NCBI RefSeq assembly: GCF_017581925.1
Contig: NZ_JAGEVG010000009.1
Coordinates: 62,001 to 126,000 of the forward strand
Length of the DNA: 64,000 nt
Direction: 5' to 3'
Source of the DNA: Gelidibacter pelagius
GTDB taxonomy: Bacteria; Bacteroidota; Bacteroidia; Flavobacteriales; Flavobacteriaceae
This document shows, in pieces, positions 1 through 64,000 of the stretch. The notes beneath the pieces were generated by a model, which did no database searches, was not told the origin of the DNA, and saw only the letters and a list, made by a program, of their open reading frames with translations. Position 1 is the stretch's first letter. Every line of letters begins with the position of its first letter. The translations under genes were made by a program, and so were the position numbers.

Positions 1-1
1 G

Positions 2-967
2 GTAGATACGTTTACTTCAGGGATTTTTAGAGCGTGGTTTTCTTTTGGAGATATTAATACCGCCATCTATCTCTCGGCAATTCTGACCGTTATCGTTTTG
101 GTGCTGATCTGGTTGGAGAACATCCAAAGAGGGAGCCGAAATTGGAATGCTGGAAGTGGGAGTTCCAAACCGGCACTTCGGATCAGGCCTAAGTACAAAA
201 GTACACGACGGTTGTATACGGGGCTTTGCTTAACGGTTTTGCTGATTAGTTTTATTTTTCCGCTGTTACAACTTTTTTACTGGGTATCGCTGACCTGGCG
301 TAATGTAGTAGATTCTGAGTTTGGGATCTTGATTTTTAGGAGTTTCTCTTTAGCGATTGGGTCAGCAGTGGCCATTGCGGTGATCTCCATATTTTTATTG
401 TACGCCATCCGTTTAAGTCCTTTAAAATGGACGAAACATATTGCGCGGACCGCTTCTTTGGGCTACGCTATCCCTGGTGCGGTTATTGCAGTAGGAGTAA
501 TGATTCCTATGATGGGCCTCGATCGGAGCATCAATTGGGCGATCTCCAATAATTTAGGGATGATATTGTCAGGAACATTGTTTATCTTAGTGGTGGCGTA
601 TATTGTTCGGTTTATGGCTGTAGGATATAATGCTATTGACGCCGGATTTCAGAAAACAGGAGCCTCAGTAAATGAGGTGGCACGATCCTTGGGCGCTTCG
701 CCGTTAAGGACCTTATGGAAAATAGACTTACCTTTGATAAGGAACAGTATAGCGGGGGCAGTATTATTGGCCTTTGTAGATATCTTAAAGGAACTGCCGC
801 TGACCTTGATTTTGAGACCTTTTAACTTCCATACCTTGGCGACCAAAGCCTTTGATATGGCGACCAATGAGATGATAGCAGAATCAGCAAATGCATCCTT
901 GGTGGTGGTTTTAACAGGAGTGATACCAATTATAGTGTTGAATAATATGATCAGTAGAAAAAAATGA
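2..967 (+). CDS. Iron(III)-type ABC transporter permease, C-terminal part
   Basis: The reading frame is open from base 2, so the gene starts before the window and only its C-terminal part is present. The protein is a hydrophobic inner-membrane subunit with several helices. The cytoplasmic-loop EAA signature is visible near 670-760 (EVARSLGASPLRTLWKIDLP), which binds the ATPase. The segment FTSGIFRAWFSFGD close to the start is typical of FbpB/AfuB ferric-ion permeases with two fused permease halves. The ATPase gene follows about 90 bp downstream on the same strand, giving an FbpB-FbpC order. Substrate Fe(III) is inferred from family resemblance; thiamine or another ion cannot be excluded. Confidence 0.8.
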   Translation, partial: VDTFTSGIFRAWFSFGDINTAIYLSAILTVIVLVLIWLENIQRGSRNWNAGSGSSKPALRIRPKYKSTRRLYTGLCLTVLLISFIFPLLQLFYWVSLTWRNVVDSEFGILIFRSFSLAIGSAVAIAVISIFLLYAIRLSPLKWTKHIARTASLGYAIPGAVIAVGVMIPMMGLDRSINWAISNNLGMILSGTLFILVVAYIVRFMAVGYNAIDAGFQKTGASVNEVARSLGASPLRTLWKIDLPLIRNSIAGAVLLAFVDILKELPLTLILRPFNFHTLATKAFDMATNEMIAESANASLVVVLTGVIPIIVLNNMISRKK

Positions 968-1056
968 GGAGTGAAGCATGAAGATCAATAGCTTTTGAAA
1001 TGAGAAGATAAGAAACAGAATTGTATCTTTTCGGAAGACAAAAGCAGAAAAAAGGA

Positions 1057-2160
1057 ATGACCATGGCGATTATTGAATTAAATAATATTAGTAAACAATA
1101 TCGGAGCGCCGACACCTATGCGGTGGACGGAGTGTCTTTTTCATTGGAGAAAGGTGAGATATTGGCGCTTGTTGGCGAAAGCGGTTCTGGGAAAACTACC
1201 CTGTTGCGCTTAATTGCGGGATTGGAGCATCCAAATTCCGGAACGATTGTATTGGCTGGAGAAACGATCGTGAGCGGACGAAAATCCTTACCAACCAATA
1301 AACGAAAAACCGGAATGGTTTTTCAGGATTACGCTTTGTTTCCACATTTGACTATTTTTGAGAATGTTGCCTTTGGATTAAAAGGACTTAATAAAAAAGA
1401 GACCGAGCAGCGCGTTCTCGAAACTATTAAATTGACCGGCTTAAAGGAAGATGTTAAGAAATACCCACATCAACTTTCTGGAGGACAGCAGCAGCGGGTG
1501 GCATTGGCTCGGGCATTAGCACCACGACCAGAATTATTGTTGATGGATGAGCCCTTTAGTAATTTAGATACCATCTTACGGGACCAAGTTCGCGAGGAAG
1601 TGCGACAGATCATCAAAGCCATGGGGATCACTGCCATTTTAGTGACGCATGATACCAAGGATGCTTTTTCCACGGCCGATAAGATTGCGGTAATGCTTAA
1701 TGGGAAATTATTACAGCTCGATACCCCAGATAGTTTATACAATAACCCAAACTCTTCTTATGTTGCTGAGCTTTTTGGAAAATCCAACAACGTCGTGGCT
1801 ACTGTGGCTCCTGGAGGATTTAAAACACCCTTCGGATTTGTTAGAGGTCCAAAGGATTGTCCGTTATCCGTAAATCGTGATAAGGTGAATCTCTTTTTCA
1901 GGGCTGAAGAAACCGATTTTTGCAATGCCGAAGAACCACATCTCTGCGGCATGGTGGAACAGTGTATGTACCTTGGGGATCACATGCAGTTGAAAGTATG
2001 CTGTAACCGATGTAATAAATGTGCGAATGATTGTAAAGGGGAACTTTTGGATGAAACACAGAGTATCTTGTTGAAATCTTCAGTGCAAACTTGGAAACCT
2101 GGTGATATCGTACGGTTTAAACTCAAAAACTTCAAAGTCAAGGAAACCGATTCTGAATAG
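1057..2160 (+). CDS. ABC transporter ATP-binding protein (FbpC/PotA-like) with Cys-rich C-terminus
   Basis: ATPase subunit expected to power the permease just upstream. Walker A is GESGSGKTT, the signature is LSGGQQQRV, and Walker B is LLLMDEP followed by the H-loop LVTHD. The frame is open from 1021 (TTG), but ATG 1057, preceded by a purine-rich stretch, gives the normal family N-terminus; ATG 1063 is also possible. The C-terminal TOBE-like regulatory region holds eight cysteines (residues 289, 297, 303, 315, 316, 319, 322, 326). Residues 316-326 read CNRCNKCANDC, the CX2CX2CX3C spacing of 4Fe-4S ferredoxins. Family members often have a regulatory domain here; the cysteine cluster is unusual and suggests iron or redox sensing, which is inference. 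Confidence 0.88.
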   Translation: MTMAIIELNNISKQYRSADTYAVDGVSFSLEKGEILALVGESGSGKTTLLRLIAGLEHPNSGTIVLAGETIVSGRKSLPTNKRKTGMVFQDYALFPHLTIFENVAFGLKGLNKKETEQRVLETIKLTGLKEDVKKYPHQLSGGQQQRVALARALAPRPELLLMDEPFSNLDTILRDQVREEVRQIIKAMGITAILVTHDTKDAFSTADKIAVMLNGKLLQLDTPDSLYNNPNSSYVAELFGKSNNVVATVAPGGFKTPFGFVRGPKDCPLSVNRDKVNLFFRAEETDFCNAEEPHLCGMVEQCMYLGDHMQLKVCCNRCNKCANDCKGELLDETQSILLKSSVQTWKPGDIVRFKLKNFKVKETDSE

Positions 2161-2437
2161 GGTGGTGATGTCGATTGAAGGAGAGATTTTTTTCATATAA
2201 AACTTTTTTTGAAGCTTTATAGGACGACATGGTGACGTTTGAACCTTTTTTATCATGTAACATCATGAAGCTGCCTTATAGAGTCTATGTATCAGGTAAA
2301 ATTGAGAATTGATTAAAATAAATATCTGTTTATACCACAACTTTCTATTTCATAGAATAATACTCGAGCATTCAGGACTACAAGCCGCAAGAACTTCATC
2401 TTCTGTACAAAAAACCTTATAAGAGGCAATGTTTCTT

Positions 2438-2785
2438 CTAAGTATCAGTGCTTACCGTCTGTAACCCAATTACGGAAATGACCAAGGTGCTAATAAAGAA
2501 CATACGCCAAAACGTCACCGGTTCCTTGAACAGCAAAATACCGGCAATGACAGTGCCTACAGCTCCAATGGCGCCCCATACGGCATAGGCCGTGCCAACA
2601 GGGATGGGATTCTCGCCGCCCATAGCCTTAAATAAGAGATACATGCTTATGCCTACGCACACGATAAAAGAAAGCAACCACAGCCACATCTCCCTGCCAG
2701 AAGTGTGTTGTGCCTTTCCTAAGCTTACGGCAAATCCGGTCTCGAAGATGCCGCCAATGATCAATATGATCCAGTTGATGTTCAT
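2438..2785 (-). CDS. SMR family small multidrug/guanidinium-type exporter
   Basis: A 115-residue protein with four predicted membrane helices, the usual length for SMR transporters (EmrE, SugE/Gdx). The essential membrane glutamate of the family fits E15 in helix 1 (GGIFETGFAVSLG). The stretch GTAYAVWGAIGAVGT matches the conserved helix 3 signature (AYAVWxGxG). It would work as an antiparallel dimer exchanging protons for cationic drugs or guanidinium. The helix 1 sequence is closer to SugE/Gdx than to EmrE, but I cannot separate the two firmly. I looked for a guanidine riboswitch in the 5' region and saw none. The gene stands alone. Confidence 0.88.
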   Translation of the reverse strand: MNINWIILIIGGIFETGFAVSLGKAQHTSGREMWLWLLSFIVCVGISMYLLFKAMGGENPIPVGTAYAVWGAIGAVGTVIAGILLFKEPVTFWRMFFISTLVISVIGLQTVSTDT

Positions 2786-2800
2786 GTTGGTTTTAATTTA

Positions 2801-2840
2801 TTCCCACCAGTGGGTTTTAATACTTTGAGGCTTACCTCAA
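2801..2840. repeat. Dyad repeat, copy 1 (two small hairpins)
   Basis: Two adjacent hairpins: CCCAC-N2-GTGGG followed by TTTTAATAC and then TTGAGG-ctta-CCTCAA. A second copy of the first 30 nt lies at 35044-35073, with 26 of 30 positions identical. This copy sits directly upstream of the SMR gene start, so it would be in its 5' leader. It is probably a dispersed intergenic repeat. Confidence 0.6.
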
Positions 2841-2975
2841 TCAAAGACATAAATCCTTACTCATGCCTCGTGGTCTTGCCCTGAGGTTCTCGATTACACA
2901 GGATCTGTTAAATGTCATTTTTAAAAATACAATTGTTTCAATTAACGCCCCAATAATAGTCGGACTTTTATTTAA

Positions 2976-3182
2976 TTAAAGGTCGAAATCCGGTTCTCTA
3001 TGGCTATTGGAAACACAAGTAATGATGACTTTTTCATCTTCTTTTCCTGCTATTTCACGATTCAGACTTTCAGTTTGCCAATATAAAACTTTAGAATTCC
3101 AATCCATAATAATTCGTTCCCAAAACAAGAATCGGTTTGGGAATATGGTTGATGGATAACCCTTGTCATCTTTAACATGACA
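2976..3182 (-). pseudogene. Orphan open frame, possible gene remnant
   Basis: A stop-free stretch of 68 codons in an otherwise empty 443-bp gap. The first ATG lies at 3107, giving 43 residues that end in HREPDFDL. The composition looks protein-like (for example DKGYPSTIFPNRFLFWERI before the ATG and KEDEKVIITCVSNSH after it), with no start codon covering the whole frame. I do not recognise a family. It could be the decayed C-terminus of a lost gene or a chance frame. Confidence 0.25.
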
Positions 3183-3228
3183 TTAGAAGAAAGCGGCTTT
3201 GATTTTCTTAACTTAGCCATAAAAACAA

Positions 3229-3780
3229 ATGAAAAATATTATAGTCGTTTTAACCTTTTTTCTCTCTATTAATTTAATATCGCAAAACAATTTAACCATG
3301 CAAAATAATTCCATTCATCAATTTAAGGTCGAAGCGCTTTCTGGTGGTGAGATCGATTTTTCCGATTTTAAAGGAAAGAAAATACTGATCGTAAATACCG
3401 CTTCAAAATGCGGATATACGCCACAATATGAAGGTCTGGAAGCACTATACAGTTCAAATAAGGACAATTTGGTCATTGTGGGATTTCCTGCCAATAATTT
3501 TGGAGCTCAGGAACCTGGCAGCAATGACGAGATTTCAGCCTTTTGTGAACAGAACTACGGCGTAAGTTTTCCGATGGCGGCCAAGGTCTCAGTTAAAGGG
3601 GAGGATATGGCTCCAGTTTTCGCATGGCTGACCTCTAAGTCCCAAAATGGCGTAATGGACGTCAATGTTAAATGGAATTTTACAAAATTCATCCTCGATG
3701 AGAACGGGGGCCTCGTCGCCTCTTTTGAGAGTAAGGTTAAACCACAAAGTGACGAGATATTGGAAGCACTAACGAGGTGA
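3229..3780 (+). CDS. Glutathione peroxidase family thiol peroxidase, exported
   Basis: Reduces hydrogen peroxide or lipid hydroperoxides, probably with thioredoxin as reductant, as most bacterial cysteine GPx proteins do. The peroxidatic cysteine is C61 in NTASKCGYTPQY. The conserved FPANNFGAQEPGSNDEI block and the WNFTKF block supply the rest of the catalytic site. The first 20 residues form a hydrophobic signal peptide, so it should act in the periplasm. The length of 183 residues is normal for the family plus the signal. It lies just before the copper block and may guard against copper-driven oxidative stress, which is inference. Confidence 0.93.
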   Translation: MKNIIVVLTFFLSINLISQNNLTMQNNSIHQFKVEALSGGEIDFSDFKGKKILIVNTASKCGYTPQYEGLEALYSSNKDNLVIVGFPANNFGAQEPGSNDEISAFCEQNYGVSFPMAAKVSVKGEDMAPVFAWLTSKSQNGVMDVNVKWNFTKFILDENGGLVASFESKVKPQSDEILEALTR

Positions 3781-3862
3781 TTTTTGGGCGTGTTTTTTCT
3801 TAAAAAGAGTTGATTTTACATTTGTCTTTCGTTTAAAATCTATAACCTGTGGAAATATTTTA

Positions 3863-3870
3863 TATCTTTG
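3863..3870 (+). promoter_or_regulatory. Possible -7 promoter element (TATCTTTG)
   Basis: TATCTTTG matches the Bacteroidota -7 consensus TAnnTTTG and ends 7 nt before the HYC_CC_PP start codon. No clear -33 TTG lies at the right distance. If used, the transcript would have a very short or no leader. Confidence 0.4.
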
Positions 3871-3877
3871 CGACATT

Positions 3878-4294
3878 ATGAAATCATTTTTCCATAAAAT
3901 AACTGCTGCTACTCTTGCGACTTTAGTATTATTTACTACGATGTCGTTCACTGTAGATATGCATTATTGTGGAGATACTTTAGTTGATTTTTCTTTATTC
4001 GATAAGGTTGAGACTTGTGGAATGGAGAAACAAGTGCCGACCAAAGCTTGTGGTAATGAACTAACAGAAAAATCATGTTGTTCAGAATTGCAGATCGTCA
4101 TGGAAGGTCAGGATGATTTGAAATTAACATTCGACACTTTAAATTTAGAGCAACAAGTTTTTGTTGCCTCTTTTTTCTATTCGTATATCAATCTTTTTGA
4201 AGGACTCGATGAAAACATCATTCCATTTAAAGACTATAATCCTCCCTTTCTCATACGGGATATACAAAAGCTACACGAGACTTATTTAATTTGA
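3878..4294 (+). CDS. HYC_CC_PP family protein
   Basis: A 138-residue exported protein with an N-terminal signal segment (about residues 5-25). It shows the three signatures that name the family: HYC (MHYCGDT), CC (KSCCSEL) and PP (YNPPFL). Three further cysteines lie between HYC and CC (TCGMEK, KACGNE). The family is known only from sequence in Bacteroidota and often precedes CusA/CzcA-type pumps, as here. The cysteines and histidine suggest periplasmic copper or other soft-metal binding. It is the first gene of the metal-resistance block, with about 120 bp before cusA. A function as metal chaperone or sensor is inference. Confidence 0.85.
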   Translation: MKSFFHKITAATLATLVLFTTMSFTVDMHYCGDTLVDFSLFDKVETCGMEKQVPTKACGNELTEKSCCSELQIVMEGQDDLKLTFDTLNLEQQVFVASFFYSYINLFEGLDENIIPFKDYNPPFLIRDIQKLHETYLI

Positions 4295-4412
4295 TTTTTA
4301 GACAGTAAAAATTTTGCCCTGCGGTGATTCCGTTTTGGGCACATTTTGTTGTGTTCAATTCTGATTTAATCAGCATGTAACACGAAGTTCAACTGTTTAA
4401 TAATCACAATTC

Positions 4413-7400
4413 ATGCTAAATAAAAGCATAAAATTTCTCATAGAGAATAAACTCGTCGCAGTTCTATTACTCGCCCTCTTCGTAGGTATGGGTGTGGTCA
4501 ATGCGCCTTTTAACTGGGATACTGGCTTTCTTCCCAGCAATCCTGTCGCCGTTGATGCCATTCCTGATATTGGCGAAAACCAACAAATCGTTTATACCCA
4601 ATGGGAAGGGCGCTCCCCACAAGATATAGAGGATCAAATAAGCTATCCACTTACCACGACGTTACTGGGCATTTCAGGAGTAAAGACGATCCGTAGTTCT
4701 TCCATGTTCGGCTTTTCGAGCATCTATATCATTTTTGAAGAAGATGTCGAGTTCTACTGGAGCCGTAGCCGCATCTTGGAAAAACTCAATTCCTTACCTT
4801 CGGGTCTGCTTCCCGATGGTGTCAACCCATCCTTGGGCCCAGATGCCACAGGATTAGGCCAGGTGTACTGGTACACTTTGGAAGGTCGCGATAAAGATGG
4901 CAACGTTACGGGAGGTTGGGATCTTCACGAACTCAGAAGCATTCAGGACTATTATGTGAAATATGCACTTTCTTCGGCAAGTGGCGTTTCTGAAGTGGCG
5001 TCTATTGGAGGCTATGTGCAGGAATATCAAATTGATGTGAAACCAGAGTTGATGCGCCAATACAATATCAGTTTGTCTGAAATTGTCAAAGCGGTCAAAG
5101 AAAGCAATAAGGATATTGGTGCCCAGACCATGGAAATCAATCAGGTGGAATACTTGGTTCGAGGTCTCGGATATATCAAGTCCGTTGCAGATATTGAAGA
5201 TGCCGTGGTGACCTCCGAAAATTATACCTCCATACGGATAAAGGATATCGCAAACGTCAGCTTAGGCCCTGCTCCTCGAAGAGGGATTTTAGACAAGGAA
5301 GGTGCTGAGGTTGTCGGTGGCGTTGTTACGGCGCGCTACGGTGCCAATCCAATGGAGGTGATCAACAATGTCAAGTTAAAGCTGGAAGAACTTAAAGCCG
5401 GTCTGCCTTCCAAGGAACTTTCTGATGGTAGAATATCCCAACTTACCGTAGTTCCTTTTTACGACCGTTCGATACTTATTCAGGAAACTTTGGACACGCT
5501 TGATGAAGCTTTAAGCCTGGAAATCCTCATTACCATCTTTGTGATTATCGTGATGGTTTTCAATCTAAGAGCTTCCGTACTTATTTCTGGACTCTTGCCC
5601 GTTGCGGTTTTAATGGTATTTATCACGATGAAGTTCTTTAATGTGGATGCCAATATTGTGGCGCTATCCGGGATTGCCATTGCCATTGGGACCATGGTGG
5701 ATATTGGGATCATCCTTACCGAAAATATCATCCGACATCTCGATGAGGAAAAAGAACGCTATAGCCTGACAGGCATTAAAAAATCGATCAATACAGTGGT
5801 CTACGAGGGAAGTGCCGAAGTTTCCAGTGCTATTCTTACTGCAGTATTGACGACTATTATTAGCTTTGTTCCAGTGTTCACGATGATCGGTGCGGAAGGA
5901 AAATTATTCAGACCCTTGGCCTTTACGAAAACCATGGCCATTACCGCTTCATTTATCGTGGCGCTATTTCTGATCCCGCCGTTTGCGGCCTACTTGTTCC
6001 GAAGAACAAGTTTAAAAAAGGTAACTACAACTACAGTTAGCGGATTATTGATCATCATAGGCATTGCTGTCATAGTTTTTGGGTATTGGTTGGGCCTGAT
6101 CTTAATTGGATTCGGTATTACCGGACTTTTAAAAGATGAGAAGATTGCTTCTAAAATATCTAACAGGTTAACACTAACTGATGAGCGTGCCAATAGCATC
6201 AATATATTTATTTCGGCCTTGGCTGTAATCTTCCTGTTGGCAGAATTCTGGCGTCCACTTGGCGTGGATAAAAGCATCTTCTGGAACCTTATATTTGTTG
6301 GATTGATCTGTTTTGGTCTTTTGGGCGTATTCTGGTTGTTTATGCATTACTATACCCGGATCCTTGGTTGGGCACTTCGCAATAAATTAGTGTTCCTGTC
6401 TATACCAGCTCTTATCGTTGTTTTTGGAATTATGATTTGGCAAAATACAGGCAAGGAATTTATGCCATCCTTAAATGAAGGTTCCTTTTTATTGATGCCA
6501 ACCTCTATGCCACACTCTGGGGTGGAAGAGAACAAACGCGTACTACAGCAATTGGATATGGCCGTGGCGGGCATTCCAGAGATTAAAACCGTTGTTGGGA
6601 AAGCAGGTCGAACCGACTCAGCACTTGACCCGGCACCATTGGCCATGTATGAAAATATCATTCTCTATAAGTCGGAATACGCACTAAATAAAGATGGAAA
6701 GCGCCAAAGGTTTAAAGTCAATACCGATGGATTGTTTATTCTTAAGGACGGCAGGCTTGCTCTCAATCCAAATAGTGAAGCCGCTAAAAATGGCACTACT
6801 GAGAATTCAGAAACTCAGGATGCATTTTTTGTGAAAGAACAAGATCTTGTTCCTGATAATGATGGGGAGTTTTATCGCAACTGGCGACCTGAAATAAAAT
6901 CCCCTGATGATATCTGGAATGAGATCGTTCGGGTAACGAAAATCCCTGGTGTCACCTCCGCTCCAAAATTGCAGCCCATCGAAACCCGATTGGTCATGTT
7001 GCAAACTGGAATGCGAGCGCCGATGGGCATTAAAGTGAAAGGACAGGACCTTAGAAAGATTGAAGCCTTTGGAATTGAACTGGAGGAGATTTTGAAACAT
7101 GCCGAAGGCGTAAAAGTAGAAGCTGTTTTTGCCGATCGAATTGTAGGAAAACCTTACATGTTAATAGATATTAAAAGAGATCGCTTGGCGCGATATGGAG
7201 TGTCCATAGAAGATGTGCAGCAAATTTTGCAAGTTGCAGTCGGAGGGATGCCATTGACCCAAACGGTGGAAGGAAGAGAACGTTATGACGTGCGGGTGCG
7301 CTATCCACGCGAGTTACGGGCTGACCCGGAAGATCTTAAGAATATCTATGTACCGGTCGAAAAAGGCAATCCAGTTCCATTGGGAGAACTTGTAGAAATA

Positions 7401-8213
7401 CGCTACGAGCAGGGGCCGCAGATGATCAAAAGTGAGGACACATTTTTGGTGGGTTATGTATTGTTCGATAAATTGGAGGGCTACGCAGAAGTCAATGTCG
7501 TTGAGAATGCACAGGCGTTGATCAAAGAAAAGATCGCCAGTGGAGAACTCACTGTTCCAAAAGGGATCAATTATCAATTTACGGGAACTTATGAAAACCA
7601 ATTGCGCGCCGAAAAAACACTTTCCGTAATTGTGCCTCTGGCCTTGGGGATCATCTTTTTAATCCTTTATTTCCAGTTCCGTTCTGTATTTACTTCACTG
7701 ATAGTATTTTCAGGAATCACCGTTGCTTTTGCTGGCGGATTTTTGCTGATCTGGTTTTACGGTCAGGATTGGTTCCTAAATTTCACCTTTTTTGGAGAAA
7801 ACTTGCGGGACATGTTCCAAATGCATCCCATTAATCTGAGTGTTGCCGTCTGGGTAGGATTTATTGCCCTCTTTGGGATTGCCACGGATGATGGCGTAGT
7901 GATGGCAACGTATCTCACCCAAACTTTTGATAAAAACGACCCTGAAGATGTCAAGGAAATCCGTGCATCTGTAGTAGAAGCAGGAAATAAAAGAATACGT
8001 CCCGCTTTGATGACTACGGCCACCACTATTTTGGCCTTGTTGCCAATATTGACCTCTACGGGCCGGGGAAGTGATATCATGATCCCAATGGCCATTCCAA
8101 GTTTTGGCGGCATGTTGATTGCGTTGATAACGCTCTTTGTAGTGCCTGTACTGTTCAGTTGGAGACGGGAAGCAAAATTGAAAAGACGGCTAAGAATCCT
8201 TAAAAAACAATAG
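4413..8213 (+). CDS. cusA: CusA/CzcA family heavy-metal efflux RND transporter
   Basis: Inner-membrane proton antiporter of a tripartite metal efflux pump; with CusB and CusC it would expel Cu(I)/Ag(I) from periplasm or cytoplasm to the outside. Family motifs include the N-terminal PVAVDAIPDIGENQQIVYT, the helix 4 segment AIAIGTMVDIGIILTENI and FGIATDDGVVMATYL in the C-terminal half. At 1266 residues it is about 200 longer than E. coli CusA. The extra length includes additional hydrophobic helices around residues 535-650 and a periplasmic insert around 760-840, a layout common in Bacteroidota. cusC starts 5 nt after its stop. Cu rather than Zn/Co is inferred from the neighbours. Confidence 0.95.
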   Translation: MLNKSIKFLIENKLVAVLLLALFVGMGVVNAPFNWDTGFLPSNPVAVDAIPDIGENQQIVYTQWEGRSPQDIEDQISYPLTTTLLGISGVKTIRSSSMFGFSSIYIIFEEDVEFYWSRSRILEKLNSLPSGLLPDGVNPSLGPDATGLGQVYWYTLEGRDKDGNVTGGWDLHELRSIQDYYVKYALSSASGVSEVASIGGYVQEYQIDVKPELMRQYNISLSEIVKAVKESNKDIGAQTMEINQVEYLVRGLGYIKSVADIEDAVVTSENYTSIRIKDIANVSLGPAPRRGILDKEGAEVVGGVVTARYGANPMEVINNVKLKLEELKAGLPSKELSDGRISQLTVVPFYDRSILIQETLDTLDEALSLEILITIFVIIVMVFNLRASVLISGLLPVAVLMVFITMKFFNVDANIVALSGIAIAIGTMVDIGIILTENIIRHLDEEKERYSLTGIKKSINTVVYEGSAEVSSAILTAVLTTIISFVPVFTMIGAEGKLFRPLAFTKTMAITASFIVALFLIPPFAAYLFRRTSLKKVTTTTVSGLLIIIGIAVIVFGYWLGLILIGFGITGLLKDEKIASKISNRLTLTDERANSINIFISALAVIFLLAEFWRPLGVDKSIFWNLIFVGLICFGLLGVFWLFMHYYTRILGWALRNKLVFLSIPALIVVFGIMIWQNTGKEFMPSLNEGSFLLMPTSMPHSGVEENKRVLQQLDMAVAGIPEIKTVVGKAGRTDSALDPAPLAMYENIILYKSEYALNKDGKRQRFKVNTDGLFILKDGRLALNPNSEAAKNGTTENSETQDAFFVKEQDLVPDNDGEFYRNWRPEIKSPDDIWNEIVRVTKIPGVTSAPKLQPIETRLVMLQTGMRAPMGIKVKGQDLRKIEAFGIELEEILKHAEGVKVEAVFADRIVGKPYMLIDIKRDRLARYGVSIEDVQQILQVAVGGMPLTQTVEGRERYDVRVRYPRELRADPEDLKNIYVPVEKGNPVPLGELVEIRYEQGPQMIKSEDTFLVGYVLFDKLEGYAEVNVVENAQALIKEKIASGELTVPKGINYQFTGTYENQLRAEKTLSVIVPLALGIIFLILYFQFRSVFTSLIVFSGITVAFAGGFLLIWFYGQDWFLNFTFFGENLRDMFQMHPINLSVAVWVGFIALFGIATDDGVVMATYLTQTFDKNDPEDVKEIRASVVEAGNKRIRPALMTTATTILALLPILTSTGRGSDIMIPMAIPSFGGMLIALITLFVVPVLFSWRREAKLKRRLRILKKQ

Positions 8214-8218
8214 AAATA

Positions 8219-9457
8219 ATGAATCTAAATTTAAATACAACTATTCGTTTGCGTTTTCAGCAGTTCCGTGTTGGGGGTCTATGTCTTGTGACGCTGCTAT
8301 TTTTTGGTTGGTCTTCTCAAGGTCAGCAATTGGAAACCTATGTTGAAGAGGCTATAATTAACAATCCGAATATTCAGGCCGTAGAAAAGCAATATGCTAT
8401 TTCTACGGAAAAGATATCGGAAACCAACACACTTCCTAATACCGAGTTTTCAGGAGGTTATATGATCGGAAGCGAGATGCCCATGATGCAACAAGGGCAG
8501 TTTTCAGTGATGCAAATGCTGCCTTGGTTTGGAACTGTTTCTGCTCGTGGCGACTATGCCGCGGCAATGGCCGATGCGGATTTTTTGGAGATCGAAATCG
8601 CCAAAAGAAAAATCGCCATGGTCTTGTCGCAATCCTATTACCGCTTATATAAAATAGAAAAAAAGCAAGAGGTATTGGATTCCAATATCAAGCTGTTGCA
8701 GGTTTATGAGCGGATGGCATTAACCTCTGTGGAGGTGGGACAAGCTTCTGCCGTTTCAGTGTTGCGACTGCAGATGCGACAAAATGAGCTGATGGAACGA
8801 AAATTAGTGTTGGAGCAGGATTACGCCGCAGAACTGACGGCTTTCAATAAGATAATGAACCGTGACGAAATAGCCCAGATCTCAATTGTAGATAGCTTAA
8901 TCATGCCTGAAAAGGATAGTGACATTGATTTTGCCAGTCTTAGTTTGCATCCCGAATTGCGAAAATTTGAGGAACTGAACAAGGTGGTTTCCCAAGCCGA
9001 TGCGCTCAATAAAAAAGAGAGTGCACCGGGGTTTGGGGTAGGGATGGAGTATATGCTATACAACGAAGCACCTAACATGTTGATGCCGATGGTAACGCTT
9101 TCGATACCAATATTCAATAAGAAATATAAATCCATCGCGAAACAGAACAACCTAAAGCATGAGGAGTTGGATATTCAAAAACAGGGATCACAAAATTCCT
9201 TGATAGCACAATTGCAGACAGCTGTGCGAAACAGAAATGCAGCACGCATCAGCTTTGAGACCCAAGAGAAGAATCTAATTCAAGCGCAGAATGCAAACGA
9301 GATTTTGCTCAAGAATTATGAAACTGGTACCATCGATTTTAGAGAAGTTTTAGATGTGCAGGAATTGCAGTTGAATTTTCAAATAAATCGCATAGAAGCG
9401 ATCGGGGCTTATTTTAATCAAGTGAGCATTATCAATTATTTTATGGGAACAAATTGA
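8219..9457 (+). CDS. TolC family outer-membrane efflux protein (CusC-like)
   Basis: Outer-membrane channel of the Cus-type tripartite pump, 412 residues, the typical size for short Bacteroidota CusC proteins. An N-terminal export signal ends near GQQ (about residue 36), with no lipobox. The rest is long amphipathic alpha-helix, with the repeated TolC pattern of two related halves (EEAIINNPNIQAVEKQYAIS and the later AQNANEILLKNYETGTIDF). It begins 5 nt after cusA and is surely cotranscribed. The C-terminal DFREVLDVQELQL matches the family ending. Confidence 0.92.
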   Translation: MNLNLNTTIRLRFQQFRVGGLCLVTLLFFGWSSQGQQLETYVEEAIINNPNIQAVEKQYAISTEKISETNTLPNTEFSGGYMIGSEMPMMQQGQFSVMQMLPWFGTVSARGDYAAAMADADFLEIEIAKRKIAMVLSQSYYRLYKIEKKQEVLDSNIKLLQVYERMALTSVEVGQASAVSVLRLQMRQNELMERKLVLEQDYAAELTAFNKIMNRDEIAQISIVDSLIMPEKDSDIDFASLSLHPELRKFEELNKVVSQADALNKKESAPGFGVGMEYMLYNEAPNMLMPMVTLSIPIFNKKYKSIAKQNNLKHEELDIQKQGSQNSLIAQLQTAVRNRNAARISFETQEKNLIQAQNANEILLKNYETGTIDFREVLDVQELQLNFQINRIEAIGAYFNQVSIINYFMGTN

Positions 9458-9508
9458 TGACTATTTATCAATGAAATCAGTTACCCAATAATTTAAAATT
9501 AATAACAA

Positions 9509-11878
9509 ATGAACCATCTAAAATTCTTTACAATATTGCTTTTAATAGGCTGTGGACAAGTAACTGCACAAATTGTGAAAAGTAATTCTGATAATCTTCC
9601 GGTTCGTGAATATACCTTGGTGATCAAGGAAGAATTGATCAATAAAACAGGAAAACAGGTTAAGGGAATGACCGTCAATGGAACCATTCCAGGACCAACT
9701 TTGGAGTTTACGGAAGGCGAATACGCGGTAATTTACGTGAAAAATGAAATGAGCGTTGAAACCTCAATTCACTGGCACGGACTTTTGTTGCCCAATTTTT
9801 TTGACGGTGTACCTTATTTAACAACACCTCCTATCAAAGCTGGAACCACATTTAAATATGAATTTCCAATCAGACAGTCGGGTACGTATTGGTATCACTC
9901 CCACACCATGCTTCAAGAGCAAAGTGGCGTTTTTGGTTCCTTGCTGATCCATCCAAAGGAAAAAACCTTGGATTATGACTATGATTTAATTGTCATGTTA
10001 TCTGATTGGACCAATGAGAATCCACACAGCGTCATGAAAAATCTCAAGCGCGGTAACGAATGGTATCAAATGAAGAAGGGAACGGCAACACCTTTGAATA
10101 AGGTTATTGCACGTGGCGCCTTGGGTGCACAGCTCGATTTCTGGAGACAACGGATGGGTGGTGCAGACATAGCCGATGTCTATTATCCTGCTTTTTTGGT
10201 CAATGGTAAAAAATCAGTAGAATACTCCGATTACAAACCCGGAGAGAAGGTGCGATTGCGGGTCATTAATGGTTCCGCCTCCTCGCAATTTTGGATGACA
10301 ATTGGTGGCGAAACTCCTTTATTGGTGTCTGCTGATGGTGTGGATGTTGTTCCCGTTGAACATCCTAAAACCTTCATAGCTACAGCCGAAACCTATGATT
10401 TTATAATCACTATTCCCCATCATGGGAAGGTTGAATTACGGGCAATGGCACAGGATGGTTCTGGGATAGCTACAGCGTACTTTGGAAAAGGAAAAGTACT
10501 TCCAGCAGAAATTATCGCAAAACCCGATAAGATTGAGATGATGCAGGAGATGGCAAAAATGGATATGAAAATGGGGGCACACGCCTTGAAATTCCGTCCC
10601 AAGAAAGATGAGCGTTATGAAATGAAGAAAGAGTTTGGGATGCAGATGGACGGAATGAAAATGGATGACTCAAACATGGAGGATGTGAAAATGAAAATGC
10701 CGAAAGATTCTACAATGAACGATATGATGGACCATTCCAAAATGGCAATGAAAAAGGATTCCACTGAAGCTGAAAAGGGAATGGCAATGGATCATTCAGA
10801 CCTGCCTGCCGACAAGGCAGGGATGGAAGGTATGGGCCCGCCTGCCGGACGGGCAGGCATGTTTTCAGAATACAATTATGATTATCTTAAATCGCCAAAA
10901 CCAACTACCTACGATAAGGAACTTCCTGTTAAGGAAATCCTTTTGAACCTCACTGGAAATATGAACCGTTACATCTGGAGTATGAATGGTGTTCCCTTGA
11001 GTGAAGCTGATAGAATCAAAATAAATAATGGGGAAGTGACCAGAATAACTTTCAATAACCTTACTATGATGCATCATCCAATGCACTTACACGGTCATTT
11101 TTTCAGAGTTATCAATAAAAATGGGGAATACTCCCCTTTAAAGCATACTGTAAACGTTGCCCCGATGCAGGAAGTTACCATAGAATTCAGCGGAAACGAA
11201 GGCGATGAACATGGCGATTGGTTTTTTCACTGTCATATATTGTATCATATGATGAGTGGAATGGCACGAGTGGTGAGTTATGAGACGCCACGTGACCCAA
11301 GAATGGAAGAGCATCCAGAAAAGCATTTAATCAAGGAAGCAGACGAGTTTTATGCTTGGTCGATGCTTGAGGCAGCCTCACATATGGCTTCATTTAAGTT
11401 TGTTACATCCAATATTCGAAACCAATTCAATATTTCCGCAGAATACGGCTGGAACCAAAATTTAGAAGCTGAAGTGACCTATGAACGTTATCTACACGAT
11501 TATTTTAGAGTGTTCGGTGGGGTGAAAGCTGAAAATGAAATGGTAGACAGTATGGATGATATTTCGACTACAGCAGTCGCTGGGATTCGATTTTTAACAC
11601 CGTATCTGTTCAATCTTGATGTCCGTATCGACAGCAAATTGAGACCACAAATTAGCTTGACCCGTGAACTATTGATTTTTCCAAGAACAGCCATTTTTGG
11701 AAGGTATGAATATCAGGCAGATTTTGGATGGGTTGATACCCTTCCATTCGGAAATAATTACGCAAACGAAGTGACCTGGAATGCGGGAGTAGAATATTTT
11801 TTATCACGAGACTTTTCATTGATGGCAAGCTACGACAACCGTTTTGGTGCAGGTGGTGGACTGTCAGTGAGATTCTAA
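9509..11878 (+). CDS. Multicopper oxidase (CopA-like) fused to a CopB-like outer-membrane domain
   Basis: Secreted copper oxidase that would convert Cu(I) to less toxic Cu(II). All four copper ligand motifs are visible: HWHG at 88-91, WYHSHT at 128-133, HHPMHLHGH at 522-530 and HCHILYHMMSGM at 574-585. Between cupredoxin domains 2 and 3 lies a very Met-rich linker (about residues 345-435, many MxxM and DHSxM units) that should bind Cu(I). Residues from about 620 to 789 are not oxidase: they resemble the C-terminal beta-barrel half of copper-resistance protein CopB (EYGWNQNLEAEVTYERYL, final GGGLSVRF). The signal peptide ends at TAQ. The linker contains an in-frame GC-rich palindromic insertion at 10801-10860. 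Confidence 0.9.
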   Translation: MNHLKFFTILLLIGCGQVTAQIVKSNSDNLPVREYTLVIKEELINKTGKQVKGMTVNGTIPGPTLEFTEGEYAVIYVKNEMSVETSIHWHGLLLPNFFDGVPYLTTPPIKAGTTFKYEFPIRQSGTYWYHSHTMLQEQSGVFGSLLIHPKEKTLDYDYDLIVMLSDWTNENPHSVMKNLKRGNEWYQMKKGTATPLNKVIARGALGAQLDFWRQRMGGADIADVYYPAFLVNGKKSVEYSDYKPGEKVRLRVINGSASSQFWMTIGGETPLLVSADGVDVVPVEHPKTFIATAETYDFIITIPHHGKVELRAMAQDGSGIATAYFGKGKVLPAEIIAKPDKIEMMQEMAKMDMKMGAHALKFRPKKDERYEMKKEFGMQMDGMKMDDSNMEDVKMKMPKDSTMNDMMDHSKMAMKKDSTEAEKGMAMDHSDLPADKAGMEGMGPPAGRAGMFSEYNYDYLKSPKPTTYDKELPVKEILLNLTGNMNRYIWSMNGVPLSEADRIKINNGEVTRITFNNLTMMHHPMHLHGHFFRVINKNGEYSPLKHTVNVAPMQEVTIEFSGNEGDEHGDWFFHCHILYHMMSGMARVVSYETPRDPRMEEHPEKHLIKEADEFYAWSMLEAASHMASFKFVTSNIRNQFNISAEYGWNQNLEAEVTYERYLHDYFRVFGGVKAENEMVDSMDDISTTAVAGIRFLTPYLFNLDVRIDSKLRPQISLTRELLIFPRTAIFGRYEYQADFGWVDTLPFGNNYANEVTWNAGVEYFLSRDFSLMASYDNRFGAGGGLSVRF
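10801..10860. repeat. GC-rich palindromic element inside a coding region
   Basis: Two hairpins: CCTGCC-gacaa-GGCAGG (10805-10821) and GCCTGCC-ggacg-GGCAGGC (10840-10858). They are far richer in GC than the surrounding gene and encode PADKAG and PPAGRAG, unlike the Met/Lys-rich linker around them. A related CTGCCCG/CGGGCAG hairpin occurs in intergenic DNA at 45917-45957. This looks like a mobile palindromic repeat that has inserted in frame. Confidence 0.65.
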
Positions 11879-11930
11879 TAAAACTTTATAAATCAGTTAA
11901 AACCAAGTATTAATTTAAATCAAAATCAAA

Positions 11931-12509
11931 ATGAAGAATTTACGAGTAACAACAACAATTTTGGCAATGGCTTTTGTAGGCCTAACAGCAATGTCTTGTA
12001 AAGACGGCCAGAAGGAAGATTCAAGTGCTACAATGGACTCTGAAGTGAGCCAAGAGCAAGCAAGTACATCTAAGTCTAATGCACAAAATCCTGAATCCCA
12101 ACAAGTATTGGCTGATTATATGGTGCTTAAAGATGCTTTAGTTGCAACCGATGGAAAAGCTGCGGCAGAGGCTGGAAAGAAACTTGAAAGTACATTAAAA
12201 AGTATTAAATTAGATAGCTATACTTCTGATCAACAAAAGGAACTGAAAGAAATTGTTGAATCTTCAACAGAGCATGCAGAGCATATTGGCAGAAGTGACA
12301 TGGCGCACCAACGTGAACATTTTCAGATGTTAACTCAGGATGTAACAGATATGGTGGCTATAACCGGTACAGAAAATACGCTTTACCAACAATTTTGCCC
12401 AATGTATGGTGAAGGTGGTGCTTGGTTGAGCATGGAAAAGGAAATAAGAAATCCTTACTTCGGTAGCAAAATGATGAAATGTGGGGAAGTACAAAAAGAG
12501 ATAAATTAA
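11931..12509 (+). CDS. DUF3347 domain lipoprotein
   Basis: A 192-residue lipoprotein: signal peptide with lipobox TAMSC (Cys 23), a low-complexity acidic linker to about residue 52, then a DUF3347 domain to the end. The domain carries FCPMYGEGGAWLSMEKEIR, then NPYFG, then MMKCGE. The same domain, with the same Cys, Met and NPYFG residues, forms the C-terminus of the CusB protein at 16368-18110. The paired CPM and KCGE motifs and the copper neighbours suggest periplasmic Cu(I) binding; the family has no proven function. It follows the multicopper oxidase by about 50 bp. Confidence 0.88.
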   Translation: MKNLRVTTTILAMAFVGLTAMSCKDGQKEDSSATMDSEVSQEQASTSKSNAQNPESQQVLADYMVLKDALVATDGKAAAEAGKKLESTLKSIKLDSYTSDQQKELKEIVESSTEHAEHIGRSDMAHQREHFQMLTQDVTDMVAITGTENTLYQQFCPMYGEGGAWLSMEKEIRNPYFGSKMMKCGEVQKEIN

Positions 12510-12530
12510 TAAATTAACCTGTAAGGTATT

Positions 12531-12548
12531 CCCCGCCTTTTAGCGGGG
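12531..12548 (+). terminator. GC-rich hairpin, possible attenuator
   Basis: CCCCGC-ctttta-GCGGGG, a perfect 6-bp GC stem 22 nt after the DUF3347 stop codon. No T-run follows, so it may pause or protect mRNA ends rather than fully terminate; the next gene begins 28 nt later. Confidence 0.5.
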
Positions 12549-12576
12549 TCCTTGTAGGCTTAATGAAAATGATTTA

Positions 12577-13029
12577 ATGAGAATACTGAAAATCATAGCA
12601 CTCATTTTATTGGTAGTCTTTATAGGCATACAGTTTATGCCTACAGAGCGCAACCAGAGCGACCTTGTACCAAAAACCGATTTTTTATTGGTAAACAATA
12701 CCCCGGAAAATATTGGTAAATTATTACAGGTGTCCTGTTATGATTGCCACAGTAACGATACAGCTTACCCGTGGTATAACAGAATTCAGCCCATTGCTTG
12801 GTTTTTAGAGGACCATATAATGGAAGGGAAAAAGGAATTAAATTTCAGTGAATGGGACGCATATTCAAATCGTAGAAAAAATAGCAAGCTAAAATCTATC
12901 ATGAGCCAAATTAGAGATGATGAGATGCCTCTTTTCTCTTACACATTGTTTCATAGGGATGCCATTTTATCAGACGTTGAAAAGCAGCGTATAATTGAAT
13001 ATATGAAAAACGTTCAGGATAGCTTATAA
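12577..13029 (+). CDS. Haem-binding domain protein (single CxxCH)
   Basis: A 150-residue protein with one N-terminal membrane or signal helix (about residues 3-20) and one c-type haem motif, CYDCH, near residue 53. The following YPWYNRIQPIAWFLEDHIMEGKKEL block is characteristic of the Pfam haem-binding domain family in Bacteroidota. It would be a membrane-anchored periplasmic monohaem protein. Its place inside the copper block suggests an electron-transfer role with the multicopper oxidase, or simply a frequent passenger; that is inference. Confidence 0.85.
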   Translation: MRILKIIALILLVVFIGIQFMPTERNQSDLVPKTDFLLVNNTPENIGKLLQVSCYDCHSNDTAYPWYNRIQPIAWFLEDHIMEGKKELNFSEWDAYSNRRKNSKLKSIMSQIRDDEMPLFSYTLFHRDAILSDVEKQRIIEYMKNVQDSL

Positions 13030-13128
13030 TCAAGTTGAACACGGATGGATGATAATCCGAAAATATAATGTTCTAATCCATAGGCTTTTCATATTTATAG
13101 GAACAATAAGAACCTAAAATTTAAAATT

Positions 13129-13590
13129 ATGACACACATATACAGCATAGAGGGCATGACCTGCAATGGTTGCAGAAGCCACGTTGAAAAAGTACTTTCC
13201 AATGTAGAAGGCGTCTCGAGTGCCAACGTCAATTTAGAGAAAAAAGAGGCGACCATCGCAATGGAAAACCATATTCCACTCGAAAAGTTTCAAAAGGCTT
13301 TAAAAGATGATGGTGGGACTTATAGCATCTATAATCTGGGAGAAATGCCTCACAGGAGCCATACCTACAGCATAGAGGGAATGACTTGTGATGGGTGCAG
13401 AAGCCACGTTGAAAAAGCACTTTCCAATGTAGAAGGCGTTTCAAGTGCTTCCGTGAATTTAGAGAAAAAAGAAGCGACCATCGAAATGGAAAACCATATT
13501 CCACTCGAAAAATTCCAGGAAGTTTTAAAAGATGATGGTGGAAGTTATAGCATTTATAATGTGGGAGAAGCACCTCACCCTTCCGAAATC
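13129..13590 (+). repeat. Tandem 225-bp duplication of the metal-binding domain in copA
   Basis: The unit beginning with YSIEGMTC recurs exactly 75 codons later, with most residues identical, including the linker (LEKFQ..LKDDGG.YSIYN.GE.PH). Similarity is strong at DNA level too, pointing to a recent internal duplication. Confidence 0.85.
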
Positions 13591-15855
13591 AAGAAAGAAA
13601 AACCACCAAAAGGTGTTGGTACGGGCGTCTTTTATTGTCCAATGCATTGCGAAGGCGATAAAACCTACGATAAACCAGGAGATTGTCCTGTCTGTGGGAT
13701 GGATTTGGTCGAAGAGCAAAATTTATCAGCGATAGCTGCAGAGCAATGGACCTGTCCGATGCATCCTGAAATTGTACAAGATGAAGCAGGGGCCTGTCCA
13801 ATATGTGGTATGGATTTAGTCCCGATGCAACCCGACCTGTCTTCTGAAGAGAAAACCTATAAAAAGCTATTGAAGAAGTTTTGGATCGCCATGGCGTTTA
13901 CGTTGCCAATCTTCATTATTGCGATGAGCGAAATGCTCACTACGAATCCATTGTACGATATTATGGAGCAGAAAAGTTGGAATTGGGTTCAATTTGCACT
14001 CTCCATTCCAGTGGTGTTTTATGCCACTTGGATGTTCTTTGAACGTGCGTATAGAAGTATCAAAACATGGAATCTCAATATGTTTACGCTTATTGGCATC
14101 GGTGCAGGAGTCGCTTGGTTATTCAGTGTGGTAGCGCTGTTCTTCCCTAATGTTTTCCCTGATCAGTTTAGGTCAGATTCCGGTGCAGTACACGTCTATT
14201 TTGAAGCGGCAACCGTTATTCTAACGCTGGTACTTTTAGGTCAGCTTTTGGAAGCGCGTGCACATAGCAAAACCAATTCAGCGGTAAAAGAATTACTGAA
14301 ATTAGCACCAAATAAAGCGGTGAAAGTAGTCGATGGTGAAGAGGTGGTGGTAAGCATCGATAAAATTGTCTTGAATGATATTCTCAAGGTAAAGCCTGGG
14401 GAAAAAATTCCTGTAGATGGTGTCATTACTGAAGGTGAAACCAGTATCGACGAATCAATGATCACCGGAGAGCCGATTCCTGTAAGTAAAACTATAGACG
14501 ACAAAGTCAGCAGTGGAACGATTAATGGAAATCAAACATTTTTAATGAAGGCTGAAAAAGTGGGGAGTGATACCTTACTATCCCAAATCATCCATATGGT
14601 GAATGATGCCAGTAGAAGTCGTGCGCCAATTCAAAATTTAGCCGATAGAATATCTGGTTATTTTGTTCCTGTAGTGGTGATCATATCGTTAATAACATTC
14701 GCAGTTTGGGCTATTTGGGGACCAGAACCCGCTTATGTCTATGCCTTGGTCAATGGGATTGCTGTATTAATTATTGCTTGTCCGTGTGCCTTAGGATTGG
14801 CCACACCAATGTCCGTGATGGTAGGTGTCGGTAAAGGCGCTCAAAATGGGGTCTTGATCAAAAATGCCGAGGCTCTTGAGCGAATGGATAAAGTAGATGT
14901 GTTGATTATTGATAAAACCGGAACCATTACCGAAGGCAAGCCAACGGTTGAAAAAGTAGGTTCATTTAATCCAGAATTCCCAGACAAGAAGGTATTGGAA
15001 TACATCGTTTCACTAAACAGTAACAGTGAGCATCCATTAGCTGACGCCACTGTAAAATATGGGATAGAACAAAAAGCCGAAATTATAAAATCAGAGGCCT
15101 TTAGTGCAGTTACCGGTAAGGGTGTTGAAGCGACGATTAACAATCAAAAAGTAGCTTTAGGAAATCCTAAAATGATGGAGCATGCCAATGCAGAGATCAG
15201 TCCAGAAATGGAGAATGAAGCAAAATCTTTTCAGCAACAAGGTAAAACGGTTTCATACTTGGCCATTGATAAAGTAGTTGTTGGCTATGTGGTGATCGGT
15301 GATAAAATAAAACCTACCAGTGCAAAAGCCATTAAAGAACTTCAAGAGAGAGGCATTGAAGTCATCATGTTGACTGGAGATAATCACAACACGGCACAAG
15401 CGGTGGCCACAGAGCTGCATCTTACCGATTTTAAAGCGAGCATGCTACCAGAAGACAAACTCAAGGAAGTCGAAAAACTGCAAAAACAAGGTAAAGTCGT
15501 TGCCATGGCTGGTGACGGTATTAATGATGCACCAGCTTTAGCGAAAAGTGACGTGGGAATTGCCATGGGTACAGGGACGGATGTTGCTATTGAAAGTGCG
15601 ATGATCACTTTGGTGAAAGGCGATTTACATGGGATTGTTAAAGCTCGGAAACTAAGCCACGCTGTGATGAAAAATATCAAGCAAAACCTCTTCTTTGCAC
15701 TCGTTTATAACACTTTAGGGGTGCCGATTGCCGCAGGTGTTTTATTTCCGGTTTTCGGAATTTTATTATCACCCATGATTGCTGCTTTGGCTATGAGTTT
15801 TAGTTCGGTATCCGTCATTGGGAATGCCTTGAGATTAAGAGCGGCAAAGATTTAA
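13129..15855 (+). CDS. copA: Copper-translocating P1B-type ATPase (CopA)
   Basis: Exports Cu(I) from cytoplasm to periplasm using ATP. Domains in order: two heavy-metal-associated domains (GMTCNGC near residue 9, GMTCDGC near 84); two CPMH...CPxCGMDL heavy-metal binding modules (about 168-194 and 207-236); membrane helices; phosphatase motif TGEP; the translocation motif CPC at 551-553; phosphorylated D595 in DKTGTITEGKP; the HP motif SEHPLA; and GDGINDAPALA. At 908 residues it is longer than typical because of the duplicated N-terminus. The two N-terminal domains are a near-identical tandem repeat of 75 codons. DUF305 and cusB follow closely. Confidence 0.96.
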   Translation: MTHIYSIEGMTCNGCRSHVEKVLSNVEGVSSANVNLEKKEATIAMENHIPLEKFQKALKDDGGTYSIYNLGEMPHRSHTYSIEGMTCDGCRSHVEKALSNVEGVSSASVNLEKKEATIEMENHIPLEKFQEVLKDDGGSYSIYNVGEAPHPSEIKKEKPPKGVGTGVFYCPMHCEGDKTYDKPGDCPVCGMDLVEEQNLSAIAAEQWTCPMHPEIVQDEAGACPICGMDLVPMQPDLSSEEKTYKKLLKKFWIAMAFTLPIFIIAMSEMLTTNPLYDIMEQKSWNWVQFALSIPVVFYATWMFFERAYRSIKTWNLNMFTLIGIGAGVAWLFSVVALFFPNVFPDQFRSDSGAVHVYFEAATVILTLVLLGQLLEARAHSKTNSAVKELLKLAPNKAVKVVDGEEVVVSIDKIVLNDILKVKPGEKIPVDGVITEGETSIDESMITGEPIPVSKTIDDKVSSGTINGNQTFLMKAEKVGSDTLLSQIIHMVNDASRSRAPIQNLADRISGYFVPVVVIISLITFAVWAIWGPEPAYVYALVNGIAVLIIACPCALGLATPMSVMVGVGKGAQNGVLIKNAEALERMDKVDVLIIDKTGTITEGKPTVEKVGSFNPEFPDKKVLEYIVSLNSNSEHPLADATVKYGIEQKAEIIKSEAFSAVTGKGVEATINNQKVALGNPKMMEHANAEISPEMENEAKSFQQQGKTVSYLAIDKVVVGYVVIGDKIKPTSAKAIKELQERGIEVIMLTGDNHNTAQAVATELHLTDFKASMLPEDKLKEVEKLQKQGKVVAMAGDGINDAPALAKSDVGIAMGTGTDVAIESAMITLVKGDLHGIVKARKLSHAVMKNIKQNLFFALVYNTLGVPIAAGVLFPVFGILLSPMIAALAMSFSSVSVIGNALRLRAAKI

Positions 15856-15871
15856 ATAAAGACAAATCATT

Positions 15872-16354
15872 ATGGAAACAAATAAAGAACACTCGAAAAA
15901 CAATAACTATACAAAATTCATTCTGATGCTTGTGGCATCGTTTATTGCCATGTATGTTACCATGTATTTAAATACCTATGCCATAGATCATGTTTATTTT
16001 AGTCTTACCCGATTTTATATGACCTGTTTGGGAATTTCAGCCATGGCAGTTATCATGTGGGTTTTTATGCGGAAAATGTATCAAAACAGGAAAAAGAACA
16101 TTGCTATTTTATTGGGTAGCTTCATCTTGTTTGTTGGAGCACTTGGCTTGGTAAGAGCACAAAGTCCTGTTGTTGGTGATTTACTGTGGTTGAAAGCCAT
16201 GATTCCGCATCACTCTATTGCTATTTTGACCAGTTCAAGGGCAGATATTGAAGATCCTGAAGTGAGAAAATTAGCAGATGCTATTATTAAAGCACAAGAA
16301 AGAGAAATTGCCGAGATGAAAGCAATAATTAAACGCTTAGAGAACAATAAATAA
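15872..16354 (+). CDS. DUF305 domain membrane protein
   Basis: A 160-residue protein with three predicted membrane helices (about residues 13-34, 45-65 and 75-92) followed by a DUF305 tail. The tail shows MIPHHSIAILTS and KLADAIIKAQEREIAEMKAII, the core DUF305 signature, here in a short form. DUF305 proteins are ferritin-like helical proteins often found in copper resistance loci; their function is unproved. It starts 16 nt after copA and ends 13 nt before cusB, so it belongs to the same operon. Confidence 0.88.
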   Translation: METNKEHSKNNNYTKFILMLVASFIAMYVTMYLNTYAIDHVYFSLTRFYMTCLGISAMAVIMWVFMRKMYQNRKKNIAILLGSFILFVGALGLVRAQSPVVGDLLWLKAMIPHHSIAILTSSRADIEDPEVRKLADAIIKAQEREIAEMKAIIKRLENNK

Positions 16355-16367
16355 AATATTAAATTAA

Positions 16368-18110
16368 ATGAAAAAGAATATCATTTACACGGCTGTTGCC
16401 TTGATTGTAGGTTTGTTAGTAGGATTTTTACTCTTCGGTGGAGATTCTGGAAACACGACGGCAAATTCAGACAATCATGAGCATTCAGAAGCAGTTGCTC
16501 AAATGTGGACCTGTTCCATGCACCCACAAATTATGCAGCCCGAACCAGGAGATTGCCCACTCTGCGGGATGGATTTAATTCCAGCAGATGCAGGTGGCGA
16601 AGGCCTCGCGTTGAACGAAATAAAAATGACAACCAACGCCATGGCTTTGGCAAATATCCATACGATGGTGGTGGGGAATGCCTCTGAAACAGAAGGAAAC
16701 TCTTTGATGCTATCTGGCAAGATTATGCCCAATGAAGAAGCCAATGCGGTGCAAGCCAGTTATTTTGAAGGGCGAATAGAGAAATTAAACGTCAATTTTA
16801 CGGGTGAAAACGTTCGTAAAGGACAATTGTTGGCTACTATTTACGCTCCAGCGCTTGTGGCGGCACAACAGGAATTGTTGACCGCAGCTTCAATGAAAGC
16901 ATCACAACCTGCACTGTACAATGCTGTTCGAAATAAATTAAAACTCTGGAAACTGTCCGAAGATCAGATTAGCCAAATTGAGACTTCAGGAAAAGTTAGA
17001 GAGAACTTCCCGATTTATGCGACGGTTTCGGGTACGGTTTCAGAGAAAATGACTGAAGAGGGCGACTATGTTAAACAAGGACAACCGATAGTAAAAGTCA
17101 GTAATTTAGGAACGGTCTGGGCGATGTTTGACGCTTATGAAAATCAGATTTCGCAGTTAAAGGTCGGCCAAAAAATAACAGTGACTTCCAATGCATACCC
17201 AAATAAGGAATTTGAAGCCACGATATCGTTTATCGACCCAAGTTTAAATACCCTATCCCGAACCGTTTCAGTTAGAGCAACTTTAAATAATAAAGAGGCT
17301 ATTTTAAAACCAGGAATGTTCGTCACCTCAAAAGTTCAGGTAGCAAAAAGCGGAGAAAAACAAGCGTTGATCAGTGTCCCTGCATCTGCGGTCCTTTGGA
17401 CGGGAAATAGATCTTTGGTATATGTGAAAACCAGTCCAGATGAACCTATTTTCGAAATGCGTGAGGTTACGTTAGGGTCTAAAAATGGCGAAAATTATAC
17501 AATTGCTGAAGGTTTGTCCAATGGCGAAGAAGTCGTGGTGAATGGTACGTTTACAGTTGACGCGGCAGCACAGCTTCAAGGTAAAAGAAGTATGATGAAC
17601 CCCGTTGGACAGCCGGAGATGGATCCTACAGGTCATCTTGCTGGCATTGATAGGGTGGAAGTGCCATCAAAGTTCCAAGATCAGCTAAAAGCAGTGTTTG
17701 ATGATTATCTGACCATGAAAAAGGCTCTGGTTAACGACAATGCAGAGACTCCAAAAAAAGCGGCTGGCGACTTACTTAAAAGCCTTCAAAAAGTGGATAT
17801 GAAATTGGTAAAAGAAGAGCCAGGGCATAGCCACTGGATGTTATTGGATAAAGAACTGCAAGAATCTGCACTCGCCATTTCAAAAACTTCGGATATTGAT
17901 GAACAAAGAGATCATTTCATCCATCTTTCGGCTCACTTAATAAATGCCGTAAAAACTTTTGGCATCAATCAAAAAGTATATGTGGATTATTGCCCCATGG
18001 TGAAGGGAGATCTTGGTGCATTTTGGATGAGCACAGAGGAAGAAATCCTGAATCCGTATTTTGGAGCGAGCATGTTGCGTTGTGGAGAGATCACGGATGA
18101 AATAAACTAA
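16368..18110 (+). CDS. cusB: CusB-like periplasmic adaptor with metal-binding N-terminus and DUF3347 tail
   Basis: Membrane-fusion subunit linking the RND pump CusA to the outer-membrane channel, 580 residues. A single N-terminal helix anchors it. Residues 47-72 form a CSMHP...CPLCGMDL metal-binding module, of the type also present twice in CopA. The adaptor core follows, with barrel-sandwich, hairpin and beta-barrel parts (EGRIEKLNVNFTGENVRKGQ, YATVSGTVSEKMTEEGDYVKQGQ). Residues from about 440 to the end are a DUF3347 domain (YCPMVKGDLGAFW, NPYFG, LRCGE). The pump genes cusA and cusC lie 8 kb upstream, separated by the oxidase and ATPase genes, so the pump is split within one block. Confidence 0.93.
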   Translation: MKKNIIYTAVALIVGLLVGFLLFGGDSGNTTANSDNHEHSEAVAQMWTCSMHPQIMQPEPGDCPLCGMDLIPADAGGEGLALNEIKMTTNAMALANIHTMVVGNASETEGNSLMLSGKIMPNEEANAVQASYFEGRIEKLNVNFTGENVRKGQLLATIYAPALVAAQQELLTAASMKASQPALYNAVRNKLKLWKLSEDQISQIETSGKVRENFPIYATVSGTVSEKMTEEGDYVKQGQPIVKVSNLGTVWAMFDAYENQISQLKVGQKITVTSNAYPNKEFEATISFIDPSLNTLSRTVSVRATLNNKEAILKPGMFVTSKVQVAKSGEKQALISVPASAVLWTGNRSLVYVKTSPDEPIFEMREVTLGSKNGENYTIAEGLSNGEEVVVNGTFTVDAAAQLQGKRSMMNPVGQPEMDPTGHLAGIDRVEVPSKFQDQLKAVFDDYLTMKKALVNDNAETPKKAAGDLLKSLQKVDMKLVKEEPGHSHWMLLDKELQESALAISKTSDIDEQRDHFIHLSAHLINAVKTFGINQKVYVDYCPMVKGDLGAFWMSTEEEILNPYFGASMLRCGEITDEIN

Positions 18111-18260
18111 CTTAAGGGGGCTCTATAAATGAAAATTGTGGTTTTGACTTAATTTAAGATTTCTTTTCCTTAACTATAATAATGCTTTGAGAGACTTCTT
18201 TTCGTTAATTTAGAGTTATGGATTAATTCCTAAGTATTGATATGGGACTTGAATAAGTAA

Positions 18261-19136
18261 ATGAGAAACGAAAAAACCGCCATACGAACTGTTTACTTCA
18301 GTATCATCGGGAACACCTGTTTGGCTATCATAAAAGGCTTGGCTGGGTTTTTCGGAAACTCCCATGCGCTCATTGCCGATGCGATAGAATCTACCACTGA
18401 TATTTTTGCTTCATTTTTGGTGTTGTTGGGATTTAAATACGCCAAACGACCGGCAGATAAAAATCATCCCTATGGCCACGGAAAAATCGAACCATTGATC
18501 ACATTTGCAGTGGTTGCATTTCTGGTGATTTCTGCTACAATTATTGCTTATACGAGTATTCAAAACATTCAAACGCCTCATGAAACTCCAAAAGGATGGA
18601 CCTTAATTGTGTTAGCTTTGATTATTATTTGGAAAGAAACCTCCTTTCAAATTGTGGTCAGGAAAAGCAAGCAAACCAATAGCTCGTCGCTAAAAGCAGA
18701 TGCTTGGCACCATCGGAGTGATGCTATTACTTCTGTAATGGCGTTTATCGGTATTTCAATTGCCATTATCTTCGGAGAAGGTTATGAAAATGCGGATGAT
18801 TGGGCAGCTTTATTCGCGTCTGGATTTATTTTGTACAATAGCTACTTAATTTTCAGGCCGGCTTTGGGTGAAATCATGGACGAACAACTTTATGACGATC
18901 TCATAGTGGAAATCAGAGCACGATCAATTGAAGTTCCAGGAGTTCTGGGGACTGAGAAATGTATGGTCCGAAAATCCGGAATGAAATTTCACGTCGATTT
19001 ACATGCCATTGTGGATGGAGAGATTACGGTAAAATTGGGTCATGAAATATCGCATGAGCTCAAAGATTATTTACAAGAGAAAATTCCAAATTTGGCTGAA
19101 GTACTCATTCATATTGAACCTAATCATTATTTTTGA
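18261..19136 (+). CDS. Cation diffusion facilitator family transporter
   Basis: A 291-residue CDF exporter with six predicted helices and a C-terminal cytoplasmic domain. The helix 2 metal site appears as HALIADAIESTTD (the family pattern is HxxxDxxxxxxD/N) and the helix 5 site as ADAWHHRSDAITS (HxxxD). The HPYGHGKIEPL loop is typical. Likely substrates are Zn(II), Fe(II), Co(II) or Cd(II), exported by proton antiport; the sequence does not decide. It follows cusB by 150 bp on the same strand and closes the metal block, possibly from its own promoter. Confidence 0.92.
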   Translation: MRNEKTAIRTVYFSIIGNTCLAIIKGLAGFFGNSHALIADAIESTTDIFASFLVLLGFKYAKRPADKNHPYGHGKIEPLITFAVVAFLVISATIIAYTSIQNIQTPHETPKGWTLIVLALIIIWKETSFQIVVRKSKQTNSSSLKADAWHHRSDAITSVMAFIGISIAIIFGEGYENADDWAALFASGFILYNSYLIFRPALGEIMDEQLYDDLIVEIRARSIEVPGVLGTEKCMVRKSGMKFHVDLHAIVDGEITVKLGHEISHELKDYLQEKIPNLAEVLIHIEPNHYF

Positions 19137-19358
19137 CAATACTTACTCATGCGATTTGAGGCTCAGCATTGAAAAGAGCTTTAACTTCTAATTGGAAATC
19201 ATTTCATTGATCTCAAATAAATTTGAAAGCCAGCCTGAATGAACCGTGAGGTATGCTAAGTCCATATAGATTATCTTCTAAAAATTTTGACACGAATTTT
19301 CACAAATTCTTTCCTGATAAGTTGTGCGAAAAAACTTTACTTTCTATTTCACGAATGC

Positions 19359-19381
19359 AACAGACTTTTAGTCTGTTTTAA
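19359..19381 (+). terminator. Hairpin with T-run in the 423-bp gap after the metal block
   Basis: AACAGACT-ttt-AGTCTGTT followed by TTA, a perfect 8-bp stem with U-rich tail. It lies 223 bp after the CDF stop. The rest of the gap 19137-19559 shows no gene; a possible -7 element is at its end. Confidence 0.45.
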
Positions 19382-19529
19382 AAATCTCTAAAAAAGATAT
19401 TTAAGGCTTAATATGTGGCTTTTATCTATCGTGATTTAGTGGTTAAATATTGAAGAGGGAATAAAAGTCCTTTTCAAGATATTTATCGCTAAATCAGATG
19501 TACATCCTTAATTCCATGGATAGGATTAC

Positions 19530-19537
19530 TACCTTTG
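19530..19537 (+). promoter_or_regulatory. -7 promoter element (TACCTTTG) for the DUF481 gene
   Basis: Exact match to the Bacteroidota TAnnTTTG consensus, 22 nt before the start codon at 19560. A clear TTG at -33 is not present. Confidence 0.5.
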
Positions 19538-19559
19538 ACATTTAAAAATAACATCTCAA

Positions 19560-20567
19560 ATGAGTTTAAAATTATTGGTATTCTGCATTGGTTTTCTATT
19601 TTCCCTGAGTGCGTTTTCGCAAAACGATACTTTAGTATTGACTAATGGAGATCGGATTGTGGGAGAGTTGAAAAAAATGGATCGCGGCGTTTTAATTATA
19701 AAAACCCCTTACAGTAGCAGCGATTTAAAAGTTAAATGGAAAAAAGTCAGAGCGATAACAAGTATCGAAAATTTTTTGGTAACCACGACTGATGGCCAAC
19801 GTTATAAGGTTACAGGTTTTGATACTGACCCTGCGAATTCTACACTTGTTCTAAATGGTGATGTTATTGGTATCAATGATATCGTTTTCATCAAACCTGT
19901 TAAAGATGATTTTGTGTCGCGTTTAAATGCGACAATGGCATTTGGATTTAATTTATCAAAAGCCAGCAATTTAAGCCAACTGACTTTGGATGGCACTTTA
20001 GGCTACACATCAGATTACTACAGCATAGGATCAACCTTTAACGCCGTGAGAAGTAATCAAGATAACGTTGAGGAAATCCAACGTACTCATGGTGAACTGT
20101 CTTTTAATTATTTTTTAAAAAACGATAACTTTTTAATTTTTCAATCAGAATACTTGTCCAATAGCGAGCAGAAGTTAAAAATGAGATTAACCAATAAATT
20201 GGGTTTTGGAACATACTTTATCCATAGTAATCAAATGTTCCTTGCGGGTGCTTTGGGTATTGCTTATAGTGTTGAAGATTATACAGATACAGTAGATGAT
20301 AACAGAAATAGTGGAGAAGCTTTTGCTGCTTTAGAAGTCAATTTATTTGATTTTAATGATTTGAGTTTAGTTTCAGGAGTCACGATATATCCCAGTTTAA
20401 CGGAGAAAAAAAGGGTGAGAACCGATTTTAAAATAGATCTTAAATATGATTTACCACTGGATTTATTTGTGAAATTAGGTTTCAACTATAATTATGACAA
20501 CAAACCCGTGGAGGGAGCGTCTTATGATGATTATGTTTTTCGAACCACTGTGGGTTGGGAACTTTAA
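19560..20567 (+). CDS. DUF481 domain outer-membrane protein
   Basis: A 335-residue exported protein: signal peptide ending near AFSQ, then an N-terminal part (DTLVLTNGDRIVGELKKMDRG) typical of DUF481 proteins in Bacteroidota, then a beta-strand-rich C-terminal barrel with alternating hydrophobic residues ending in FRTTVGWEL. DUF481 (E. coli YdiY is a member) is an outer-membrane barrel family whose role is unknown. It stands alone between the metal block and the peptidase. Confidence 0.82.
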   Translation: MSLKLLVFCIGFLFSLSAFSQNDTLVLTNGDRIVGELKKMDRGVLIIKTPYSSSDLKVKWKKVRAITSIENFLVTTTDGQRYKVTGFDTDPANSTLVLNGDVIGINDIVFIKPVKDDFVSRLNATMAFGFNLSKASNLSQLTLDGTLGYTSDYYSIGSTFNAVRSNQDNVEEIQRTHGELSFNYFLKNDNFLIFQSEYLSNSEQKLKMRLTNKLGFGTYFIHSNQMFLAGALGIAYSVEDYTDTVDDNRNSGEAFAALEVNLFDFNDLSLVSGVTIYPSLTEKKRVRTDFKIDLKYDLPLDLFVKLGFNYNYDNKPVEGASYDDYVFRTTVGWEL

Positions 20568-20712
20568 TGTGAAATCACTTTTATACCCTTCTCAGCGTCT
20601 GTAGTATTTGTATAAAAATTGGGGACATCCTTTCTTAAAAGCGCTTTCAGTAGGATTACATCCTCTCAAATTAGTATCTTCGCTTTCTTATTTTAATTAA
20701 ATATGTTCAATT

Positions 20713-22644
20713 ATGAGATACTTTAAAAGCAGCATCTTGGGGCTGTTTGCTTTCCTTCTTCCACTTTCAATCCTCGCGCAAGAAGCAAATTATGGCAATC
20801 AACATTTATTTGACGATTTTACTTATCGTCAAGGTAATGTCTATCGAACGGCGTCAGGGAAACCCGGTCCGGAATATTGGCAAAACGCTGCCGACTATAA
20901 TTTGGAAGTGACTTTAGACGAAAAAAATCACACGGTTTCAGGAGATGTCACCATTCATTACACCAATAACAGTCCAGAAACCTTGGATTTTATATGGATT
21001 TATTTGGAGCAAAATCGCTTTACCGAAAACTCGCGTGGCACATTAACGACGTCCGTCTTGGGAAGCCGTTACAGCGGTGATGTTGAAGGTGGTTTCGAAT
21101 TGTCAAATATTTCGGCAAAAACAGAAACGGGAACCTCTTCAAAACATATCATTACCGATACCAGAATGCAGCTTTTCTTAGATAAACCATTAGCTGCCAA
21201 AGGTGGAAAAGCCACCATAAAAATGAATTTCAAATTCAAAGTTCCGGTGGAAGGCATGGACCGAATGGGACGATTGGAAACTGAAGCAGGAACGGTTTAT
21301 GCTATTGCTCAATGGTATCCACGTGTGGCAGTATTTGATGATGTAGTGGGTTGGAATACAGAACCTTATTTGGGTGCCGGCGAATTCTATTGTGAATATG
21401 GAACTTTCGACGTAAAAATAACTGCGGCGGCAGATCAAACAGTGGTCTGTTCTGGAATTTTACAGAATCCGAAAGACGTACTTACCAAAACCCAACAAGA
21501 TCGTTTTGCGGAAGCTGAAAAAAGTGATAAAACAGTTTATATCATCAAACCTGACGAGGTTGGAAAACCGGTATCACAAGTCAAAACGAATGGAACATTG
21601 ACCTGGCATTTCAAAATGGAAAATACGCGTGATGTGGCTTGGGCTTCGTCAAAAGCATTTATTTGGGATGCCGCCCGTATGAATCTGGGTGAAGGAAAAT
21701 CAGGAGTGGCACAATCCGTATATCCTAAGGAAAGTGACGGCAATGGTGCTTGGTCACGTTCTACTGAATATAGCAAAGCATCCGTGGAATTTTATTCAAA
21801 CACCTATTATCCTTATCCTTATCACAATGCGATAAATGTTGCAGCCAATGTTGGTGGAATGGAATATCCGGGCGTTAGTTTTTGCCATTTTCAAAGCAAG
21901 GGTGAAGATTTATGGGGCGTTACCGATCACGAATTTGGTCATAACTGGTTTCCAATGATTGTTGGATCAAACGAGCGCCGTTACCCATGGATGGACGAAG
22001 GTTTTAACACCTTCATCAACCATTACAGTACGGTGGCTTTCAACAATGGTGAATATCCATCTTACACGGATAAACCCCGTACTTTGGTGAGATACCTCAC
22101 GTTTGAAAATCGTGAAGGTATTGATACGTCTCCAGAGGTGGCCAATGCAAGAAATTTGGGTTACACGGCTTATTACAAGCCTGCAGCGGGTCTTTTTATG
22201 CTTCGCGAATATATATTGGGTCCTGAGCGTTTTGATAATGCTTTTAAGAGTTACATCCGTCACTGGGCATATAAACATCCACAACCAAATGATTTTTTCA
22301 ATCATATGGAGAATGTCGCAGGCGAAGATCTGTCCTATTTTTGGAAGGGCTGGTTTTATGGTAATGGTAATATCGATATGGGTATTACGTCCGTGGAACC
22401 TTACCAAGGCAATTATCTGATCACAGTTGAAAACAATGGACAAATCCCAATGCCTGTTGAACTTCAGGTGATTTATACGGATGATACCACTGAAAATGTA
22501 AGACTTCCTGTAGAAATTTGGCAGCGTGGCAATAGCTGGAGCCATCTATTGAAAACAACAAAAGAAGTACAACGTGTTGTTCTGGATCCGAACAAGATGT
22601 TGGCAGATGTCAATATACTAAATGATACGTGGAATAAACTCTAA
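20713..22644 (+). CDS. M1 family metallopeptidase, secreted
   Basis: A 643-residue gluzincin aminopeptidase-like protein. The zinc site is HEFGHNW followed at the proper distance by the glutamate of WMDEGFNTF. Upstream GGMEYPGVSF replaces the usual GAMEN exopeptidase motif, as in many bacterial M1 peptidases of this subtype. A signal peptide ends near ILAQ, so it acts in the periplasm or at the cell surface on peptides. The N-terminal beta-sandwich (YNLEVTLDEKNHTVSGDVTIHYTNN) is intact. The gene has its own terminator downstream. Confidence 0.92.
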   Translation: MRYFKSSILGLFAFLLPLSILAQEANYGNQHLFDDFTYRQGNVYRTASGKPGPEYWQNAADYNLEVTLDEKNHTVSGDVTIHYTNNSPETLDFIWIYLEQNRFTENSRGTLTTSVLGSRYSGDVEGGFELSNISAKTETGTSSKHIITDTRMQLFLDKPLAAKGGKATIKMNFKFKVPVEGMDRMGRLETEAGTVYAIAQWYPRVAVFDDVVGWNTEPYLGAGEFYCEYGTFDVKITAAADQTVVCSGILQNPKDVLTKTQQDRFAEAEKSDKTVYIIKPDEVGKPVSQVKTNGTLTWHFKMENTRDVAWASSKAFIWDAARMNLGEGKSGVAQSVYPKESDGNGAWSRSTEYSKASVEFYSNTYYPYPYHNAINVAANVGGMEYPGVSFCHFQSKGEDLWGVTDHEFGHNWFPMIVGSNERRYPWMDEGFNTFINHYSTVAFNNGEYPSYTDKPRTLVRYLTFENREGIDTSPEVANARNLGYTAYYKPAAGLFMLREYILGPERFDNAFKSYIRHWAYKHPQPNDFFNHMENVAGEDLSYFWKGWFYGNGNIDMGITSVEPYQGNYLITVENNGQIPMPVELQVIYTDDTTENVRLPVEIWQRGNSWSHLLKTTKEVQRVVLDPNKMLADVNILNDTWNKL

Positions 22645-22654
22645 CCATATAATT

Positions 22655-22697
22655 AAAGCCTCTAAATTTTCAATAACTTAGAGGCTTTTTCTTTTTA
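22655..22697 (+). terminator. Rho-independent terminator after the M1 peptidase gene
   Basis: AAGCCTCTAA-N12-TTAGAGGCTT stem followed by TTTCTTTTT, starting about 10 nt after the stop codon. A clear intrinsic terminator. Confidence 0.85.
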
Positions 22698-22812
22698 AGC
22701 TGATCTATTTTGGAAGACTTGGTAAAAGGGAATATCTTTCAGATTCTAAACAATTTCTAATGGAAATTGAGATTAAAAAATTGGAACATTAGAAAAAATA
22801 TATATCATAGAC

Positions 22813-24225
22813 ATGAGCAATACAAATAACAGAAGGAATTTTTTAAAACTAAGTGGTCTTGCAGGACTTGGTATTGCCACTGGTGGATTGGTAAGTTGTG
22901 GTACGACTTCAGGAATTGCGGCGCCACCTAATTATGGCGCCTCCCGATTTAATATGTCAGGATATGCTGCGCCAAAAATAGATACGGTTAAAATTGGTTT
23001 TATTGGTTTGGGCATGCGCGGTCCAGGGGCTGTAAAACGAATGAGTTATATAGAAGGTGTCGAAATTAAAGCATTATGTGATTTAAGACCGAAGCAAGCC
23101 GAAAGTGCCAAAAAATTATTGGATGGCACGTCGCACAATCCAAAACTATATAGTGGCAGTGAAGACGCTTGGAAAGACATGATCGATACTGAAGACTTAG
23201 ACCTGATCTATATTGCAACGCCATGGGCATTACATGTACCAATGGCCGTTTATGCCATGAACGCCGGAAGACATGTTGCCATTGAGGTGCCCGCAGCCAA
23301 AACTATTGACGAATGCTGGGAGTTGGTAGAGACCTCAGAAAAGACCAAAATGCATTGCATGATGCTCGAAAATTGTTGTTATGACTTTTTTGAATTGCTC
23401 ACCCTGAATATGGCACGACAAGGTTATTTTGGCGAGATCATCCACGGTGAAGGAGCTTATATCCATGATCTTGTCGATTTAAATTTTAACAAGAATGCCT
23501 ATCAGGACATGTGGCGACTTAAGGAAAATATTGGTCGCGATGGAAATCTCTATGCGACTCATGGTTTAGGTCCAATCTGTCAGATCATGAATGTGAACCG
23601 AGGGGATCAGATGGATTACTTAACATCGCTTTCAAGTGCGGATTTCTCCATGAATCCAATGGCTAAAAGTTTGGCGGCAAAAGATGAATTCTTCGAACCC
23701 TATGTGGACGCCGATTTTAGAGGAAATATGAACACGACCATGATCAAAACCAAAAACGGACGAAGCATCATGATTCAACACGACGTCAGTTCGCCAAGGC
23801 CCTATTCTCGTATCCACTTGGTAAGTGGCACCGAGGCTATTGCCAGAAAATGGCCAACGGCTAAAATTGGGAAAGGACATTCGTGGTTAAATGATGAAGA
23901 ATTTAAAGCTGTAGAAGAAAAATATACCCCAGAAATTGTTCAAAAAGTAGGTGAATTGGCCAAACAAGTGGGCGGTCACGGCGGTATGGATTTCATGATG
24001 GATTGGCGATTGATCGACTGTCTGCGTAACGGACTTCCGTTAGATCAAGATGTTTATGATGCCGCTTTATGGAGCGCCATTACACCTCTAAGTGAATATT
24101 CAGTCGCAAACCGTGCGGCTTCTGTAGATGTGCCTGATTTTACGCGTGGACATTGGAAATCCAATAAGCCTGTAGATGTGAGTTTGGCTGGTGGCGGTAC
24201 AACGAATGTGCTTTATGGTAAATAA
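22813..24225 (+). CDS. Gfo/Idh/MocA family oxidoreductase, GH109-like
   Basis: A 470-residue NAD-dependent oxidoreductase-fold protein. The N-terminus has a Tat-like motif (NRRNFLKLSGLAG) and a lipobox-like LVSCG, so it is exported, probably folded. The nucleotide site is GFIGLGMRGPGAV. HVAIEVPAAKTIDECWELV and the motif ATHGLGPICQIMNVNRGD match family GH109, whose known members remove alpha-N-acetylgalactosamine by an NAD-dependent elimination mechanism. The substrate here is not shown; GH109 assignment is by motif resemblance. Confidence 0.85.
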   Translation: MSNTNNRRNFLKLSGLAGLGIATGGLVSCGTTSGIAAPPNYGASRFNMSGYAAPKIDTVKIGFIGLGMRGPGAVKRMSYIEGVEIKALCDLRPKQAESAKKLLDGTSHNPKLYSGSEDAWKDMIDTEDLDLIYIATPWALHVPMAVYAMNAGRHVAIEVPAAKTIDECWELVETSEKTKMHCMMLENCCYDFFELLTLNMARQGYFGEIIHGEGAYIHDLVDLNFNKNAYQDMWRLKENIGRDGNLYATHGLGPICQIMNVNRGDQMDYLTSLSSADFSMNPMAKSLAAKDEFFEPYVDADFRGNMNTTMIKTKNGRSIMIQHDVSSPRPYSRIHLVSGTEAIARKWPTAKIGKGHSWLNDEEFKAVEEKYTPEIVQKVGELAKQVGGHGGMDFMMDWRLIDCLRNGLPLDQDVYDAALWSAITPLSEYSVANRAASVDVPDFTRGHWKSNKPVDVSLAGGGTTNVLYGK

Positions 24226-24290
24226 GATTTAGTAATTAAGAATTTTAAATCCAGTACTCGTTTGGTGTTGGATTTTGGAATAGATAAAGT

Positions 24291-24329
24291 AAATCCTTCC
24301 CAATTCATTTGAAATGGGAAGGATTTCTG
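24291..24329 (+). terminator. Rho-independent terminator after the GH109-like gene
   Basis: AAATCCTTCCCA-N12-TGGGAAGGATTT, a 12-bp perfect stem followed by a short T-rich tail (ctgatttt), 65 nt after the stop codon. Confidence 0.75.
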
Positions 24330-24443
24330 ATTTTAAAGCATGGTGAGTTATTTTAAAAACACTATAAATGTTCTTCTGTTTAAGAATGTCAAGTTTTACG
24401 AGGTAGACAACTGTGTAAAAACATGTATAAAATCCCCTAATAC

Positions 24444-24458
24444 GTGTAATTCTTACAC
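24444..24458. promoter_or_regulatory. Palindromic operator candidate upstream of the glycosyltransferase
   Basis: GTGTAA-TTC-TTACAC, a perfect 6-bp dyad with a 3-nt spacer, 76 nt before the start codon. It could be a repressor or activator site. The rest of the 308-bp gap shows only the terminator. Confidence 0.4.
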
Positions 24459-24533
24459 ACTTTATATCCCGATAAATACAATAATAGCCCTAAAACCGAT
24501 GAATTTTGTGATGGCATAGGTGTTGCTAATAGT

Positions 24534-26021
24534 ATGATGAACATGAATCATAAAACAAACAATTATTCGGGATTATCATCTATGAACACAAAAATGACAA
24601 ATTCAAATCAAACGCAAATCTCAAAAGAGACCAATGTATCTATCGGAACTTCGAAGAAAGGTTCGTTTTTTAATAGTTTATCTCCAGTAAAATCGATCAA
24701 TCCATGGGGAGTGGTGGTGTTGGTCAGTACTTTTATACTGATGATTGGTTCTGGGTTTTTAGTATTTGATCTTCAAAACGATTTTCAGCAGTTTAGAGAG
24801 GATCGTATCAATTCTACTTTTGGACTTATATTTTTAGTTGTGGCTACCGGCCTATTTGTTTTTAAAGCAGGCTTTTTTATCTACAACTTATTTCTTTATT
24901 TCAGATATAAAGCTGTTAAGTCAGTGTCGAATGAAGAATTGCCAACCTGTACCGTAATTGTACCAGCCTATAACGAAGGCAAACAGGTTTGGGATACCTT
25001 AATGAGTTTGGCGGATAGTGATTATCCAGAAGGTAAATTGGAATTACTGGCGATTGATGATGGCAGTAAGGACGATACCTGGTACTGGATGCAACAGGCA
25101 AAAAAGAAATTAGGAGACCGAGTGTCTATTTTTCAACAACCTAAAAATAAGGGAAAACGTCATGCACTCTACCGTGGATTTAACTTAGGTAAAGGTGAGG
25201 TTTTTGTAACTGTAGATAGTGATTCAGTTGTTAAACCGGACACCTTGAGAAATTTGGTGAGCCCGTTTGTGGTCAATGAAAATTGTGGCGCAGTAGCTGG
25301 TAATATCCGTGTGCTGAATAACGAAAGAGCATTATTACCTAAAATGTTGAACGTGAGTTTTGTATTGAGTTTTGAATTCGTACGTTCGGCAGAAAGTAGT
25401 CTCAACTCTGTACTTTGTACACCAGGGGCGTTGGCGGCATACCGTAGATCGGCAGTTTTTGCTTGTCTTGAAGATTGGATCAACCAAACCTTTATGGGAC
25501 AACCTTCAGATATTGGGGAAGATCGTGCCATGACCAATATGATTTTAAAACAAGGTAAGCACGTGCTTTTTCAAAAAAACGCTTATTGTTATACCAATGT
25601 GCCTGAGCAATATAAAGGCTTGTACAAGATGTTTATTAGATGGGGGAGAAGTAATGTGCGTGAGAATATACAAATGTCAAAATATGTATTCACGAACTTT
25701 AGAGAAGGCTCTAAATTGGGGACCCGACTATTGTTTATTAGTCAATCTTCAAAAATAATAATGAGCTATCCGTTCTTAGTGTTTATGTTGTTTTTCGTCA
25801 TCATGCACCCCGTGCTTTTTATAAGCTCTACATTTTTCAGTATCTTAATTCTATCAAGTTTTCCGGTGTTGTTTTACGCAAAAAATTATAAACTATCAGA
25901 ATCCTTTTGGGCCTATTCGTATAGTGTGCTTTATACTTTTGGTTTGTTCTGGATAACGCCTTACGCTATTGCAACGGCAAGTAGAAGAGGATGGTTGACA
26001 CGTGAATTGCCAGAAAAATAA
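24534..26021 (+). CDS. Family 2 glycosyltransferase, membrane-bound
   Basis: A 495-residue processive-type beta-glycosyltransferase. Two N-terminal helices (about residues 60-80 and 98-122) precede the GT-A domain, which starts with TCTVIVPAYNEGKQVWDTL. Catalytic residues are seen as DDGSKDDT, VDSDSV and GEDRAMTN, with RWGRS as the (Q/R)xxRW-type motif. Three or four C-terminal helices follow. This layout matches hyaluronan/poly-N-acetylglucosamine or cellulose synthase relatives, so an extracellular polysaccharide product is likely; the sugar is not determined. Three ATGs lie within the first 12 nt; the first is used here. No export partners are adjacent. Confidence 0.9.
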   Translation: MMNMNHKTNNYSGLSSMNTKMTNSNQTQISKETNVSIGTSKKGSFFNSLSPVKSINPWGVVVLVSTFILMIGSGFLVFDLQNDFQQFREDRINSTFGLIFLVVATGLFVFKAGFFIYNLFLYFRYKAVKSVSNEELPTCTVIVPAYNEGKQVWDTLMSLADSDYPEGKLELLAIDDGSKDDTWYWMQQAKKKLGDRVSIFQQPKNKGKRHALYRGFNLGKGEVFVTVDSDSVVKPDTLRNLVSPFVVNENCGAVAGNIRVLNNERALLPKMLNVSFVLSFEFVRSAESSLNSVLCTPGALAAYRRSAVFACLEDWINQTFMGQPSDIGEDRAMTNMILKQGKHVLFQKNAYCYTNVPEQYKGLYKMFIRWGRSNVRENIQMSKYVFTNFREGSKLGTRLLFISQSSKIIMSYPFLVFMLFFVIMHPVLFISSTFFSILILSSFPVLFYAKNYKLSESFWAYSYSVLYTFGLFWITPYAIATASRRGWLTRELPEK

Positions 26022-26107
26022 ATAAAACAACTTTTCTTCGGAAGTGTAGTAAATATGTTAAGGGATTGCGGCTTATAAATAAGTCGTGATCCTTTTTCAT
26101 TTTAGGA

Positions 26108-26243
26108 TATCTGATGACTGATACTTGGACAACAGACAACGGATAACGAGGAAAGAAGTGCGTACTGAATCCTGAATATTGATCACTCAAAACATCAACT
26201 GAAAACTGCGACTGAGTACTGCGACTGAAAACTGAAAACCAAA
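26108..26243. repeat. Heptad-periodic tract A between convergent genes
   Basis: A 136-bp tract of degenerate units with a period of about 7: acaacag, acaacgg, ataacga, then tactgaa, tcctgaa, actgaaa, actgcga, ctgagta, ctgcgac, tgaaaac, tgaaaac. It ends within 3 nt of the stop codon of the minus-strand gene at 26246. One of six such tracts in the window. Confidence 0.7.
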
Positions 26244-26245
26244 CC

Positions 26246-27355
26246 CTATTCCCTCAACATCTCCACCGTAGCCACCGTTCTAAATCCAGAATGGTCAGAT
26301 CCAGAATCCCAACTGGTACCCATTCGTGCTGAAATCCTGAAACTCGCACAATACGAGGCATGACATAAAAAGGAACCGCCCTTAATGACATGCTCTTTTG
26401 CATAGGGATTAGCGGGATTGTAAGTCTGATCTGCGCCTTTAGGATTGATCAAAGGTTTTGAAGTGTCCAATTGTTTATAAGATTCCACATTGAACCAATC
26501 GCTGGTCAATTCCCATACATTACCAAGCATATCATAGACGCCAATACTATTGGGAGGATAGGATTTAACTGGAGCGATCAGTGCAAATCCGTCCGTGCTT
26601 TCGTTTTTTACAGGAAACGTGCCTTGCCATGTGTTTGCCGATGCATTCAATTGTGCAGGATCATTGCCCCATGTATATATGCCTTTTGTATCCTTGCCTT
26701 GGGCTGCAGATTCCCATTCCGCCTCGGTAGGTAAGCGTCTATTGGCCCATTTGCAATAGGCAATGGCATCTTCGTAAGCAATATGTACTACAGGATAATC
26801 ATCTTTGCCATCAATAGAACTATTTGGGCCTTCGGGATGTTTCCAATTGGCGCCAATTTTCCAAGTCCACCATTGTGTGTAGTTGTTCATATTGGCCACC
26901 ATATTCAAGTTTTTGTTAAAGATCAAACTACCAGGTTGTAGAACACTGTCTGCTGGTTTAGGCGTGCCTTCTGGTAACTCTTTTTTCATCTCTTCCCAAT
27001 CAATTGGACGTTCTGCCACGGTCATATAATCAGTGGCATCCACAAAAGCGCTGAATTGTTTATTCGTCACCTCTGTGACATCAATGAAAAATCCATCTAC
27101 GGTAACTTCATGGGCAGGCTGCTCTCTTGGCATGGCAAATTCATCGCCCTGTTTGGCTCCTTGCACAAAGGTTTTCCCTGCTACCCAAACCATACCTTCT
27201 GGAGTGGCCATGTCTTGTGGTTGTTCTTTCAGTAAGTCATGTTTTGGAATTTCCACAATAGCTGCTTTTTTTTCGGCGGAAGGATTCTTGCAGCTCATAA
27301 AAGCGACTATAGAAAAGACAAAAAACAGCGAGTTTTTATATGTGTGATTTGGCAT
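26246..27355 (-). CDS. Formylglycine-generating enzyme family protein (lipoprotein)
   Basis: SUMF1/FGE-fold protein. The open frame starts with TTG at 27373, but ATG 27355 gives a good lipoprotein signal (FSIVAFMSCKN). Core motifs are MVWVAGKTFVQGA at the N-terminus, EVTVDGFFIDVTEVTNKQFSAF, RLPTEAEWESAA and the C-terminal GGSFLCHASYCASFRISAR. The last motif keeps both cysteines of true copper-dependent FGE (CxxxxC), which oxidises the active-site Cys or Ser of sulfatases to formylglycine. No sulfatase gene is in the window, so its substrate lies elsewhere or differs. Exported lipoprotein FGEs are common in Bacteroidota. Confidence 0.9.
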   Translation of the reverse strand: MPNHTYKNSLFFVFSIVAFMSCKNPSAEKKAAIVEIPKHDLLKEQPQDMATPEGMVWVAGKTFVQGAKQGDEFAMPREQPAHEVTVDGFFIDVTEVTNKQFSAFVDATDYMTVAERPIDWEEMKKELPEGTPKPADSVLQPGSLIFNKNLNMVANMNNYTQWWTWKIGANWKHPEGPNSSIDGKDDYPVVHIAYEDAIAYCKWANRRLPTEAEWESAAQGKDTKGIYTWGNDPAQLNASANTWQGTFPVKNESTDGFALIAPVKSYPPNSIGVYDMLGNVWELTSDWFNVESYKQLDTSKPLINPKGADQTYNPANPYAKEHVIKGGSFLCHASYCASFRISARMGTSWDSGSDHSGFRTVATVEMLRE

Positions 27356-27555
27356 GAAACGAGGTTTTAGCAAGGGATTGCATTTGGTTAGAAATTCCCA
27401 AATGTAAATTTACTCAAATAATTTAATTAGTGCCGAGAATTGAAGTGCTTCTTCTTGCGTAGTAGAGCCTGGCGATTGATTAGAAAGATAGTGCTGTTGT
27501 GGTAATTAAAATTAGATATAATCAAAATAGGAGCAACGGTATATGGTATTCTAAT

Positions 27556-27939
27556 TTATAAAACAAACGTCTCAAATAGAAGATCCAATTCCTTCTGTGG
27601 ATCTGTGCACAATCCAGAATGTGTTTTGGAACTTTGGATGATGGTGCTTCTTGAAGCCGCCAACCATCTAAATCGGTCCGATACTTCAAATTCTCCAATG
27701 CAGCCTCCTTTCGGACGCCCTTTGCAAACCTCTTCCCATGCTTTTAAGTGATCGTTCAACATCGTGATGTCCAAATCTTCTGAAAAAGCTTCCAGTTTCT
27801 TTTTGTCGATTTTATATTTGACCCCAAGAAAGTTTTTTCGTTTTGAAAAAAGAAGCACGCCAACATTAAAGAATTCTTTCCGCTCAACTTTCGGAACGAT
27901 CCTGATAATGGCATATTCATAAGTCACTTTATCTTGCAT
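27556..27939 (-). CDS. DUF3037 domain protein
   Basis: A 127-residue soluble protein that matches DUF3037 by its N-terminal YEYAIIRIVPKVERKEFFNVG and the FRWLAASRSTIIQSS segment. The start codon overlaps the end of the HipA-like kinase gene by 11 nt, so the two are translationally coupled. The same pair recurs in many genomes, which suggests that the DUF3037 protein is a partner or substrate of the kinase. No biochemical role is established. Confidence 0.88.
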   Translation of the reverse strand: MQDKVTYEYAIIRIVPKVERKEFFNVGVLLFSKRKNFLGVKYKIDKKKLEAFSEDLDITMLNDHLKAWEEVCKGRPKGGCIGEFEVSDRFRWLAASRSTIIQSSKTHSGLCTDPQKELDLLFETFVL

Positions 27940-28708
27940 TTTGAGCTTCTTTTGCTAATACATCAATCATTGAAAGTTTGGTGGTCAGATAAAGGATATA
28001 AGCAGCTCGCATCTCATCTGGGGTGAGCGTTTCGCCTTCATGGATCAACCAATCCTCTGGAATGCTTGCTATAATGTCGACAATTTTTTCAGGAAGAAGT
28101 GACAGTTCAATACTCTTTGCTGCTGCAGGTAATTGTGTGGCCTGCGCCAATAAAACGTGATCTTTAATGAGTGGAAAAGATCGGGTGAGATGGTTCTCCC
28201 AGGTTGGCCAATTGTGATGAAAGTAAAAACTCGCACCGTTATCAATAACCCATAGTTCTTTATTCCAAATCAACAGGTTTGGATTTTTTGGGGTCCGATC
28301 AATATTACTGATAATACTGTCCAATAGTACCAATTTTGAAGCAAGTACGCCATCTATTTGATTCACCAAGGGGTCAAAAGTGATGGCTCCCGATAAGAAG
28401 TGTAGCCCGAGATTGAGACCGACGCTAAACTTCAATAAATCCTGGATTTCTTCGTCAGGTTCAGTTTTGCTGAAGGAATCGTCAAGATTCATAAAAACCA
28501 CTTCCGGAACTTTTAAGCCAATGGTCCTTGCTAATTCACCACCAATAAATTCGGCTATGAGTGCTTTTTTGCCCTGTCCGGCACCCCTGAATTTAAGCAC
28601 ATACATAAATCCATCGTCGGCTTTTACAATTGCAGGAAGTGAGCCGCCTTCGCGTAGAGGGCTAACATATTGCACCACATCAACGGTGCGAATATCGAGT
28701 GTATTCAT
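27929..28708 (-). CDS. HipA-like kinase
   Basis: A 259-residue protein kinase-fold protein of the short HipA-like family (no N-terminal Couple_hipA domain). ATP-binding lysine is in MYVLKFRGAGQGKKA; the catalytic loop is SNIDRTPKNPNLL (Asp and Asn) and the metal-binding Asp is in VIDNGASF. Classical HipA phosphorylates glutamyl-tRNA synthetase as a toxin with HipB antitoxin, but here there is no HipB-like gene; the partner is DUF3037. It may be a signalling kinase or a toxin-like enzyme. The gene is first in a two-gene minus-strand operon. Confidence 0.85.
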   Translation of the reverse strand: MNTLDIRTVDVVQYVSPLREGGSLPAIVKADDGFMYVLKFRGAGQGKKALIAEFIGGELARTIGLKVPEVVFMNLDDSFSKTEPDEEIQDLLKFSVGLNLGLHFLSGAITFDPLVNQIDGVLASKLVLLDSIISNIDRTPKNPNLLIWNKELWVIDNGASFYFHHNWPTWENHLTRSFPLIKDHVLLAQATQLPAAAKSIELSLLPEKIVDIIASIPEDWLIHEGETLTPDEMRAAYILYLTTKLSMIDVLAKEAQNAR

Positions 28709-28812
28709 AGAAACGAAGGTAGTGAAAAAGTAAATTGCTCAGGCATCAAAAAAATACATTATTAAGATCAGACATGATTTTTCAGTCACCCGAGCAATTT
28801 GATTGTTTTTAT

Positions 28813-29700
28813 TTAGCAACAGCCCGTATCTGGTGAGCAAGTAAGACCCTCAGATATCTCAGATAGTTTTATTTTAGGCTTTTCTGACACTGTGCCTTCT
28901 TTTTCGGCGTACACAGTAATGCTGAAAATTCCTGTGGCGTCTTTGTTAAACGCATTTATTTCATCTGCTGAGAGATATTTCGAAAGTATATCATCAGGAA
29001 TGGTAATTGGTTTTTCTTTTTGAATGGTAACGTTTTGAAATCCTCTGTCGGTGATCAATTGCAGGTATTCTGATTTTTGAATGGCACCCGCAACACATCC
29101 TGCATACATTTCCGCATCTTCTTTTAAAGCATCAGGGAGATTCCCTACCAAAACAATATCTGAAATACTAAAGTGGCCGCCCGGTTTGAGTACTCTATGG
29201 ATTTCTCCAATTACCTTTTGTTTATTTGGCACAAGATTCAGTACACAATTACTGACAATCACATCGGCCACATTATCGCTGATGGGCATGGCATCAATGT
29301 CGCCTTCTCTGAATTCCACATTATTATAGCCCAATTTTTCGGCATTGGTACGCGCTTTTTCTATCATGATAGGGGTGAAATCGATACCAATAACTTTTCC
29401 TTCTGAGCCAGTTTCATGTCGTGCCACAAAGCAGTCGTTTCCAGCGCCCGATCCTAAATCGATCACTGTATCGCCTGTTTTGATTTTTGCGAATTGTGTT
29501 GGAAGTCCACATCCTAAACCTAAATCGGCAGCTTCATTGTAGCCATCAGTCTCAGAATAGTCATCCATCATAATATTGTAAATCTTGTTTGAAGGCGTCG
29601 TGGCACCACAGCAGGAAGCTGCGTTTTCTGCTTTTCCTTGTTCGGCAATTCGCGTATAACGTTCTTTGACGATGTCTTTTAATTCTTGTTCTTTTTTCAT
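28813..29700 (-). CDS. arsM: Arsenite methyltransferase
   Basis: SAM-dependent methyltransferase of 295 residues that would methylate arsenite to volatile or excretable methylarsenicals. The SAM site is VIDLGSGAGNDCFVA. As(III)-binding cysteines match the ArsM pattern: the N-terminal SCCG, GLGCGLP, SNCVLNL and AGCVAGA. The C-terminus has further cysteines (LTCSPDTGCC). It lies 39 bp downstream of the arsR gene and is probably transcribed with it. No arsenite pump or arsenate reductase is next to it. Confidence 0.95.
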   Translation of the reverse strand: MKKEQELKDIVKERYTRIAEQGKAENAASCCGATTPSNKIYNIMMDDYSETDGYNEAADLGLGCGLPTQFAKIKTGDTVIDLGSGAGNDCFVARHETGSEGKVIGIDFTPIMIEKARTNAEKLGYNNVEFREGDIDAMPISDNVADVIVSNCVLNLVPNKQKVIGEIHRVLKPGGHFSISDIVLVGNLPDALKEDAEMYAGCVAGAIQKSEYLQLITDRGFQNVTIQKEKPITIPDDILSKYLSADEINAFNKDATGIFSITVYAEKEGTVSEKPKIKLSEISEGLTCSPDTGCC

Positions 29701-29739
29701 GTTAATGAATGTTTTAAAATGATTAGATAATCAGTGATT

Positions 29740-30072
29740 TTAGCAGCAATCGTTCTTAATGGAAACATCTTGATTTAAGAAATTCGATAGAATCTGTTTC
29801 ATTTTTGTCCAATTTTCTGGATTTATACAATAGCAAACTCGAGTGCCTTCAACACTTCCCTGAATTAGACCCAAGTTTTTCAACTCTTTAAGATGTTGTG
29901 AAATAGTTGGTTGTGCAAGACCAATTTCATTGACCAGATCACCGCAAACGCAGGTGTCGATCTTGAAAAGATGTTGTAGGATGGCTACGCGTGCAGGATG
30001 ACCAAATGCTTTGGCGAACACTGCAATTTCGTTTTGCTGGTCCGTAAATATTTCAGTTTTGGATATGCCCAT
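29740..30072 (-). CDS. arsR: ArsR/SmtB family repressor
   Basis: A 110-residue winged-helix metalloregulator that should release DNA when arsenite binds. The metal site is in the recognition region, DTCVCGDLVNEIG (CVC of the classical ELCVCDL box), and the helix-turn-helix is QPTISQHLKELKNLG. Two C-terminal cysteines (NDCC) may add ligands, as in some ArsR proteins. It precedes arsM. A matching dyad operator and promoter lie just upstream. Confidence 0.93.
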   Translation of the reverse strand: MGISKTEIFTDQQNEIAVFAKAFGHPARVAILQHLFKIDTCVCGDLVNEIGLAQPTISQHLKELKNLGLIQGSVEGTRVCYCINPENWTKMKQILSNFLNQDVSIKNDCC

Positions 30073-30087
30073 AATTCAATAAATTAC

Positions 30088-30109
30088 TTCATTGCAATAT
30101 TACGATGAA
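30088..30109. promoter_or_regulatory. ArsR operator candidate
   Basis: A 22-bp imperfect dyad (TTCATTGCAAT mirrored by ATTACGATGAA, 18 of 22 positions symmetric) lying 16 nt upstream of the arsR start and downstream of the -7 element. This is the position expected for autorepression by ArsR. Specific binding is inferred. Confidence 0.6.
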
Positions 30110-30121
30110 TGACTTTCTTAT

Positions 30122-30129
30122 CAAAGATA
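30122..30129 (-). promoter_or_regulatory. -7 promoter element (TATCTTTG) of arsR-arsM
   Basis: On the minus strand TATCTTTG matches TAnnTTTG exactly. A TTTC lies 17 nt farther upstream in the -33 position, close to the TTTG consensus. The ArsR dyad lies immediately downstream. Confidence 0.6.
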
Positions 30130-30210
30130 TTTTTTATTTATTTTTTGAAAGTTGTGCAGAAATTGCCCCCTGAAAAATATAACTCCTGATTGAATTAAAT
30201 GAGATAAAAA

Positions 30211-31002
30211 TTAAGGCTTTTTACTGTAGAATTTGAGTACAGCCCGCTTGCGCATTTTATTGGAATAGGCCCGGAGTCGTTTTTGTCTTCGTTTTACTTT
30301 AATGAATTTCAGTCTCATATCGTCATAATAGAGGCTTAATATCAAAATGACTACACCAAGAATCAGGGTGTTCAATTTCAATTCTAAGGTTGAATAAAAA
30401 AACCCTGCGGATAGTCCCCCTAAGAAGAAGAAGGCAATGATATACAATCGGAGTTTTATGGTCGATTTTATTTCTTTCCTGTTAGGGTGTGTTTTTGGAA
30501 AAAACAATTGTGAAAGCTCAATACCTAAATCTGTAAACAACCCTGTAAGATGCGTCGTTCTCACTACGGCATTTGAAAGTTTGGTGACGAAGGAGTTCTG
30601 CAGTCCCATGGCGAAAAGCAACAAACACACCATAAGCTCAGGATAATTAAATTGTGGAATATTGCTCATAATGGCAACTCCAGATAAAATCACACATTCA
30701 ATGAGCGTTGGGATAACGAAAACATTGAGTTTTTTGTTTTCTTTAAAAGTTTCAATCAGTATGTTTGATGAAAATGAGCCAAAGAGAAATGAGAAAATAT
30801 AAAGAAAATAAATTGTCCCCTTCCAAAATTTAAAATCTGCCACATCTCTTATAAATAGCGCAAAATGGCCAGTCACGTTTGTGGTCAATTCGTTGAATGC
30901 CAAAATACCTGAAACGTTCACAATTCCGGCAACAAAAGATAGGACGATGGCAATCCGAAGATTGTGCTGTACTGTTCTTTTTTTTCCTTGATGTTTAAAC
31001 AT
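30211..31002 (-). CDS. DUF1275 (YoaK family) membrane protein
   Basis: A 263-residue protein with about six hydrophobic helices. FVAGIVNVSGILAFNELTTNVTGHF and LTGLFTDLGIELSQLFF are the two conserved DUF1275 blocks. The C-terminus is strongly basic (RRQKRLRAYSNKMRKRAVLKFYSKK). The family has no established substrate; proposed roles as a transporter are untested. It is a separate gene 138 bp upstream of arsR on the same strand. Confidence 0.87.
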   Translation of the reverse strand: MFKHQGKKRTVQHNLRIAIVLSFVAGIVNVSGILAFNELTTNVTGHFALFIRDVADFKFWKGTIYFLYIFSFLFGSFSSNILIETFKENKKLNVFVIPTLIECVILSGVAIMSNIPQFNYPELMVCLLLFAMGLQNSFVTKLSNAVVRTTHLTGLFTDLGIELSQLFFPKTHPNRKEIKSTIKLRLYIIAFFFLGGLSAGFFYSTLELKLNTLILGVVILILSLYYDDMRLKFIKVKRRQKRLRAYSNKMRKRAVLKFYSKKP

Positions 31003-31052
31003 TTAGATTTCTATGGTTAGGTGATAACTTACGATTTTATATTGACACAAGA

Positions 31053-31619
31053 TTATTTTAAGACCGAGTTTTTCATATCGAATACCAATCCAATATAGGT
31101 ATTGTTGTTAAACTCGAATTCATCTATTTTTTCCCATCCCAGCTTTTTAGTGTGTGCCTTTTCGGAAATGATGTTGACCTTATTTATGAAGGTAATCGAA
31201 ACTGGATATTTCTTAAAGAATTCAATTCTCATTTCTTCAAAAAGTTGGTTTAAAACTCCTTTCCCTCTATAGTTTTCATCAATACAAACGGGGCCATATT
31301 GAAAACTGTTTTCAGTGGTAATGGGAGTTCCATGAAAAGACAATTTCGGAAATCGGGAGACCATAAAATTGAAGATTTCCCATTGTTCAAAATACGTCCA
31401 ACTTCCCGCAAAGGCGTAGGCGACAATACCCTCGTTTTCATTCTCTGCGATAAATACACCATTTTGTTGAAGGATGTCTTCAATTTGAGAACTTGTAAAA
31501 GGCGTCGTCACAAAACCTTTTTGCCGTTCAACAGCATTGAGATTTCTGTACAAATATTTTTCCTGAAGTGATAGAATACCGGGAATGTCATCCGTATGTC
31601 CTATACGTGTTTTTATCAT
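31053..31619 (-). CDS. GNAT family N-acetyltransferase
   Basis: A 188-residue acetyltransferase. The acetyl-CoA pyrophosphate site is visible as ENYRGKGVLNQLFEEM (Q/RxxGxG/A type), preceded by the beta-strand FQYGPVCID. The N-terminus IRTGHTDDIPGILSLQEKYL-type start (here TRIGHTDDIPGIL) is typical. The acceptor is unknown. It lies 50 bp upstream of the DUF1275 gene, same strand. Confidence 0.85.
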   Translation of the reverse strand: MIKTRIGHTDDIPGILSLQEKYLYRNLNAVERQKGFVTTPFTSSQIEDILQQNGVFIAENENEGIVAYAFAGSWTYFEQWEIFNFMVSRFPKLSFHGTPITTENSFQYGPVCIDENYRGKGVLNQLFEEMRIEFFKKYPVSITFINKVNIISEKAHTKKLGWEKIDEFEFNNNTYIGLVFDMKNSVLK

Positions 31620-31798
31620 TTGAAATGAGTTTTAAAATGCCAACATTTCGGATAAGATCAGCAATGCCGTTGGGGCAGCTAATTTAACAAATTAATGCGG
31701 ATCGTTAAGCTCAGGTGTTGACTTTTTAGAGTAGGCAGTTAGCTTACACAAATGGCTGAGGTTTAGAGATGTGATTAGACCTGTTTTCCGTGGAGGTT

Positions 31799-32380
31799 TT
31801 AAACACTCTTAGTTTCTGGCTTTATTTGAAGGTGGTCCATACGCTTGCCCACCAATATTTTTCCTCCAACGGATTTAAAGCCCAATTTTAAATATAATTT
31901 TTTGGCCTTCGGATTTTCCTCATCTACCAAGAGCCCAATAGTTTGTCTTTTTTGGGTGACATAGTAATTGATTAAGAACTTGAGCATTGTTGCACCTATC
32001 CCTTTGCCCTGTTGGTTAGGGTTCACACCTAACGAATCGATATAATACTCACCTGATTGTGTTTCATCTTCTGGATTGAAGTCTGTCTTAAATTGTGATT
32101 TTATATACTGACTGATCGGGAGTCGCAATTGATTTAACTGCGATCCGTCGTAGATGTTGACAGCAGCAATAATTTGATCATTATCTTCTGCCACAAAACA
32201 GTTTTGATACGAATATTGATTCTGCTCTTGATGTATGAAATGGATTAAAAAATCTCTCGCTTTATTTGGGTCCTTTTGACCAATAAATTCACATACAATG
32301 TCTTCCATGGCCAATAGTAAATGAGTGGCGATGGCTGCTGAATCTTCTCTGTTTGCTTTTCTTATCTTTATTGAGGTCAT
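31799..32380 (-). CDS. GNAT family N-acetyltransferase
   Basis: A 193-residue acetyltransferase with KIRKANREDSAAIATHLL at its N-terminus and the acetyl-CoA motif NPNQQGKGIGATMLKFL. The C-terminal DEENPKAKKLYLKLGFKSVG is the standard final GNAT segment. Substrate unknown. It is separated by about 180 bp from the GNAT gene downstream, and the two are not close copies. Confidence 0.87.
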   Translation of the reverse strand: MTSIKIRKANREDSAAIATHLLLAMEDIVCEFIGQKDPNKARDFLIHFIHQEQNQYSYQNCFVAEDNDQIIAAVNIYDGSQLNQLRLPISQYIKSQFKTDFNPEDETQSGEYYIDSLGVNPNQQGKGIGATMLKFLINYYVTQKRQTIGLLVDEENPKAKKLYLKLGFKSVGGKILVGKRMDHLQIKPETKSV

Positions 32381-32433
32381 AGTGTTTTACTGAGTCTTTA
32401 TTGGGTATGAGATTGGTTTTTTTACACTATTTT

Positions 32434-32799
32434 CTATCTCATATAATAGATGTAAACTGCAAATTTAAAAATTTGAGACATATCTGATTCGTTGATTTTA
32501 GTGTAGGTCTTTAAATAGTCAGAGGTCATTTTGTCAATGTCAAAATCGGATAAATCGGCATAATTGAAGTCAGACTTGTTGTAATATTTAGATTTTGTTG
32601 ATTGTGAAATCTCTCTGCACAAATCATTCTTTAAATTTCTGATATAGGCAACGCGCTCTTGATCATAAGGTCCAAGATTGTAATATTTTAATCTCCGTTT
32701 TATCTTCTTTTCGATTTTTTTAAAATCTGAAGAATCACGTTCGTAGACTACATCGCTAAAACAAATATAGTCATAGGTTTTATCTGGTTTTTGTCCCAT
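32434..32799 (-). CDS. Hypothetical protein
   Basis: A 121-residue soluble protein rich in Lys, Tyr and Asp, with no signal peptide or membrane helix. A basic helix (KKIEKKIKRRLKYYN) lies in the first half and several aromatic residues in the second (YNKSDFNYADLSDFDIDKM). I do not recognise the family. It is 53 bp upstream of a GNAT gene on the same strand and may be cotranscribed. The regular ATG start and length make it a real gene rather than a chance frame. Confidence 0.6.
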   Translation of the reverse strand: MGQKPDKTYDYICFSDVVYERDSSDFKKIEKKIKRRLKYYNLGPYDQERVAYIRNLKNDLCREISQSTKSKYYNKSDFNYADLSDFDIDKMTSDYLKTYTKINESDMSQIFKFAVYIYYMR

Positions 32800-33027
32800 T
32801 ACTACTTTCTGGTTTATGCGTTTTTTTACATTTTTTTCTCAGTATAAATTATACCAATTTAATTTCTTAATGTCGTGTTCATTTCTATGAGATTTAATGC
32901 GATATTTAAAATCATAGTCGGTATTAATCAGAAGATCATTGAAAGCCATCCTAACAATATGAAATCCGTTTTCGATATTATCAAAAACGGATTTCTCATG
33001 CATGATTTGATTAGTCTGTGCCTGAGC

Positions 33028-33729
33028 TTATGAGGGGTCAACATTGATTTCCTCAGAAGTACCTTTGTTTTTTAAAGCGTTCTTTTCACAAGTTTTACAA
33101 AGTTCAGAAATGCCTTTCTGCTCCCATGATTCCTTTACAGTTCCGTTGGAGATGCCTTCTCTGCCTCTAATGTGTTGACAGTCTTCGAAAATGTGGTATT
33201 TGTTTCCGGCGGTGGTCCAATAGACATTATCGTTGTCAAAATTTAATTCTTTTAGAGTGGTCGTTTGTTCGTTGATTTCCTTGGTGTATTGTTCAACCGA
33301 AGGCGGATTGAAATCGACCCCAGAAATACCGGCAATCAACATAGCGACGACTGCTATACTACCGGCAATTCCTTTAGTTTTTCCGTCAAGATCTTTGTTC
33401 ATGAAAATAAGGATGACTAAAGGCAAAAATGCCAATACGCCCATGATGGCGCCCAACTGATTTTGAACAAAGAATCTTGTCTTGTCCTTTTCAGAGGCAG
33501 GATCTAACCGATTTGCTTTTTTCCAAAGCATGGACCCGGTGATGGATAGGGCTAAAATGGCCACAATAACAACGATCAACCACACTAGGGTTTCGTTATT
33601 GATTAATTTAAAAATGGCAAAGATCTGACCTGCAATAGCAATGATCCAGGCCAACATTGCGAAAAGTCGCAACTGTTTTGCTTTCCCTTTGCTTTCAGGA
33701 CTTGCTTCAAATACTTTTTGATCTGGCAT
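33028..33729 (-). CDS. Membrane protein with C-terminal Cys motif
   Basis: The frame opens at 33762, but ATG 33729 (MPDQKVFEASPES) is the likelier start. Four hydrophobic helices lie roughly at residues 20-40, 48-68, 85-108 and 112-132 of this form. The soluble C-terminal part has YHIFEDCQHIRGREG followed by ISELCKTCEK. That YH-x-C ... C-x2-C pattern resembles the small metal-binding Ada-like domain appended to some nucleases and competence proteins, so a zinc site is likely. The function is unknown. Confidence 0.65.
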   Translation of the reverse strand: MPDQKVFEASPESKGKAKQLRLFAMLAWIIAIAGQIFAIFKLINNETLVWLIVVIVAILALSITGSMLWKKANRLDPASEKDKTRFFVQNQLGAIMGVLAFLPLVILIFMNKDLDGKTKGIAGSIAVVAMLIAGISGVDFNPPSVEQYTKEINEQTTTLKELNFDNDNVYWTTAGNKYHIFEDCQHIRGREGISNGTVKESWEQKGISELCKTCEKNALKNKGTSEEINVDPS

Positions 33730-34108
33730 AATTCTGGTTTTAATAGTTAGGTTTTTTCTCAATGTAATATGCTTGTTCAGATACTATAAGTAGCAACTGG
33801 TCAGCACGTTTCACTAATTATCTCAATCGGCAAATATAGAACAAGTTTGACTCTTTTGAAATACCGACTCTTCATTTAATATAAAAGACTTCGAGTGCTT
33901 AGGGTTTGGTTGTGTCTAAGACCAATTACCGCTTTTGCTTGAACGATCTTTTTAAACGAATTGAGGCCTCATTTTTTTAAACCTTGATAAAATCTTATAT
34001 TCGAAACAGGCACTATTTTTTACAACAGAAATAATAGACTTTCGGATGTAAATACACTGCTAATTTGATTAGAAGTATTAATTTCACCTGTCAAAGAAGA
34101 AAAGTTTT
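33730..34108. other. Gene-free stretch
   Basis: About 380 bp between divergent genes, AT-rich. A 10-bp palindrome TGAGGCCTCA followed by seven T lies near 33963. I see no gene and no clear promoter. Confidence 0.5.
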
Positions 34109-35032
34109 ATGAAAATTCAGAAAGACAAACCTTGGATTGTAATTTATTCGGTAATGGCAATAGTATTAATTGCTGTTCATTATTTATTGGAACTGAATAT
34201 TTTTGATCCTTGGGAAGAATATATTCCTGTATTCAAAAAGTTGAGCATCAGCCTGTTTTTAATTTCTTTAATCCTTCTAATTAGTAAAATTATTTCGAGG
34301 ATAGTCGATAGCCAAAACTATCTTGAAGGCGATCGCTATAATCTATTGCGAATTATAAGATTTCTTACAATTGTATTGAACCTTATTGTTGTCGTCGCTT
34401 TTTTGTTTCAAAATATCTACGCGGCAGCGGTCAGTTTTGGTTTAATTTCTCTGGTTTTAGGATTCGCGTTACAAGCGCCTATTGCATCATTTATAGCTTG
34501 GGTCTATTTGATTTTCCGACGCTCTTACTTGGTAGGCGATCGTATTCAGATCAACGGACTTCGTGGTGATGTCATAGAAATAAGTTATTTGGACACTATA
34601 ATTTTGGAGTGTAGTGGCGATTATTTAGGCAATGATAGATCAAGTGGACGGGTGATCCGGTTTCCTAACAGCTTGATTTTAAGAGAGGAAATTATTAATT
34701 ATTCTGGTCCCCAACTTCCATTTATATGGAATGAAACAGCCATTCAAGTAGCCTATACCAGCAACTTACAGTTTGTGGAAGACTGTTTGTTGAAAGCTGC
34801 CAGTGATGATTTTAAAGAGCGCTATCCTGAACGTTTAACCAGTAAGAATAAGCAATGGGAACCTGCCGTCTATTTCAGGATCAACACATTTGCCTGGATG
34901 GAAGCCGTCATTTCCTACCCTGTAGAACCACAAGATACTACTGGACGGCGCAATCGAATTTTAAGAGCAGCTTTGCCAATGTTGAATGCAGAACCAGATA
35001 AGGTGAGGTTTCCTGAAGGTGCCTTGCGCTAA
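34109..35032 (+). CDS. MscS family mechanosensitive ion channel
   Basis: A 307-residue small-conductance channel protein that releases solutes on hypo-osmotic shock. Three N-terminal helices (about 9-27, 43-62, 85-105) precede the pore helix region SFGLISLVLGFALQAPIASFIAW, which has the Gly/Ala packing pattern of MscS TM3. The beta domain follows with VGDRIQINGLRGDVIEISYLDT, the strongest family signature. It is monocistronic, followed by a dyad repeat copy. Confidence 0.9.
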   Translation: MKIQKDKPWIVIYSVMAIVLIAVHYLLELNIFDPWEEYIPVFKKLSISLFLISLILLISKIISRIVDSQNYLEGDRYNLLRIIRFLTIVLNLIVVVAFLFQNIYAAAVSFGLISLVLGFALQAPIASFIAWVYLIFRRSYLVGDRIQINGLRGDVIEISYLDTIILECSGDYLGNDRSSGRVIRFPNSLILREEIINYSGPQLPFIWNETAIQVAYTSNLQFVEDCLLKAASDDFKERYPERLTSKNKQWEPAVYFRINTFAWMEAVISYPVEPQDTTGRRNRILRAALPMLNAEPDKVRFPEGALR

Positions 35033-35043
35033 AATTAGGTTGA

Positions 35044-35073
35044 TTCCCACGAGTGGGTTTTAATACCCCGAGG
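35044..35073. repeat. Dyad repeat, copy 2
   Basis: CCCAC-N2-GTGGG followed by TTTTAATACCCCGAGG, 26 of 30 positions identical to 2801-2830. It begins 12 nt after the mscS stop codon. The second hairpin present in copy 1 is not conserved here. Confidence 0.6.
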
Positions 35074-35194
35074 TTCTTGATTTAGGAATACGCCATGGAA
35101 TACTCCAAAGCAGGATAGGATGGCCCCTAATGAATGGGCCTGCACCGTAATTACAGTGATAGTTCTACTGCTTAAGTTCTGCTGGCAGTCAATA

Positions 35195-36061
35195 TTATTT
35201 TTTTCCAATTAGCGTTGCGATTGGCTTATCATTTCTACTCCATTCACTCCATGAACCAACATAAAGTTTTGGGATTTCCAGTCCAGCGTGGGCTATTGCT
35301 AAAAGGGTATGACAAGCCGTAACACCCGATCCACAATGAACAATTATGCTTTCGCTTTTAGCATTTTTAAATATATTTTCATATTTAATCTTTAATTCAC
35401 TCGGAGATAGAAACTGACCATTTTTCTTTAAGTTTTCTGAAAAAGGGATATTAATTGCCCCTGGAATATGTCCCGCAATCAAATCTATTGGTTCAGTTTT
35501 TCCATTATAGCGATCAGCATCCCGAACGTCAATTACGGTATGGTTTTCCATCTGTGAAACCTTTTCAACCTCATCAAGATCTGCCATTGGAAGTTTCCAA
35601 TCATTGAATTCATACATTTCTGTATTATTGATGATTTCTGTTTTTGAGCTCATTGGGAAGTTGATCTTCTCCGCTTCTTGAATTCCACCATTTAAAACTT
35701 GGACTTTCTTATGGCCAATTGACCTTAGCATCCACCAGAATCTTGCCGCAGCACTTGAGCCATTTTGATCATCGTAAATTACGACGTGACTTGTTTTAGA
35801 TATTCCGATATTTGATAATGTTTTAGCGAAATCTTCAATTTTTGGGAGTGGATGTCTGCCTCCAATTGATGGATCTTTGTTAACTTCAGCAAGATCAGTG
35901 TTTAGATCAACAAATAGAGCGCCTTTTAAATGTTTTGATCCATAATTTGATTTAGCGTCTTTTCCACTACTAGCATCAACAATTACAATGTTTTCAGTTG
36001 CATATAATTTAAGCAATTCTGATGCTTGAATTATTGGAGAAATAGTTATATCCATTTTCAT
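35195..36061 (-). CDS. Sulfurtransferase (two rhodanese domains)
   Basis: A 288-residue thiosulfate or 3-mercaptopyruvate sulfurtransferase, cytoplasmic (no signal peptide). The N-terminal rhodanese domain is inactive-type; the C-terminal one has the catalytic loop CGSGVTAC with the nucleophilic cysteine. The loop CG(S/P)GVTA favours 3-mercaptopyruvate sulfurtransferase (SseA-like) over thiosulfate rhodanese. VIDVRDADRYNG and IPGAINIPF are the usual rhodanese boxes. It lies 69 bp downstream of the S41 peptidase gene. Confidence 0.9.
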   Translation of the reverse strand: MKMDITISPIIQASELLKLYATENIVIVDASSGKDAKSNYGSKHLKGALFVDLNTDLAEVNKDPSIGGRHPLPKIEDFAKTLSNIGISKTSHVVIYDDQNGSSAAARFWWMLRSIGHKKVQVLNGGIQEAEKINFPMSSKTEIINNTEMYEFNDWKLPMADLDEVEKVSQMENHTVIDVRDADRYNGKTEPIDLIAGHIPGAINIPFSENLKKNGQFLSPSELKIKYENIFKNAKSESIIVHCGSGVTACHTLLAIAHAGLEIPKLYVGSWSEWSRNDKPIATLIGKK

Positions 36062-36130
36062 TATTATTTATCTATATTTTGCTTGCGTAATGATGTTGCA
36101 CAACCTTTAGTTTATATCACTTTGGTGTGT

Positions 36131-37624
36131 TTAGCTTTTTTTTATAATTATTATCAAGTCTTCCAATTGGGTATCAGTTTTACCTAAAATTTGACTTTCT
36201 CTTCTTTCAATTACGATATCAGGTACGGTACCATTTCCATCTAAAGTTTTACCATTTCTTTGGAATGACAGCATAGTAGATAATCGTATGCTTATTTTGG
36301 AGTTTTTCAAATCGAAATAAACCGATCTTCCACTCGAGCCGTTTGTATTAGTCCCAACGATCTTTATATTGGCCAATCCTTTAAATGCAGAAGTGAATAC
36401 AGACGCTGCGCTAAATGATTCTTCATTGACCAAAATATATACAGGGCATTCTAAAGGCGATTCATTACTATGGAGAACCATATAAAACGGATTGCTAAAT
36501 TTTTTTTCATCGAACTTGTATTCAGTCTCATAGCCGTTATTGAAATCATCAATAGCTTTTCTGTCCTGATCTGAAAGAGAACCTGATCGATAGTTATAAA
36601 GGTATCTTCCCTGCATTGAAGAAATGTCTTCATTCAGACGTTGATCACTTCGCACATATGCCAGATTTGCGACCCATGGCGATTGTTCAGGCTGTACAAA
36701 ATATCCAGATAAGGTATTAAGAATATCGCGCGTTCCACCGCCATTTCCTCTAATATCGATGATTAGGGCTTTCGCATTTCTGAATTTTTCGATAGTTGTA
36801 TTCAAGTAGAGTTCTATCCTGCTATTGTTTTTATAGCTGGCCATTGCAGGAATGGCGAGGTATGCTATTGAATCTGTTAACCATGTATCTAAAGTATTCA
36901 AATTAAAATCTTTATCTCCGTAAAAAGATTTCATAGCCGTATTGGATCTTAACGAACCAAGATCTGACCACGAATGTTGTTTGTTGCTTAAAGGTAAAGT
37001 CAATGGCATATCCTTCTTGCCGTCAGTTAAGATTATATTTAGCTCCTTTATATGATGTTCTCCTTGTTGGAAATAAAGTTTGCCAACGGCTCTTAAGTCC
37101 TTTAAACCATCAGTGATTCGAGCTGCATTGGGCGAAAGTTTCCTTCGATAGGCATAGTGCTCTAAAAACTTATCCATAGGTAGCCCGTTAATACTCTTTA
37201 GAAAGGGATATTTCTTTGAATAATACTCATATTCTCCATTGGAGTTTTTTTCTTTTAAAGCCACTATATCCCCATCCAATGAGGATAGAACAAATGGAAA
37301 ATAAAGATTTAGTTGTTCAAAATCGTCGGCTTCGAAGTTTTTCATTTTAATACCTGCATGACGATCAATAGTTTCCGAAATTATTTTTTCCAACTCGTAG
37401 GCCAAAAAATATATAGGGATGGAATCATGAAGTCGGATTTCTTGCTCGATGAATTTATAGCGACTGGAAAAATCAAAATCTGACAATTGATAATAAGAAG
37501 ATTCAATTTCCATTAAAGTTTTGAATTCATTCAAATCTTCGATGGCTTTATCCTTCTTCAAATATTGGGCAAAACAAGTACCGGAAAAAAGCATTAGTGT
37601 TATTCCTATTAAGTGTTTTTTCAT
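36131..37624 (-). CDS. S41 family peptidase, secreted
   Basis: A 497-residue C-terminal-processing-type serine peptidase. Signal peptide ends near CFAQ. The substrate-binding strand ALIDIRGNGGGTRDIL is the S41 signature, and the catalytic serine lies in NEESFSAASVF, followed by KIVGTNTNGSSG. There is no obvious PDZ domain. The catalytic Lys of tail-specific proteases is not evident at the usual spacing, so it may be of the tricorn-like type. Substrate unknown. Confidence 0.87.
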   Translation of the reverse strand: MKKHLIGITLMLFSGTCFAQYLKKDKAIEDLNEFKTLMEIESSYYQLSDFDFSSRYKFIEQEIRLHDSIPIYFLAYELEKIISETIDRHAGIKMKNFEADDFEQLNLYFPFVLSSLDGDIVALKEKNSNGEYEYYSKKYPFLKSINGLPMDKFLEHYAYRRKLSPNAARITDGLKDLRAVGKLYFQQGEHHIKELNIILTDGKKDMPLTLPLSNKQHSWSDLGSLRSNTAMKSFYGDKDFNLNTLDTWLTDSIAYLAIPAMASYKNNSRIELYLNTTIEKFRNAKALIIDIRGNGGGTRDILNTLSGYFVQPEQSPWVANLAYVRSDQRLNEDISSMQGRYLYNYRSGSLSDQDRKAIDDFNNGYETEYKFDEKKFSNPFYMVLHSNESPLECPVYILVNEESFSAASVFTSAFKGLANIKIVGTNTNGSSGRSVYFDLKNSKISIRLSTMLSFQRNGKTLDGNGTVPDIVIERRESQILGKTDTQLEDLIIIIKKS

Positions 37625-37748
37625 TAGTATTTAGCTATTGTTAATGTTTTAATTTTGCGTCCCAATCGACGAATTTGACTTTGTGGCCTAAAAATCAATC
37701 ACTTGGCTAAGGTGCGTAGTGCCAAAATAGTTAATGCTCCTGTCCATA

Positions 37749-38492
37749 CTACTGTGGGTTGATGTGATCAGACTTTGCTTTTTCACGCTTTCCCCAAGCA
37801 ATGACTTTTACACCTTCTGAGTATTGAAAGCTGTGCGGTTTACCTTCAATGAGTTGGTTGAGTCTTGGATAATCGATTTCTAATGCTTTCAAGTCCATCT
37901 CGTTAATTGGCCATTCCAAGTGGTGGATCTCAAATTGGTTAATCGACTTTTCTGTATCTTGAAAAAGAGCGTATCGTTCCGTCAGCCAGGTTTCCAATGC
38001 TGTTTTCTCGGTGATTGCTTTTCCTATGGCAAATTGTATATCCAATTTATCATTAAATTCGGTGTTATTGGATTCGTATCGGTGTTCAGTTCGTTTCATT
38101 CTTGAAAATCTGTACGGAAGTTGGGATATGCTTCTGGCAACTTTACAAGATATTTTTTTTCCGCCCTCCATACTCAGAAAATAAACACCAGCTTTATGAT
38201 TTGATTTCACATAAGTGCGGATGTTCACTTCGTCAAAATCCGAAATTGGTGGGAAGGATGGTAGGTTTTTCGGTCGAATCTTTTCCATTGTAAATGCCAC
38301 AACTGAAATCCAAGGTTTTCCATCAAAAAGATCGATTTCTAATTCTTCTGGCACAAATTTTTTCAGTTCGCTGAATTCCACTTGCCAATGAAGGAAGATG
38401 GCTTTGTTCCACTCTTGATAAAATTGCCAAGTTTCGGTGGGTATTTTCCAAGGTCTGTGTTCGGTTGTATGTAGTAGCTCTCGGATGGTCAT
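37749..38492 (-). CDS. DUF2071 (YqjF family) protein
   Basis: The start ATG at 38492 overlaps the stop of the upstream GNAT gene in an ATGA arrangement, so I prefer it to the longer frame from 38534. The protein of about 247 residues shows the family blocks AIFLHWQVEFSELKKFVPEELEIDLFDGKPWISVVAF and NIRTYVKSNHKAGVYFLSME (given in part). The fold is related to acetoacetate decarboxylase. Function unknown. Translational coupling ties it to the GNAT. Confidence 0.85.
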   Translation of the reverse strand: MTIRELLHTTEHRPWKIPTETWQFYQEWNKAIFLHWQVEFSELKKFVPEELEIDLFDGKPWISVVAFTMEKIRPKNLPSFPPISDFDEVNIRTYVKSNHKAGVYFLSMEGGKKISCKVARSISQLPYRFSRMKRTEHRYESNNTEFNDKLDIQFAIGKAITEKTALETWLTERYALFQDTEKSINQFEIHHLEWPINEMDLKALEIDYPRLNQLIEGKPHSFQYSEGVKVIAWGKREKAKSDHINPQ

Positions 38493-38926
38493 TTCTTCAT
38501 TGTCATTAGATAGAGGTGAAAACCTTTTGCCCAAAAGTCTTTTTCCACTTTCTCCAGTTCAAAACCCATTTTCTCATAAAACTTGAAGGCATGTTGACTT
38601 GTACGAACGATTATGATTTCAATTTCTTGGTTTTCGCTTAAACAGTTAATTCTGTATTGCGTTAGTTTTCTTCCGATTCCTTTTTCCTGTGCTTTGGGAT
38701 CAATGATATCCCATGAGATTCGAGCGAGTTTTTCTTCTGGAAAATAATTAATGCCTCCAGCCCCTAAAATTTCAGAGTTTTCTACAAATACAAAATAGTC
38801 CTCTACTTCCGTATCAAGATATATTTCAAGATCGTTTTCTTCTGAAGGGTCAAAATATTTTGGAATATTTCGTCTTAGTAAGTCGATGACCTTAATTCTG
38901 TCCTTCTTTGTATATGCTCTAATCAT
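38489..38926 (-). CDS. GNAT family N-acetyltransferase
   Basis: A protein of about 145 residues; ATG 38926 (MIRAYTKKDRIKVIDLL) gives the normal GNAT N-terminus, six codons inside the open frame. The acetyl-CoA site is KAQEKGIGRKLTQYRI, and HAFKFYEKMGFELEKVE is the final helix and strand. It is the first gene of a two-gene operon with the DUF2071 protein; the ATGA overlap makes coupling likely. Acceptor unknown. Confidence 0.85.
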   Translation of the reverse strand: MIRAYTKKDRIKVIDLLRRNIPKYFDPSEENDLEIYLDTEVEDYFVFVENSEILGAGGINYFPEEKLARISWDIIDPKAQEKGIGRKLTQYRINCLSENQEIEIIIVRTSQHAFKFYEKMGFELEKVEKDFWAKGFHLYLMTMKK

Positions 38927-38944
38927 GGTGTGGATTGTAATCAT

Positions 38945-39289
38945 CTAATTTACCAAATACTGACTGAAATAAATGCACCATAGTACCAAGACTTCGAAAT
39001 GGGACAAATTTCATTTACAATCTTTTAGATTGTCTTACTTATTTGTGAGAGATTTTTGACAATATAAAATGAAGATTTATTATTTTTAAAACCATAAAAA
39101 TGTATTTTCGTTTGTACTAAACCCTTTTGAATGTCAGAAGCCAAGTTAAATCCCTTTATTAACGCCCTTGAAGTAGCGTCTGAAATTCTATATTTCCAAT
39201 GCATACAGAAGATTAGCCGAATGTTATTGACCCCAAACGCTGATACTAATTTCACTTTTCTCCAAATCAATTCTTAAACAGGCGTCTTT
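38945..39289. other. Gene-free stretch with a small hairpin
   Basis: About 345 bp between divergent genes. ACAATC-tttta-GATTGT at 39017-39033 is the only structure seen. An 81-codon minus-strand frame here has no protein-like features and is not called. Confidence 0.45.
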
Positions 39290-39709
39290 ATGAAACAACT
39301 ATTGAAACTCATTACGATTGGCTTGATTTCTGGCTTTGTGTTGATGTTGGTATTAAAAATAGTCATTGAATTGACGGGTAATACGGCCTATGTTCTCCTA
39401 TTTAATTTTGATTATATTCCTGTAGTTAAAGACTTGGAACCGGTTTGGTTTTTTGGACAGCTTTTTCATTATTTAACCTGTATTATCAGTGTGATTGCGC
39501 TCTTTTACATTTTAAAAACATGGACCTTACAGAAGACACTATGGCCTTATATGCTTGTTTATACCATAGGAGGAGGGGGACTGTTTTTTTTAACGGCATT
39601 ATCTGAACAACCACCCGCAGCAAACGATATTATGGCTTGGATTTATTGGACTATGGCCCATGCAATTTTCGGCTATACGGTTGGCGCAATAATAAAAAAA
39701 TGGATGTAA
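39290..39709 (+). CDS. Small membrane protein, unknown
   Basis: A 139-residue protein with four predicted membrane helices (about 7-27, 54-75, 83-103, 115-135). Conserved-looking polar residues are few: ELTG after helix 1 and SEQPPAANDIMAWIYW before helix 4. I do not recognise the family with certainty. It stands alone on the plus strand. Real coding is supported by ATG start, hydrophobic periodicity and the lack of overlap with any other gene. Confidence 0.65.
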   Translation: MKQLLKLITIGLISGFVLMLVLKIVIELTGNTAYVLLFNFDYIPVVKDLEPVWFFGQLFHYLTCIISVIALFYILKTWTLQKTLWPYMLVYTIGGGGLFFLTALSEQPPAANDIMAWIYWTMAHAIFGYTVGAIIKKWM

Positions 39710-39797
39710 AATCTTTTGCAATCCTGAATTAATTGATCACATGTGTTGTCAAGATGAATGGCTAAATTAAATCCAAAAAACTCTTGACCATTAGTAG

Positions 39798-41105
39798 TTA
39801 CTTCTTCAAGACCCGCAAAGCGGATGTTTTTTTAAAAAAGATCAAAGCATCGTAGCGTAATGGAATGATGGTAGGGACAAACTGCCTTCTGTCTCCTCGG
39901 GGATTATAGACCACGCCCACAGCTCTATTTCCTAATGTTTTCAGATTTTCCTCCTTTCGATCTTCGTCGTCAAAGATTATATAAAAGCTGTCTTGATCTA
40001 CTTGATTTAATTTGTATTCGATACTATTGGGAATAGCTGGCGGAATGGTCATCTCCTTCATAGGAGCGCCCCAACTGGAGCCTGCCATCACTTTCCCCTC
40101 ATAGGTGGTAAAGCCAATCAAAAACACATTGACGTCACCCAATCCTTCTCGCGTAAGCTGACCGATATTCTTTTGGCCGGCACTTCGCATGCTTGTATAT
40201 TCCGCATCACCAATATGCGTATTATGTGCCCAAACAATGCCTTTGGAGTTCTCACCATAAAGATTTAATAGATCATTGACGGTGCCATGCATGTGATGGA
40301 CTCGGGAATTCCATGAACCAGGCCCTGATGAAGAAACACTTTCTCTGTAGAATTCCTCAGCATTCTGTACGACAATCGTGTTTTGTAACAAATAAAAATA
40401 AGCGTCATCTGAAAGTTCTTGTAATTTATTTCGATTGTTTTTAATATATTCTACTACATTTTTAGTAGCTGTTGTGCAGGCATCCTTGCCAGCATTTACT
40501 GCATGTGCATAGCTCCAACTATCGCCTTTGTGCGGTTCGAAGCACTTGTATTGATCTTCCGCATATTTAGAGATGGTCTGGTCGGTAGATTTGAGCAGGT
40601 CCAAAACCACTTTTTTGGAATTCCATTCGTCATAGACATCCATTCCATAAAAGCCTACTTTTTTATTTTGAGGTAATTGATCGTTGTGATTGCGGAGCCA
40701 TTCGGCTAATGCTACTACCTCTTCATTGGCCCACATCCAAGTTGGCCATCTGTTGAGCTTCAATAAAACTTCTTTGGCAGAACTTGCCGCGCCATCCAAA
40801 TTTTTCACGTAGAGATTGAGGTGGTATAAACTTGCAAAATCGCCTTCTACCGCAATAAAACTGAAGTTCTGCTCTGATATCAACCGTCGACTGATTTTAT
40901 CGCGCCATAAGTAGTACTCATGGGTGCCATGACTCGCTTCGCCCAATAACACCAATTCCTTATCGGCGGCCGCTGAGATCAGCTTGTCCAAACTCGTATC
41001 TCCTTCAAGAGGAATAGCTTTTTGTTTCATATTTTGGGCGGAACAAGACATACTGCCAAGCAATAATAAAACTCCTGCAAAGTATGTTGTAAGTAATTGA
41101 TTCAT
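39798..41105 (-). CDS. Erythromycin esterase family protein, exported
   Basis: A 435-residue member of the EreA/EreB-like hydrolase superfamily. Signal peptide with a possible lipobox (LGSMSCSAQ). Motifs are LLGEASHGTHEYYLWRDKI (Glu and His), AVEGDFAS and WAHNTHIGDAEY, which supply the catalytic His and Glu. True EreA/B hydrolyse macrolide lactones, but many chromosomal homologues have no known substrate. There is no evidence that this one gives resistance. It stands alone. Confidence 0.87.
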   Translation of the reverse strand: MNQLLTTYFAGVLLLLGSMSCSAQNMKQKAIPLEGDTSLDKLISAAADKELVLLGEASHGTHEYYLWRDKISRRLISEQNFSFIAVEGDFASLYHLNLYVKNLDGAASSAKEVLLKLNRWPTWMWANEEVVALAEWLRNHNDQLPQNKKVGFYGMDVYDEWNSKKVVLDLLKSTDQTISKYAEDQYKCFEPHKGDSWSYAHAVNAGKDACTTATKNVVEYIKNNRNKLQELSDDAYFYLLQNTIVVQNAEEFYRESVSSSGPGSWNSRVHHMHGTVNDLLNLYGENSKGIVWAHNTHIGDAEYTSMRSAGQKNIGQLTREGLGDVNVFLIGFTTYEGKVMAGSSWGAPMKEMTIPPAIPNSIEYKLNQVDQDSFYIIFDDEDRKEENLKTLGNRAVGVVYNPRGDRRQFVPTIIPLRYDALIFFKKTSALRVLKK

Positions 41106-41270
41106 ATAATAATCAAGATAACCATAATTAATGTGCTTATCAAATTATCGATAAATGATTATCTCGTCAGTCGTCACTGGTAGTGTGAAATTAGGCTGTA
41201 AAATCCGCGAGTCTCCTCGGTCAAAGGAGATCAATGAACTTGCCAGTAATTAATTTGATGTCCCTGAAAT

Positions 41271-42161
41271 TTATTGCTTTACTATATCAGATTCGATTTC
41301 AGGCCTATTCCCAAATAGCCACATGAGAATGCCGCCAGTTATGAACATCCATATCGCATAAGCTGCAGTTGGTATACTCATTTCAAAATTATTCAGTATC
41401 GACGTGGCAACGACGATGGCTAAGGTTCCGTTTTGTATCCCACTCTCAACGGTGATTGAAATGGCACTCTTTAAATTCAATTTGAATAATCGGGCCGTAA
41501 GATAACCCAATCCCATGGTGAGGATATTTAACAGCAAAGTAGGTAGTCCAACTTCAGTCATTGCTGTACCCAAGATGTTATAATTTGCAGCCAATACGGC
41601 AATAAATACAATAATAAAAATGACGGTTGAAGCCGTACGCATTGGTTTTTCCATTCGTCTGGCGAAGTTTGAATTCAATCTGCGAATGAACATGCCTATT
41701 GAAATAGGAATAATGGTAATTCCCATGATTTGAATGATCGTATTTAGTATGGGCAATTTGATAGTCACACCGGTACCAGTGCCAAAATAGTCTAAGGCAA
41801 AGGACAAAATAAAAGGTATTGTAAAGACGCAGATTATACTTGAGATGGCAGTTAGTGTCACCGATAATGCAATGTTTCCTCTACAAACCTGTGTGATCAA
41901 ATTGCTGGTAGCACCTCCCGGACAAGTAGACAGAATCATTAATCCAACTGCCATTATTGGGTTTAAATCAAAAGCTATGGCTAACGAAAAACCAATGATA
42001 GGCAAAAATATAAGTTGATTGGTAAGGCCAATTAAAATGGCTTTCGGGTTTCTTAGAATTCTCGCGAAATCGGAGAGGATTAAAGTCATTCCCATGCCTA
42101 GCATAATAATGGCAAGAGATAATGGTAAAAATATATTGCTTATGATTTCGGCTATTGTCAT
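41271..42161 (-). CDS. Bile acid:sodium symporter family transporter
   Basis: A 296-residue integral membrane protein with nine or ten helices. The BASS signature STCPGGATSNLITQVCRGNIALSV (given here in parts STCPGGATSN and RGNIALSVTLTA) forms the sodium and substrate site, and ESGIQNGTLAIVVA is the second crossover motif. Bacterial members transport diverse organic anions, and bile acid itself is unlikely here. It is not of the Acr3 arsenite subfamily. Single gene. Confidence 0.9.
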   Translation of the reverse strand: MTIAEIISNIFLPLSLAIIMLGMGMTLILSDFARILRNPKAILIGLTNQLIFLPIIGFSLAIAFDLNPIMAVGLMILSTCPGGATSNLITQVCRGNIALSVTLTAISSIICVFTIPFILSFALDYFGTGTGVTIKLPILNTIIQIMGITIIPISIGMFIRRLNSNFARRMEKPMRTASTVIFIIVFIAVLAANYNILGTAMTEVGLPTLLLNILTMGLGYLTARLFKLNLKSAISITVESGIQNGTLAIVVATSILNNFEMSIPTAAYAIWMFITGGILMWLFGNRPEIESDIVKQ

Positions 42162-42478
42162 AGGTTGATTGATTGGTTATTCATCTTGGTCATACGCGTT
42201 GTAGATAAGGTTTATATGTAAGAATATTTTGCGCACAAGGAGCTAACTTACTAAAAATAGAACAAACTAACGTAAAATCTGACTGGATGCGCTTTTGCAG
42301 AAGCGGATTTTCCGAATTGACCAAAATCAATGTTGGTTTAGAAACGTTGTGCGTAGTAAGAAATTTACTAATTGAAAACTGAACGAATTAGAGAGGGCTT
42401 CAGTCAGTTAAGGTTTTGAAGATGCTGTATTTTAGTCATTTCATAAATTCCGTTATCGTCTTAAGTGATAGAAAGAGC

Positions 42479-42525
42479 GATTGGGACGATGGATTGCGAA
42501 CCGCTGACTACAATCTGTCCCAATC
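42479..42525. repeat. Nested inverted repeat in a 433-bp gap
   Basis: Perfect 9-bp arms GATTGGGAC and GTCCCAATC enclose 29 nt, with an inner ATTG/CAAT pair. The 3' arm is followed by TTTTATA. It could be a structured RNA or a terminator reading rightward. No gene was found in 42162-42594. Confidence 0.5.
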
Positions 42526-42594
42526 TTTTATAGGTAAGATCCGTACGTTTGATATAGTTAGGGGCACACTCCGTCATTTGGTGGTGTCATCCAT

Positions 42595-43366
42595 TCATTT
42601 ATCAACTGTTTGTCCTTTTGAATAAGCACCTGAAGAATAGGTCGATTCTTCATTTTGTATCATCTTGATTTTTTTACTATTCCAATTTAGAATAACACGA
42701 TAATTTCTAAAAAAATCTAAACCAAATCTCTTACTTAAAGATTCTTCTGAATGCACCTTTTCATTTTTTAGAGTAGAATTTACGAATTCTATTTCATTAA
42801 TTATTCCTCTATAAGATTCCCTTGCTAGATCCTGTTTTCCATAAACACCAATAAATCCGTGAGTTTCAGATTTTGTGAAATCTGAAATTTGACCACTTTC
42901 TTTTTGCTTTTCAAATTCGGAAAATGGAATTACTATACCACCATCATATCCAAAATCTACAGGAAAATTCCAAACCTTTTTTCCGTTTACTTTGCAAGCA
43001 ATTGAAGGAATGCCTGCGTAACCAATAAATAATTTATTCTCAATTATTTCTTCAGGTAAGCTTAGTTTCGATTCGTTATCCGTTATAGTGATTTGGTTTT
43101 GGTTGAAGTCAAAATCCCAAATGGCATGTTGCATTAAATTTGAGCCTATGAATCCGTTAATATGCAAAGAAGACCAAACGGGCATTGATTTAACATCCTT
43201 GATTACGGCTACTGTATTCATGAAATTTATTGTTCCAATTCCAATTTTATCTATTCTTGCATATTTAGTGATTTTTGATTTATCAAAAACATCATAAACA
43301 TTTACTGAATCAAGAACTTTTAAATTTAAACTTTAAGCAAGTTCTTTGAATACAACAAGGTTTATC
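42595..43366 (-). pseudogene. Retropepsin-like aspartic protease, degraded
   Basis: The frame 42595-43221 (208 codons from an internal ATG) encodes only part of a two-lobe retropepsin-like protease: FIGSNLMQHAIWDFDFNQ and VDFGYDGGIVIPFSEF. Reading further upstream, the homology continues but needs a frame change near 43319-43325 and crosses a TAA at 43333-43335 (VVFKELA-stop-SLNLK, then VLDSVNVYDVF). The catalytic DTG of the first lobe is not found. I therefore read it as a pseudogene with one deletion and one nonsense change. Sequence error is an alternative. Confidence 0.65.
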
Positions 43367-43458
43367 TTTAAAGACTATTATATTAGTAAAAATATAATGC
43401 GAATCGATATTGACGACCAGATTAAAGTCGATGGATCCTTGTCAAAAAGAATCTATTA

Positions 43459-43707
43459 GTGGAAAGGCTCAAAAGCAGTATTGATAAAAACACGCTTTTT
43501 GAATATAATTTTACCATGCAAACGAGCTTTCAGAACTATATGACTGTGCTTTCTGCACATTTTACGGCAGCAAAAAGTATTAGAAGAGACCATCAGACGT
43601 TTGAATCTGAATTAGTGGTTTATAACGAAAATTACGAGTCCTATAAAGAGGAACAGGACCAACTAAAAACAGAATTTCCTATTGCGAAAATGGAACGCAT
43701 CCACTAA
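43459..43707 (+). CDS. Short hypothetical protein, possibly partial
   Basis: An 82-codon frame starting at GTG; ATG 43516 would give 63 residues. The product is helical and charged (FESELVVYNENYESYKEEQ), with no membrane segment. The frame is open back to 43426 without an ATG, so it may be a C-terminal fragment. Its last 4 nt overlap the convergent paiB end. The neighbouring pseudogene supports local gene decay. I do not recognise a family. Confidence 0.35.
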   Translation: MERLKSSIDKNTLFEYNFTMQTSFQNYMTVLSAHFTAAKSIRRDHQTFESELVVYNENYESYKEEQDQLKTEFPIAKMERIH

Positions 43708-44297
43708 AATACGGTATCCAAAAACAAACGAATGCTCTCCTGATTGGCGCGAATCAATTCATTTCTGGCACTCTCAATATCCTTTGGTTTTTTGTCTTGT
43801 GAAAGTTTGAATTTACCTTCCCAATGAGTGATGTCAATTTCAAATCCTTTAACATAACTAATAAATTGAGCCATTCTGGGATTATCCAATTCTAAAGTGT
43901 ATTTGTGCTCAGGAGCTTCTAAAAACGACGTCATGTCAATCATGGATTGTTTGATGGCTTCTTGATCAACAATGTCTTTGACCTTGCCTTTGAGATGAAC
44001 CACAATATAGTTCCAGGTGGGCAATTGTGTGGTGCTGTAGATACTTGGTGAAATATAACATTGCGGGCCTGAAAATATAACGGTAACATCATTGTCGTCT
44101 TTTAGCAATTCTGCTTGCGGATTGTATTTGTCCAAATGGCCAGTCAGTTTTCCATCAGAATAGATCAATGGTAAATGCGAAATCAATGGCAAGTTGTTTT
44201 TGACCGAAATAAGAGTTGCCAGTGGATAGGTTTTGATGACTTCAATGATATGCTCATGGTTGTCATCTTGATGTTGTTTTGGTGGGTAGTTTGTCAT
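43704..44297 (-). CDS. PaiB-type FMN-binding negative transcriptional regulator family protein
   Basis: A 197-residue split-barrel flavin-binding protein. It begins MTNYPPKQHQDD and continues with PLATLISV, HLPLIYSDGKLTGHLDKYNPQ and PTWNYIVVHLKGKVK, all hallmark segments of the PaiB family. Although named after a Bacillus regulator, most members are simply FMN-binding proteins of unknown role. It is monocistronic with a 3' end overlapping a convergent short frame. Confidence 0.9.
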   Translation of the reverse strand: MTNYPPKQHQDDNHEHIIEVIKTYPLATLISVKNNLPLISHLPLIYSDGKLTGHLDKYNPQAELLKDDNDVTVIFSGPQCYISPSIYSTTQLPTWNYIVVHLKGKVKDIVDQEAIKQSMIDMTSFLEAPEHKYTLELDNPRMAQFISYVKGFEIDITHWEGKFKLSQDKKPKDIESARNELIRANQESIRLFLDTVF

Positions 44298-44490
44298 ATC
44301 GTTTATTCCCGCGAAAGAGGGAATCTCTTGAATTTAAAAATAGCGTTTGGTAAGAGCGCCTCCAATTTGTTAATTAAGTGTGGTTAACAAAGATCTCACG
44401 TCTTCTGATGAAACAGGTGACAATCAGCAGGAAGAAGTTTTAATTCCATTTTTTACCTTAAATTCTGTAAAATATAGCCAAGGTTTTTTA

Positions 44491-44551
44491 ATTTCATACC
44501 TCATACCTCATACCTCATACCTCAACCTCATACCTCAAAACCTCGAAAGCT
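44491..44551. repeat. Heptad tandem repeat tract B (CCTCATA)
   Basis: Repeats of CCTCATA: four nearly perfect units from about 44499, then slipped units (cctcaac, ctcatac, ctcaaaa). It runs up to the stop codon of the DUF1569 gene on the minus strand. Unit length is 7 bp, as in the other tracts. Confidence 0.8.
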
Positions 44552-45004
44552 TCATACCCCAAACTGTCTCAAGTGATGGTCCAAATGTTTGTATTGCATT
44601 CGTCCCCATTGATCTGTGCTAAAACTGCCAAAATAAGGGTGTTTAGGCCAATGCATATTTAAAGCTTTGCCTTGGAATTCGTTAATGGTTAATTTTAATT
44701 GATCTCTTTCCGTTTCAAAAACTTGCCGATCGGTTATCTTAAAATCTTTGGGTGTGGTAATGTTTTCTGGCCAAGGTTTGTCATTGTACATGATGGGTTT
44801 ATAAAACTTGAACACCATCCTTTTTAAAAATCCAACTTTTTCCTCTAATTCCATCTTTCCACTGGCCACCAATAACGGCATTTGGCAGTGTTTTACCATT
44901 TGTGCCACATCCATTTTCCCCCAATTAGGCGTAGAGTTTTCTGTAAGTTGATCAATACGGGTCAATATTTCTTGATGTACTTTTTGGTCAAATAGCGTTT
45001 GCAT
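44552..45004 (-). CDS. DUF1569 domain protein (DinB-like fold)
   Basis: A 150-residue soluble protein. The segments PNWGKMDVAQMVKHCQMPL and PYFGSFSTDQWGRMQYKHLDHHLRQFG are typical of DUF1569, a relative of DinB/YfiT four-helix metal proteins. The histidines in VKHC and KHLDHHL could form the metal site. Function unknown. The gene ends directly in the heptad repeat tract. Confidence 0.88.
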   Translation of the reverse strand: MQTLFDQKVHQEILTRIDQLTENSTPNWGKMDVAQMVKHCQMPLLVASGKMELEEKVGFLKRMVFKFYKPIMYNDKPWPENITTPKDFKITDRQVFETERDQLKLTINEFQGKALNMHWPKHPYFGSFSTDQWGRMQYKHLDHHLRQFGV

Positions 45005-45146
45005 CCTACAACAATTAATGTATTGGTTCTGAAATTTACAATTTTTATCTTTTCTTTGATAATAATTACCTATTTTTTATAACCAAAAAAGTACTGCATC
45101 TGCAATTAATACTAACTTTATAATCATCTAATTTTATTTGGGGAGC

Positions 45147-45845
45147 ATGTCAGAAAAACAACCTTCATTTTCCATAAAAAACTGGTCGCAAGATGATCAG
45201 CCTCGTGAGAAATTAAGAGATAAAGGAAAAGCAGCTTTGAGTGATGCCGAACTTGTTGCTATCTTAATTGGTTCTGGAAGCAGAGATGAAAGTGCTGTAG
45301 AACTGTGTAAACGTATTTTGGCCAGTGCCAATAATAATTTAAGTGCTTTGGGTAAATTGTCAATCAAGCAGTTGACGGAATTTAAGGGGATTGGCGAGGC
45401 AAAAGCCATCACCATCATTGCAGCCTTAGAACTGGGAAGACGACGTAGGGGAGAAGAAGCGCTCCAACAACATAAAATTGATTCCAGCCAATCGGTTTTT
45501 GAACTCATGCAACCCATTATTGGTGAACTGGGACATGAAGAGTTCTGGATCATCTATCTGAACAATTCCAATAAAGTGCTTCAAAAAAATCAGTTGAGCA
45601 AAGGTGGCATCACCGGAACCCTGGTTGATGTCCGATTGGCTCTTAAAATGGCGCTCGAAGTGGGAGCCGTAGGTATAATTCTGGCACATAACCATCCATC
45701 AGGAACGCTAAAGCCGAGTGAGGCCGACAAGCAAATCACACAAAAATTAAAAAATGCTGGAAATAGTCTCGATATTAAGGTTTTGGATCATTTGATCATT
45801 ACCGAGAACGCCTATTTCAGTTTTGCTGATGAGGGAATGCTTTAG
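45147..45845 (+). CDS. radC: RadC/YeeS-type JAB domain protein
   Basis: A protein of about 232 residues; ATG 45147 (MSEKQPSFSIKNWSQDDQPREKL) is the likely start, three codons after the TTG that opens the frame. A helix-hairpin-helix segment (LTEFKGIGEAKAITIIAALELGRRR, in part) is followed by the MPN/JAMM metalloprotease-like site AHNHPSGTLKPSEAD. Named as a DNA repair protein, but its role in repair is doubtful; it may act in replication restart or competence. Single gene. Confidence 0.92.
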   Translation: MSEKQPSFSIKNWSQDDQPREKLRDKGKAALSDAELVAILIGSGSRDESAVELCKRILASANNNLSALGKLSIKQLTEFKGIGEAKAITIIAALELGRRRRGEEALQQHKIDSSQSVFELMQPIIGELGHEEFWIIYLNNSNKVLQKNQLSKGGITGTLVDVRLALKMALEVGAVGIILAHNHPSGTLKPSEADKQITQKLKNAGNSLDIKVLDHLIITENAYFSFADEGML

Positions 45846-45849
45846 GAGA

Positions 45850-45897
45850 AGGAAGACGGATGACGGATGACGGATGACCGATGACGGGTGACGGGAG
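45850..45897. repeat. Heptad tandem repeat tract C (GACGGAT)
   Basis: About seven units of GACGGAT and close variants (gaccgat, gacgggt, gacggga), starting 5 nt after the radC stop codon. Period 7 bp. Confidence 0.85.
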
Positions 45898-45916
45898 GCC
45901 GAAGACCAATGATTGC

Positions 45917-45957
45917 CTGCCCGACCGATTGCCTGAAGTTTTTCTAAAGGCGGGCAG
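45917..45957. repeat. GC-rich long hairpin
   Basis: CTGCCCG and CGGGCAG arms (7 bp) enclose 27 nt. It follows tract C by 20 nt and resembles the palindromes inside the multicopper oxidase gene (CTGCC/GGCAG cores). The rest of 45846-46234 shows no gene. Confidence 0.55.
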
Positions 45958-46234
45958 CATTTGCAGAGGAGGGAACACTATAAACTACTCAAACACCAAA
46001 TTCCAATCAAATCAGGCCAAATTGACACACGAAATCATCATATTCCATGGTCTTACTATTATGTAAAACAGTTTAATTAGGAAGGTTAATTTAATGAATA
46101 GAAGCTTAAGCTGGAAATTTGTCTTTTATTATCTCCTGTAGAATATTTTTTTTAAATTTAATTAACTTCATGAATATTGAGCAAATGGCCATTTTGGAAT
46201 ATGGAATTTGTAATTTTGAAGTTTACGACTATCA

Positions 46235-47536
46235 ATGCTACTAGTTTACACCCATAAAATTACCCATAGATTAACCTATGCTTTTAAGCATATCAGTTTG
46301 CGTATCTTAAATGTTCCAGTGAGTTTTACAACCACGGTTGAAGAGTTTATTGCACATGACAGTATGAAAATTTCCTATACCAAACAGCCATTAAGTAGCG
46401 AGTTGTTTATTAGGAGCCATGAACTCTTATTTGAACAGGGACTTTCTGATTTAGATATTCATGTTCAGGATTGGGGCAGGACAAAATGCTTTTTTTCAAC
46501 ATCTGATAAAAGTAGTATACCCTTTGATATATTTGCGGCTACTTTTTATTTGTTGAGTAGGTATGAAGAATATTTACCGCATGTTAAAGATGATTACGGA
46601 CGGTTTCTGGCTACAGAAAGTTTGGCGTTCAATGAAGGCTTTCTGCATCAACCAGTGGTGGATATCTGGGCCTATAAATTTAAGGCCATTCTACAGGCAC
46701 AGTTTCCGGATTTTGAGTTTCCAATAAAAAAGTACAGCATTCAACCAGTTATTGACGTGCCAGTTGCCTATTATTTTAAGGAGAAAGGTTTGTTAAGGAC
46801 TTTCGGAGGTACAATAAATGATTTGTTCCGATTAAAATTGAAACAGTTTTACAGACGTTTTCAATCTTTGGCGGGTTTTAAACGCGATCCGTATGATACG
46901 TTTAAATGGATCATAACCAAACAAAAACAAACCCCAAATAAGTTTATCGTGTTTTTCTTGATAGGCGAGTATTCTACTTATGACAAGAACATCAACATCA
47001 ATAAGAAGCGATTTGTATCGCTCATTAAATATGTTGCTGATTACTGTAAGGTCGGATTAAAAGTGTCGTATCTGGCGTTGGATGATAAGGAAATGCTAAA
47101 ACATGAGAAACGGACTATGGAAGCGACTACAAACTATCCGTTAGAGGCATCAAGGCATTCATTTTCCAAGCTTAATTTACCCGAATCCTACAGAAACCTG
47201 ATTGAATTGGAAATTAAGCAAGATTTCACAATGGGATATATCAACCACATGGGGTTTAGAGCTGGCACTTGTACGCCATTCCAGTTTTATGATTTGGATT
47301 ATGAGGTACAAACGCCACTGCAGATCAATCCGTTTCATTGTGTGGATTACGCGCTGTTAAAGCGCCATTCCTTATTGGATAAAAAAGAGGATCTACTGCG
47401 TATCATCAGGGAAGTGAAAAATGTAAATGGCACCTTTGTGCCCATATTTCATAATTATTCGTTTAGTGATTTGGATCGATGGAAAGGATTTAGGGAATTA
47501 TTTAGAATGGTATTAGAGTCAGAACATGAAGATTAA
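46235..47536 (+). CDS. Polysaccharide deacetylase-like protein (DUF7033 N-terminus)
   Basis: A 433-residue cytosolic-looking protein. The N-terminal half (PFDIFAATFYLLSRYEEYLPHVKDDYGRF) is the extension found in a Flavobacteriaceae-specific group; the C-terminal half is a carbohydrate esterase 4-type NodB fold (SRHSFSKLNLPESYRNLIELEIKQD, in parts; GYINHMGFRAGTCTPFQFYD). The FRAGT motif fits the MT3 region. The metal-binding Asp of family CE4 is not clear (VIDVPVAYYF), so activity is uncertain. It overlaps yjjG by 11 nt. Confidence 0.75.
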   Translation: MLLVYTHKITHRLTYAFKHISLRILNVPVSFTTTVEEFIAHDSMKISYTKQPLSSELFIRSHELLFEQGLSDLDIHVQDWGRTKCFFSTSDKSSIPFDIFAATFYLLSRYEEYLPHVKDDYGRFLATESLAFNEGFLHQPVVDIWAYKFKAILQAQFPDFEFPIKKYSIQPVIDVPVAYYFKEKGLLRTFGGTINDLFRLKLKQFYRRFQSLAGFKRDPYDTFKWIITKQKQTPNKFIVFFLIGEYSTYDKNININKKRFVSLIKYVADYCKVGLKVSYLALDDKEMLKHEKRTMEATTNYPLEASRHSFSKLNLPESYRNLIELEIKQDFTMGYINHMGFRAGTCTPFQFYDLDYEVQTPLQINPFHCVDYALLKRHSLLDKKEDLLRIIREVKNVNGTFVPIFHNYSFSDLDRWKGFRELFRMVLESEHED

Positions 47537-48215
47537 AGCTATTAAACACGTTTTTTTTGATTTGGATCATACGCTTTGGGATTTTGATAAAAACTCAGCG
47601 TTGACCTTTGATAAGATCTTCAAGAGACATCAGGTGGAAATCAACTTAGAAACCTTCCTAGAGGTTTATGAACCTGTTAATTTGAGGTATTGGAAACGCT
47701 TTAGAAATGATGAAATTGACAAGATAGAGTTGAGATATGGGAGGTTACGCGATACTTTTAATGAAATCGGTTTTGTTGTAGATGACACCTTGATCCATAA
47801 TCTTGCAATGGATTATATTGAGTTTTTGTCCAGCTTTAGTCATCTTTTTGAAGGCACGCTTGAGCTGTTACAGTATTTGCAGCCCAAGTACCAATTGCAT
47901 ATCATCACTAATGGTTTTGAAGAACCCCAGTTGAAAAAAATGAATGCTTCTGCAATCACTTCCTACTTTAAAACCATCACCAATGCTGAAATAGCAGGTG
48001 TTAAAAAACCGAATCCTATTATTTTTGACTATGCTCTTAATATCGCAAAAGCACAATCTAAAGAAAGCATCATGATTGGCGATAATTATGAAGCGGATAT
48101 TCTGGGCGCACTGAATGTCGGGTATGACGCTATATTTTTTAATTATAGAAATGACCTAACAGAACCACATATCAAGCAAGTCAGACATTTATCACAACTT
48201 AAAAAGTACCTATAA
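47526..48215 (+). CDS. yjjG: HAD-type nucleotidase, YjjG family
   Basis: A 229-residue haloacid dehalogenase hydrolase predicted to remove phosphate from noncanonical pyrimidine nucleotides such as 5-substituted dUMP. HAD motif I is FFDLDHTLWDFDKNS, motif II is IITNGF, the lysine is in AGVKKPNP, and motif IV is MIGDNYEADILGA. Length is normal. It starts inside the end of the deacetylase-like gene, so the two are coupled. Confidence 0.92.
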   Translation: MKIKAIKHVFFDLDHTLWDFDKNSALTFDKIFKRHQVEINLETFLEVYEPVNLRYWKRFRNDEIDKIELRYGRLRDTFNEIGFVVDDTLIHNLAMDYIEFLSSFSHLFEGTLELLQYLQPKYQLHIITNGFEEPQLKKMNASAITSYFKTITNAEIAGVKKPNPIIFDYALNIAKAQSKESIMIGDNYEADILGALNVGYDAIFFNYRNDLTEPHIKQVRHLSQLKKYL

Positions 48216-48386
48216 CTAAACAGAACTTCTTTAAAGTTTGGCAATAGAGACGATTTAAAAAAGTAAAGACCCAGATGGTACTTATTTTTTTAAAGGAAGA
48301 TAAATGATGACAGAATTGAACTCATTCTGGAAATGTAATTTAAAATAGTTGATGATTGGTGTCTTTGTTCTAATTGCGATCAGACC

Positions 48387-48418
48387 TTGATTTTTTTTCT
48401 AACTTTATTGTATCTTTA
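48387..48418 (+). promoter_or_regulatory. Promoter candidate
   Basis: TTG at 48387-48389, 21 nt spacer, then TATCTTTA at 48411-48418 (one mismatch to TAnnTTTG). It lies between the open-frame start 48374 and ATG 48446, supporting the later start codon. Confidence 0.45.
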
Positions 48419-48445
48419 TATCAAATTAATATATCCAAATATTCT

Positions 48446-49378
48446 ATGAAATCCATTCTAACACTATGTGCTTTTTTGATATTGTTCAACTTCAAAGGAC
48501 TTTCTCAAGAAAGCATCAATGCCTATAAATACATCATAGTACCAAGTTCCTATAATTTCTTAAATGAGCCAGACCAATACCAAATTAACTCCTTAACCAA
48601 GTTTTTATTTGAAAAACAAGGGTTTAAAACACTGTTGGCAGATGAAGAGTTTCCTGAAGACTTGAACAATAACCGTTGCCTTGCATTATATGCCGATGTT
48701 GAAAAGCACAAGGCATTCTTAAACACTAAATTACAGGTGCATTTAAAGGATTGCAACAATAAAGTGGTGCTCTCTTCAGAAATTGGTCAATCGCGGGAAA
48801 AGGAATACAGCAAAGTATATAACCTTGCTTTAAGAGATGCATTTAAAAGCCTTGAGAATTTAAATTACAGCTATCAACCAAGTTCGAAAGTCACGTCGAA
48901 AACTACAAATGTGTCTTCTCAAAATGTAGAAAACTCACAAGCTCAAGTAGAAATTGATCGTTTACAAAGAGAATTAGAAGCACTGAAAGAATCAAAACTC
49001 CGAGCGGCAGATGCTAAGATGCAGGCCGAAGCTGCAAAAGAAAGGGCTTTGCGTGAAAAAGAGCGCGTAAATATACAGGTAAAGGAGAATGAGTCGGTTG
49101 AAAAAGAAGCTAAAATAGAACTTGCAGAAACCTTAAAAAATGAAACGAAATCTGATGAAAGTATACAAAACTTATTTGCAAACCCTGTCGCAAACGGTTA
49201 CACAATTACAGATGCATCTTCTAAAGTATTGTATCATCTGGTATTTTCGGGTAAGGAAGATGTGTATATCGTTAAAGGCCAAGATGCCATTGTTTATAAA
49301 ATGAACAACAGCTGGATAGTTTCAAAAGCCAGCGATTCTGGTGTTTCCATGAAGACGCTTAATGTGAAATTTAACTAA
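48446..49378 (+). CDS. Secreted coiled-coil protein, unknown
   Basis: The frame is open from 48374, but ATG 48446 begins a clean signal peptide (MKSILTLCAFLILFNFKGLSQ) and a promoter-like site lies between the two. The mature protein of about 290 residues has an N-terminal domain (YKYIIVPSSYNFLNEPDQYQ), a charged coiled coil around residues 170-235 and a short C-terminal beta domain with TITDASSKVLYHLVFSG. I recognise this only as a hypothetical protein of Flavobacteriaceae; the first domain may resemble a periplasmic nucleotide-like or lipoprotein-binding fold, which is a guess. It is followed by a terminator. Confidence 0.7.
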   Translation: MKSILTLCAFLILFNFKGLSQESINAYKYIIVPSSYNFLNEPDQYQINSLTKFLFEKQGFKTLLADEEFPEDLNNNRCLALYADVEKHKAFLNTKLQVHLKDCNNKVVLSSEIGQSREKEYSKVYNLALRDAFKSLENLNYSYQPSSKVTSKTTNVSSQNVENSQAQVEIDRLQRELEALKESKLRAADAKMQAEAAKERALREKERVNIQVKENESVEKEAKIELAETLKNETKSDESIQNLFANPVANGYTITDASSKVLYHLVFSGKEDVYIVKGQDAIVYKMNNSWIVSKASDSGVSMKTLNVKFN

Positions 49379-49400
49379 TAACTAAGGCTGTTTATCAAAT

Positions 49401-49441
49401 AAAAACCCCGAAGCGCATTTCTTGCCTCGGGGTTTTATTTT
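49401..49441 (+). terminator. Rho-independent terminator
   Basis: AAAACCCCGA-N15-TCGGGGTTTT followed by ATTTTAA, 22 nt after the stop of the coiled-coil protein. Strong GC stem plus T-rich tail. Confidence 0.85.
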
Positions 49442-49492
49442 AATAACTTTAGGATCATTATTTTATTGCTTCTCAATTTCACTCTTATCTTA

Positions 49493-49583
49493 GTGTCTTT
49501 TTTCAATCTCTATTGTCTGTTTTCTATAGTCTTTTGTCTCTATTCTATCGTCTTTTGTCCAACTACCCACTACCCACTACCCT
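49493..49583. repeat. Heptad-periodic tract D (CTACCCA and others)
   Basis: Between convergent genes: TCTATTG, TCTGTTT, TCTATAG, TCTTTTG, TCTCTAT, TCTATCG, TCTTTTG, then CTACCCA, CTACCCA, CTACCCT. The period is mostly 7 bp. It ends at the rarA stop codon. Confidence 0.75.
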
Positions 49584-50864
49584 CTAATACCCATATTTCG
49601 TCTTCCAACGTTGTTTTAAAAACTCACGTTGCGAGTTTTCCCTGGCATTATTTCCCGGTTCGTAAAGTTTGGTGTTTTTGATTTCGTCAGGAAGAAACTC
49701 TTGTGGCGCAAAGTTGTTTTCGTAACTATGGGCGTATTGGTAATTATCGCCATAACCCAATTCCTTCATGAGTTTGGTAGGCGCATTTCTTACCGATAAA
49801 GGCACCGATAAATCACCAGTTTCCCTAACCAATTGTTGTGCTCTCCCAATAGCCTCATAAGCGGAATTGCTTTTTGGAGACGTAGCCAAATAGGTGGCAC
49901 ATTGGCTCAGTATAATGCGAGACTCTGGGTGTCCAATCACAGAGACCGCCTGAAACGTGGTATTCGCCATAACTAATGCCGTCGGATTGGCGTTGCCAAT
50001 ATCTTCACTGGCCAAAATCAGCAAGCGTCGGGCAATGAATTTGACATCTTCACCACCTTCAATCATCCGTGCCAACCAATATACCGCTCCATTGGGATCA
50101 CTCCCTCGAATTGATTTAATAAACGCCGAAATAATGTCATAATGCTGTTCGCCAGTTTTATCATAGCGCACCGTATTGCTCTGTACTTTTTTGAGCACGG
50201 CTTCATTGGTGATCACAATCTTTTCATCTTCATCATAAGAAGTGATGATCAATTCGAAAATATTCAAAAGCTTTCGGGCATCGCCACCAGAAAGGCGCAA
50301 TAAGGCTTCGGTTTCCTTCAGTTGGATGTTGCGCTTTGAAAGAATCTCATCTTGGGTAATCGCGCGCTGCAACAAGTCTTCCAAGTCTTTTTTATCAAAA
50401 GAATTCAGTACATACACCTGAGCACGGGACAGGAGGGCAGGGATGACCTCAAAACTTGGGTTTTCAGTCGTAGCACCAATAAGGGTGACCCAACCTTTTT
50501 CAACCGCTTCCAACAACGAATCTTGCTGAGATTTACTGAAGCGATGGATCTCGTCAATAAACAACAGGGGGTTTTTAGCTGTGAACAAACCACCGCTGTG
50601 CTTCGCCTTATCGATTACTTCCCGGATGTCCTTGACCCCAGAATTGATGGCACTCAGCTTATAAAATGGACGGTTGGACTCATTGGCAATAATATTCGCC
50701 AAGGTCGTTTTCCCCGTTCCAGGAGGCCCCCAAAAAATCATGGACGGAATAACGCCCTGCTTGATGTGTTGCGTCAAAACCCCTTTGTCGCCAATCAAAT
50801 GGGATTGACTCAAGTAGTCTTTTAAATATTTTGGTCGTAAACGTTCTGCTAATGGTGCATTCAT
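49584..50864 (-). CDS. rarA: Replication-associated recombination protein A
   Basis: A 426-residue AAA+ ATPase (MgsA/RarA, related to the clamp loader) that acts at stalled replication forks. N-terminal [20 protein letters not shown] is the family start. Walker A is [10 protein letters not shown], Walker B is [10 protein letters not shown], sensor 1 is [10 protein letters not shown], and the C-terminal tetramerisation part has [21 protein letters not shown] (in part). Length and start are standard. It is monocistronic. Confidence 0.95.
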
Positions 50865-51040
50865 ATTGCAAAATTACATGAATTCCTTTGAAATAATTAA
50901 TTTACTAATATACTATTGTAAGACATTGTGTCTTGATGAATGTTATGGAGTGGAAATAATCATCATTTTGGTGAGAATTTCAATAAATGAAAACAGAGCA
51001 GAGTTAGTTGGCATTATTAAATAAAAGCCTATGTTCCCTG

Positions 51041-51240
51041 GCTGCCGGCGCGCAGGTTTGCTCTAACAGCGAAGCGGTCTTGATTCTATTATCGGGCCTT
51101 GTTAATTATAAACTAAAATGTCAATAGTAAGCATATCTTTATTTCTACTTTTTGGGCATGCCTTTTTTGTGAAGGACAAAAAAGTCGTGCTCTCGCGGCT
51201 CAATCTTTTTGTTTTGAAAAAAAAGCAAAAAGGATTTCAA
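51041..51240. ncRNA. Structured intergenic element, possible dispersed repeat
   Basis: In the 469-bp gap before the rhomboid gene: CTGCCGGCGCGCAG (GC palindrome, 51042-51055); CTTTTTTGT-gaagg-ACAAAAAAG (perfect 9-bp stem, 51162-51184); then a GC-rich segment with CTCTCGCGGCTC; then AATC-TTTTTG with CAAAAA-GGATT (51202-51236). The regular succession of hairpins suggests a folded RNA or DNA element. Strand of activity is unknown. No gene is seen in 50865-51333. Confidence 0.4.
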
Positions 51241-51333
51241 ACAAACCGCTCCATCACTCATGCAGAAACGTGACAATTTTTCATATTTGGGTCAAATGGA
51301 TACGAATTTGATAAGAAACCTTTAAATTTAACC

Positions 51334-52122
51334 ATGGGCAATCAGCAACATTTCAGATATTCAACAGGCGTGGTAGCCTATCCCATCTTTTTTTTGATGC
51401 TTATTTGGGTAGTGTTTTGGTTGCAAGTCCGTTTTTTTCCGGTCATTAAAACCTGGGGTATCGTTCCTGAAAGTTTGATTGGTCTGCGAGGTATCGTATT
51501 AAGTCCGCTCATCCATTCCAATATTGAGCACATCTACCACAATAGTATTCCGTTGGTCGTACTCACCATGGCCTTATTTTATTTTTACAGACCAATTGCC
51601 TGGAAGGTCTTGCTCTATGGTATTCTGCTGTCGGGATTGATCACATGGACTATTGGAAGACCAGCAAACCATATTGGCGCCAGTGGCCTCATTTACGTAT
51701 TGGTCAGTTTTATATTCTTTAAGGGTGTTTTTGCCAAACACTTCCGATTGGTGGCCTTGTCACTGTTGATTATCTTTCTATACGGCAGTATGATCTGGTA
51801 CGTACTTCCCATTAAAGACGGCATGTCATGGGAAGGGCATTTGGGCGGACTCATTACAGGGTTGCTCTTTGCCGTTATCTTCAGAAAGGCCATTGCCAAA
51901 CCAGAACGTTACGTCTGGCAAGAGCCACAGTATAATGAAGACGACGATCCGTTTTTAAGACATTTTGACGAAAATGGAAACTTTATTGAGAATTTGGAAC
52001 CTGAAATTGAAAATGAAATTGTCGGCCTGACGGACGGGCAGAAAGATGAAATTGAAAATGATGACCAACATGGCGGACCCAAAGTCAATTATATTTATAA
52101 AGAAACCCCAGAAAAAGAATAA
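51334..52122 (+). CDS. Rhomboid family intramembrane serine protease
   Basis: A 262-residue protein with six predicted helices. The catalytic dyad fits Ser in GASGLIYVLVSF (the GxSG motif) and His in WEGHLGGLITGLL. The conserved HxxxN in loop 1 appears as HIYHNSIPL. The C-terminal 60 residues are hydrophilic and acidic (EDDDPFLRHFDENGNFIENLEPE, in part). It cleaves membrane proteins within the bilayer; substrate unknown. It is convergent with rlmB. Confidence 0.92.
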   Translation: MGNQQHFRYSTGVVAYPIFFLMLIWVVFWLQVRFFPVIKTWGIVPESLIGLRGIVLSPLIHSNIEHIYHNSIPLVVLTMALFYFYRPIAWKVLLYGILLSGLITWTIGRPANHIGASGLIYVLVSFIFFKGVFAKHFRLVALSLLIIFLYGSMIWYVLPIKDGMSWEGHLGGLITGLLFAVIFRKAIAKPERYVWQEPQYNEDDDPFLRHFDENGNFIENLEPEIENEIVGLTDGQKDEIENDDQHGGPKVNYIYKETPEKE

Positions 52123-52247
52123 TTAGGTCAATGACATCCCATCGATTATGTCACAATGGTTCTAATTTTGAGTTTTATTCGTTGCCGAAATCTACTCCCT
52201 TTGCCTACCTATATGTATTCGGGCTGGAATAGGTAAGTTAGGAACAC

Positions 52248-52294
52248 AAAATCAACAATCAACAATCAACAATCGTCAATCGTCAATCAAAAAT
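52248..52294. repeat. Heptad tandem repeat tract E (AATCAAC)
   Basis: AATCAAC repeated three times, then AATCGTC twice and AATCAAA, a 7-bp period throughout, located between convergent genes and reaching the rlmB stop codon. Confidence 0.85.
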
Positions 52295-53029
52295 CTAAAG
52301 TCTTTGTCTCACCACCTCATACAAAAACGCACCACAGGCCACAGAAACGTTCAAGGATTCAATCTCTCCTAAAATCGGCAATTTGGCTTTTTCATCCACT
52401 ATTTTTAGAATAGACGGATTGATGCCTTTGCCTTCAGATCCCATGATAATCGCACAAGGTTCTGTGAAAGAAACATCGTAAAGATTTTGGTCGGTCTTTT
52501 CAGTAGCGGCAATTACTTTAATGCCCGATGCCTGCATGTAGAACACGGCATCTTTAATATGATCGACCTTGCAGATTGGAATTTTGAAAATAGCACCCGC
52601 ACTTGTTTTGATGGTATCGCCATTTACGGGAGCACCGCCTTTTTTCTGAATGATAATTCCTGAAACACCGGTACATTCTGCAGTTCTGATTATGGCACCA
52701 AAATTACGGACGTCACTTATCTGATCCAATAGTAGAAATAAAGGCGTCTTGCCGGATTCCAAAACATTGGTGACCAATTCCTCCAAGGGATAAAAACTGA
52801 TCGGTGCAATTTGTGCCACAACACCTTGATGGTTCTTAGTGGTCAATCGGTTGAGTTTTTCAATAGGGACGTAAGAAAAGTTTAAACGTTCCTTATGTAA
52901 AAGTTGCTCCAATTCAGTAGACAAATCGCCGCGCAATCCCTTTTGTAAAAATATTTTGTCAATGTTTTCACCAGATTTAATAGCTTCTATAACCGCTCTG
53001 ATTCCAAAAATAGTTGTTTCGTGTTCCAT
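52295..53029 (-). CDS. rlmB: 23S rRNA 2'-O-methyltransferase RlmB (TrmH/SpoU family)
   Basis: A 244-residue SPOUT-fold methyltransferase that modifies G2251 of 23S rRNA. The N-terminal substrate-binding part starts FGIRAVIEAIKSGENIDKIFLQKG. SpoU motifs are LDQISDVRNFGAIIRTAECTG, IMGSEGKGI and ESLNVSVACGAFLYEVVRQR. Length and layout are standard. Its 3' end abuts a heptad repeat tract. Confidence 0.94.
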   Translation of the reverse strand: MEHETTIFGIRAVIEAIKSGENIDKIFLQKGLRGDLSTELEQLLHKERLNFSYVPIEKLNRLTTKNHQGVVAQIAPISFYPLEELVTNVLESGKTPLFLLLDQISDVRNFGAIIRTAECTGVSGIIIQKKGGAPVNGDTIKTSAGAIFKIPICKVDHIKDAVFYMQASGIKVIAATEKTDQNLYDVSFTEPCAIIMGSEGKGINPSILKIVDEKAKLPILGEIESLNVSVACGAFLYEVVRQRL

Positions 53030-53122
53030 GGGCGCAAAGGTATAAAATAACCTTCTTAGTTTGGGAAGGTTTATTTAAGAATGCATAGCTAACCTTTCAT
53101 TTATTTTTTAAAAGAGTGTATA

Positions 53123-53158
53123 AAAAAACCTCTTAAACATAAAGCTTAAGAGGTTTTC
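53123..53158. terminator. Bidirectional terminator between rlmB and the SusD gene
   Basis: AAAACCTCTTAA-N9-TTAAGAGGTTTT, a 12-bp stem with A and T flanks. It lies 24 nt downstream of the susD stop on the minus strand. Confidence 0.8.
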
Positions 53159-53181
53159 AAATTTCAAGTAGGCAAATTAGA

Positions 53182-54771
53182 TTAATTCACGTCCCAGAAT
53201 AATTTACTGAATACTGTATCTCCATCACTTAATTTGGATACTGCTGCAGCTCTATTTTCTCCATTTAAAGTTTGTGAGGTAACAGGATACCTTAAACGGC
53301 TTGGTAATGTGTTAAGACCATCGACACCTGACAGAAATTTATATGAAGCTTCTCCGGCTGCTGCCGCTTGTGCAGGTGATAAAGTGTAAGTTTCATCTGG
53401 CAGGAATAAAATTGTCGAATTTGGATAGCCAGTTCTTCTGAATTCCGCATACGCTTGGTGTCCTTGCATATAAAGTGCGACGTATTTTTGATTCAGTACA
53501 TTTTCTTCATTTGCAGGTGGTAAATTGGCCACAAATGTAGCGATATCTCCAGCTGGCACGTTCCATTTTTCCATCGAAGCAGTTACTGCTTTCTCATAGT
53601 TTTCTTGGGCAAAACCATTGAGTTCAGAAAGTAAAAATTCAACTTCAGAATATTCCATTAATACTTCCCTGAACGTTGGGCTTAAAACATCACTGCTTGG
53701 AAATGAATAAAGGTCAAAACCAATTCTATTGACGTTTCCGTAAGCATAAGGTACCCCAACGTAATCTGAGTAATTCGTACTCGCTGGATAAGTGGCATCC
53801 TTGATGGATTGAATGCTGGCACTAATTGGTGCAGCCATACTGAATAAACGTGGGTCTGGCCCAAAATTGCCGGTGACACCTTTCATAAGGTCAACAAATG
53901 GCGCAGAAACTCCAAAGTCAGTTCTATCGATAAACGCTTTCCACATTGGGTTTTCGTTTCCTCCAACATTGTCGTAGAATTGAGCGGCACTATCATTATT
54001 GCTCGTCATAACTCCATCGGCAATTGCAGCAGTTATAGCTGCATCAGCAGTACTGGCATCCACCTCTTTAAGCATTGTAGCAACTCTTAGGATTAAAGAG
54101 TTTGCAAATCTTTTCCACTTGGTAGCATCACCATTAAAAATATTATCACCATTGGAAAATACTGGTGCATTGACATTGATCATATCTGCTGACTCACGAA
54201 GTTCTTTTAAAATATCAGCATATATTTTTTCTTGTGAAGCAAAAACCGGAGATAAAATGTCATCTACTTGTAATGCCTCAAATTCTGGATCGTCAGATCC
54301 ATAAGACCAGTAAGGTACATCACCAAAGGTGTTGGTGTGCTGGTGAAAAATATAAGCCAACATGATTCTTGAGGCTGCTATTTGATTATCATTGTCTCCG
54401 AGAGCTGCTGCTTCAGTTTTAGTGTCCTCATTAGTGTTGTATTCTATGATGGTCTTTAAATCTGTCGCTACTAAATAGGCCACATTGTACAAACCAGAAG
54501 CTGAGGTTTCACGGTATAAATACCGATCTTCATCAGCATAACTGTTCTGTGCCCAATATTCCATCCAATTCAATGTAAGTCGACCATGATTGAACGCGTC
54601 TCTCGAAGCAGAAAGATACTGTTCTGTGGCATGATTGAAAATGGTATTGGTGGGTACCTGTTCAGGACTGTTGTTATTAACATTTGCGTCCTCAATTCCT
54701 TCACCACATGATGATACCAGAGAAAACCCTGTCATCAGTGCTAATATTCCTATATATTTTATCTTTTTCAT
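53182..54771 (-). CDS. SusD/RagB family nutrient-binding lipoprotein
   Basis: A 529-residue surface lipoprotein that captures nutrients and lids the SusC channel. Lipobox LVSSC is at the N-terminus (Cys 22). The helical core typical of the second SusD subfamily is visible (RLTLNWMEYWAQNSY, ASRIMLAYIFHQHTNTFGDVPYWS, ATKWKRFANSLILRVA). The C-terminal part includes QKYVALYMQGHQAYAEFRRTGYP. It starts 3 nt after the SusC stop. No glycosidase or peptidase is adjacent, so the substrate is unknown; this subfamily often accompanies non-carbohydrate uptake. Confidence 0.93.
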   Translation of the reverse strand: MKKIKYIGILALMTGFSLVSSCGEGIEDANVNNNSPEQVPTNTIFNHATEQYLSASRDAFNHGRLTLNWMEYWAQNSYADEDRYLYRETSASGLYNVAYLVATDLKTIIEYNTNEDTKTEAAALGDNDNQIAASRIMLAYIFHQHTNTFGDVPYWSYGSDDPEFEALQVDDILSPVFASQEKIYADILKELRESADMINVNAPVFSNGDNIFNGDATKWKRFANSLILRVATMLKEVDASTADAAITAAIADGVMTSNNDSAAQFYDNVGGNENPMWKAFIDRTDFGVSAPFVDLMKGVTGNFGPDPRLFSMAAPISASIQSIKDATYPASTNYSDYVGVPYAYGNVNRIGFDLYSFPSSDVLSPTFREVLMEYSEVEFLLSELNGFAQENYEKAVTASMEKWNVPAGDIATFVANLPPANEENVLNQKYVALYMQGHQAYAEFRRTGYPNSTILFLPDETYTLSPAQAAAAGEASYKFLSGVDGLNTLPSRLRYPVTSQTLNGENRAAAVSKLSDGDTVFSKLFWDVN

Positions 54772-54774
54772 CGT

Positions 54775-57700
54775 TTAAAATTTTATTTCTAAGTTAAGAC
54801 CGTAAGTTCTTGTAGATGGTAATGAACCACCTTCTGAGCCTTGAATATTACCACTACCTGCAGTTGCAACTTCAGGATCGAAGTTGTCGTTATCTAAGCC
54901 CCATGTGAAAAGATTTCTTCCAAATGCACTAAGTCTTAAAGAGGCAATATCTTTGGTCCAAGATTTTGGGAATGTGTACCCAAGTGTTACTTCTCTTAAT
55001 TTAACGTAATCGGCGTCAAACACGTTTAAAGCGTCTGCTCCAAAGTAGTAATCAGTTCCCCATCTTTGTGCACTCACTGAGTTTGTGTTTGCTGCTGTAT
55101 TGCTAACTGTATAATTACCTTCAGCATCATAAGTTACCGTACCTGTAACACCTTGAAGAACGACACCGTCTTCGCGAATATTGTTGGCAGCTGTACTCTC
55201 GGCAATACCAGAGTAGTGGCTCCACAAGTTTGTTAAAGATCTGTATTTACCTCCTTTTTGAATATCAATTAAAAAGCTAAAGTTGAAGTTCTTGTAAGTG
55301 ATGCTGTTTCTGAAGCCCATGTTATAATCAGGCAATACAGAACCCAAGTTTTGAACAGTTTTAGTTTCTTGATAAAGTCCATTTGATCCCACTACGCGGT
55401 TTCCGTTATCATCATAAACAAAATCGGTACCTCTAATGACACCGTAAGGTTCGCCAACAACAGCATTTAATGTGACACCGTTGAAAGGGAAACGTGCGAG
55501 TTCGAGAGAATTTACGCCTGGTAATAGTTCTAAAAGCTTGTTTTTGTTTTTTGAAAAATTCCAAGTTACTGTCCAATCAAAATCATCCGTTCTTATCGGA
55601 GAGACGTTAAGTAAGACTTCAATACCTTTGTTTTCCAATTTACCAGCATTCGCAACTGTCGAGGTATATCCTGTAGCAGCGTCAACTTGAACTGGAGTAA
55701 TCAAATCTTCAGTAAGTTCGTCGTAATAAGTGATGTCAAAGTTGATTCTGTTGTTAAGAAAGCCCATTTCCAGACCCACTTCCCAAGTAGTCTTGTTTTC
55801 AGGTTTTAGATTTGGATTGTTGTTCTTGCTTGGTTGGGAAAAACGAGGTTCTCCGTTAAATACCGGTCTGTCATCAAAAACATTCCTTAATTGGTAAGGA
55901 TCAGTGTCACTACCTACTTCAGCATAACCCCCTCGTACTTTACCAAAGGCAAGCCAGTTGGCGTTAATTAGCTGAGAAAAAACAACACTACCAGATACTG
56001 AAGGGTAAAAGAAAGAGTTGTGTGCCGCCGGAAGTGTGGACGACCAGTCATTACGTCCTGTTACAGTTAAATAATACGTGTTATCGTACCCAAAGGATGC
56101 AGATCCAAAGACACTCTCAATCTTTCTTTCAGAATCGTAGTCGTTTACGAAAGGGTTTGACTTAGAGTTGCTAATATTGTAAATGCCATCTACTACAAGA
56201 CCGCCGTTGGTTTCTCCAGATAATGAGTGGTATTCATTAACTCTTTTGTTGGCACCAACAAAGGCGTTAATGTTTAATTTATCGTTTATGAAATTATTGT
56301 CATAATGGAGTAAAGCTTCGTAATTAATCTCTGAGAAATCACGATCAATTTCGTAGTAACCAGACTCTCCTTGAGATCCTATTGCGGTTCTATCACTTCT
56401 TCTATCATCATAGTTGTCGGTATAAATTTTACCTGTTACGAAAAGTTCGTCAGTAAAATTATACTTCAATCCTACATCTCCAAAATACCTTGACCTTTTA
56501 TCTTGTGAAGTGTTTTTATTTATCGTCCAATACGGGTTGTCTGTGTATCTTACAGTAGCATCATTATATGCTGTTCTGTTCCAAGAACGCTGAGTTCCAT
56601 CAGGTAGCATATATTTTTTTAAACGCTCCATATCCAATGATGTTTGGCCAAATTGGAAAAACTGCTGAATGACACCAGCACCAGTATAACCAATTGAAGG
56701 ACGATTGAAACCATCAGTTACCGTAAAGTTAATACCGGCATTGACTTCTAATCTATCGGTGATTTTTGCAGACCCATTAAAGTTTAATGATGTTTTGTCA
56801 AGTGATGAATTAGGTACAATTCCCGTTTGTTGTGTATTGTTAATCGATAACCTCATTTGAGATTTTTCAGATCCAGTTGAAAAAGCCACACCATTATTAT
56901 AGGACATCCCTGTATTGAAGAAGTCCTCGCGGTCATATTTAGGATATACCCATGCACGCGGATTCAAATAATCTTCTGGAAATTCAGGATCAAATGCATC
57001 CCAATGTAATACTCTACGATTAGGATCGTAAGCTGGTCCCCATGATTCATCGGTGGCGTAATCTACAATGTCGTAGGTTTGTCCATTGATGGTCGCTTGT
57101 GCAAAATCTGAGGCTCCACTACCTCCACCGTAAAGTTTTTGAACTTTCGGGATGATGCTGATAGACTCAAAACTGATTCCAGAGTTGAATGTAATTTCAG
57201 ATTTACCTGATTTACCTGATTTGGTAGTAATAAGAATCGCTCCATTGTTTGCTCTATTACCGTATAATGCTGCTGCAGCACCACCTTTAAGAACGTTCAT
57301 GGAAGCAATGTCATCAGGGTTGATATCAAAACCAGTATCTCCATAATCGACACCTCCGCCTCCAGTTTGAGTTCCAGTAGAATTATAGTTACTGTTATCC
57401 AATGGGATACCATCTACTACAATTAATGGACGGTTGTTTTGGGTGATCGAACCGATACCTCTTAGAACAATTCGCGTTGAACCTCCTAAGTTACCTGATG
57501 GCGAACTGATTTGAACACCTGCGACTTTACCGCTTAAAGCGCCAAGTGCATTTGCGTTTCTCGACTCAACGAGTTCTTCACCAGCAATTTGTTGGGTAGA
57601 ATACCCCAATGATTTTTTCTCTCTCGAAATACCCAATGCCGTTACAACTACTTCATCAAGCATTGCAGCGTCTTCCTGCATAGTAACGTTAAGTGTATTT

Positions 57701-57963
57701 GACGCCCCAACGGTAATTTCTTGGGATTTTAGCCCGATATAGGTGAAAGAGAGAACATCACCTGTATCAGCATTAATGGAGTATTTTCCATCAAAATCTG
57801 ATTGTGTACCTGTTGTGGTTCCCTTTACAATAATGTTAACTCCGGGAAGCGGCAGACCTGACTGGTCCGTTATGGTTCCCGAAACCACTTTGTCTTGCGC
57901 ATACAACGTATGTGCGACTAACACTACCAAGAGTGTTAGAATTACACGAAATTGTGTTCTCAT
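54775..57963 (-). CDS. SusC/RagA family TonB-linked outer-membrane protein
   Basis: A 1062-residue TonB-dependent channel. After a signal peptide (ends VAHTLYAQ) comes the carboxypeptidase-like domain (VSGTITDQSGLPLPGVNIIVKGTTTGTQSDFDGKYSI, in part), then DEVVVTALGISREKKSLGYS as the TonB box region, the plug (ILITTKSGKSG) and a 22-strand barrel ending in YGLNLEIKF. The ATPase-powered transport uses TonB-ExbBD. It is the first gene of the SusCD operon and carries no anti-sigma partner nearby. Confidence 0.96.
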   Translation of the reverse strand: MRTQFRVILTLLVVLVAHTLYAQDKVVSGTITDQSGLPLPGVNIIVKGTTTGTQSDFDGKYSINADTGDVLSFTYIGLKSQEITVGASNTLNVTMQEDAAMLDEVVVTALGISREKKSLGYSTQQIAGEELVESRNANALGALSGKVAGVQISSPSGNLGGSTRIVLRGIGSITQNNRPLIVVDGIPLDNSNYNSTGTQTGGGGVDYGDTGFDINPDDIASMNVLKGGAAAALYGNRANNGAILITTKSGKSGKSEITFNSGISFESISIIPKVQKLYGGGSGASDFAQATINGQTYDIVDYATDESWGPAYDPNRRVLHWDAFDPEFPEDYLNPRAWVYPKYDREDFFNTGMSYNNGVAFSTGSEKSQMRLSINNTQQTGIVPNSSLDKTSLNFNGSAKITDRLEVNAGINFTVTDGFNRPSIGYTGAGVIQQFFQFGQTSLDMERLKKYMLPDGTQRSWNRTAYNDATVRYTDNPYWTINKNTSQDKRSRYFGDVGLKYNFTDELFVTGKIYTDNYDDRRSDRTAIGSQGESGYYEIDRDFSEINYEALLHYDNNFINDKLNINAFVGANKRVNEYHSLSGETNGGLVVDGIYNISNSKSNPFVNDYDSERKIESVFGSASFGYDNTYYLTVTGRNDWSSTLPAAHNSFFYPSVSGSVVFSQLINANWLAFGKVRGGYAEVGSDTDPYQLRNVFDDRPVFNGEPRFSQPSKNNNPNLKPENKTTWEVGLEMGFLNNRINFDITYYDELTEDLITPVQVDAATGYTSTVANAGKLENKGIEVLLNVSPIRTDDFDWTVTWNFSKNKNKLLELLPGVNSLELARFPFNGVTLNAVVGEPYGVIRGTDFVYDDNGNRVVGSNGLYQETKTVQNLGSVLPDYNMGFRNSITYKNFNFSFLIDIQKGGKYRSLTNLWSHYSGIAESTAANNIREDGVVLQGVTGTVTYDAEGNYTVSNTAANTNSVSAQRWGTDYYFGADALNVFDADYVKLREVTLGYTFPKSWTKDIASLRLSAFGRNLFTWGLDNDNFDPEVATAGSGNIQGSEGGSLPSTRTYGLNLEIKF

Positions 57964-58228
57964 ATTTAAATTAATTTGAATTAGCCTGGTTCAAAAGTCC
58001 TAATAAAAAGTTAAAAAACCAATTAAAACTTCGGGGAATTTTAAATTAATCTAAATAAAATTATTTACGGTATTGATCTTCAAAGATTTATATTAACTAA
58101 ATCGATTGAGATAGTACGTTTCGATTACATTGAAGAGAGGAGGGGCTTGATAATGATGTTTTTTTATAGAACATTTGGTTCAAACGAAGCTGGATCAAAT
58201 CAAGAAGAAATTTTACAGTAAGAAAATA

Positions 58229-59929
58229 TTAAAAAGTTGCCGACAGACTGATATGAATTTTAGAATTTGACAGCTTAATACTTTGATTTTCTGAACTGCC
58301 ATTACTATAGTTCAATTTAAAAAGCCCAGCTTGTGTGAGCACTCCAAATCCAAAACCTAATCCTAAGAGTTTGCTTTTCAGATCAAGGATCTGATTTTCG
58401 TAATAGGCGAGGTCGATAATGGAATTAACATAGAGATTGCTCGAGACTTTATATCGATACTCTGTATTGAATACGGCATATAAATTGGCTGTCAAGCTAT
58501 TTTCTTCAAAGCCTCTTATGGAGTTAATCCCCCCAAACCGAAATAATTCGTTTTCAATATATGTATCCGAATCTAAAATCGCAGCACTGACCTGACCATA
58601 AATACTATTCCTGAGATTAAGATTGACTATTTTAAAACTGTTCAATTCCAGTTTAGTTTGTGATTGACCAATGTCTTCAATGGTTCTTTTGCCCATTCCC
58701 GCAGATATGTCAAACTGAAAGTTGACAGGAAACAACTTATCATAGCGTTGTGGTCTTATATGAATATAACTGAGGTTGTAAAATGTCGATTTAAAATCGT
58801 TAATAGTCAAATTAAGGTTGTCCAATAAATTGGTAGATGCCTGTGTATTGATGCCCAATGCCAGGCTGTTTTTTGGATCGAATTGATAATCCATTTTGGC
58901 AAACTGGGTTGTGGTAACAAAAGAAGAATCCTTTTTGAAAATATTGAGGCCCAGTTGCAACCCTATTGGAGACCCAAATAAATAGGGAAGTTTTGCTTTG
59001 ACATCAAAAGTCTTTTGCTCACTTTCGTCACTTTTATAGAGCAATCGGAGTGATTCACCGTAATTGAGATTGTTGATCAGGTGGAGATTGAGGTAGCCAT
59101 CAAACTCTAGTTTATCGGTATCGGTGTTTGTGCCAAAACCCAAGAATCCATCAAACGTATTGCTTTTTTGTTTTTCTACATATATATATAGTAAGGTCGA
59201 ATCTTTAGTGAAAAGTATTTCAGGATCTTTTATTTGGGCGGCAAACTGTAAATTCTCTAAAGCCTCCGTTTTTTCTCTTATGGTTTTTAAATTGAAGGCT
59301 TGCTTGCTTTTAATCTTTAGGTAGCGCTTTACATAAGGTTTTGGGAATTTATCGTAGCCTTTAACAATAACGGTATCGATTGTTCTTTGCAGTTGTGCTA
59401 CAATGTTTAAGTCGGCATATAAAACACCTGCCTCTTTTCTGATATTGGTAAGTTGAAGTTTAGAAAAAGGATCTCCTGTGTTTGCAATCTCAGCGTTCAA
59501 TGTTTTAAGGGATGCTTCCAGGGAATTAATTTCAACTTCGAAATAGTTTTCCGTGATGACATTTGATACTAATTTCAGGATTTTTCGATTAAAACCAGTG
59601 TCAAAATGAATTCTGGCCGTTGTATAGCGTTTGCCTAAAATATATGTGGCGACAAAAGATGAGTCGTTGACTTTTTTTAAATCGAGAAACTCACTTTCCA
59701 AATAACCTAAATGGGATAAGGAATTTGCTATTGAATTGACCTCCAATTCAAGTGAATTAAAGTCGCTAAACCTCTGTTGGTAGCCCAAAGCGTCAAGTAT
59801 GATTGTTGCATCCTCATTGGCCCCGAGAGCTTTTAACTCTAAAGATTGAGCTAAAAGGTTTGAAGTGGATAGCCATCCGACAAGAAATATGAAAGCGGTT
59901 GTTTTTAAGGTCATGTTAAGCTTAAACAT
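58229..59929 (-). CDS. Omp85/BamA-like outer-membrane protein
   Basis: About 566 residues from ATG 59929; the open frame begins with TTG at 59935. After a signal peptide (SNLLAQ) come POTRA-like repeats (about residues 25-250; TIDTVIVKGYDKFPKPYVKRYL) and a C-terminal beta barrel. LFRFGGINSIRGFEENSL carries the (V/I)RGF loop 6 motif of the Omp85 superfamily. It is too short and without the five POTRA of BamA, so it may be a TamA-like or two-partner secretion-type member. The substrate is unknown. It is upstream of, but not close to, SusC. Confidence 0.85.
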   Translation of the reverse strand: MFKLNMTLKTTAFIFLVGWLSTSNLLAQSLELKALGANEDATIILDALGYQQRFSDFNSLELEVNSIANSLSHLGYLESEFLDLKKVNDSSFVATYILGKRYTTARIHFDTGFNRKILKLVSNVITENYFEVEINSLEASLKTLNAEIANTGDPFSKLQLTNIRKEAGVLYADLNIVAQLQRTIDTVIVKGYDKFPKPYVKRYLKIKSKQAFNLKTIREKTEALENLQFAAQIKDPEILFTKDSTLLYIYVEKQKSNTFDGFLGFGTNTDTDKLEFDGYLNLHLINNLNYGESLRLLYKSDESEQKTFDVKAKLPYLFGSPIGLQLGLNIFKKDSSFVTTTQFAKMDYQFDPKNSLALGINTQASTNLLDNLNLTINDFKSTFYNLSYIHIRPQRYDKLFPVNFQFDISAGMGKRTIEDIGQSQTKLELNSFKIVNLNLRNSIYGQVSAAILDSDTYIENELFRFGGINSIRGFEENSLTANLYAVFNTEYRYKVSSNLYVNSIIDLAYYENQILDLKSKLLGLGFGFGVLTQAGLFKLNYSNGSSENQSIKLSNSKIHISLSATF

Positions 59930-60014
59930 CTTCAAAGCTAACGGAAATTTTTGTCTAAAAATATGTACTATGTTAAATAAATGGTCAAAGATTTAAAAAT
60001 TAATCACTTTACAT

Positions 60015-60044
60015 TTGAAAAAAAGAAATTATTTTCTACCTTTG
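60015..60044 (+). promoter_or_regulatory. Promoter of the str operon
   Basis: TTG at 60015-60017, 19 nt spacer, TACCTTTG at 60037-60044: a full match to the Bacteroidota housekeeping sigma factor consensus. The start of rpsL is 44 nt further downstream. Confidence 0.8.
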
Positions 60045-60088
60045 CAGCCCTCAAAAGCGAGGAGTAAAATAAATTTATATAGAAATAT

Positions 60089-60463
60089 ATGCCAACAATT
60101 TCACAATTAGTACGAAAAGGAAGAACCAAAATAACCAAGAAGAGTAAATCGGTTGCCCTTGATTCGTGTCCACAAAGACGTGGTGTGTGTACTCGTGTTT
60201 ACACGACGACACCTAAGAAACCTAACTCAGCAATGCGTAAGGTAGCAAGGGTTCGTTTGACAAACGGAAACGAGGTCAACGCATACATCGGCGGCGAAGG
60301 TCACAATCTACAGGAGCACTCGATAGTATTGGTTAGAGGTGGAAGGGTAAAAGATTTGCCAGGAGTTAGATATCACATCGTTCGTGGTGCCTTAGACACC
60401 GCAGGTGTTACAGGTAGAACACAACGTAGATCTAAATACGGAACAAAACGCCCTAAAAAGTAA
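60089..60463 (+). CDS. rpsL: 30S ribosomal protein S12
   Basis: A 124-residue core ribosomal protein at the decoding centre. [38 protein letters not shown] and [19 protein letters not shown] are all conserved. Lys residues at the streptomycin-sensitive positions are wild type (TTPKKPNSA). First gene of the str operon, 124 bp after a strong promoter element pair. Confidence 0.99.
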
Positions 60464-60473
60464 AACAAGTTAG

Positions 60474-60545
60474 GTGTTATGAGTTATGAGTTATGAGTGC
60501 GTTTGCCTCAATCTCTAACCTCTGACGACTAATAACTAAAAACTT
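60474..60545. repeat. Heptad tandem repeat tract F (TTATGAG) within the str operon
   Basis: Three units of TTATGAG (60477-60497), then a degenerate 7-bp series ctaacct, ctgacga, ctaataa, ctaaaaa. It occupies the whole gap between rpsL and rpsG, where ribosomal genes are normally close. Confidence 0.85.
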
Positions 60546-60556
60546 AAGAAGAAGAC

Positions 60557-61033
60557 ATGAGAAAAAGAGCAGCAAAAAAGAGACCGCTTTTACCAGATCC
60601 ACGTTTTAACGACCAGTTAGTAACTCGTTTCGTTAACATGATGATGTGGGATGGAAAGAAGTCTGTGGCATTTAAAGTATTTTATGATGCAATTGACATT
60701 GTAGAATCAAAGAAAACTGACGAAGAAAAAACAGCCTTGGAAACATGGAAAGATGCTTTATCTAACGTAATGCCTCACGTAGAAGTACGTAGTCGTCGTG
60801 TTGGAGGTGCAACATTCCAAATTCCAATGCAGATTCGTCCAGACCGTAAAGTATCTACAGCCATGAAATGGATGATCAGTTACTCACGAAAAAGAAATGA
60901 AAAATCTATGCCAGCAAAACTTGCAGCTGAAATTTTAGCCGCAGCCAAAGAAGAAGGTGCTGCCGTTAAAAAACGTATGGATACACATAAAATGGCAGAA
61001 GCTAACAAAGCATTCTCACACTTTAGATTCTAA
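60557..61033 (+). CDS. rpsG: 30S ribosomal protein S7
   Basis: A 158-residue primary rRNA-binding protein. [20 protein letters not shown] is the family start (slightly longer N-terminus usual in Bacteroidota), followed by [19 protein letters not shown] and [14 protein letters not shown]. The stop codon is 3 nt before fusA, so tight coupling follows a loose gap with rpsL. Confidence 0.99.
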
Positions 61034-61036
61034 AAC

Positions 61037-63163
61037 ATGGCAAGAGACTTATTACTTACAAGAAATATAGGAATTGCAGCACATATTGATGCTGGAAAAA
61101 CAACAACAACAGAACGTATCTTATTTTATACCGGTGTCAACCATAAATTAGGTGAAACTCACGAAGGATCATCTACTATGGACTGGATGGAGCAAGAAGC
61201 AGAGAGAGGTATTACCATTACTTCAGCTGCAACGACTTGTGATTGGGTATTTCCAAAAGAAAATGGAGAGCCAACAGAAGATGCTCAAAGCTATCACTTT
61301 AATATTATTGACACTCCAGGTCACGTTGATTTTACGGTTGAAGTAAACCGTTCATTACGTGTTCTTGATGGCTTGGTGTTCTTGTTTAGTGCAGTTGATG
61401 GTGTTGAACCGCAATCTGAAACTAACTGGAGACTTGCCGATAACTATAAAGTTCCAAGAATTGGGTTTGTTAACAAAATGGACCGTCAAGGTGCCAACTT
61501 TTTAGAGGTTAACAAACAGGTTAAAGAAATGCTCGGATCTAATGCAGTGCCAATTGTATTGCCTATTGGAGACGAGGGTGATTTTAGAGGTGTTGTTGAT
61601 TTAGTGAGAAATAGAGCTGTAGTTTGGCACGATGAAAACTTTGGTGCTACTTATGATGTGGTGCCTATTCCTGAAGAGATGAAGGAAGAGGTTCGTGAAT
61701 ACAGAGCTTTATTAATAGAAGAAGTAGCGAGTTACGACGAAAACTTATTAGAGAAATTCATGGAAGATGAAGACTCTATTACAGAAGTAGAAGTACATGC
61801 TGCATTAAGAGCTGCCGTTATGGATATGGCCATTATCCCAATGATATGTGGGTCATCATTCAAAAACAAAGGAGTTCAATTTTTATTGGATGCTGTTTGT
61901 CGCTACCTACCTTCTCCAATGGATAGAGAAAGTGTAATTGGAGTCAATCCAGATACGGAAAAAGAAGAAAGACGTAAACCAAGTGTGAAGGAGCCATTTG
62001 CTGCTTTGGCATTTAAGATTGCTACAGATCCTTTTGTAGGTCGTTTGGCATTCTTTAGAGTTTATTCTGGACGTTTAGATGCTGGTTCTTATATCTTGAA
62101 CAACCGTTCAGGTAAAAAAGAACGTATCTCACGTATCTACCAAATGCACTCCAACAAGCAAAATGCACTTGATTATATCGAGGCAGGAGATATTGGAGCT
62201 GCAGTAGGATTTAAAGATATCAAGACTGGTGATACCATGTCTGATGAAAAACATCCAATTGTTTTAGAGTCTATGGACTTCCCAGATCCAGTTATTGGTA
62301 TCGCTGTGGAACCAAAAACTAAAGCTGATGTTGATAAAATGGGTATGGCTTTGGCTAAGTTGGCTGAAGAAGATCCAACGTTTACAGTAAGAACTGATGA
62401 GGCATCAGGACAGACGATTATTTCTGGAATGGGTGAGCTTCACTTAGATATTATTGTTGACCGTATGCGTCGTGAGTTCAAAGTTGAAGTCAACCAAGGT
62501 GCACCACAAGTTGAATATAAAGAAGCTATTACCAAAGCGGCACAGCACAGAGAAGTTTATAAAAAACAATCTGGTGGTCGTGGTAAGTTTGCTGATATCC
62601 AATTCACATTGGAGCCAGCTGATGAAGGTAAAGTAGGATTGGAGTTTATTTCTGCTATTAAAGGTGGTAACGTTCCTAAGGAATTTATCCCATCTATTGA
62701 AAAAGGATTTAAACAAGCTATGGTCAACGGCCCATTGGCAGGCTACGAAGTTGATGCTATGAAAGTAACATTGACAGATGGTTCTTACCATGATGTCGAT
62801 TCTGATCAACTATCATTTGAATTGGCTGCAAGAATCGGATTTAGAAATGCTGCAAAAGCTGCTAAAGCTGTGATCATGGAACCAATCATGAAAATTGAGG
62901 TGATCACACCAGAAGAAAACATGGGTGACATTGTAGGAGATTTGAACCGTCGTAGAGGACAAATGAGTGACATGGGTGACAGAGCTGGAGCTAAAACTGT
63001 TAAAGCAACTGTGCCATTATCTGAAATGTTTGGTTATGTAACTACATTAAGAACATTGTCTTCAGGTCGTGCAACATCAACAATGGAATTTTCACATTAT
63101 GCTGAAACACCTTCTAATATATCTGAAGAAGTGATTAAAGCAGCTAAAGGCGTCGAAGCTTAA
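61037..63163 (+). CDS. fusA: Translation elongation factor G
   Basis: A 708-residue GTPase for ribosomal translocation. G1 is [16 protein letters not shown]3 is [16 protein letters not shown]4 is NKMDRQGAN; domain IV contains [21 protein letters not shown] and domain [15 protein letters not shown]. Full-length, canonical paralogue within the str operon; rpsJ follows by 11 nt. Confidence 0.99.
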
Positions 63164-63174
63164 ATTATAAGAAA

Positions 63175-63480
63175 ATGAGTCAAAAAATCAGAATAAAGCT
63201 AAAATCATACGATCACAGTTTAGTAGACAAATCTGCTGACAAGATTGTGAAAACAGTAAAAAGTACAGGCGCAGTTGTAACGGGACCAATTCCATTACCA
63301 ACACACAAGAAAATTTTCACTGTACTACGTTCTCCACACGTCAACAAGAAAGCTAGAGAGCAGTTCCAATTAAGTTCATACAAAAGACTTTTGGACATCT
63401 ATAGTTCTTCATCAAAAACTATTGATGCTTTGATGAAGCTTGAATTGCCAAGTGGTGTAGAAGTAGAGATCAAGGTATAG
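63175..63480 (+). CDS. rpsJ: 30S ribosomal protein S10
   Basis: A 101-residue protein: [20 protein letters not shown] and [24 protein letters not shown] are conserved. In Bacteroidota the S10 operon directly continues the str operon as here. The gene ends next to a hairpin cluster instead of the usual short gap to rplC. Confidence 0.99.
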
Positions 63481-63500
63481 AGACGCAATTTTTTGCGTCT
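63481..63500 (+). terminator. Perfect hairpin at the rpsJ stop codon
   Basis: AGACGCAA-tttt-TTGCGTCT, an 8-bp perfect stem that begins 1 nt after the rpsJ stop. No T-run follows, so it may pause transcription or stabilise mRNA rather than end it, since rplC lies downstream in the same operon. Confidence 0.5.
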
Positions 63501-63510
63501 GAACAAAGAA

Positions 63511-63644
63511 AGGCGCAATGCATCGCGCTTCAACATGTCCTAAGCTGCGGGCGAGGGAAAAACGGTAAAAATACATTCAGGGCTGAAGTATTTTCGGCCC
63601 TGAGTATTTTGGATCCGTACGGACAAGTCGCGACTTGTCCGTAC
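63511..63644. repeat. Palindrome cluster between rpsJ and rplC
   Basis: Three further palindromes: AGGCGCAATG/CATCGCGCTT (63511-63530, two mismatched pairs); TCAGGGC-N13-GCCCTGA (63577-63603); and a perfect 28-bp palindrome at 63617-63644 whose half is GTACGGACAAGTCG. Together with the hairpin at 63481 this fills most of the 218-bp gap. Confidence 0.75.
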
Positions 63645-63698
63645 AAGCAAGCAAAAATTAAATAGTAAGTAATTAATAATAATCAATAAATAATAATT

Positions 63699-64000
63699 AT
63701 GTCTGGGTTAATAGGAAAAAAGATCGGTATGACCAGCATCTTTGATGAAAACGGGAAAAACATTCCTTGTACAGTAATCGAAGCTGGACCATGTATCGTT
63801 ACCCAAGTCAGAACCGAAGAGGTTGACGGGTATAGTGCTCTTCAACTTGGTTTCGATGACAAGACAGAGAAAAGCGCCACAAAAGCTGAAGCAGGTCATG
63901 CTAAGAAAGCCGGTACTTCTGTTAAAAGAAAAGTCGTTGAATTCCAAGGGTTTGGAGGAGATTACAAATTAGGTGATGCTATCACTGTAGAACATTTCAT
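63699..64000 (+). CDS. rplC: 50S ribosomal protein L3, partial
   Basis: The window ends about 100 codons into the gene. [20 protein letters not shown] and [18 protein letters not shown] are the conserved L3 N-terminus. The 218-bp gap to rpsJ is unusually long for this operon. Confidence 0.98.

Follow-up and report, generated by a model that had tools for sequence, protein, structure and literature searches.

Heptamer tracts in the window

The window, that is, the whole 64,000-nucleotide stretch of DNA that was analysed, carries six intergenic tracts with a period of about seven bases, each of them beside a stop codon:

26,108–26,243, minus strand: degenerate array of 6–7-nt units (on the plus strand CTGAAAA, CTGCGA, ACAACGG and others), separated by 2 nt from the stop of a minus-strand FGE-sulfatase gene
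44,491–44,551, minus strand: TCATACC array (GGTATGA on the coding strand), adjoining the stop codon of a DUF1569 gene on the minus strand
45,847–45,906, plus strand: GGATGAC array, directly 3' of the RadC stop codon
49,493–49,583, minus strand: ACTACCC array, adjoining the stop codon of an MgsA-like ATPase gene
52,248–52,294, minus strand: AATCAAC/AATCGTC array, adjoining the stop codon of a SpoU methylase gene
60,468–60,545, plus strand: GTTATGA array 3' of the rpsL stop; between it and rpsG lies degenerate sequence in the opposite sense (CTAATAACTAAAAACTT)

All six tracts named in the original prediction were located. Tandem Repeats Finder (TRF) assigned a period of 7 to 6.4 copies of TCATACC (44,494–44,537), 6.3 copies of GGATGAC (45,851–45,894), 3.6 copies of ACTACCC (49,562–49,586), 6.6 copies of AATCAAC (52,250–52,295) and 4.4 copies of AGTTATG (60,468–60,498). 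The tract at 26,108–26,243 is degenerate and yielded short pieces only, with a period of 7, 6 or 13. Degenerate sequence also neighbours the ACTACCC array of the MgsA-like ATPase gene (49,494–49,559), and this 7-nt stretch looks older. The earlier count of five tracts at gene 3' ends was right about the location and too low in number, since with the tract limits used at that time all six lie 0–10 nt from a stop codon.

Excess of period seven and placement at gene ends

Six lag-7 runs of 10 or more occur in the intergenic DNA of the window, with none at lags 3–6 and 8–12 and two at lag 13. In 320 kb sampled blind from this genome, 23 such runs were present against at most four at any non-harmonic lag (the harmonic lag 14 gave 8), and the coding DNA of the sample contained one. 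In a 462-kb sample that includes the window and is biased, its contigs having been picked for GTTATGA repeats, there were 37 lag-7 runs versus 0–6 at non-harmonic lags (13 at lag 14), where a first-order Markov simulation leads one to expect about 0.1. Overall, 63 tracts were recorded in 783 kb of the species' own genome, with nearly none in coding DNA.

In three species, 33 of the 73 tract-bearing spacers hold a tract no more than 10 nt away from a gene edge, while uniform placement gives a mean of 11.3 and a maximum of 20 (2000 draws); 28 of these 33 edges are stop codons. Tracts are densest between convergent genes (40 in 32.5 kb) and rarest between divergent ones (9 in 31.9 kb), with 75 in 102.7 kb between codirectional genes. 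After stop codons, the coding strand is the one with more G than C in 34/45 tract spacers versus 233/475 tract-free spacers. At start codons in the genus the proportion was 15/22, no different from the background of 374/558, and no polarity is therefore claimed there. The computed analysis of array polarity relative to gene edges, which used 80 of at least 117 stretches, gave a figure of 65/75.

Within the units, TGA/TCA ranks as the most enriched trinucleotide. Stop codons in three frames were considered as the cause of a 7-nt unit and rejected, as stops are mildly enriched (98/124 versus 90 ± 3.9 after permutation) and TAG is depleted. By eye, units at some genes look as though they may have been copied from that gene's last bases.

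When checked on genome samples, both the excess of period 7 and the nearness to gene 3' ends were present, and the claim built on them survived. The strength of the excess in the own genome and in samples of sister species, together with the location at gene 3' ends, argues for one process rather than chance, as had been proposed.

Unit drift and turnover between species

The same gene ends were compared in sister species, where the units differ or the array is absent. For instance, the end of the DUF1569 gene is accompanied by TCATAAC, CTCCTAA or AGAAGCT units or lacks an array, and RadC is followed by related units in G003 and by no array in the remaining species. The MgsA-like ATPase gene is accompanied by CTAATCC/CTAATGC in G002 and by a 7-nt spacer without an array in G001 and G006–G008; at this MgsA site, copy number also differs by whole units between species (three copies of GGGTAGT versus eight of GGGTAGT/GGGTAAT). 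A long TAGCATC run stands at the end of the SpoU methylase gene in G001, and an additional array lies beside its stop in G003. The rpsL–rpsG spacer of G007 and G008 has 24 nt in place of the array, and the tract at 26,108–26,243 has no counterpart in G006–G008, whose spacers are shorter.

Where a tract is present, the same gene end thus carries different units in sister species, which points to turnover rather than one inherited sequence and agrees with the original prediction that no single ancestral sequence is shared. Its description of the units as unrelated holds in part: they do vary, but they drift into one another inside tracts, and one unit recurs in distant phyla.

S23 genes between inverted arms

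Arrays of the same period were also found around genes of PF05635, the S23 or "23S rRNA intervening sequence protein" family of four-helix-bundle (4HB) proteins; the genes stand between inverted arms that consist mainly of heptamers. Each armed 4HB gene has its own heptamer unit, and the 5' arm is usually the richer in G. Inverted arms, defined by a score of at least 13 within 250 nt and sought at PF05635 genes over the cut-off, were present in nine genomes of the genus at 41/73 PF05635 genes and at 19/1268 other genes (odds ratio 84), with flanks measured from the domain for 4HB genes and from the gene edges for the others. At this score they were not found for 32 of the 73 4HB genes in the genus. 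Of the PF05635 rows, 5 of the 78 from the genus and 1 of the 9 from G053 fell under the cut-off and were excluded, and L278 and L297 of G001, apparent copies of each other, were both counted. Furthermore, a heptamer tract lies within 250 nt of 34/73 4HB genes versus 145/1260 others in the genus, and on both sides of 11/73 versus 5/1260. The 4HB flanks in the genus contain 54 period-7 tracts versus 0–8 for periods 4–6 and 8–10.

Outside the genus, inverted arms were present at 21/29 loci of the class (one locus, the best-scoring, from each of 29 genomes out of the 48 with a PF05635 match), at 22/30 in a mainly cyanobacterial set and at 24/30 in further genomes, while direct-orientation matches numbered 3, 2 and 2, respectively. 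This layout recurs in several phyla. The arms match their own partner in 67 of 89 loci and a swapped partner in 9 of 445 pairings. At the score used, inverted sequences border 107 of 161 PF05635 loci. One locus, L398, duplicates the G003 gene already listed as L233; it belongs to the 67/89 set and is excluded from the 107/161 set and from the wobble analysis. The armed elements encode PF05635 proteins by construction, and TIGR02436 matched as well.

A function of the arms as an RNA hairpin was rejected, as they show no wobble signature (103 versus 118). The Avd protein of diversity-generating retroelements is a poor match, NF033474 reaching 13.1 bits with one G000 protein against a cut-off of 80 (E 0.09).

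In G053, an identical heptamer arm occurs in three forms: around a 4HB gene, in short inverted pairs without a gene, and as solo arms. The G000:C79 element and the examined G053 elements sit between open frames, and the window tracts likewise lie between protein genes and not inside an rRNA gene. No clean empty site was found for the G000:C79 gene, which is absent from G002, G004 and G005; the junctions in G002 and G005 hold other sequence. At the window tracts, a second, inverted arm was not found. That these tracts are decayed 4HB elements was rejected, as searches of the window (best E 0.011) and of the 73 tract spacers (best E 0.027) revealed no remnant. Hairpin formation by the tract spacers was likewise rejected, at 4/45 versus 49/495 other spacers in the genus, with window spacers scoring 7–11.

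Arrays and S23 genes across genomes

Genomes reached through GTTATGA arrays contain PF05635 in 19/20 and 23/26 cases, leaving 4 of 46 array genomes without a match, and none of 14 control genomes has one. Since the mainly cyanobacterial and the further genomes were selected for these arrays, they say little about array frequency. Among 60 genomes of the class, three AGTNNTN units followed by AGT were found in 26 of 48 with a 4HB gene versus 1 of 12 without, a comparison that ignores kinship. Intergenic DNA amounting to 33.4 kb, sampled from 11 of the 12 class genomes without 4HB genes, contained no lag-7 tract, and neither did DNA away from these genes in the 4HB-bearing class genomes, which comprised only 2.1 and 2.8 kb of intergenic sequence. 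Across nine species, array density correlates weakly with 4HB gene number (rho 0.49, p 0.19).

Proposed explanation

In many bacteria, seven-base repeats of the same class flank S23 genes, which makes a single family of small genetic elements their suggested source. The process appears to be linked to a genetic element, given that arrays of this kind form inverted, matched arms at genes for S23/four-helix-bundle proteins. The tracts are enriched at gene 3' ends but are not a feature of gene ends alone; the original interpretation keeps its single process, its 3'-end location and its turnover, and loses the restriction to gene ends and the view that the group lacked a description.

We consider it probable that such heptamer arrays are the end arms of dispersed small elements carrying an S23/23S-rRNA-IVP four-helix-bundle gene. 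A full element would consist of a 4HB gene flanked by two inverted arms, made mostly of tandem heptamers, and the six window tracts may be solo arms of S23 elements, or that system may have produced them in trans. A ring-shaped 4HB protein could bind the arms or their hairpin and recruit a host polymerase or nuclease. The arms would then grow and homogenise in 7-nt steps, so that units would drift while both arms of one element remain matched. Solo arms might accumulate at gene 3' ends because insertions are tolerated there. Several results speak against this explanation: neither a second arm nor a 4HB remnant was found at the window tracts, tract spacers of the genus form hairpins no more often than other spacers, array density follows 4HB gene number weakly, 32 of the 73 4HB genes in the genus have no arms at the score used, 4 of 46 array genomes have no PF05635 match, the arms show no RNA wobble signature, and no clean empty site was found.

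Alternative explanations

It is unlikely that 4HB genes are passengers that insert preferentially into existing inverted heptamer arrays of other origin. Such a history would fit the great excess of arrays over 4HB genes (the 63 tracts compare with 6 PF05635 rows in the whole own genome) and the variation of the arms from copy to copy, which is contrary to ordinary transposon ends. However, tract spacers without 4HB genes in the genus are rarely inverted pairs, so passengers would find few targets of the right shape. The G053 arms with and without the gene are compatible with both accounts.

Plain replication slippage or unequal exchange, with arrays persisting where they are harmless, is quite improbable as the whole cause. 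While the whole-unit change at the MgsA site and the near absence of arrays from coding DNA agree with it, slippage alone gives no cause for 7 over 5, 6, 8 or 9 and leaves unexplained both the polarity to gene edges and the pairing of inverted arms at a single gene family.

Very improbable is selection keeping arrays at gene ends, for example to provide stops in every frame, signals for transcription or RNA decay, or sites for a protein whose footprint is 7 nt, for although the convergent–divergent gradient, the coding-strand G bias after stops and the leading rank of TGA/TCA favour it, stop codons as a class are mildly enriched in the units with TAG depleted, the array is often absent from orthologous gene ends, and the 4HB-gene arms carry no RNA-stem signature.

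Wider implications

The reading of the arrays as arms of S23 elements could be extended, though this is doubtful. S23/four-helix-bundle proteins would serve a family of mobile elements that spans phyla, and period rather than sequence would identify the ends of these elements. Each birth would write tandem heptamers at both ends, with a fresh unit each time and with the G-rich strand running inward from host DNA, as though the target's 3' ends grew by 7-nt increments. The heptamer repeats described separately for cyanobacteria, Xanthomonas, Beggiatoaceae and Bacteroidetes would be their tracks, and the rRNA intervening sequence (IVS) one landing site.

In the portions of the literature available, the over-represented heptamer repeats of bacteria and the role of the S23/IVS protein are two separate questions, and no general link between such repeats and S23 genes was found in those portions on either subject. 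Joining them gives each a testable partner. An element whose ends retain their period while the sequence varies would, if true, represent a new way of marking ends.

Comparison with known systems

The arrays described here share the trait of the heptamer-array class, many tandem 7-bp intergenic units per genome. The STRR of cyanobacteria are likewise heptanucleotide tandem repeats, regarded as repeats and not known to be arms of S23 elements. REP/REPIN systems with RAYT resemble S23 elements in having a gene with inverted ends and many short inverted copies elsewhere; they differ in their constant end sequence and in their protein, the RAYT tyrosine transposase. S23-type IVS lie inside an rRNA gene and are cut from the transcript by RNase III.

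TAACTGA heptamer arrays occur in five Bacteroidetes, some with other heptamers alongside, according to the sections available of MacGregor 2015 (PMC4679880), contrary to the earlier supposition that this group had no description. The TAACTGA repeats reported there for Beggiatoaceae, Cyanobacteria and some Bacteroidetes resemble the present arrays as intergenic direct repeats of heptamers in the same far-apart phyla. GTTATGA has the reverse complement AACTCAT, and a single base separates this from AACTGAT. Unlike the arrays here, TAACTGA is one fixed unit, its BOGUAY copies lie mostly just upstream of start codons, and those sections report no S23 link (PMC4679880). By TRF, the unit is in none of the five clear window tracts.

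The 7-bp tandem units of Xanthomonas (GGGAATC) and Nostoc (GGGGA(T/C)T) also lie between genes, nearer the 5' neighbouring ORF whichever way it points, and many GGGAATC repeats stand in convergent gene pairs, where tracts are densest here (Rehm et al. 2015, PMC4692102, in part). Unlike the present arrays, each organism has one main unit, selected for G-quadruplex potential, with no S23 link in the parts of that paper available. The same parts describe these heptamers as generally without a link to insertion sequences or transposons (PMC4692102), which counts against the element reading.

In organisation, the elements resemble the 23S rRNA IVS. According to the part available of PMC4990558, terminal inverted repeats there too enclose a gene of the S23/four-helix-bundle kind, and Coxiella has tandem heptamers just upstream of the S23 ORF, in numbers that vary between strains. 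Unlike the IVS as described there, the elements examined here lie between protein genes, are many per genome, have a heptamer of their own each and are accompanied by short and solo derivatives.

Heptameric arrays in the window and their turnover

The six intergenic arrays with units of about 7 nt singled out by the original prediction are all real, and Tandem Repeats Finder returned a clear period of 7 in five of them, tract 26108-26243 being degenerate and without one. Their closeness to stop codons holds as well, since all six end 0-10 nt from one with the tract limits as first drawn. The window spans 62001-126000 on a 181-kb contig in a draft assembly (4.49 Mb, 101 contigs), and by Pfam the abutted genes are unremarkable (FGE-sulfatase domain, DUF1569, RadC, MgsA-like AAA ATPase, SpoU methylase, and ribosomal protein S12).

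The six spacers were compared with those of eight sister genomes wherever both flanking genes were found. One gene end bears differing heptamers in different species, or none.

Heptamer units at three gene ends, by species
DUF1569 stop: TCATACC, TCATAAC, CTCCTAA or AGAAGCT
SpoU stop: AATCAAC or a long TAGCATC run
MgsA stop: ACTACCC or CTAATCC/CTAATGC

One sister genome (G003) carries a further array, placed between the SpoU stop and the one it has in common with this genome. Because the unit at the same gene end differs or is absent by species, arrays arise, switch unit, and disappear within one genus.

Other repeated features of the window are as follows.

13141-13569: within a 908-aa frame, a segment of 225 bp is repeated in tandem (1.9 copies, 88% matches); the copies are probably two heavy-metal-associated domains of a copper-type ATPase.
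45915-45958: a GC-rich palindrome (GCCTGCCC ... GGGCAGC) right past the heptamer tract of RadC; in two genomes (G006 and G008), the spacer between the rhomboid and SpoU genes has similar CCCG/CGGG palindromes between its arrays.
46190-46231: a repeat of TTTGGAA with a period of 7 nt, lying directly ahead of the start codon of DUF7033; several sister species retain it, other start codons are preceded by it too, and it seems to be separate from the stop-codon arrays.
51150-51210: a stretch with GGGCATGCC, AAAAAAGTCGTGCTCTCGCGGCTC and a AAAAAGGATT tail in the MgsA-rhomboid spacer, conserved in seven of nine species and partly in the remaining two, perhaps a small RNA or a repeat.

Period, placement, and polarity

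Genes were called with a simple script based on open reading frames and codon usage. The predicted excess of period 7 was evident in a blind sample of the same genome (320 kb, 42.4 kb intergenic), where 23 intergenic lag-7 runs of 10 or more matches were counted vs. at most 4 at any non-harmonic lag between 3 and 21; the harmonic lag 14 gave 8 runs, and coding DNA a single lag-7 run. A first sample, biased because its contigs were picked for holding GTTATGA repeats, gave 37 lag-7 runs vs. 0-6 at non-harmonic lags; lag 14 had 13, and coding DNA had none. A mismatch-tolerant finder was also run on three genomes.

Tracts returned by the mismatch-tolerant finder (lag 7; other lags 5-13; lag 14, harmonic; lag 7 in coding DNA)
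This genome, both samples pooled (783 kb): 63; 0-8; 27; 3
G002 (240 kb): 15; 0-1; 10; 1
G003 (224 kb): 46; 0-2; 22; 2

Lag 11 is slightly in excess in this genome, with 6 runs in the biased sample, 4 in the blind one, and 7 tracts with the mismatch-tolerant finder.

In these three genomes, tract density was highest between convergent genes (40 in 32.5 kb) and lowest between divergent ones (9 in 31.9 kb), with 75 tracts in 102.7 kb of codirectional spacers. The proposed preference for gene 3' ends was borne out: a tract lay within 10 nt of a gene edge in 33 of 73 tract-bearing spacers vs. 11.3 under uniform placement, and in 28 of those 33 the near edge was a stop codon.

The arrays are also oriented. 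Scanning named genomes for four GTTATGA units gave at least 117 stretches, and 80 of these entered the analysis; among the matches listed, Bacteroidota and Cyanobacteria supply the majority, and Ignavibacteria, Elusimicrobia, Marinimicrobia, Gammaproteobacteria, and other groups a single record each, with metagenome bins among the sources. Reading along GTTATGA, the left gene edge was the nearer in 65 of 75 arrays among the matches listed (32/37 with a forward left gene, 33/38 with a backward one), after 12 places within a frame or lacking a gene on one side had been skipped. According to PMC4692102, GGGAATC repeats of Xanthomonas and GGGGA(T/C)T repeats of Nostoc obey the identical left-edge rule. 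Within the genus, whatever the unit, tract spacers have their G>C strand pointing away from the stop in 34 of 45 cases, tract-free ones in 233 of 475; scored by G+T vs. A+C, the figure is just 28/47, and polarity at start codons does not exceed background.

Inverted arms around four-helix-bundle genes

At one locus (L162), GTTATGA x4 is followed by a small open frame and TCATAAC x5, and the frame resembled, by eye, the S23/23S-rRNA-intervening-sequence-protein family. PF05635 (NCBIfam TIGR02436, 'four helix bundle protein', 4HB) gave 78 rows across the nine genomes of the genus, 73 above the cut-off. A heptamer tract lies within 250 nt of 34/73 4HB genes vs. 145/1260 other genes, and on both sides of 11/73 vs. 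5/1260; the 73 flanks hold 54 period-7 tracts vs. 0-8 of periods 4-6 and 8-10. When the upstream flank was matched to the reversed downstream flank, scores of at least 13 were reached by 41/73 4HB genes vs. 19/1268 other genes and 8/288 genes of 85-180 aa, and direct matches at this score by 11/73 vs. 15/1268. Where arms reach at least 18 nt, the best self-match is at lag 7 in 25 of 35 armed loci. At score 13, the other 32 of the 73 genes are without arms.

In-frame stops occur in 15 of the 78 rows, as expected of decaying elements. The one 4HB site examined for presence and absence varies in occupancy (gene in G000, G003, G001, and G006-G008; missing in G002, G004, and G005), with other sequence and no clean empty site at both junctions read (G002, G005). 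Directly upstream of the S23 element at L331 (G000:C79; query positions 906-953 and 994-1050) stands a distinct short repeat that contains a palindrome, present in many copies in all nine genomes.

The same layout recurs in a class sample of 60 genomes chosen without regard to arrays, 48 of which have PF05635: the best-scoring locus in 29 of these 48 had inverted arms in 21 cases and direct ones in 3. PF05635 occurs in 19 of 20 array-bearing genomes outside Bacteroidota (17 being Cyanobacteria; arms inverted at 22/30 loci, direct at 2) and in 23 of 26 further array-bearing genomes (24/30 and 2), leaving 4/46 array genomes without a match. Arms match their own partner at 67/89 loci and another locus's partner in 9/445 comparisons; therefore, each element has private sequence, mostly heptameric, on both sides. 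Lag 7 is best in 15/19 class and 20/22 non-Bacteroidota arms of at least 18 nt, and in 16/24 armed loci of the further genomes. The 5' arm has G>C in 20/21 class, 21/22 non-Bacteroidota, 17/24 further, and 35/41 genus armed loci, and C>G in 1, 0, 3, and 5, respectively.

With kinship ignored, the pattern AGTNNTN x3 + AGT occurs in 26/48 class genomes with 4HB (358 hits) vs. 1/12 without (1 hit; Fisher p 0.0075), and its backward control, heptameric too, in 34/48 vs. 1/12 (p 1e-4). In 11 of the 12 genomes that lack 4HB, the 335 kb sampled (33.4 kb intergenic) contained no lag-7 tract; 24 kb of two 4HB-bearing genomes and the outer flanks of 29 loci also gave 0, too small a sample at ~2.1 + 2.8 kb intergenic. 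Array density and 4HB number agree weakly across the genus (rho 0.49, p 0.19, for small regions of nine species).

One class genome (G053) has nine PF05635 rows, eight of them above the cut-off, and each of these eight 4HB genes lies between inverted arms (scores 14-31 vs. 7-13 for direct matches); the units include AATTAGG, AGCTAAG, GAACTAT, and GTTATAA/GTTATGA. Its arm AGTTATAAGTTATGAGTTATAAGT occurs at 44 places with at most 2 mismatches vs. 0 for the backward control. Sixteen places were read: two hold an inverted pair flanking a 4HB gene at a spacing of ~370 nt (the AGTTATAAGTTATGAGTTATAAGT arm in one of them), twelve a gene-less inverted pair with 20-44 nt between the arms, and two solo arms, which thus do occur but are few; ten had been picked as unpaired matches, and a degenerate partner turned up in eight. 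Together, these forms look like a mobile element with short derivatives.

Proposed mechanism

Period, place, polarity, and turnover of the arrays are direct observations, as are the bracket around 4HB genes and the full, short, and solo forms of one family. In the mechanism we propose, the 4HB protein would act on the arms, whose extension or homogenisation may proceed in 7-nt steps; the tracts of the window would be solo arms, and gene ends would be sites tolerating such insertions. Several results count against it: hairpins are not commoner in tract spacers of the genus (4/45 vs. 49/495), no 4HB remnant was found beside tracts, and the arms have no RNA wobble signature (103 vs. 118). The 32/73 unarmed genes, the 4/46 array genomes without PF05635, and the missing clean empty site weigh in the same direction, as does the statement, in the available portion of PMC4692102, that the Xanthomonas and Nostoc heptamers generally have no tie to insertion sequences or transposable elements.

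Comparison with known systems

Heptamer arrays and S23/IVS elements are each already known. A literature search of partial coverage found neither the array-S23 link stated as a rule nor descriptions of a private heptamer per copy or of spread between protein genes in many phyla, and our claim of novelty is limited accordingly. The closest known system is described in PMC4990558, as far as its available portion goes: the Coxiella 23S rRNA IVS measures 428 nt, contains an ORF for S23p, has inverted repeats at its ends, and is excised by RNase III, and tandem heptameric repeats, varying in number by strain and not generalised by the authors, lie immediately upstream of S23p. The Xanthomonas S23p crystal structure cited there is a homopentamer of four-helix bundles, and a 4HB protein of this genome matches it (PDB 2gsc) with E 6.9e-8.
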